From positions 1 to 20,251 of the IMG/VR virus record IMGVR_UViG_3300021085_000282: a DNA stretch of 20,251 nt, one strand, 5' to 3'. This document shows, in pieces, positions 1 to 20,251 of this stretch. Position numbers and translations under genes: made by a program. Numbering within the stretch: the first letter of the stretch is position 1; every line of letters starts with the position of its first letter. The notes below the pieces were generated by a model. It did not search any database and was not told the origin of the DNA. It worked only from the letters and a program-made list of their open reading frames with translations. This DNA comes from a virus.

Positions 1-1294
1 AGTCTTCGCTGACCATGTATCAACAAACGCACTATATGGTTCTGGACACTACCCAAAGATACAGAAATATCCTGGCCTTCGTAGTAAGCGTCACTCCAAC
101 ACTAAGTCTGGATGGGATGCACACCGTTGGGTAAAGGAAGAGGGCAGAGGCCTTAACATTAACCCTGACGACCCAGTAGGCAACGAGAACGGCTACCACT
201 TCACATTAGATGACACTCGTGTCGTAGATGAGGCTTGGATACGTTTTAACGGCTACGAAGTCGGCTTACCACAGATAGAGCAGTTGTGGGTTCTTTGCAC
301 AGTATTGGACGAAGAGTGCATCATCCGTATGCAACTAAACCCATACGGCAGACAGTTCCCAGTAGCCTTCGGCGGTTTATATAATGACCAGCATAAGACA
401 TACAGCCAATCATTATATGACATACTATTGCCGATGCACGAGATTAGCACATGGCTACTACGCTCACGTATCGACAACGTACAGGCCGCTCTTAACAATT
501 TAATATTCGTAGACCCTACAGCAGTTAGTGTCCCCGACTTAATAGACCGAAACCCTTGGGGTGTAGTTCGTACTTTGCCAGGCACTAAGCCAGGCGACGG
601 CATATTCATAGCTGAAGTCCCCGACGTAACGAGAGGACACTGGAACGACATAGCCGCAATGTCCGACTTGAAGCAACGTGTCAGTGCCGCATCAGACGCT
701 CAACAAGGTATGCCAACAGCAGACGGTGTAAGAACTGCGACAGAAATACAACGACTTACGCAACTTGGGTCACAACGTCTAGGCGTTCTGGCTCGTGTAC
801 TATCAGCACAATCTGTACGTCCGCTTGTCAGAATGATGACAGCAAACTTACAGGACGCTCTTTCCTACGAAGGTTCTCTACGCATGATGGAAGGTCAAGC
901 ACCAGGCGAACTTAGTGGCATGGTCAATGATGGCTACATGGACTTCGACGTTTCTATGCTTCAGGGGGACATTGATTACTTGGTAGTGGATGGGACGCTC
1001 CCCGTAGAGCCAACAAGAAACGCAGAGACTTGGATGAATATGCTTCAAGTTATAGGCCAGTCTGGTCTTCAGATGGAGTACAAGACAGGCAAAGTCGTAG
1101 AAGAAGCTATCCGTGCAATGGGTGTCTCCGACGTAGACCAATTTAGAATTAGTAAAGAAGAAGCGTCACAGGGCATGACCCCTTCACAGCAGATGGCTAT
1201 GATGGAGAAAGCTCGTGGAGCAAACGTGATGCCAGAAGAACAGCTTCAGCGCGAAGTGGAAAAAGGGAACCTCAAACCAGCGGGAGCTAAATAA
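1..1294 (+). CDS. Portal protein, 5'-truncated by the window edge
   Basis: The reading frame is open from base 2 to the TAA at 1292-1294, giving 430 residues of a protein whose start lies upstream. It resembles portal (head-tail connector) proteins of short-tailed marine phages, which form the dodecameric ring through which DNA is packaged and ejected. Supporting features are the RVVDEAWIRFNGYEVGLPQ stretch, the QLNPYGRQFPVAFGGLYND segment followed by a long helix (SLYDILLPMHEISTWLLRSR), an NPWGVVRTLPG stretch, and a helical segment rich in Q and R (TATEIQRLTQLGSQRLGVLARVL) typical of the portal stem and wing. The C-terminal tail is charged and Met/Gln-rich. Portals of this kind usually have about 600-700 residues, so roughly a third is missing. 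The stop overlaps the next start as TAATG, suggesting translational coupling. The portal call is by sequence feel plus its place upstream of scaffold and coat. An internal ATG at 284 is not the real start. Confidence 0.85.
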   Translation, partial: VFADHVSTNALYGSGHYPKIQKYPGLRSKRHSNTKSGWDAHRWVKEEGRGLNINPDDPVGNENGYHFTLDDTRVVDEAWIRFNGYEVGLPQIEQLWVLCTVLDEECIIRMQLNPYGRQFPVAFGGLYNDQHKTYSQSLYDILLPMHEISTWLLRSRIDNVQAALNNLIFVDPTAVSVPDLIDRNPWGVVRTLPGTKPGDGIFIAEVPDVTRGHWNDIAAMSDLKQRVSAASDAQQGMPTADGVRTATEIQRLTQLGSQRLGVLARVLSAQSVRPLVRMMTANLQDALSYEGSLRMMEGQAPGELSGMVNDGYMDFDVSMLQGDIDYLVVDGTLPVEPTRNAETWMNMLQVIGQSGLQMEYKTGKVVEEAIRAMGVSDVDQFRISKEEASQGMTPSQQMAMMEKARGANVMPEEQLQREVEKGNLKPAGAK

Positions 1295-1584
1295 TGACAA
1301 CTCCATCACCAGAAGAATTAGAGACTGCCGCTAACTTCAGTGGTATCCAAAAAGATTACATCAGGGCTACAGTAAAGAGCCTAGTCACGGCTGAGATAAA
1401 CAATCTTCGTACAGAGATACTAAGAGCTATAGGTGACGCTAACACACCAACTTCTTCGGACAATGTTCTTTCATCCTTGAAGAAGAGGGTAGAAGATGTG
1501 GAAGCTCGCTACAACGAGGACGACAAGTACACCCTAACTCCTGCTAAATTGGTTATGTTGCAGAAGAAAATGGGGATTGAATAA
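1294..1584 (+). CDS. Small coiled-coil protein of unknown function
   Basis: This 96-residue protein begins on the ATG of a TAATG overlap with the portal gene and ends in another TAATG overlap with the next gene, so all three are probably translated together. I do not recognise a family. Residues about 20-75 look helical with heptad-like spacing (a VKSLVTAEINNLRTEILRAIG stretch, then LSSLKKRVEDVEARY), and the C-terminus is LTPAKLVMLQKKMGIE. There is no signal peptide or membrane segment. Its place between portal and fibre-type genes suggests a minor virion or assembly protein, but this is context only. Confidence 0.75.
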   Translation: MTTPSPEELETAANFSGIQKDYIRATVKSLVTAEINNLRTEILRAIGDANTPTSSDNVLSSLKKRVEDVEARYNEDDKYTLTPAKLVMLQKKMGIE

Positions 1585-2099
1585 TGGCGTTTACCCGTCC
1601 AACCAGTGAACAGATACAGTTTCGGTCAGCACTGACTGGAACTCATTCTTTGGACACTTACTTGGAAGCTACTGAAAAAGGTGGCTTCACCTTACCACAG
1701 CTTATGGGTAACTTGTTCACTTCCGCTGGTGAGCTAGACCCAACCGCTATTGAATTTAGAGTGGTACAGAACGGCGGCACCCCCGTATTCCAAGCCAGAT
1801 TTGGTCACTTCACCAGCCTAACAGCGGGCTGGGTAAGCACTAATCAAAACTTCTTCCACCAACGTGGAGCATATGTCGCTGGCACCGACTACGAAAGATT
1901 GGACATGGTATATGTAGGCGATAAGGCTTACATCTGCAAAACTCCCCACAACGCCCCAGCCGTACTAGATGGTACGTTCTGGCAGTTATTTTTTGATGGG
2001 GACGACGTGTTCAATGAAATAAGTCAATTTAGACTGAATAGTGAACCCCGCTTGGACTTGCTGGAAGAGTCGGTTTTATTAAACATAGACGTTCTTTAG
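1584..2099 (+). CDS. Fibre-adaptor-like structural protein with a chitin-binding-like module
   Basis: This 171-residue protein has two recognisable parts. Residues about 37-83 (from TLPQLMGNLFTSAG to TAGW) match, position by position, residues 38-81 of the tail fibre at 11009 (TVGELFGILFNEEG to EEEGW), an N-terminal module seen in fibres of T7-like marine phages. Residues about 90-136 have the layout of a CBM5/12-type carbohydrate-binding module: aromatic-Gly-x-Tyr, then YERLDMVYVGDKAYICK, then a closing FWQLF. The C-terminus is acidic and leucine-rich. The gene overlaps its upstream neighbour by one base and is followed by a strong SD for the large adhesin, so I infer that it links the adhesin to the virion or adds a sugar-binding surface. 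Function is inferred. Confidence 0.72.
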   Translation: MAFTRPTSEQIQFRSALTGTHSLDTYLEATEKGGFTLPQLMGNLFTSAGELDPTAIEFRVVQNGGTPVFQARFGHFTSLTAGWVSTNQNFFHQRGAYVAGTDYERLDMVYVGDKAYICKTPHNAPAVLDGTFWQLFFDGDDVFNEISQFRLNSEPRLDLLEESVLLNIDVL

Positions 2100-2104
2100 G
2101 AGGT
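2098..2104 (+). promoter_or_regulatory. Strong Shine-Dalgarno for the RCC1 adhesin gene
   Basis: AGGAGGT lies 8 nt before the ATG at 2113 and overlaps the TAG stop (2097-2099) of the upstream gene. It is close to a full anti-SD match, stronger than most in the window, and fixes the adhesin start at 2113. Confidence 0.75.
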
Positions 2105-2112
2105 AATTCAGG

Positions 2113-4710
2113 ATGTCAACACAATCGCTTAGAGAGCTTGTTGAAGCAATTAAAGGTCAGGGTAAAACTCTGGCAGGGGCGCAAGGCGCAACAGCCGCTA
2201 CCGCCCGTGACCTAGTTTATCTGTCCACATCAGTTGAAAGACTGTTCGGCGCAGACGCAATTTTAGAACTGATTGATAGTGCCGCAAGGCCTGTTGAACA
2301 CTTAGAGCTATCACTTGCTTCAAGCAACGCTCAGACGCTCACAGTCGATCAGGTAACTAAACAAGTTATTCGTGTAACGAACACTAGCCCAACTTTCTCG
2401 GCTACCGATTACACAATTACAATTCCAGAGCGGGGCGTAGCCTTTGTTGTGGACAACGAATTAACTATCCCAATTAAAGTAAAGACATCAACACAGACTA
2501 CTAACATTCCTAGCATCGCCGCTGGCGAGACAGGTTGGGTATTCTGTGACGGTAATGTCGTTGAGTTTGTTGTAGATGTTGCGGCTATTACCTCTGCGCT
2601 CACATCTGTAACACAAGACCCAGGTGACATGATCTACCGTTCTGGTGTCCCAGTAAACTCTTTCAAAGAGTACAACGTAGTAACTCAGAACTGGGGTTCA
2701 GGCTCACGGTTCTACTTTAGCGGTGAAAGCCGTGAATTTGGTTCTCCTTACAACAACGAGAAAACACCAAACATTACGCTGTACCCAAGTGTCACATACA
2801 AGTTTGACACATCAAACGACACCATGACTGGTCACACACTAAAGTTCTCCATCACACAAGATGGCACAAACAACAGTGGCGTAGAGCTTCTTGACCTTGA
2901 CGCTGACACCAACATTGATGTGACATACGTCGGCACACCAGGAACCGCTGGTGCTTACACTCAAGTAGTTGTTCCTGCTACTGGCTCACCAGCTACTATG
3001 TACTATTACTGTAGCAACCATGCAGGCATGGGTGGTGACGGTGTAGTAACTATCGCAACGGCCTCTGGTGTAACAAAACTTCCTCTCGGAAACGCTAACA
3101 ATGTTCTTTCTGTGGATGCTTTTGGTGAAAAGCCGAAATGGGTTCAGCCTAAAAGAATTAACGGAGTAAAGGGCGGCGTAGCTTGTTTGCCTTGGGATTA
3201 CACAGGTGCATGGTCAGACGGTGAAATAAAGCTGGCTAACCACATTACGGACGCAACCGTATTCCCTCACGCCGCAAACAAAGGCACATACGACAGTTCT
3301 AAAAACCAAATGCAGGGCTACCGTGGTGGTGGCTTTTTGTACTGGGATAATGGTTCTGTAAGACAGTCTGTTTTCGGATCAAACACCGAAGGAAGAACTG
3401 CTTGCGCCGCAGACAGCAACCACACCTTCAGCAGTGGTGCTTTAGCTAAATCATCTGACGGCAAGTACGGCTATCAAGCCTCTGATGGTTTTCCTAACCA
3501 GTATGCCGCAAAGCAAGTTTGCACAGCGCATAGTATGTCTTCTTACGTAGACACAGGCGGTAACGTCTGGATGTGTGGTCATGGCGACCAAGGTCAGATG
3601 GGCGATGGCGCACTTGTGGACAGAACAAATTGGACAAGGGCTAATATTCCGACATCTGCTGGTCGCGCAAGATACGTTCACTCCACCTCATCTGGTTCAG
3701 CGGCATCTATTAGCTGGTGTGCTTTGATGGAAAACGGCGACGTTTACTCTTGGGGTGCTGGCGTACATAGTCAGACAGGGCAAGGTAGCACAGCAAACGT
3801 GTCAACCCCGACTAAGATTAACGCACTTTCTAACATTCGTTCTATTACTGCTGGTGGCGGTGACGACGGAACTTGGGCCGCAATCGACGAGAGCAACAAC
3901 TTGTGGATGTGGGGACGTAACGGAGATGGGCAGTGTGGAAACGGTTCAACAACCGATATCTCTACTCCAGTCCAAATCAACGTGGCCTCTCAGCCTGTTG
4001 CCAAGGTAGTTATCCAAGGCTTCACTGACGAAGTACACACTCTGGTTATGACAGCTAATGGTCGTTGCTACGCGATGGGTTGTAATGCTGTTGGTCAGTT
4101 AGGAGATGGTTCTACTACTGCACGAAACACACCAACTCTAGTATCTAACCTCGGACTTAATGCTAACCAGTACGTTATTGATATCTGGGCAATGGCAGGA
4201 CGTTACGGATGCTCATTCTTCCTTACAGACAACGGTGACATGTACGCATGTGGCAAAAACAACCGTGGCATGTTGGGAGTAGGTGATACTTCTGATAAAG
4301 CCTCACCAACACTGATGGTAGATAACATTAAGTGGTGTAGTGAGATTTGTACTTCAGGTACATCTGACAACACTTCCTATTATTACAACCAAATTCTGTT
4401 CCTCTCACACGACAACCTCGCAGACCGTATGGCTCGTGCAAAAGGTACAGTTAGAAGTGCTGGTTACAGTAACAACGCAATGGGTAAAAGTGCGCGCCCG
4501 ACTAACGAAACCTCACCTCGACCTATCATTCACCAGATGCAGGGACAGATTAGGTTCATTGCTATGTGGGGCTATCACACAAGTAGCACCCAAGAAATGT
4601 GTGCTGGCTGTGTCGATGAAAACGGTAAGTTCTGGACATGGGGCTACTCATCAACGAACTCGCTAGGCGGTAATCCAGCTCAAAGCACGCCCGCACTCGT
4701 GAGGCATTAA
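2113..4710 (+). CDS. Large adhesin/tail-fibre protein: cupredoxin-like module plus RCC1 beta-propeller
   Basis: This 865-residue protein is probably a receptor-binding or decoration protein. An N-terminal part (1-195, helical then beta-rich) is followed by a cupredoxin-like module at about 200-315, with His241, then YYYCSNHAGMGG supplying Cys300, His303 and Met306. From about residue 480 to the end there are seven copies of the RCC1/ATS1 repeat core (G-x-hydrophobic-aromatic-x-x-G...G.(L/M)G): near 483 (GNVWMCGHGDQGQMG), 542 (GDVYSWGAG), 597 (LWMWGRNGDGQCG), 650 (GRCYAMGCNAVGQLG), 708 (GDMYACGKNNRGMLG), 778 (GTVRSAGYSNNAMG) and 838 (GKFWTWGYSS). Most are followed by the usual S/T-P segment. 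Seven copies fit a complete seven-bladed propeller. RCC1 folds in eukaryotes bind proteins or nucleosomes; in phage a surface-binding role is inferred. It follows the 171-residue adaptor-like gene by 13 nt. Confidence 0.8.
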   Translation: MSTQSLRELVEAIKGQGKTLAGAQGATAATARDLVYLSTSVERLFGADAILELIDSAARPVEHLELSLASSNAQTLTVDQVTKQVIRVTNTSPTFSATDYTITIPERGVAFVVDNELTIPIKVKTSTQTTNIPSIAAGETGWVFCDGNVVEFVVDVAAITSALTSVTQDPGDMIYRSGVPVNSFKEYNVVTQNWGSGSRFYFSGESREFGSPYNNEKTPNITLYPSVTYKFDTSNDTMTGHTLKFSITQDGTNNSGVELLDLDADTNIDVTYVGTPGTAGAYTQVVVPATGSPATMYYYCSNHAGMGGDGVVTIATASGVTKLPLGNANNVLSVDAFGEKPKWVQPKRINGVKGGVACLPWDYTGAWSDGEIKLANHITDATVFPHAANKGTYDSSKNQMQGYRGGGFLYWDNGSVRQSVFGSNTEGRTACAADSNHTFSSGALAKSSDGKYGYQASDGFPNQYAAKQVCTAHSMSSYVDTGGNVWMCGHGDQGQMGDGALVDRTNWTRANIPTSAGRARYVHSTSSGSAASISWCALMENGDVYSWGAGVHSQTGQGSTANVSTPTKINALSNIRSITAGGGDDGTWAAIDESNNLWMWGRNGDGQCGNGSTTDISTPVQINVASQPVAKVVIQGFTDEVHTLVMTANGRCYAMGCNAVGQLGDGSTTARNTPTLVSNLGLNANQYVIDIWAMAGRYGCSFFLTDNGDMYACGKNNRGMLGVGDTSDKASPTLMVDNIKWCSEICTSGTSDNTSYYYNQILFLSHDNLADRMARAKGTVRSAGYSNNAMGKSARPTNETSPRPIIHQMQGQIRFIAMWGYHTSSTQEMCAGCVDENGKFWTWGYSSTNSLGGNPAQSTPALVRH

Positions 4711-4723
4711 GGGAGAATAAATA

Positions 4724-5062
4724 ATGTCTGAAATGACTATAGACAATCTAAACCAACCAATGAAGTTGTATTCAGCCCAGAACATAACAATATCTGGTCA
4801 AGAATGGGACGCGGCAGATTACGCCTCTGTCTGTAACTTCAACGATACTTACTTCTTTGCCGTGTCTGACGCGGCGAAGGATGACTTTCTAGGTTGGATT
4901 GAAGACATGGAATTGGTAACGAACAACTATGTTTTGAATGAGTGTAAACAAAACTCACCGAAACTATTTGGCGTTGAAGACCTCGATGCTTATGCGGCAA
5001 AGCTAGGCATAGTAGTTGATGAAGACAAGTTTGAGGAAGACCGAGTAGCTTACGGAGCCTAA
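4724..5062 (+). CDS. Hypothetical acidic protein after the adhesin
   Basis: The 112-residue product starts at an ATG with GGGAG 8 nt upstream, just after the adhesin stop. I do not recognise its family. It is acidic and contains aromatic patches (WDAADYASVCNFNDTYFFAV), a helical middle (SDAAKDDFLGWIEDMELV) and a charged C-terminus (VVDEDKFEEDRVAYGA). It has no signal peptide or membrane segment. Its place directly after an adhesin gene is where phages often put a tail fibre chaperone or assembly factor, but nothing in the sequence proves that role. Confidence 0.72.
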   Translation: MSEMTIDNLNQPMKLYSAQNITISGQEWDAADYASVCNFNDTYFFAVSDAAKDDFLGWIEDMELVTNNYVLNECKQNSPKLFGVEDLDAYAAKLGIVVDEDKFEEDRVAYGA

Positions 5063-5064
5063 AG

Positions 5065-5316
5065 GTGAACCACAAACTCACGGATATCCAGCTAGAAGAA
5101 CTTCTCGAAAGAGCGGCTCATCGTGGTGCGGTCAGTGCTTTGAAGTCTGTTGGGCTTCAGGACGACGACGCACCTAACGACGTGCGCGACTTACGTTCCT
5201 TGATTGACGGATGGAGAAGTGTGAAGAAGTCCATTCTCCACACAGTCGTCAAGGCATTGGTAATCTTCTTGCTGGGCATCTTATCAATGGGAGCTTGGAC
5301 TAATTTCCATGACTAA
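5065..5316 (+). CDS. DUF6127-like single-span membrane protein
   Basis: The 83-residue protein starts at a GTG (5065) two bases after the upstream stop, with GGAG at 5054-5057. The N-terminal half has the pattern LEELLERAAHRGAVSAL, then VGLQDDDAPNDVRDLRSLIDGWRSVKKS, which I recognise as typical of DUF6127, a short family from alphaproteobacteria and their phages. Residues about 59-77 form one hydrophobic helix (HTVVKALVIFLLGILSMGAW), leaving a cytoplasmic-looking charged N-domain and a very short C-terminal tail. One membrane span in a phage late operon makes a holin or other lysis accessory conceivable, but DUF6127 has no established function and I see no lysin here. It overlaps the next gene by 8 nt. 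Confidence 0.8.
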   Translation: MNHKLTDIQLEELLERAAHRGAVSALKSVGLQDDDAPNDVRDLRSLIDGWRSVKKSILHTVVKALVIFLLGILSMGAWTNFHD

Positions 5317-5584
5317 AGCAGAAGAGAAAAGAATTTTAGAAGAGCTTATGGCTTCATCTGGCTGGGCATTACTCGAAAGCAAGATGAAGGATGAGATCGT
5401 CAACGCGGCATTTGCTATGGCTGAGAACGCTCGGCTAACAGTTGACGAGATGAACTTCCGAAGGGGGGCCATGTGGGCCGCTCGTCGGGTAATTGAACTG
5501 CCTACCAATATGAAAACACTGATTGATAATGACTTGCTGATGGATGCGGCAATAGCTGTAGAGGCAGAAGCAAACAAACAATAG
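5309..5584 (+). CDS. Hypothetical protein upstream of the scaffold
   Basis: This 91-residue, mostly helical protein starts inside the end of the DUF6127-like gene (8 nt overlap). The central sequence NFRRGAMWAARRVIELP resembles a segment of small phage proteins that often sit just before the head genes, but I cannot name a family or function. It has a charged N-terminus (MTKAEEKRILEELM) and an alanine-rich C-terminus (AAIAVEAEANKQ), with no membrane segment. Position suggests co-expression with head genes. Confidence 0.72.
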   Translation: MTKAEEKRILEELMASSGWALLESKMKDEIVNAAFAMAENARLTVDEMNFRRGAMWAARRVIELPTNMKTLIDNDLLMDAAIAVEAEANKQ

Positions 5585-5586
5585 AA

Positions 5587-5596
5587 CGCTACGGCT
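5587..5596 (+). repeat. CGCTACGGCT repeat, copy 1 (scaffold leader)
   Basis: An exact 10-mer in the 51 bp between the stop at 5584 and the scaffold start at 5636. With one flanking base on each side it is the same 12-mer (ACGCTACGGCTT) found in the capsid leader at 6788-6799. Role unknown; a regulatory or promoter element is possible. Confidence 0.6.
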
Positions 5597-5609
5597 TTCG
5601 TAAACAGTC

Positions 5610-5619
5610 CGCTACGGCT
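5610..5619 (+). repeat. CGCTACGGCT repeat, copy 2 (scaffold leader)
   Basis: A second exact copy 23 bases after the first, in the same short leader and just upstream of the scaffold SD (GAGGAG, about 5625). The two copies are about two helical turns apart. Confidence 0.6.
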
Positions 5620-5635
5620 GACAGAGGAGAAGAAG

Positions 5636-6730
5636 ATGGCTACCGAACAGGATAAGGCCTTTATCGACCAGATGGCTGGTCAACAACTGGGTGACGCAAA
5701 CGCTACGGCTCCAGCACAACCACAGCAACCAATGCCACAACAGGCACAAGCACCGCAACAGCCCCCAGCAGAGAAGGAAACTCCTACTACTGATCAGGAA
5801 AAAGCGGCGGCAAAAGTATCACCGAAGACCGAAGGCGATGCTTCTCTGGAAGAGAGCATTAAGATGTTTGAGGTTGATTTCGGAGATGAGAAAAGAAATC
5901 TATCTGAGGCTCAAGTACGAGAGACCTTCAACAGATATCGTGACTTAAATCACAAACATGCCAATGAGATTAAGCCTATGGAGCCTGCCATTAACTTGGT
6001 TAGGGATATCATGGAACGGGCTAAAGCAAATGGTAAGGACATCAACGGCGATGATATGGCCCAGTTCTTACAAGCGGCAACTCAGGCGTACATCAAAAAC
6101 CCTACAATGGGCGCACAAAAAGATAACACCCCTGATACTAAGGGTGAGCCAGTCGCAGGAAAACGAAACCTCGCAAGTGAGGTAGAGAACCAAATCACTC
6201 GTTGGGAAGAAGAGAACGCTATCTCTTTGCCACCTATGTACCGTGATGGTTTTGCTACCATACAAGCTATGCAACAGGAAAATGCACAGCTACGCGACAT
6301 GATGAACCAGTTCTTAGCTACTAGCCAGAACATCAATCAGGATGCGGCACAAGCGGCAGTTAGTGCTGAGAGCCAAGCGAACAATGCTTATCGTCAGCAA
6401 GCGGCTAACAACTTAAATATGGCTCAACAAAAATCTGGTTTACCAGATACCGACGAAGAAGACTTTTTTAATTTTGCATTTGAGCGGGGCTTCACTATTG
6501 AAGACTTCATTGACCGTGACCTAACAGAAAAAGTTATGGGTGACTTCGCGGCAGTAAAGAATAGCCCTGAAATGGATCGCCTACGTAATATGGCTCAACG
6601 TCGTCAGGCTTATACGGGTGCTATGTCATCCACGCCAGGCGCATCTGGAGAGATGGCACAGCCAAATCCTGACCAAGACTTTATGAATAGCGTTGCTGAA
6701 AAGGCTATGCGTAAGCGCAACATGATATAA
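5636..6730 (+). CDS. Capsid assembly scaffolding protein
   Basis: The 364-residue product lies between portal and major capsid genes, the usual scaffold position. Its composition is typical of scaffolds: a disordered Pro/Gln-rich N-terminal part (about 24-50, with runs such as QPQQPMPQQAQAPQQPP), an acidic middle (SLEESIKMFEVDFGDEKRNLSE), long predicted helices (residues about 95-160 and 185-260), and a basic C-terminus (EKAMRKRNMI) like the coat-binding tails of T7/P22-type scaffolds. Scaffolds coassemble with coat protein into a procapsid and then leave. Scaffold families diverge strongly, so the call rests on position, length and composition rather than on a signature. A GAGGAG SD precedes the ATG, and the leader holds two copies of a 10-mer also found before the capsid gene. 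A hairpin follows the stop. Confidence 0.78.
   Translation: MATEQDKAFIDQMAGQQLGDANATAPAQPQQPMPQQAQAPQQPPAEKETPTTDQEKAAAKVSPKTEGDASLEESIKMFEVDFGDEKRNLSEAQVRETFNRYRDLNHKHANEIKPMEPAINLVRDIMERAKANGKDINGDDMAQFLQAATQAYIKNPTMGAQKDNTPDTKGEPVAGKRNLASEVENQITRWEEENAISLPPMYRDGFATIQAMQQENAQLRDMMNQFLATSQNINQDAAQAAVSAESQANNAYRQQAANNLNMAQQKSGLPDTDEEDFFNFAFERGFTIEDFIDRDLTEKVMGDFAAVKNSPEMDRLRNMAQRRQAYTGAMSSTPGASGEMAQPNPDQDFMNSVAEKAMRKRNMI
5701..5710 (+). repeat. CGCTACGGCT repeat, copy 3 (inside the scaffold gene)
   Basis: An exact copy inside codons for A-N-A-T-A near the scaffold N-terminus. It may be chance, or a leftover of local duplication around the gene start. Confidence 0.45.
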
Positions 6731-6737
6731 TTCTTAA

Positions 6738-6763
6738 AAGAGGGACGACATTATGTCCCTCTT
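6738..6763 (+). terminator. Hairpin after the scaffold gene
   Basis: A perfect 9 bp stem (AAGAGGGAC / GTCCCTCTT) with an 8-base loop lies 8 nt after the scaffold stop. It is followed by ATAATTTAATAATAAAG rather than a clean T-run, so it may be a weak terminator or a processing/stability hairpin that separates scaffold from capsid transcripts. Confidence 0.6.
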
Positions 6764-6788
6764 ATAATTTAATAATAAAGTACAGTGA

Positions 6789-6798
6789 CGCTACGGCT
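6789..6798 (+). repeat. CGCTACGGCT repeat, copy 4 (capsid leader)
   Basis: A fourth exact copy in the leader of the major capsid gene, 122 bases before its start. It shares the flanking bases of copy 1, making a 12-mer. Confidence 0.6.
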
Positions 6799-6899
6799 TC
6801 ACAAAGCTGTGCAAAAATAAGGGTAAAAACAAACTATTAAGCTGTACGCTAAACTGTTTGTAGTGGCCCGCCAAATCTTAACGTAACCTTTAGTGTCAT

Positions 6900-6903
6900 G
6901 GAG
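6900..6903 (+). promoter_or_regulatory. Shine-Dalgarno deciding the capsid start
   Basis: GGAG lies 7 nt before the ATG at 6911. An in-frame GTG at 6893 would add six residues (MSWRYI) but the SD lies inside that extension, so 6911 is the better start. Confidence 0.75.
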
Positions 6904-6910
6904 ATATATT

Positions 6911-8089
6911 ATGACCGCAATTACAGGACTACGTGGGACTGGTCAGTTCACTACCGACTTCCGTCCTACGAATTATCGGGAGCTATTCACGCTCCTAGAA
7001 CCAAACGGCACTGCGCCACTTCAGGCTCTCCTTTCTATGGCTGGCTCTGAAAGCACAGATGACCCTAAATACAACCACTTCCGTGATGAAATGCCAGATC
7101 GGACACTGACTGTTGATGGTGCTATTGCATCTTCTTCAACAGGTACAGTTGTTGTAGACAACGACGACGACGAAGCGTTCGTAGTCTCAGGCGCGATCTT
7201 GCAGAACCAGGCAACTGGTGAAATCATGCACGCAACAGCGGATGCAAACTTAGGTACAAACACACTGACTGTTACTCGTAACATCGGTGGCACAGCACAC
7301 AATATTGGTGATGGCGACGTACTTGTGATTGCTGGCTTTGCGGATCAGGAAGGTGGCTCTAGCCCAACAGCTATTAGCTTCGATCCAACTCTTGATCACA
7401 ACTTTACGCAAATCTTCAAGACTGCCGTACAAGTAACAGGCACATTGCAGAACACATACTTGCGTACAGGTGACAAAGAGCAAGAGCAACTGACTAAGGC
7501 ACTAAAGATGCACATGTCAGATATCGAAAGAGCAATGTTCTTTGGTCAGCGTCACGAAGCAAACGCTTCAACTGCATCACCAACAAGGTACACTGGCGGT
7601 CTACAGAACATGATCTCCAATGTAACTGACGGTGCTTCATACGGTGCGTCGGCAAACACTATCACTGAGAAAGAGTTTGATCGGCTATTGATTGAAGACA
7701 TCTTTGCATACGGTTCATCTGAAAAGGTGGCTTTCTGTGGCGCAAGGGTGATTTCAAACCTTATGGAAATCGGCAAGAACCGCTGGCAACCAACTAGCAT
7801 TGATAATGCTTATGGCGTTTCATTGACAAGGTACACAACATACGCTGGCGATTTGCTCGTGTATATGCACCCAATGTTCCGTCAGACTGGTATGACAGAA
7901 GAGATGTTTGTACTCGACATGGGCGAACTAAAGTATCGTTACATGCAGGGTCGTGACACTCAGCTTATCCGTGACATCCAGACACCAGACTTCGACGGTG
8001 TTAAGCACATGTACCAGACAGAGTGTGGTCTTGAGATGACACAAGCTAAAGTGCATCACCGCATCAAAGGCTGGAACAAAGTCACATAA
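6911..8089 (+). CDS. Major capsid protein, SU10/DUF5309-like
   Basis: The 392-residue protein would form the icosahedral shell (HK97 fold). The N-terminal part has RPTNYRELFTLLEPNGTAPLQALL, followed by a beta-rich segment at about 65-145 (TVVVDNDDDEAFVVSG, TNTLTVTRNIGGTAHNIGDGDVLVIAG), which fits the extended E-loop or insertion of this group. Next comes a spine-helix-like region ending in SDIERAMFFGQRHE, then RYTGGLQNMISNV, a combination I associate with the SU10-like capsid family (DUF5309). The C-terminal part (LLVYMHPMF, FVLDMGELKYRYM, TECGLEMTQAKVHHRIKGW) also matches that family's ending. No protease is seen in the window and no N-terminal delta domain is obvious, so a separate scaffold is consistent. 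The gene has its own leader and is bracketed by two hairpins, suggesting separate high expression. Confidence 0.88.
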   Translation: MTAITGLRGTGQFTTDFRPTNYRELFTLLEPNGTAPLQALLSMAGSESTDDPKYNHFRDEMPDRTLTVDGAIASSSTGTVVVDNDDDEAFVVSGAILQNQATGEIMHATADANLGTNTLTVTRNIGGTAHNIGDGDVLVIAGFADQEGGSSPTAISFDPTLDHNFTQIFKTAVQVTGTLQNTYLRTGDKEQEQLTKALKMHMSDIERAMFFGQRHEANASTASPTRYTGGLQNMISNVTDGASYGASANTITEKEFDRLLIEDIFAYGSSEKVAFCGARVISNLMEIGKNRWQPTSIDNAYGVSLTRYTTYAGDLLVYMHPMFRQTGMTEEMFVLDMGELKYRYMQGRDTQLIRDIQTPDFDGVKHMYQTECGLEMTQAKVHHRIKGWNKVT

Positions 8090-8121
8090 GGACGACTATA
8101 CCGTTCCAAAACACATACTAT

Positions 8122-8150
8122 AAGGGCGTGGCAACACGCCCTTTTTGTTT
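8122..8150 (+). terminator. Rho-independent terminator after the capsid gene
   Basis: A perfect 9 bp GC-rich stem (AAGGGCGTG / CACGCCCTT) closed by a GCAA (GNRA-type) tetraloop is followed directly by TTTGTTT. It lies 32 nt after the capsid stop and is the strongest terminator in the window. It would limit read-through from the capsid gene into the neck and tail genes. Confidence 0.88.
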
Positions 8151-8163
8151 ATGGGAGTTATAA

Positions 8164-8457
8164 ATGGCAATTATCAAAGAAAAGACTAAGGTGGCTGGAG
8201 TAGCGGCGGCTAAAAAAGCGGCGGCACAGAAGGCAGTCCCAGCCCCAAAAAATGAACAGCGTAAAGAAAATAAAATCTACATCTCCTCACAAGAGGAAGT
8301 AGTGAAGATGGAAGTAGTTCTTCGTGGTGAACGGTTCAAATCATATTGGGACAGTGACCGTGAGTATCTGTTTTTCTCCATATCTCCAAAGTACGTAGAG
8401 GCATTTGAAATGCACACGTTCTTTGTCAGTGGCAAATTTATTGATTTTGAGGAGTAA
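8164..8457 (+). CDS. Small basic protein after the capsid gene
   Basis: The 97-residue protein starts at an ATG with GGGAG 6 nt upstream, just after the capsid terminator. Residues 1-40 are Ala/Lys-rich and probably disordered (KVAGVAAAKKAAAQKAV). Residues about 43-97 look like a small beta domain (VVKMEVVLRGERFKSYWDSDREYLFFSI, ending FFVSGKFIDFEE). Family not recognised. Its position suggests a head decoration or head-completion protein. The Ala-Ala codons are all GCG-GCN, an example of the window-wide avoidance of GCWGC. Confidence 0.75.
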   Translation: MAIIKEKTKVAGVAAAKKAAAQKAVPAPKNEQRKENKIYISSQEEVVKMEVVLRGERFKSYWDSDREYLFFSISPKYVEAFEMHTFFVSGKFIDFEE

Positions 8458-8459
8458 GC

Positions 8460-9101
8460 ATGGCTATCGAGACCCCTCGCGTTTATGACAATATTACTGG
8501 TGAACGACCAGCTAACACCGACGTAAAGCATTACGACCCAGACACCAAGCGTTCAAACATGCCTGGTGCAAGGGACTTGCGTGAGGGAATTGATGCCAAC
8601 AAAGTTGCTGACATCGAGGGCCAGTGGAAGACACACTGGGATAATGCGGAAGCTAGAAACAGGTTCTCTGTAAACAACCCTCATCTATCTGAGCCGTACT
8701 CAAACTTGGAAGCACTTGTATTCCAAGCGTTAAGACGTTACGGGGATATGCACCCAGGAACAGTTGACGGCGAAGTTATGATGATGTTCGTAGAGTTTGC
8801 GAACTTAGTCATTGAAGACTTACGTGGTCACGTCTACTGGGATAACCCAGAGATGGACTACTATACACATCCGTCTCAACAGCGTGAGATACCAGACAGT
8901 ATCATTGTGGCTGGTCTCCTATATCATTACTCGGTTCAACAGCAGTCAAACAAAATTGAGGCTTACGGCCCAATGTACTTTAAGATGATGAACCGTATTC
9001 TGTTCCAGCGTAAGTATGGGTCAGGCAAAATTGAAATGTCTCCTTGGGATAAGTCTGTTAAGCCATCAGGCGTTCAAGGCCACGATGCTAGGAGAAAATA
9101 A
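8460..9101 (+). CDS. Head-tail adaptor (gp11-like by position)
   Basis: The 213-residue protein starts two bases after the upstream stop and overlaps the next start by one base (TAATG). It sits between the capsid and nozzle genes, where T7-like phages encode the adaptor that joins the portal to the tail (gp11 / P22 gp4 role). The first 70 residues are polar and likely extended. From about 80 on there are helices (NLEALVFQALRRYGD, GEVMMMFVEFANLVIEDLRG, SIIVAGLLYHYSVQQQ, MYFKMMNRILFQRKYGS) of the helical-bundle type seen in adaptors. No sequence signature was recognised with certainty, so function is by position and fold impression. Confidence 0.68.
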   Translation: MAIETPRVYDNITGERPANTDVKHYDPDTKRSNMPGARDLREGIDANKVADIEGQWKTHWDNAEARNRFSVNNPHLSEPYSNLEALVFQALRRYGDMHPGTVDGEVMMMFVEFANLVIEDLRGHVYWDNPEMDYYTHPSQQREIPDSIIVAGLLYHYSVQQQSNKIEAYGPMYFKMMNRILFQRKYGSGKIEMSPWDKSVKPSGVQGHDARRK

Positions 9102-11008
9102 TGTCAACCACATACTCTCCTTCTGGTATCAAAACTAAGGTATATCCTTACGAAGACTTCCAAGGGATAGACGCATCTCGTGATAAAGGTGCTTTGGACA
9201 CAGGACAGAAACAGCACCTTCTCGACATATCTAATGGGTATGCTGATTGGCGAGGGTCTATTGTGCGTGACGCTGGTGCAACACAGCGAACTCCTGGCGA
9301 CGCTATTGTAAAACACGTAACCTTCTTTGGTAGAGACCTAGCTTGCTGGGCGCAGAAGGATGGTGGTGGAACTTCACTAAAGTCTGAACGTGCTATTGCT
9401 AACCCACAAAATCTCATCGAGGTTGTTTGGGATACTGCTACTAGCTCCATAGCTCAAGACACCAGTGGTACTTACAGACCTACATCTTCACTCGAATATT
9501 TCGATGTGGCCTTTGAGGTCGTAGCAAACTACCCTCTATTGAACACACTAACCTACGGCCCCGATGCAACAGGAACGCCTGTCTATTTACTTAGGGTGGC
9601 TGTATCTGATGGTGGCAACCTAGCCGCTACTACAGATAGTTCCAACACAATCAAAGTGTCTGTTGATTTAGTGTTCAACAAGATTACTGTAAAGAGCCAA
9701 GGGAGTAAGGCTGACGACGAAGCCGCCTTTAATGCTTGGTTACAGTTGCAGACAGAAACAGTCTATCTGTACGCAAATAGAACTGACGTTAAGCCACAGG
9801 CAAATGGGCATGAAGCATTTGAGGTTTACCCTCAAACAGCAGTTGTCACATCGACTATCTTTAACAACAAGGTTATCTTTGCATCCCGTGACTTCCCCAT
9901 GTACTCATACGATGGGTTTAAGTTCGAGCAGATAGAAAGTGGTTCTGACCCACGGCCTGCCTACGCCGTCGCAGTTCAGCGTCGTCTTGCTACAGCAGGA
10001 CAGCCAGGCCGACGAACAATTATTGATTTTAGTAGAGTTGACCGCGAAGAAGTCTTTACACTTGATGAAGACCCAGCGGCGGCACAAGTCACGCAAGCAT
10101 CCGACATTGACGTTGCTAACGTCATTGGTACAGCGGATGAGATACGCGGACTGGGGGTTTTTGAGAACTCGCGTCTAGCTGTGTTTACATTTGACCAGAC
10201 GTTAGTTTATCAGCTACACCCAGACTACACCCTTTGGCAGATTGACGATAAGGCCAACATTAAAATTGGTACTATATCACACAACACAATCTGTCAGGCT
10301 GGTGCTGACCTTCTGTTTTGTTCTCGTGATGGTGTTCACTCCCTTCGCCGATCGGAAACAAACGGTGTCACAATCTTTACCATCCCTATGTCAAACAAGA
10401 TTGATCTGCTTTACAGAGAGTATGTTAAGAGTGTTGATGATTCCGAAACAATCACAGCATACTTTGACCAAGATGAAGGTCAGTACCATGTATTCTTCCC
10501 AGTGTCCGATTTCTTATCTAAGCGTTTAACATTGACGCTAAACCCTATGGCGGGTGGTGAGAGTAAATGGTCTAGTGGAGATTTTCTAAACACACGTTGC
10601 GGTAAACAGTTGGGTGGTGTAACGCTACTCGGCACGCCTGGTGGTGTTTGGGAACAGAACAAGGTAGAGGATATAGTCCAGTACAGTCCAGAAATGGTCG
10701 TGACTACTCCGATCTTGTGGCAAGGCGCAATCAACGACATGAAGGAGAGTTACAGCTTTATTCTGCAAGCCACAGGTAAAGGTGAACTTCAGGTCGAAGC
10801 CTTTGATGAGCGTGGAAGATACATGTCTTCCATGCAGTTCCTTATCGAAGATGACGGAGCGGACGACAAATTCCCCGATGTACCGTTAAGTAGACAGTAC
10901 GAACGAAAGTTCGAGCATCGCTACAGAGGGGTGCAGTTCCGCTTTACGACGAAGGGTAAGGGACTTCTAAAAATAATTGGCTTTGCGGTCACAGTGAGGA
11001 CAGGATAA
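9101..11008 (+). CDS. Tail nozzle / tail tubular protein B-like
   Basis: The 635-residue, beta-rich protein fits the tail nozzle of short-tailed phages (T7 gp12, P22 gp10 stabilisation protein), a beta-propeller-like hexamer through which DNA leaves. Evidence: the N-terminal YEDFQGIDASRDKGALD followed by GSIVRDAGATQRTPG, similar to the nozzle start where residues contact the adaptor; NKVIFASRDFPMYSYDG; and the distinctive middle segment DEIRGLGVFENSRLAVFTFDQ with LVYQLHPDYTLWQIDD and ADLLFCSRDGVHSLRR, a pattern widespread in nozzle proteins. The C-terminal part (SYSFILQATGKGELQVEAFD, FRFTTKGKGLLKIIGFAVTV) is a beta-sandwich-like end. It sits directly after the adaptor and before the fibre gene. 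Confidence 0.82.
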   Translation: MSTTYSPSGIKTKVYPYEDFQGIDASRDKGALDTGQKQHLLDISNGYADWRGSIVRDAGATQRTPGDAIVKHVTFFGRDLACWAQKDGGGTSLKSERAIANPQNLIEVVWDTATSSIAQDTSGTYRPTSSLEYFDVAFEVVANYPLLNTLTYGPDATGTPVYLLRVAVSDGGNLAATTDSSNTIKVSVDLVFNKITVKSQGSKADDEAAFNAWLQLQTETVYLYANRTDVKPQANGHEAFEVYPQTAVVTSTIFNNKVIFASRDFPMYSYDGFKFEQIESGSDPRPAYAVAVQRRLATAGQPGRRTIIDFSRVDREEVFTLDEDPAAAQVTQASDIDVANVIGTADEIRGLGVFENSRLAVFTFDQTLVYQLHPDYTLWQIDDKANIKIGTISHNTICQAGADLLFCSRDGVHSLRRSETNGVTIFTIPMSNKIDLLYREYVKSVDDSETITAYFDQDEGQYHVFFPVSDFLSKRLTLTLNPMAGGESKWSSGDFLNTRCGKQLGGVTLLGTPGGVWEQNKVEDIVQYSPEMVVTTPILWQGAINDMKESYSFILQATGKGELQVEAFDERGRYMSSMQFLIEDDGADDKFPDVPLSRQYERKFEHRYRGVQFRFTTKGKGLLKIIGFAVTVRTG

Positions 11009-12850
11009 ATGGCACGATTAAGACAACAGCACCCGCAAAACTACGTAAATAGCGGGAACATCCACACGGATTTTGAAAACCTAATCCGTTACGTAAACTC
11101 AGCGGAGCTTGGGAACAAGACTGTAGGTGAGCTATTCGGCATACTCTTCAATGAAGAAGGTGTGTTCCGAGGCCCAGTCCAAATGCGTCTTGATGCTCAA
11201 AGCGGTATCCAATACAGAATTGGTCAGTACAATAGTGAGGAAGAGGGATGGGCAACCATCGCAACTCTGGCATCACTACGTGGGCCTGCTGGTGCATCCG
11301 TTGGTAACGTGGAAGGCCCGTTCTTCTTTAACAGGCAAGACATTGAAATCGGTGGGCCAGTAGCAAGTGTCACGGTGTCCGCACCTGGTTCGGCTTATAC
11401 AGCGGCACCGACGGTAACATTTAGTTCGCCCGACGATCCTAACGGTGTAGTAGCGGCTGGAACAGCCACGCTCGGTGGGACTAACGGCGACGAAGTTGTC
11501 TCTGTTTCTGTGACCACTGCTGGAACTGGCTACTCATCTCCACCTACGGTTACTATCTCAGGTGGAAACGGTGCTGGTGCCACAGCAACATCGACGCTTG
11601 GTTCACCAGTCTCAGTTGTGAACTATTCTTTTGATCCATCTACAACAGACATTGTTGTTTACAGAAACGGTATTCTGCTTCACGGACTTACATCTGCTGG
11701 TACGGCGGCTCAGTATACTTACAGCACAACAAACAACACTGTCTCAGTAACAAACGTATCTCCAGCTTTGGCTAACGGAGACAAGATAAGCGTTTACTCT
11801 GTTCGTTCTCAGGCTGTTACAAACTTCCGTAGAGTTGATAACGAGATTAGCGGAGCCACCACACTTATTTCATTCGTTCACACTACAGACGAGAAGATAC
11901 TTGTCTGGAGAAACGGTGTTCTACAAGAAGAAGGTGGTAATGCTGACTACTTAGCATCTGCTACTGCGAACACAATCACATTCCTTGATCCTAACAACCC
12001 ATTGGGCGTAGGTGACAAGGTTACAGTTCTTACTGTTGAGAACCAGTCATTGAAAACTGTTGCTGGACTTATGTTCGAGGACGAGTACACAGATGCAAAT
12101 GGCTTTATTAACTGGGCTAAGATATCTGTAGCTGATAACCAGATACCTCAGAGTAAGGTTTCAAGCCTTGCTACGTCGTTGGCTGGTAAAGCTAACAACA
12201 CTAACTCTCTTACTGCTCCATTAAGTCCTGCAACTGGAGACCTATGGTTAGACATATCACAGGTTCCAGCAGTTCTGAAATTCTATGATGGTACTCAGTG
12301 GTTAGAGACATCACCTGAGAGTTCATTGCCAACATTCGTTCAGTCTAACGCAAGTCAGTACGTCCGTGTGAACGGCACAGGTACATCGCTTGAATATGGA
12401 GACATCGACTTCTCGGCTCTCGTACCTAAGACATACATGGGTGCGGCGAACGGTGTGGCTACACTTGATACATCTGGTAAGCTACCACCTAACCAGTTGC
12501 CTGAGATTTTCTCTACTATCAGTCTTCCATTCTTCTCAGTATGGGAGAACAGTTCTGCGTCGGTTACTAACAAAACATACTTTGTTACACGTATGTGGAA
12601 GCAGACTATCCGTATTGACGGGCTAAGTTTCAAGTTGGCTGGCGGTTCTTGCACCATTCAGCTTGCAGTAGACGGCTCGACTATTGGTAGTACCTACTCA
12701 GTTTCATCTACAGCGCAGTCTCTTTCATTGACTACTATCATTGAAATCGACGCTACCACTTCTGGACGTAGACTTGAGCTAGTTGTTACCAATGCTTCAT
12801 CTGCAACATCATTAGAGGTTGGGATCGCGGCGGCAACTGTCAACGTATAG
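11009..12850 (+). CDS. Tail fibre protein with modular beta repeats
   Basis: The 613-residue protein starts immediately after the nozzle stop. Residues 38-81 are the N-terminal module shared with the 171-residue protein at 1584, presumably the virion-binding part, followed by a short collagen-like RGPAGAS. Two Tyr-Pro repeat units follow (117-141 and 164-186: VxSVTVxxxGxxYxxxPTVTxS). After them come two longer beta modules, about 203-268 and 283-343, each with (V/L)V(Y/W)RNG(I/V)L and a G-DK-(I/V)-V end. Then a linker (IPQSKVSSLATSLAGKANN, and a DLWLDISQVPAVLKFYDGTQW segment) leads to a C-terminal beta domain (about 500-613) likely to be the distal receptor-binding tip. No enzyme motif is visible. 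The repeats point to growth by internal duplication. Confidence 0.8.
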   Translation: MARLRQQHPQNYVNSGNIHTDFENLIRYVNSAELGNKTVGELFGILFNEEGVFRGPVQMRLDAQSGIQYRIGQYNSEEEGWATIATLASLRGPAGASVGNVEGPFFFNRQDIEIGGPVASVTVSAPGSAYTAAPTVTFSSPDDPNGVVAAGTATLGGTNGDEVVSVSVTTAGTGYSSPPTVTISGGNGAGATATSTLGSPVSVVNYSFDPSTTDIVVYRNGILLHGLTSAGTAAQYTYSTTNNTVSVTNVSPALANGDKISVYSVRSQAVTNFRRVDNEISGATTLISFVHTTDEKILVWRNGVLQEEGGNADYLASATANTITFLDPNNPLGVGDKVTVLTVENQSLKTVAGLMFEDEYTDANGFINWAKISVADNQIPQSKVSSLATSLAGKANNTNSLTAPLSPATGDLWLDISQVPAVLKFYDGTQWLETSPESSLPTFVQSNASQYVRVNGTGTSLEYGDIDFSALVPKTYMGAANGVATLDTSGKLPPNQLPEIFSTISLPFFSVWENSSASVTNKTYFVTRMWKQTIRIDGLSFKLAGGSCTIQLAVDGSTIGSTYSVSSTAQSLSLTTIIEIDATTSGRRLELVVTNASSATSLEVGIAAATVNV

Positions 12851-12859
12851 GGGAGTTAA

Positions 12860-14074
12860 ATGTCTGACAGAAAATTTACAACTCAGAGCGGGCAACCTCG
12901 GTTAGAAGATAGCTACGGCGTTCGAGAGTTTCTCGATGATTATGGCCCGATGTCTATCTTGACACGGCTCACGCAAGGCCACGACGAAGAGATACCATCA
13001 ATGCCATCTGGCCTTGGTGGTCTTGGCTTTGACGCTCTTGGCAGTGACAGAGACGGCAATAGTAGTGGCAGAATAAAAGACCTAAAAGAAGCAGAGCAAA
13101 AAGAATTTGAAGAGATACGTAAACGTCGTGTCCGTGAGAAGCTACAGGATGATACTGGGCTTGGTGCTATGATGGATGCTGAGGCTCTCAAGGGTCACTA
13201 CGGAGCTATGAGGGCTGGTGACGACACACTTAGTTATACTCAGACTGGTGAGCGTGTCATACCAAAGCCAGTTCTTGATAAGTTCCCAGACCTTGCTATG
13301 GCTGTTCAACAAGCCACAGCATCAGTTGGCCTAGACCCTGACAGATTTGAAGTCGGCAACGACGGTGGTGTCTACAACCCAGACACAGGGGTACAAGAGT
13401 TCAACCATGCTTGGTGGCATTTAGACTTTGACAAGATCATAGACAACGTAGGCGAGTACGGTAGCAAGCTCTATGACAGTGCCAAAGATAGCGTGACAAA
13501 ATCATTCAATGAATTTGCTGAAGACCCACTCGGTAATGACCTTGTTCAATCAAGTCTAGCTGGTATTGGTTCTGGTGTAGCGGCAAAGCTCGCTGGTGCT
13601 AATAACGAGCAAGCAATCCAAACAGCATTAGGCGGGGCGGCTGGGTATGGTCTCGGCCCTAAAGACGCTACAATGTCTCAGAAGTTGTTAGGTGCTGGTA
13701 TGGGTGGTTATGGTGCGTATAATGCTTATACCCCGCCACCACCACCACTTCCTTCAACAACGCCTTCAAATCCTTTGCCTTCAGATTACGCGCAAATACT
13801 TGCCTCACAGCCAGTTTCGTACGGAGACAAGAACGAGCAAGCTAACTTATCAATGACACTCCCACAGTTGGCCCCTCCCGCCGCTGTGGGGGCTGTCTCC
13901 AAGCCTGATGGTGTCAACTACTTAGAAGAAGTGGACACTAGGGATGGTGGCAAATCTTACGTTGACGTGGGGGATAAAGTGTACGGCGGTAGCTTCGGCT
14001 CCAACATATCTTCTGGTAGTCGTCGTGCTGATTTAGACAAAGGATTTGGGCAAAAGGTTCTTTACATTGATTAG
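12860..14074 (+). CDS. Internal virion protein with the phage INP-x-TG motif
   Basis: This 404-residue protein follows the fibre gene after a GGGGAG SD. Residues 120-181 carry a paired motif found in many phage internal or tape-measure-associated proteins: a DTLSYTQTGERVIPKPVL segment (compare the usual GD-x-x-x-H-x-x-x-GE-x-V-x-P) and then VGNDGGVYNPDTGVQEF (compare INP-x-TG-x-x-EF). I recognise the motif but its function is not established. A charged coiled-coil-like stretch is at 72-97, a Gly/Ala-rich segment at 230-290 could be membrane-active, and a PPPPPLP linker at 292-298 leads to a disordered C-terminal part. The protein ends GFGQKVLYID. It overlaps the following acetyltransferase gene by 8 nt. 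Confidence 0.7.
   Translation: MSDRKFTTQSGQPRLEDSYGVREFLDDYGPMSILTRLTQGHDEEIPSMPSGLGGLGFDALGSDRDGNSSGRIKDLKEAEQKEFEEIRKRRVREKLQDDTGLGAMMDAEALKGHYGAMRAGDDTLSYTQTGERVIPKPVLDKFPDLAMAVQQATASVGLDPDRFEVGNDGGVYNPDTGVQEFNHAWWHLDFDKIIDNVGEYGSKLYDSAKDSVTKSFNEFAEDPLGNDLVQSSLAGIGSGVAAKLAGANNEQAIQTALGGAAGYGLGPKDATMSQKLLGAGMGGYGAYNAYTPPPPPLPSTTPSNPLPSDYAQILASQPVSYGDKNEQANLSMTLPQLAPPAAVGAVSKPDGVNYLEEVDTRDGGKSYVDVGDKVYGGSFGSNISSGSRRADLDKGFGQKVLYID
14052..14057 (+). promoter_or_regulatory. SD-like AAAAGG supporting a TTG start
   Basis: AAAAGG lies 9 nt before a TTG at 14067. The alternative ATG at 14079 has no SD, and a TTG at 14046 has AAAGG only 2 nt away. The 14067 start gives MIRHMREEDV, the usual GNAT opening. 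Confidence 0.5.
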
Positions 14075-14525
14075 ACATATGAGGGAAGAAGATGTGGCAC
14101 ATTGTGTTGATTTGGGCGAGCAGTTCCACTCGTCATCATACTTCGCGTTCGCGCCATACAACAAAGATAAAGTATACAACTGGGCCATGCGCGGACTGGA
14201 GAGATCAGACAGGCTTATGCTCGTTGCGGAAGACCAACCCTCTCAAGAGATATTTGGTTATTTTGTGGCGAACATTTCTACATTTTACTTCAGTGATGCA
14301 CTTGTCTCAGAAGAAGAGCAAATGTTCTTGCACCCAGAAAAACGAGGCGGGCCTACTGCTGTGAAGTTTATGAAGATATGGGAGAAGTGGGCAAAAGAAA
14401 ACAATGCTTCGATGCTTTACTTTACCGCAGGGGCGATAGACAGAGGCAACAAGTTTGACGGGTTTATGAAGAAGCTAGGGTATCATCCAACTGGCCCTGC
14501 TTATAGAAAGTGTGTAGGAGAGTAG
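14067..14525 (+). CDS. GNAT-family N-acetyltransferase
   Basis: The 152-residue product has the GNAT layout: beta-1 IRHMREEDVAHCVDL at the start, LMLVAEDQPSQEIFGYFVANIS (beta-2 to beta-4), then motif A at about 83-110 (EEQMFLHPEKRGGPTAVKFM) with the pyrophosphate-binding loop RGGPTA at 93-98 in the place of the usual R/Q-x-x-G-x-G/A, then LYFTAG and F..KLGYH of motif B at about 131-140. Such enzymes move an acetyl group from acetyl-CoA to an amine; the target is unknown. Start: TTG at 14067 is preferred because it keeps beta-1 whole and has an SD; an ATG at 14079 is possible. It is embedded between internal virion protein genes, with which it is probably co-translated, so it may modify a virion or host protein late in infection (inference). 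Confidence 0.8.
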   Translation: MIRHMREEDVAHCVDLGEQFHSSSYFAFAPYNKDKVYNWAMRGLERSDRLMLVAEDQPSQEIFGYFVANISTFYFSDALVSEEEQMFLHPEKRGGPTAVKFMKIWEKWAKENNASMLYFTAGAIDRGNKFDGFMKKLGYHPTGPAYRKCVGE

Positions 14526-14526
14526 T

Positions 14527-16314
14527 ATGTGTGGCCCAAGCAACGACAGCAACGATGACGGTGTAGACGATACTACTGGTAAGAACGTATTCGGCGGCAC
14601 GAACACAAAGATGACCGACGAAGAAAGTGCGGCGTTTGATCAAGAGATAAACGACTTCTTTTCTGATGAAGAGAGAAACTACGATGCCGAAGAACAAGGC
14701 TTGTTCAGCGATGACGCTCAAGCTAGTAACAGCGGCAACAACTCCAACAGTAGTTGGCAGAGCGGTGACGACGTGCCTTCTGTTCCTGTGCAAGACAGGA
14801 ATGGTAATAAGTTCGTTGACGGCAAAAAAGTCAGTGACGCAGTATACGATCAGGCTGTAAAGGCTCGTTCAGATTTTGTAGACCTAGCATCAGACCCAAA
14901 AAAGTCAAAGGCTGGAGAGGACGCTTTCATAGCAGAGACTATGAGGAGCAAAGGCTTCAACCCTGCTGATAATTCAGACGACGCTAACAAAGCCCGTGAC
15001 GAAAGTGTGATGGAGTTAGCCAACTACGATCAAACTGTAGCGGCAAACGAAGCCGCCGCTAAAGACTTAACGTCGAAAGGGCAAGTTAAATCAAACGAAC
15101 AACTGACGCTAGAGATGTTAGCAAGTGGTGGTGTTCCAAACGTCGGCAAGGATCAGCAGATTGCCGCCGCTAAACAACTCGGCGCACAGTTAAGTAAAGG
15201 TCTTTACTCTACCTCTGGGTTTATTACAGATAACATTAAAGACTTCCAGATGTACGGTGGCGATAGTACACAAAGAGAAGTGATGGAAGCAATCGCAAGT
15301 GGGTACAACAACCAAACTGGAACATCAGGTATTGATGGTTTAGGTTCAACAATCAAAGGTCTGACTAGCGGGTTGGGTGGCAACAGAATGGAAGTTGACC
15401 GCAACGGTAATGTAACATTACAAACACAAGGACAGCACATAGGTGAAGGTGCGGCGAACATACTTGGCAGTTTTGCCAGTGCCTACGTGGGCGGTGTCCC
15501 TGGTATGCTCGCGGGTGGTTTGAATGTAAGTGCCAGCACTCCTTTTACGCAAGATGGTTATAATAAGTTCAAGACAGGTCAGACTGACGCGGATATAAAC
15601 CTCAACTATAATGTTGGTGATACACTCGCAAACGCAGTAGGAGGCAACCTTTCCACAACAGCAGGCAAGTTTGCTTACAACGCCACTAAAAATACGGCAC
15701 TCGCTCAACTCGCGGCGGCGGGTACTAATCAATTAGCATCAACGGCGGCAAATAATCTTTTGGGTGACGATGCCAATATGAACTTAGGCAACATAGGAAA
15801 CACTTCTGGTGGCCCTGCGGGCATGGGTGTAACACCTAAAGGTAATATGACATCAAACGTGCAGTCAGACATAAAACTGGAAGGGTCAACTGCTGGCGGT
15901 GGGGGCATGGATATAGATGTAACAGACCCAGCCAACTTCAACGTCAAGGACGGCACTGCCACTAAAAAAGGAACGATGAGCGTCGGTGACAATAACAAAG
16001 GCAACAACCAGAGTAACGACGATAACGGTGGCGGCGCGGCACTAGCTAAGATGAAGTCTACTATAGGCGATGGCGGCGACGTAAACACTCTTCTCGATGG
16101 TAACTTGGGACTTACTAACCCATTGGGTGACGGTAATAAAAAGCTACCCGCTGGCGTAACGATGCTAAGTGGTATGGATAGTGGTTTTGGTAACTACTTA
16201 ACCAAGGGGAAGAATAGAGACTTCGGTTCTGCTACATTTAGAACAGCCAGTAGAAACGAAGTGAATAGAAACAAACGTCGCTCAGGTATTGGCAACGGAA
16301 TATTATTCGGATAG
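14527..16314 (+). CDS. Low-complexity internal virion protein with an MCG N-terminus
   Basis: The 595-residue protein starts one base after the acetyltransferase stop, with GGAG 6 nt upstream. It is rich in Gly, Asn, Asp and Ser. Residues 1-90 are acidic and probably disordered; the middle has helical stretches (AANEAAAKDLTSKG, IAAAKQLGAQLSKGL). Around residue 310-330 a Gly/Ala segment (NILGSFASAYVGGVPGMLAGG) could insert into membranes, as expected of ejection proteins. The C-terminus turns basic (FRTASRNEVNRNKRRSGIG). I do not recognise a family. Its beginning, MCGPSNDSND, is like that of the next gene (MCGSPSNDNG), and both start contexts are alike, so the two may be paralogous or carry a shared N-terminal signal. 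Neighbouring genes suggest an internal or ejected virion protein. Confidence 0.7.
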   Translation: MCGPSNDSNDDGVDDTTGKNVFGGTNTKMTDEESAAFDQEINDFFSDEERNYDAEEQGLFSDDAQASNSGNNSNSSWQSGDDVPSVPVQDRNGNKFVDGKKVSDAVYDQAVKARSDFVDLASDPKKSKAGEDAFIAETMRSKGFNPADNSDDANKARDESVMELANYDQTVAANEAAAKDLTSKGQVKSNEQLTLEMLASGGVPNVGKDQQIAAAKQLGAQLSKGLYSTSGFITDNIKDFQMYGGDSTQREVMEAIASGYNNQTGTSGIDGLGSTIKGLTSGLGGNRMEVDRNGNVTLQTQGQHIGEGAANILGSFASAYVGGVPGMLAGGLNVSASTPFTQDGYNKFKTGQTDADINLNYNVGDTLANAVGGNLSTTAGKFAYNATKNTALAQLAAAGTNQLASTAANNLLGDDANMNLGNIGNTSGGPAGMGVTPKGNMTSNVQSDIKLEGSTAGGGGMDIDVTDPANFNVKDGTATKKGTMSVGDNNKGNNQSNDDNGGGAALAKMKSTIGDGGDVNTLLDGNLGLTNPLGDGNKKLPAGVTMLSGMDSGFGNYLTKGKNRDFGSATFRTASRNEVNRNKRRSGIGNGILFG

Positions 16315-16317
16315 GAG
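16314..16317 (+). promoter_or_regulatory. Shine-Dalgarno deciding the start at 16325
   Basis: GGAG overlaps the upstream stop (16312-16314) and sits 7 nt before the ATG at 16325. An in-frame TTG at 16289 would overlap the upstream gene by 26 nt and lacks an SD, so 16325 is preferred. Confidence 0.7.
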
Positions 16318-16324
16318 ACATAAA

Positions 16325-17188
16325 ATGTGTGGATCACCATCAAATGACAATGGCCCAGCACAAGGGCCACCACAAGGCTACGTAAAAGGTTCCAACAAGA
16401 CTATTTCTTTTGGCGCACCCAAAGACCCTAACGATAGGGATGGTGGTGACGACAACAACCAAGGTGTTAGCGGCGGCAGTAGTCCTCTTTCTAAAGGGAA
16501 GAAAAAGGGTGGGTATAACCCATCTGGAAACAACGTAGTTGACCAAGCGACTAACCCAGACAATGTTCCTAAGATGAAGATGATTACAGACTTTTTATCC
16601 GAAGGTCAGTCTACTGAGTTCCGTATGGGCGACAGAGGCACGCAAGACTTAGGTGACGATGACTTCTTGAAGTCAGGCAGTGTGGGTAACGCTTTAGCAA
16701 ACGCATTAGGTGGAGACAAAGGTTTTAATACTGGGACATCTCCCTTTACTTCAAAAAACCGTGGTGCCTTCCTTAAAGGTCAAGGTCAGGGATACAGCGG
16801 TGAAGTGCCAGGTGAAGACGCTACTGTTGAACAGCAGATGGGTTCTGCCACGCCAGGTGGAGAAGTCGGTGTGGGTTCTCAGTCATTCGGAGCCAGAGCA
16901 TTAGGTGGTTCAAATCAAGTTGTTGAGAATATGGCACCACCAGGAGCAGAGCAGACAGATACTCCTGTTGCTCAAGCACAGTCTGATATTCAGCCTGATC
17001 CTAACCAGCCTATGATTGCACCAGGCTCTTCAGTAGTCCCCGACGTAAACTACGTACTGCCTACAGCAAATCAGCAACAGCTTGTTGCTTTTTCTCCTAA
17101 CGACCCTCGCGCTGTATATACTGCTCGTGGGCCACTGTCTCGTAATCTGATCAGTGAGAGAACGGGCTTTGGTAGTAGATTTATCTAG
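16325..17188 (+). CDS. Disordered Gly/Pro/Asn-rich virion protein, second MCG protein
   Basis: The 287-residue product begins MCGSPSNDNG, closely like its upstream neighbour. Most of the sequence is low in hydrophobic residues and probably unstructured: GPPQGYVKGSNKTISFGAPKD, then DRDGGDDNNQGVSGGSS, a basic SKGKKKGGYNPSG, and a Pro/Gln-rich part (APPGAEQTDTPVAQAQSDIQPDPNQP). It ends RNLISERTGFGSRFI. I know no family for it. It lies among internal virion protein genes, so it is probably packaged or assists in packaging or ejection. The shared start with the 14527 gene is the most telling feature. Confidence 0.7.
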   Translation: MCGSPSNDNGPAQGPPQGYVKGSNKTISFGAPKDPNDRDGGDDNNQGVSGGSSPLSKGKKKGGYNPSGNNVVDQATNPDNVPKMKMITDFLSEGQSTEFRMGDRGTQDLGDDDFLKSGSVGNALANALGGDKGFNTGTSPFTSKNRGAFLKGQGQGYSGEVPGEDATVEQQMGSATPGGEVGVGSQSFGARALGGSNQVVENMAPPGAEQTDTPVAQAQSDIQPDPNQPMIAPGSSVVPDVNYVLPTANQQQLVAFSPNDPRAVYTARGPLSRNLISERTGFGSRFI

Positions 17189-17198
17189 GGGTGTCTAA

Positions 17199-18110
17199 AT
17201 GGCTATCGGTGAATTTCTAGGCAAAATGTATAACGGATATATGGGAACCGACGAGGATGGTAATCCCACTCGTAAAGGTATGCTCGCGCAAGCGGCTGGT
17301 TCTACATTCGACTACATGAACGCTTACAAGCAGTCAAACGAAGACGAAGCATTAGCGGCTCAAGCACTAGCTCAACAACAACAAATTGCACAAGAGCAGT
17401 TGGGTTTGGCTAGGCAACGTGCCGCAGAAGAAGCTGGCATACGTCAAGGTATTGTGAACCGTTCACAGATGCTTGAACAGGCTATCAATCAAGCTCGTGA
17501 TGCTATGGGTGATTTCAAAGGCGCAAGCCAAGGTGACATCAACGCCAACTATGCTCAGATAAGAGAGCAAATGATGGGCGACTTAAACAACACGATAGAC
17601 AGGGTAAGCTCTCAGGGATACGCAGATGCCATTGCAAAAGGCATGGATAGATCAGACCGTTTCAAAGACAGCCAACGTGAACTATCAACATCATACGCAG
17701 ACCAGATGCGTAAAATAGATCAGGAGGCTTACAATGCGGCTATCAATCGTACACAAGCAAATCAAGACACTCTATTCGCTGGCAGAGAAATGGCTACTAA
17801 AGATGTGGGACTTGGCTATCAGTCCGCTATTGATAATCTCAAAGGTGTCATGCCAGACAGTGCTAACGCGGGCTATGAATACGCTCGTGGTGCGAGTGAA
17901 GATATGGCAACTGCAAGGGGCAATATGGCAACGGACAGCGCAAAGGCTCGTGGCACAATGGGCGCGAACCTTAGTACAAAGTATGGCAACAACTTGGGCT
18001 TCATGCTTGGTAAAGATGACAACTTTACGAACGCTTCTTCTAAAGAACTGGCTGAACTAAAGCAACAAAACGCTGACCTAACCAAACGCTTAAAGAACGC
18101 TGGGATTTAA
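17199..18110 (+). CDS. Helical internal virion protein (gp14-like by position)
   Basis: The 303-residue protein starts at an ATG 8 nt after a TAGGGG SD that overlaps the previous stop. It is almost wholly helical: an N-terminal LGKMYNGYMG segment, then a long Ala/Gln/Glu-rich coiled coil at about 45-95 (EALAAQALAQQQQIAQEQ, LARQRAAEEAGI), more helix through 180, and a C-terminal helix (ELAELKQQNADLTKRLKNAG). The size, position before the largest ejection protein and composition match T7 gp14-type internal core proteins that form part of the ejection channel, though sequence similarity to gp14 cannot be claimed from reading alone. The stop is two bases before the next ATG. Confidence 0.68.
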   Translation: MAIGEFLGKMYNGYMGTDEDGNPTRKGMLAQAAGSTFDYMNAYKQSNEDEALAAQALAQQQQIAQEQLGLARQRAAEEAGIRQGIVNRSQMLEQAINQARDAMGDFKGASQGDINANYAQIREQMMGDLNNTIDRVSSQGYADAIAKGMDRSDRFKDSQRELSTSYADQMRKIDQEAYNAAINRTQANQDTLFAGREMATKDVGLGYQSAIDNLKGVMPDSANAGYEYARGASEDMATARGNMATDSAKARGTMGANLSTKYGNNLGFMLGKDDNFTNASSKELAELKQQNADLTKRLKNAGI

Positions 18111-18112
18111 CA

Positions 18113-20251
18113 ATGGCTCGTTTCTCATCCGCTTACTTCGATGCTTATAATAAGCAAGAAGATCGCATTGATAAAAAGCGCAAGGACAACAGAACCGCCT
18201 TTATGAACTACCGAAAGGCCAAGGCTGAGTTAGGTGAGGACGTAACGGCTGAAGACTTGCAGTCTTATAGACAGAGCCTAGCAGGCAATGATGCTTTCTT
18301 TCTGCGCGACATGGGGCCAGGTCAGATGCTTGGCGACTTAGCCAAGCGTACCAACGAGCGTGCATTAGAAACTCGTAGGGCAGAGCAAGCCAACGAAGTA
18401 ACCCGTAAGGATAAAGAGCTACAGATATTTGATACCTTCGTCGGTCAAAATTTAGACGGCGACCCTAGCAACCCTGCTGGTGCAAAACTTAATTTTATGA
18501 AGAACTTCGTAGGCCAAGAAGAACTTGGTGAGAGACTGTGGACACAGAACTCAAGTCGTTATGGTGAAACCATTCTGTCTTCTAGGGCTGAAGCGGCAGA
18601 CAGCTACGTAGACCTACGTCTTAAAGACATAAGAACTGTAGCTGACGCGGAAAAAATAATGAACGCTGATAACCTTCCAGAATGGAAGAAGAACAGCATA
18701 AAAGAAATAATAAACAACAGGCAGTCTAGCGATTTAACTACTGCTACTGCTTCTGCTGAGACCCTTGTTAATAACTACAAGGGTACTGACATGCTTCACT
18801 TAAAAGATGAGAACTTAGAAAATGAAGCAACATCCATAATAACGCAGGCAAAAGTTAATTTAGACAGAACATCACAAGAGTATAAAGAACTTCACGCTAG
18901 TATTGTAGCAAGACTTAAAATGAGACAGAGTAACGCTGTAACAGCAGACACCCTTGCAAGGGAAGAGCAGTTCGGTAAAGACGCTCTTGCCGCTGGTAGT
19001 GAATTTGTTGTGGCGTTTGATGCGCTTGGGTACGATGACCAAAAGGTATTGGACGCTTATAATCTTATGCGTAGGAACAATGGTCTTAGTGAAGCAACGA
19101 GCATAGAAGACCCGACGTTCAAGAAGTTTATCAGCGCGGCGGCAAGCCGTGAGGGTATTCAATATGAAGCGGACTATCAAAACGCACTCAAAGCCGCCGA
19201 TACTAAAGGTCAGACTGCATTGGTAGCGGCTCAAGCTAAAATGAATAGTATGGCAAAGACTGGCTTCTTTGAAAAAGACAAGCTGGGCTTTGGTGTGTTC
19301 TCTTCATTGGTAGCCACCCACGTTCCAGCCTTTGATCCAACTCAAATTATGAAAAGACTGGAAGAAGAGTACGGTAAAGACGTAATCAATGGTGCTTTCA
19401 CCCCAAAAGCCGCACAAGAGATGACGAACTTTCTTGTATCACAAGGACTTTTAGTAAGTAACGCAGAGTATGTTGAGGCAATTAAAGAAGTGAACATGTC
19501 TTCCATGAAGATTAAACCTGGCTCTGACATAGAAATAGTGGTTCAGGAAGAGGTTCTTGACTTCAAGGCTAAAATAGAAAGTGCCATCAAGTCTTCAAAC
19601 TTCAAGTTACAGATTGGTGCCAGTGAAGAAGAGATATCAGAACAGTTGCAGAAAATTAAAGATGCGGCTATGGAACAAATGCGAGAAGATGTGCGCCTTA
19701 TGGTGAACGCAAGAGGTGCTTTTGCTGAAGGCCCGAATGGCAACATCGACGCAATGATGAAGAAGTATGAAGCAGAGATTAACAAGCAACTTAACGAATT
19801 AGAGATATCTTCTTTCAAGCCTCAAATTGTTCCTGACGGCGCACTAAAGATAATGGGCAATGGCAATTACCAAGCATTAGCTGGCTCTGGAACTTTGAAG
19901 GATAACACTGGCAACGCTCTAGTTCCTGGTAATTTATATTCCGTAGTTGATGGCGACATAATACCAGCAGACAGTAACAGTGCTGTCTTGCCAGCACCTA
20001 CTGTAAATCTGGGTCTAGCAGGGCAACGCGCAAGCCAAGACTTACTAGATATGGGAGCAGACATTGCTAACCTAACGATAGCCAACGGCAGAAACCAAGC
20101 AGTAGCGGGCATCAGACCTAACCCCGCATACGGTATAGTGCAAGGTGGTTCATTCGATAGCGTAAGAGAATGGCAAGCAAGTATTATTAAACAAATGGCA
20201 GAGGCTTACAGAAAACAAGGTGTTCAGTTACGTGGTAGACCAATGACCGAC
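18113..20251 (+). CDS. Large internal virion / ejection protein, 3'-truncated by the window edge
   Basis: The frame from the ATG at 18113 is open to the end of the window: 713 residues with no stop, so the protein is longer. It begins MARFSSAYFDAYNKQEDRID and is highly charged and helical, with repeated coiled-coil-like stretches (NERALETRRAEQANEVTRKD, KIESAIKSSNFKLQ, EEEISEQLQKIKDAAMEQMR). A less helical segment (about 560-640; KIMGNGNYQALAGSGTLKD, NALVPGNLYSVVDGDIIP) lies near the visible end. Length, location and helical nature fit T7 gp15/gp16-type ejection proteins. No transglycosylase motif is seen in the visible part, but it may lie beyond the edge. No strong SD precedes the start, which sits two bases after the upstream stop, so coupling is likely. 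Confidence 0.75.
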   Translation, partial: MARFSSAYFDAYNKQEDRIDKKRKDNRTAFMNYRKAKAELGEDVTAEDLQSYRQSLAGNDAFFLRDMGPGQMLGDLAKRTNERALETRRAEQANEVTRKDKELQIFDTFVGQNLDGDPSNPAGAKLNFMKNFVGQEELGERLWTQNSSRYGETILSSRAEAADSYVDLRLKDIRTVADAEKIMNADNLPEWKKNSIKEIINNRQSSDLTTATASAETLVNNYKGTDMLHLKDENLENEATSIITQAKVNLDRTSQEYKELHASIVARLKMRQSNAVTADTLAREEQFGKDALAAGSEFVVAFDALGYDDQKVLDAYNLMRRNNGLSEATSIEDPTFKKFISAAASREGIQYEADYQNALKAADTKGQTALVAAQAKMNSMAKTGFFEKDKLGFGVFSSLVATHVPAFDPTQIMKRLEEEYGKDVINGAFTPKAAQEMTNFLVSQGLLVSNAEYVEAIKEVNMSSMKIKPGSDIEIVVQEEVLDFKAKIESAIKSSNFKLQIGASEEEISEQLQKIKDAAMEQMREDVRLMVNARGAFAEGPNGNIDAMMKKYEAEINKQLNELEISSFKPQIVPDGALKIMGNGNYQALAGSGTLKDNTGNALVPGNLYSVVDGDIIPADSNSAVLPAPTVNLGLAGQRASQDLLDMGADIANLTIANGRNQAVAGIRPNPAYGIVQGGSFDSVREWQASIIKQMAEAYRKQGVQLRGRPMTD

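Follow-up and report, generated by a model that had tools for sequence, protein, structure and literature searches.

Restriction-site avoidance is textbook knowledge and is usually viewed as a silent change at the DNA level. In phages, the elimination of Type II sites, with GCWGC among the reduced sites, is described by Rusinov et al. 2018 (PMC6286503), and about half of the pelagiphages are depleted in GANTC, with the depletion clustering by phylogeny (PMC9516812). The phages closest to the DNA considered here are those of the CRP-810 type, a family with 251 uncultured genomes, most of which bear an integrase; CRP-810 itself infects Roseobacter CHUG and integrates into its host, and Roseobacter, SAR11, and Sphingomonadaceae have been named as hosts of the type through isolation, prophage, or prediction (PMC11288001).

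The stretch analyzed here (the window) is a whole virus record of 20,251 bp (positions 1 to 20251) and is probably a piece of a larger genome, that of a temperate marine podovirus of the CRP-810 type. Homologs of the portal and capsid proteins of this type are present in conserved gene order, and it is this sequence similarity that places the window in the family. Its closest isolate is Roseobacter phage CRP-810, with 71% identity in the C-terminal part of the portal protein (SU10 portal family; positions 284 to 1294, plus strand) and 62% in the major capsid protein (positions 6893 to 8089, plus strand), on which our family tree is based. By similarity, the window also codes on the plus strand for a tail fiber-like protein with RCC1 beta-propeller repeats (positions 2113 to 4710) and a GNAT acetyltransferase comparable to CRP-810 gp40 (positions 14046 to 14525), besides other structural genes. 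The integrase and CobS/CobT genes would fall outside a 20-kb fragment and are found in a close 60-kb relative (G001). In the latter, positions 1587 to 5857 hold a CobT-like vWA and CobS-like AAA/MoxR gene pair that recurs in most near-complete relatives; annotated as a cobaltochelatase, it could alternatively be a MoxR-vWA chaperone pair with another function.

The initial annotation of the window had reported a complete absence of GCWGC, and this is exact: there is no GCAGC and no GCTGC in the 20,251 bp. Its by-eye figure of roughly 180 GCAG or GCTG tetramers agrees with our recount (85 plus 95), and the near relatives GCGGC (52) and GCCGC (23; together 75) are as common as it had indicated. 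The first codon of an Ala-Ala pair, which it had described as never GCA or GCT, is GCG in 44 and GCC in 23 of the 67 pairs, and the two stretches that it had cited read as described (GCG-GCG in positions 8200 to 8225 and GCC-GCC-GCT in positions 15046 to 15060, plus strand). Across the window as a whole, 70% of the Ala codons are GCA or GCT; the pressure on codon choice at Ala-Ala pairs is local and exact. A Markov model predicts 33 GCWGC sites. A shuffle in which synonymous codons are exchanged inside each gene, with every protein and its own codon usage retained, was the test that the annotation had named in advance; it gives about 51 sites, nowhere near zero (means of 27.6 for GCAGC and 23.7 for GCTGC, and minima of 14 and 13 in 1,000 shuffles), along with a compensating excess of GCGGC (47 observed versus 19) and GCCGC (20 versus 10). 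The annotation's view that the pattern is too specific for plain codon bias is thus borne out, bias being rejected by a shuffle that preserves proteins and codons alike. In the 60-kb relative, the same shuffle gives 140 GCWGC sites where none are observed.

The annotation was incomplete in that it had overlooked the other missing words. Against codon-shuffle expectations of 26, 18.5, and 39, the window has no CCGG, no GGWCC, and only two GANTC sites (positions 2067 to 2071 and 10439 to 10443); further, 46 of the 64 palindromic hexamers are missing versus 4.4 expected, and their total is 55 versus 226. Selection against a GCWGC restriction target, as it had proposed, is accordingly supported, as one among several tens of targets.

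When about 60 related contigs were set on the capsid tree, every clade was found to have its own missing set of short words, with many changes along the tree. CCGG or CCWGG is missing in all but a few relatives, and the clades lack varying mixtures of GCWGC, GANTC, GGWCC, GATC, GGCC, GCGC, GTAC, CATG, ACGT, and TCGA. The observed over expected counts in near-complete genomes reach 0/121 for GCWGC and 0/115 for CCGG in G001, 0/127 for CCWGG in G002, 0/200 for CATG in G021, and 0/127 for GATC in G016. The isolate CRP-810 shows 0/100 for CCWGG, 1/120 for GCWGC (codon-shuffle minimum of 122), and 0/57 for GGWCC. The window and G028, whose capsid proteins are 95% identical, share 78.5% of their aligned bases (21.5% differ), and both stand at zero for GCWGC, CCGG, and GGWCC; since these zeros have been held despite near-saturated silent sites, the selection must be continuing. 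With the exception of G022, the family members longer than 40 kb have 2 to 8 purged short words and 24 to 42 absent hexamers, versus 0 to 3 and 2 to 24 in reference phages, among which HTVC010P is exceptional in having 37 absent hexamers. None of the short motifs is purged in G022 (53.8 kb, near-complete), which may be a natural control whose host is without Type II systems. We discarded host assignment through prophages in genome contigs, as only four MAG contigs had phage sequence and their hosts were unreliable.

GANTC is the motif of the CcrM methyltransferase of Alphaproteobacteria, and some of these losses could in principle reflect regulation that depends on methylation rather than cleavage. 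The known depletion of GANTC in pelagiphages (PMC9516812) is in keeping with such a role. However, it would apply to GANTC alone, and GCWGC, GGWCC, CCGG, GTAC, and the hexamers behave in the same way. For these latter words we know of no role in regulatory methylation, and we consider this reading unlikely, even though it survives better than the other alternatives to restriction.

Self-methylation as the means of phage protection was rejected, given that there are almost no methyltransferases among the relatives. No C5 methyltransferase was found in the 47 relatives searched and no D12 (Dam-type) enzyme in the 37 searched, and N6/N4-type enzymes were found in 2 of 37, one of them broken; these two (G015, positions 10243 to 11436, and the broken version in G012, positions 32862 to 33260) are the only candidates for self-modification in the set. 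A C5 methyltransferase is encoded at positions 14406 to 15221 of a MAG contig (G048:C23; PBNR01000023) that bears a related capsid gene, and avoidance on this contig is only partial (14 CCGG and 21 GANTC sites in 60 kb).

The absences of CCGG and CCWGG are mutually exclusive: 0 of 54 records lack both. The genetic code accounts for this exclusion because Pro-Gly is CCN-GGN, which is either CCWGG or contains CCGG. By enumeration, Pro-Gly forces CCNGG, Gly-Pro forces GGNCC, Ala-Ala forces GCNGC, Thr-Val forces ACNGT, Val-Thr forces GTNAC, and Trp-Pro forces GGCC; GANTC and CGNCG can be escaped by means of the additional Ser and Arg codons, and these are the only motifs for which both halves have been lost in the family. 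CTNAG, another motif that can be escaped within the code, is absent from the pelagiphage HTVC010P (0 of 63 expected). Sign tests for the either/or pattern had only four independent pairs on supported branches, were nonsignificant, and were replaced by a test at the codon level. In 46 Pro-Gly columns common to both camps, the Pro codon ends in C or G (CCS) in all 126 cases from CCWGG-free genomes and in A or T (CCW) in all 112 cases from CCGG-free genomes. Gly-Pro and Ala-Ala show a similar W/S split, and G014, G027, and G041 have dropped GCSGC and not GCWGC.

The same exclusion would be seen if phage-encoded sequence-specific endonucleases destroyed host DNA and spared their own genome, with CCGG and CCWGG corresponding to two alleles of one enzyme, and conserved PD-(D/E)XK nucleases are indeed present in these phages. 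Neither gene presence nor gene trees follow the motif states, however: the only matches between a phage gene and a motif state come from comparisons based on two genomes, and every gene tree requires more than one change for CCGG or CCWGG. We therefore rejected nuclease alleles as the source of this either/or pattern, for which the Pro-Gly codons are fully sufficient. Moreover, the loss of tens of hexamers would require tens of nucleases, and we regard this alternative as very unlikely.

The purged words are mostly palindromes, and hexamer palindromes number 65 versus 199 in the whole-window count, as would also be seen if palindromes were avoided generally for structural or regulatory reasons or through a mutational bias. 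Yet the palindromic hexamers are distributed bimodally, with one group of about 31 close to zero and another of 17 close to expectation (e.g., AAGCTT at 0/68 as opposed to TTGCAA at 57/71, TAGCTA at 52/63, and TACGTA at 46/71), and the purged sets vary among clades. Further, GCWGC is purged while GCSGC is enriched. The 288 words that are one pair off a palindrome provide an independent test of Type II specificity, for which we used a limited list of known enzyme specificities. In the clade of the window, six such words are purged, and four of them belong to the 24 words of known degenerate Type II sites on this list (P = 0.0004); in five other clades the same test gives P values from 4e-6 to 2e-4, with XhoII, BanI, AcyI, CfrI, and SfeI words. 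Those purged in the window clade include CCCGAG, GAGCAC, GAGCCC, GGGCAC, and GAATGC; the first is an AvaI word, the next three are SduI words (GDGCHC), and the last is the asymmetric site of BsmI. The purged one-pair-off hexamers are thus mostly hetero members of degenerate Type II sites. GCTNAGC (0/58 expected), CCTNAGG (0/28), GACNNNGTC (3/43), and ACCTGC (3/62) are likewise gone or nearly so. Matched by sequence in this way, the avoided words can be identified as Type II recognition sequences, degenerate and asymmetric ones included, and because of this coincidence we attribute the pattern to restriction and not to palindromes in general, an alternative that we see as extremely improbable. 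Weakest of all is an artefact of assembly, sampling, or codon bias, which might be suspected as the window is a metagenomic contig but is scarcely credible given that the isolate CRP-810 is likewise purged, as are the cultured Cobavirinae for CCNGG. To our knowledge, no enzyme can be named for the purged words ACSGT, CACGTA/TACGTG, and CAGCTC/GAGCTG, which are missing in the clades of G004 and G014, in those of G016/17 and G003, and in several clades, respectively; restriction specificities not yet described may lie behind them.

Loss of the dipeptides themselves is also observed. In GGCC-free genomes, Trp-Pro occurs once versus 40.7 expected (P = 2.5e-7 with related records counted singly), the single instance belonging to a genome with one GGCC, whereas the Pro-Trp control occurs 39 times versus the same expectation. 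In four members of the Cobavirinae, which form an independent subfamily of roseobacter phages in culture, CCGG and CCWGG are both nearly gone (0 and 1 in SIO1, 0 and 2 in ICBM1, 0 and 1 in ICBM2, and 2 and 2 in P12053L), and Pro-Gly is down to 1, 2, 0, and 3 occurrences in the same order, versus 27 to 32 expected. It is the most depleted of the 400 dipeptides in each of the four, and rarer than in any of 300 within-protein shuffles; SIO1, P12053L, and ICBM1 are closely related, so that these represent about two independent lineages and not four. At Pro-Gly columns of other phages aligned to these four, Pro-Gly is retained in 0 of 63 cases, as against 44 of 117 for Gly-Pro. Very probably, to judge from these sequences, site avoidance has rewritten proteins.

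Taking these findings together, we infer enzymes, hosts, and agent alike; the best explanation, which we consider highly likely, is that many Type II restriction systems of the hosts have selected for the loss of their recognition words. Site loss would then be the phages' visible protection, their own DNA methyltransferases being almost lacking. Purging is bounded by the code: at CCNGG, GGNCC, and GCNGC a lineage can give up the W half or the S half but not both, and Trp-Pro forces GGCC. A lineage that faces both halves has to stay open to attack at one of them or else eliminate the dipeptide from its proteins. With somewhat less assurance, we think it likely that restriction evasion meets a hard limit in the genetic code, that complementary camps (CCGG-free and CCWGG-free, GGCC-free and GGWCC-free, GCWGC-free and GCSGC-free) would partition host range, and that doubly pressed lineages rewrite their proteins. 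Against selection by host restriction stand the several tens of systems implied, a very large number for one lineage, as well as the enzyme-less words (ACSGT, CAGCTC, and CACGTA) and the unpurged G022. The temperate lifestyle also counts against it, because temperate phages reportedly avoid sites less, according to one survey (PMC6286503). If this account is correct, the purge, which is almost complete for tens of targets in a marine family both abundant and temperate, preserves a legible history of which restriction systems each lineage has met, and it marks the end of what silent change can do. N-centered specificities (CCNGG, GGNCC, and GCNGC), or paired complementary ones, would favor bacteria, as the phage could answer only through protein change. 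Testable predictions concern host range, the methylomes that hosts should have as judged from phage sequence alone, and the restriction systems that phages would have most difficulty evading.

In a text search, the paper on the CRP-810-type family (PMC11288001) nowhere mentions restriction. The limit set by the code appears to be new as far as our literature search shows, that search having found no paper on a dipeptide limit, a weak negative with subscription journals outside its coverage. The pelagiphage depletion (PMC9516812) concerns a single motif, and GANTC is one of many here. Phage T7 is similar in the near-elimination of short Type II targets (GATC at 6/141 and CCWGG at 2/56) but differs in that only two motifs are purged and 19 hexamers are absent. 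Pro-Gly is low in T7 too, being its most depleted dipeptide (7 versus 30), consistent with its lack of CCWGG. As far as the available part of Rusinov et al. 2018 (PMC6286503) goes, non-avoidance of GCNGC is recorded there with no coding explanation. The palindromic orthodox Type II sites eliminated in that survey resemble those lost here; what sets the present family apart is the loss of 2 to 8 short motifs and about 30 to 45 hexamers at once, in temperate phages, with clade-specific sets and an either/or choice fixed by the code.
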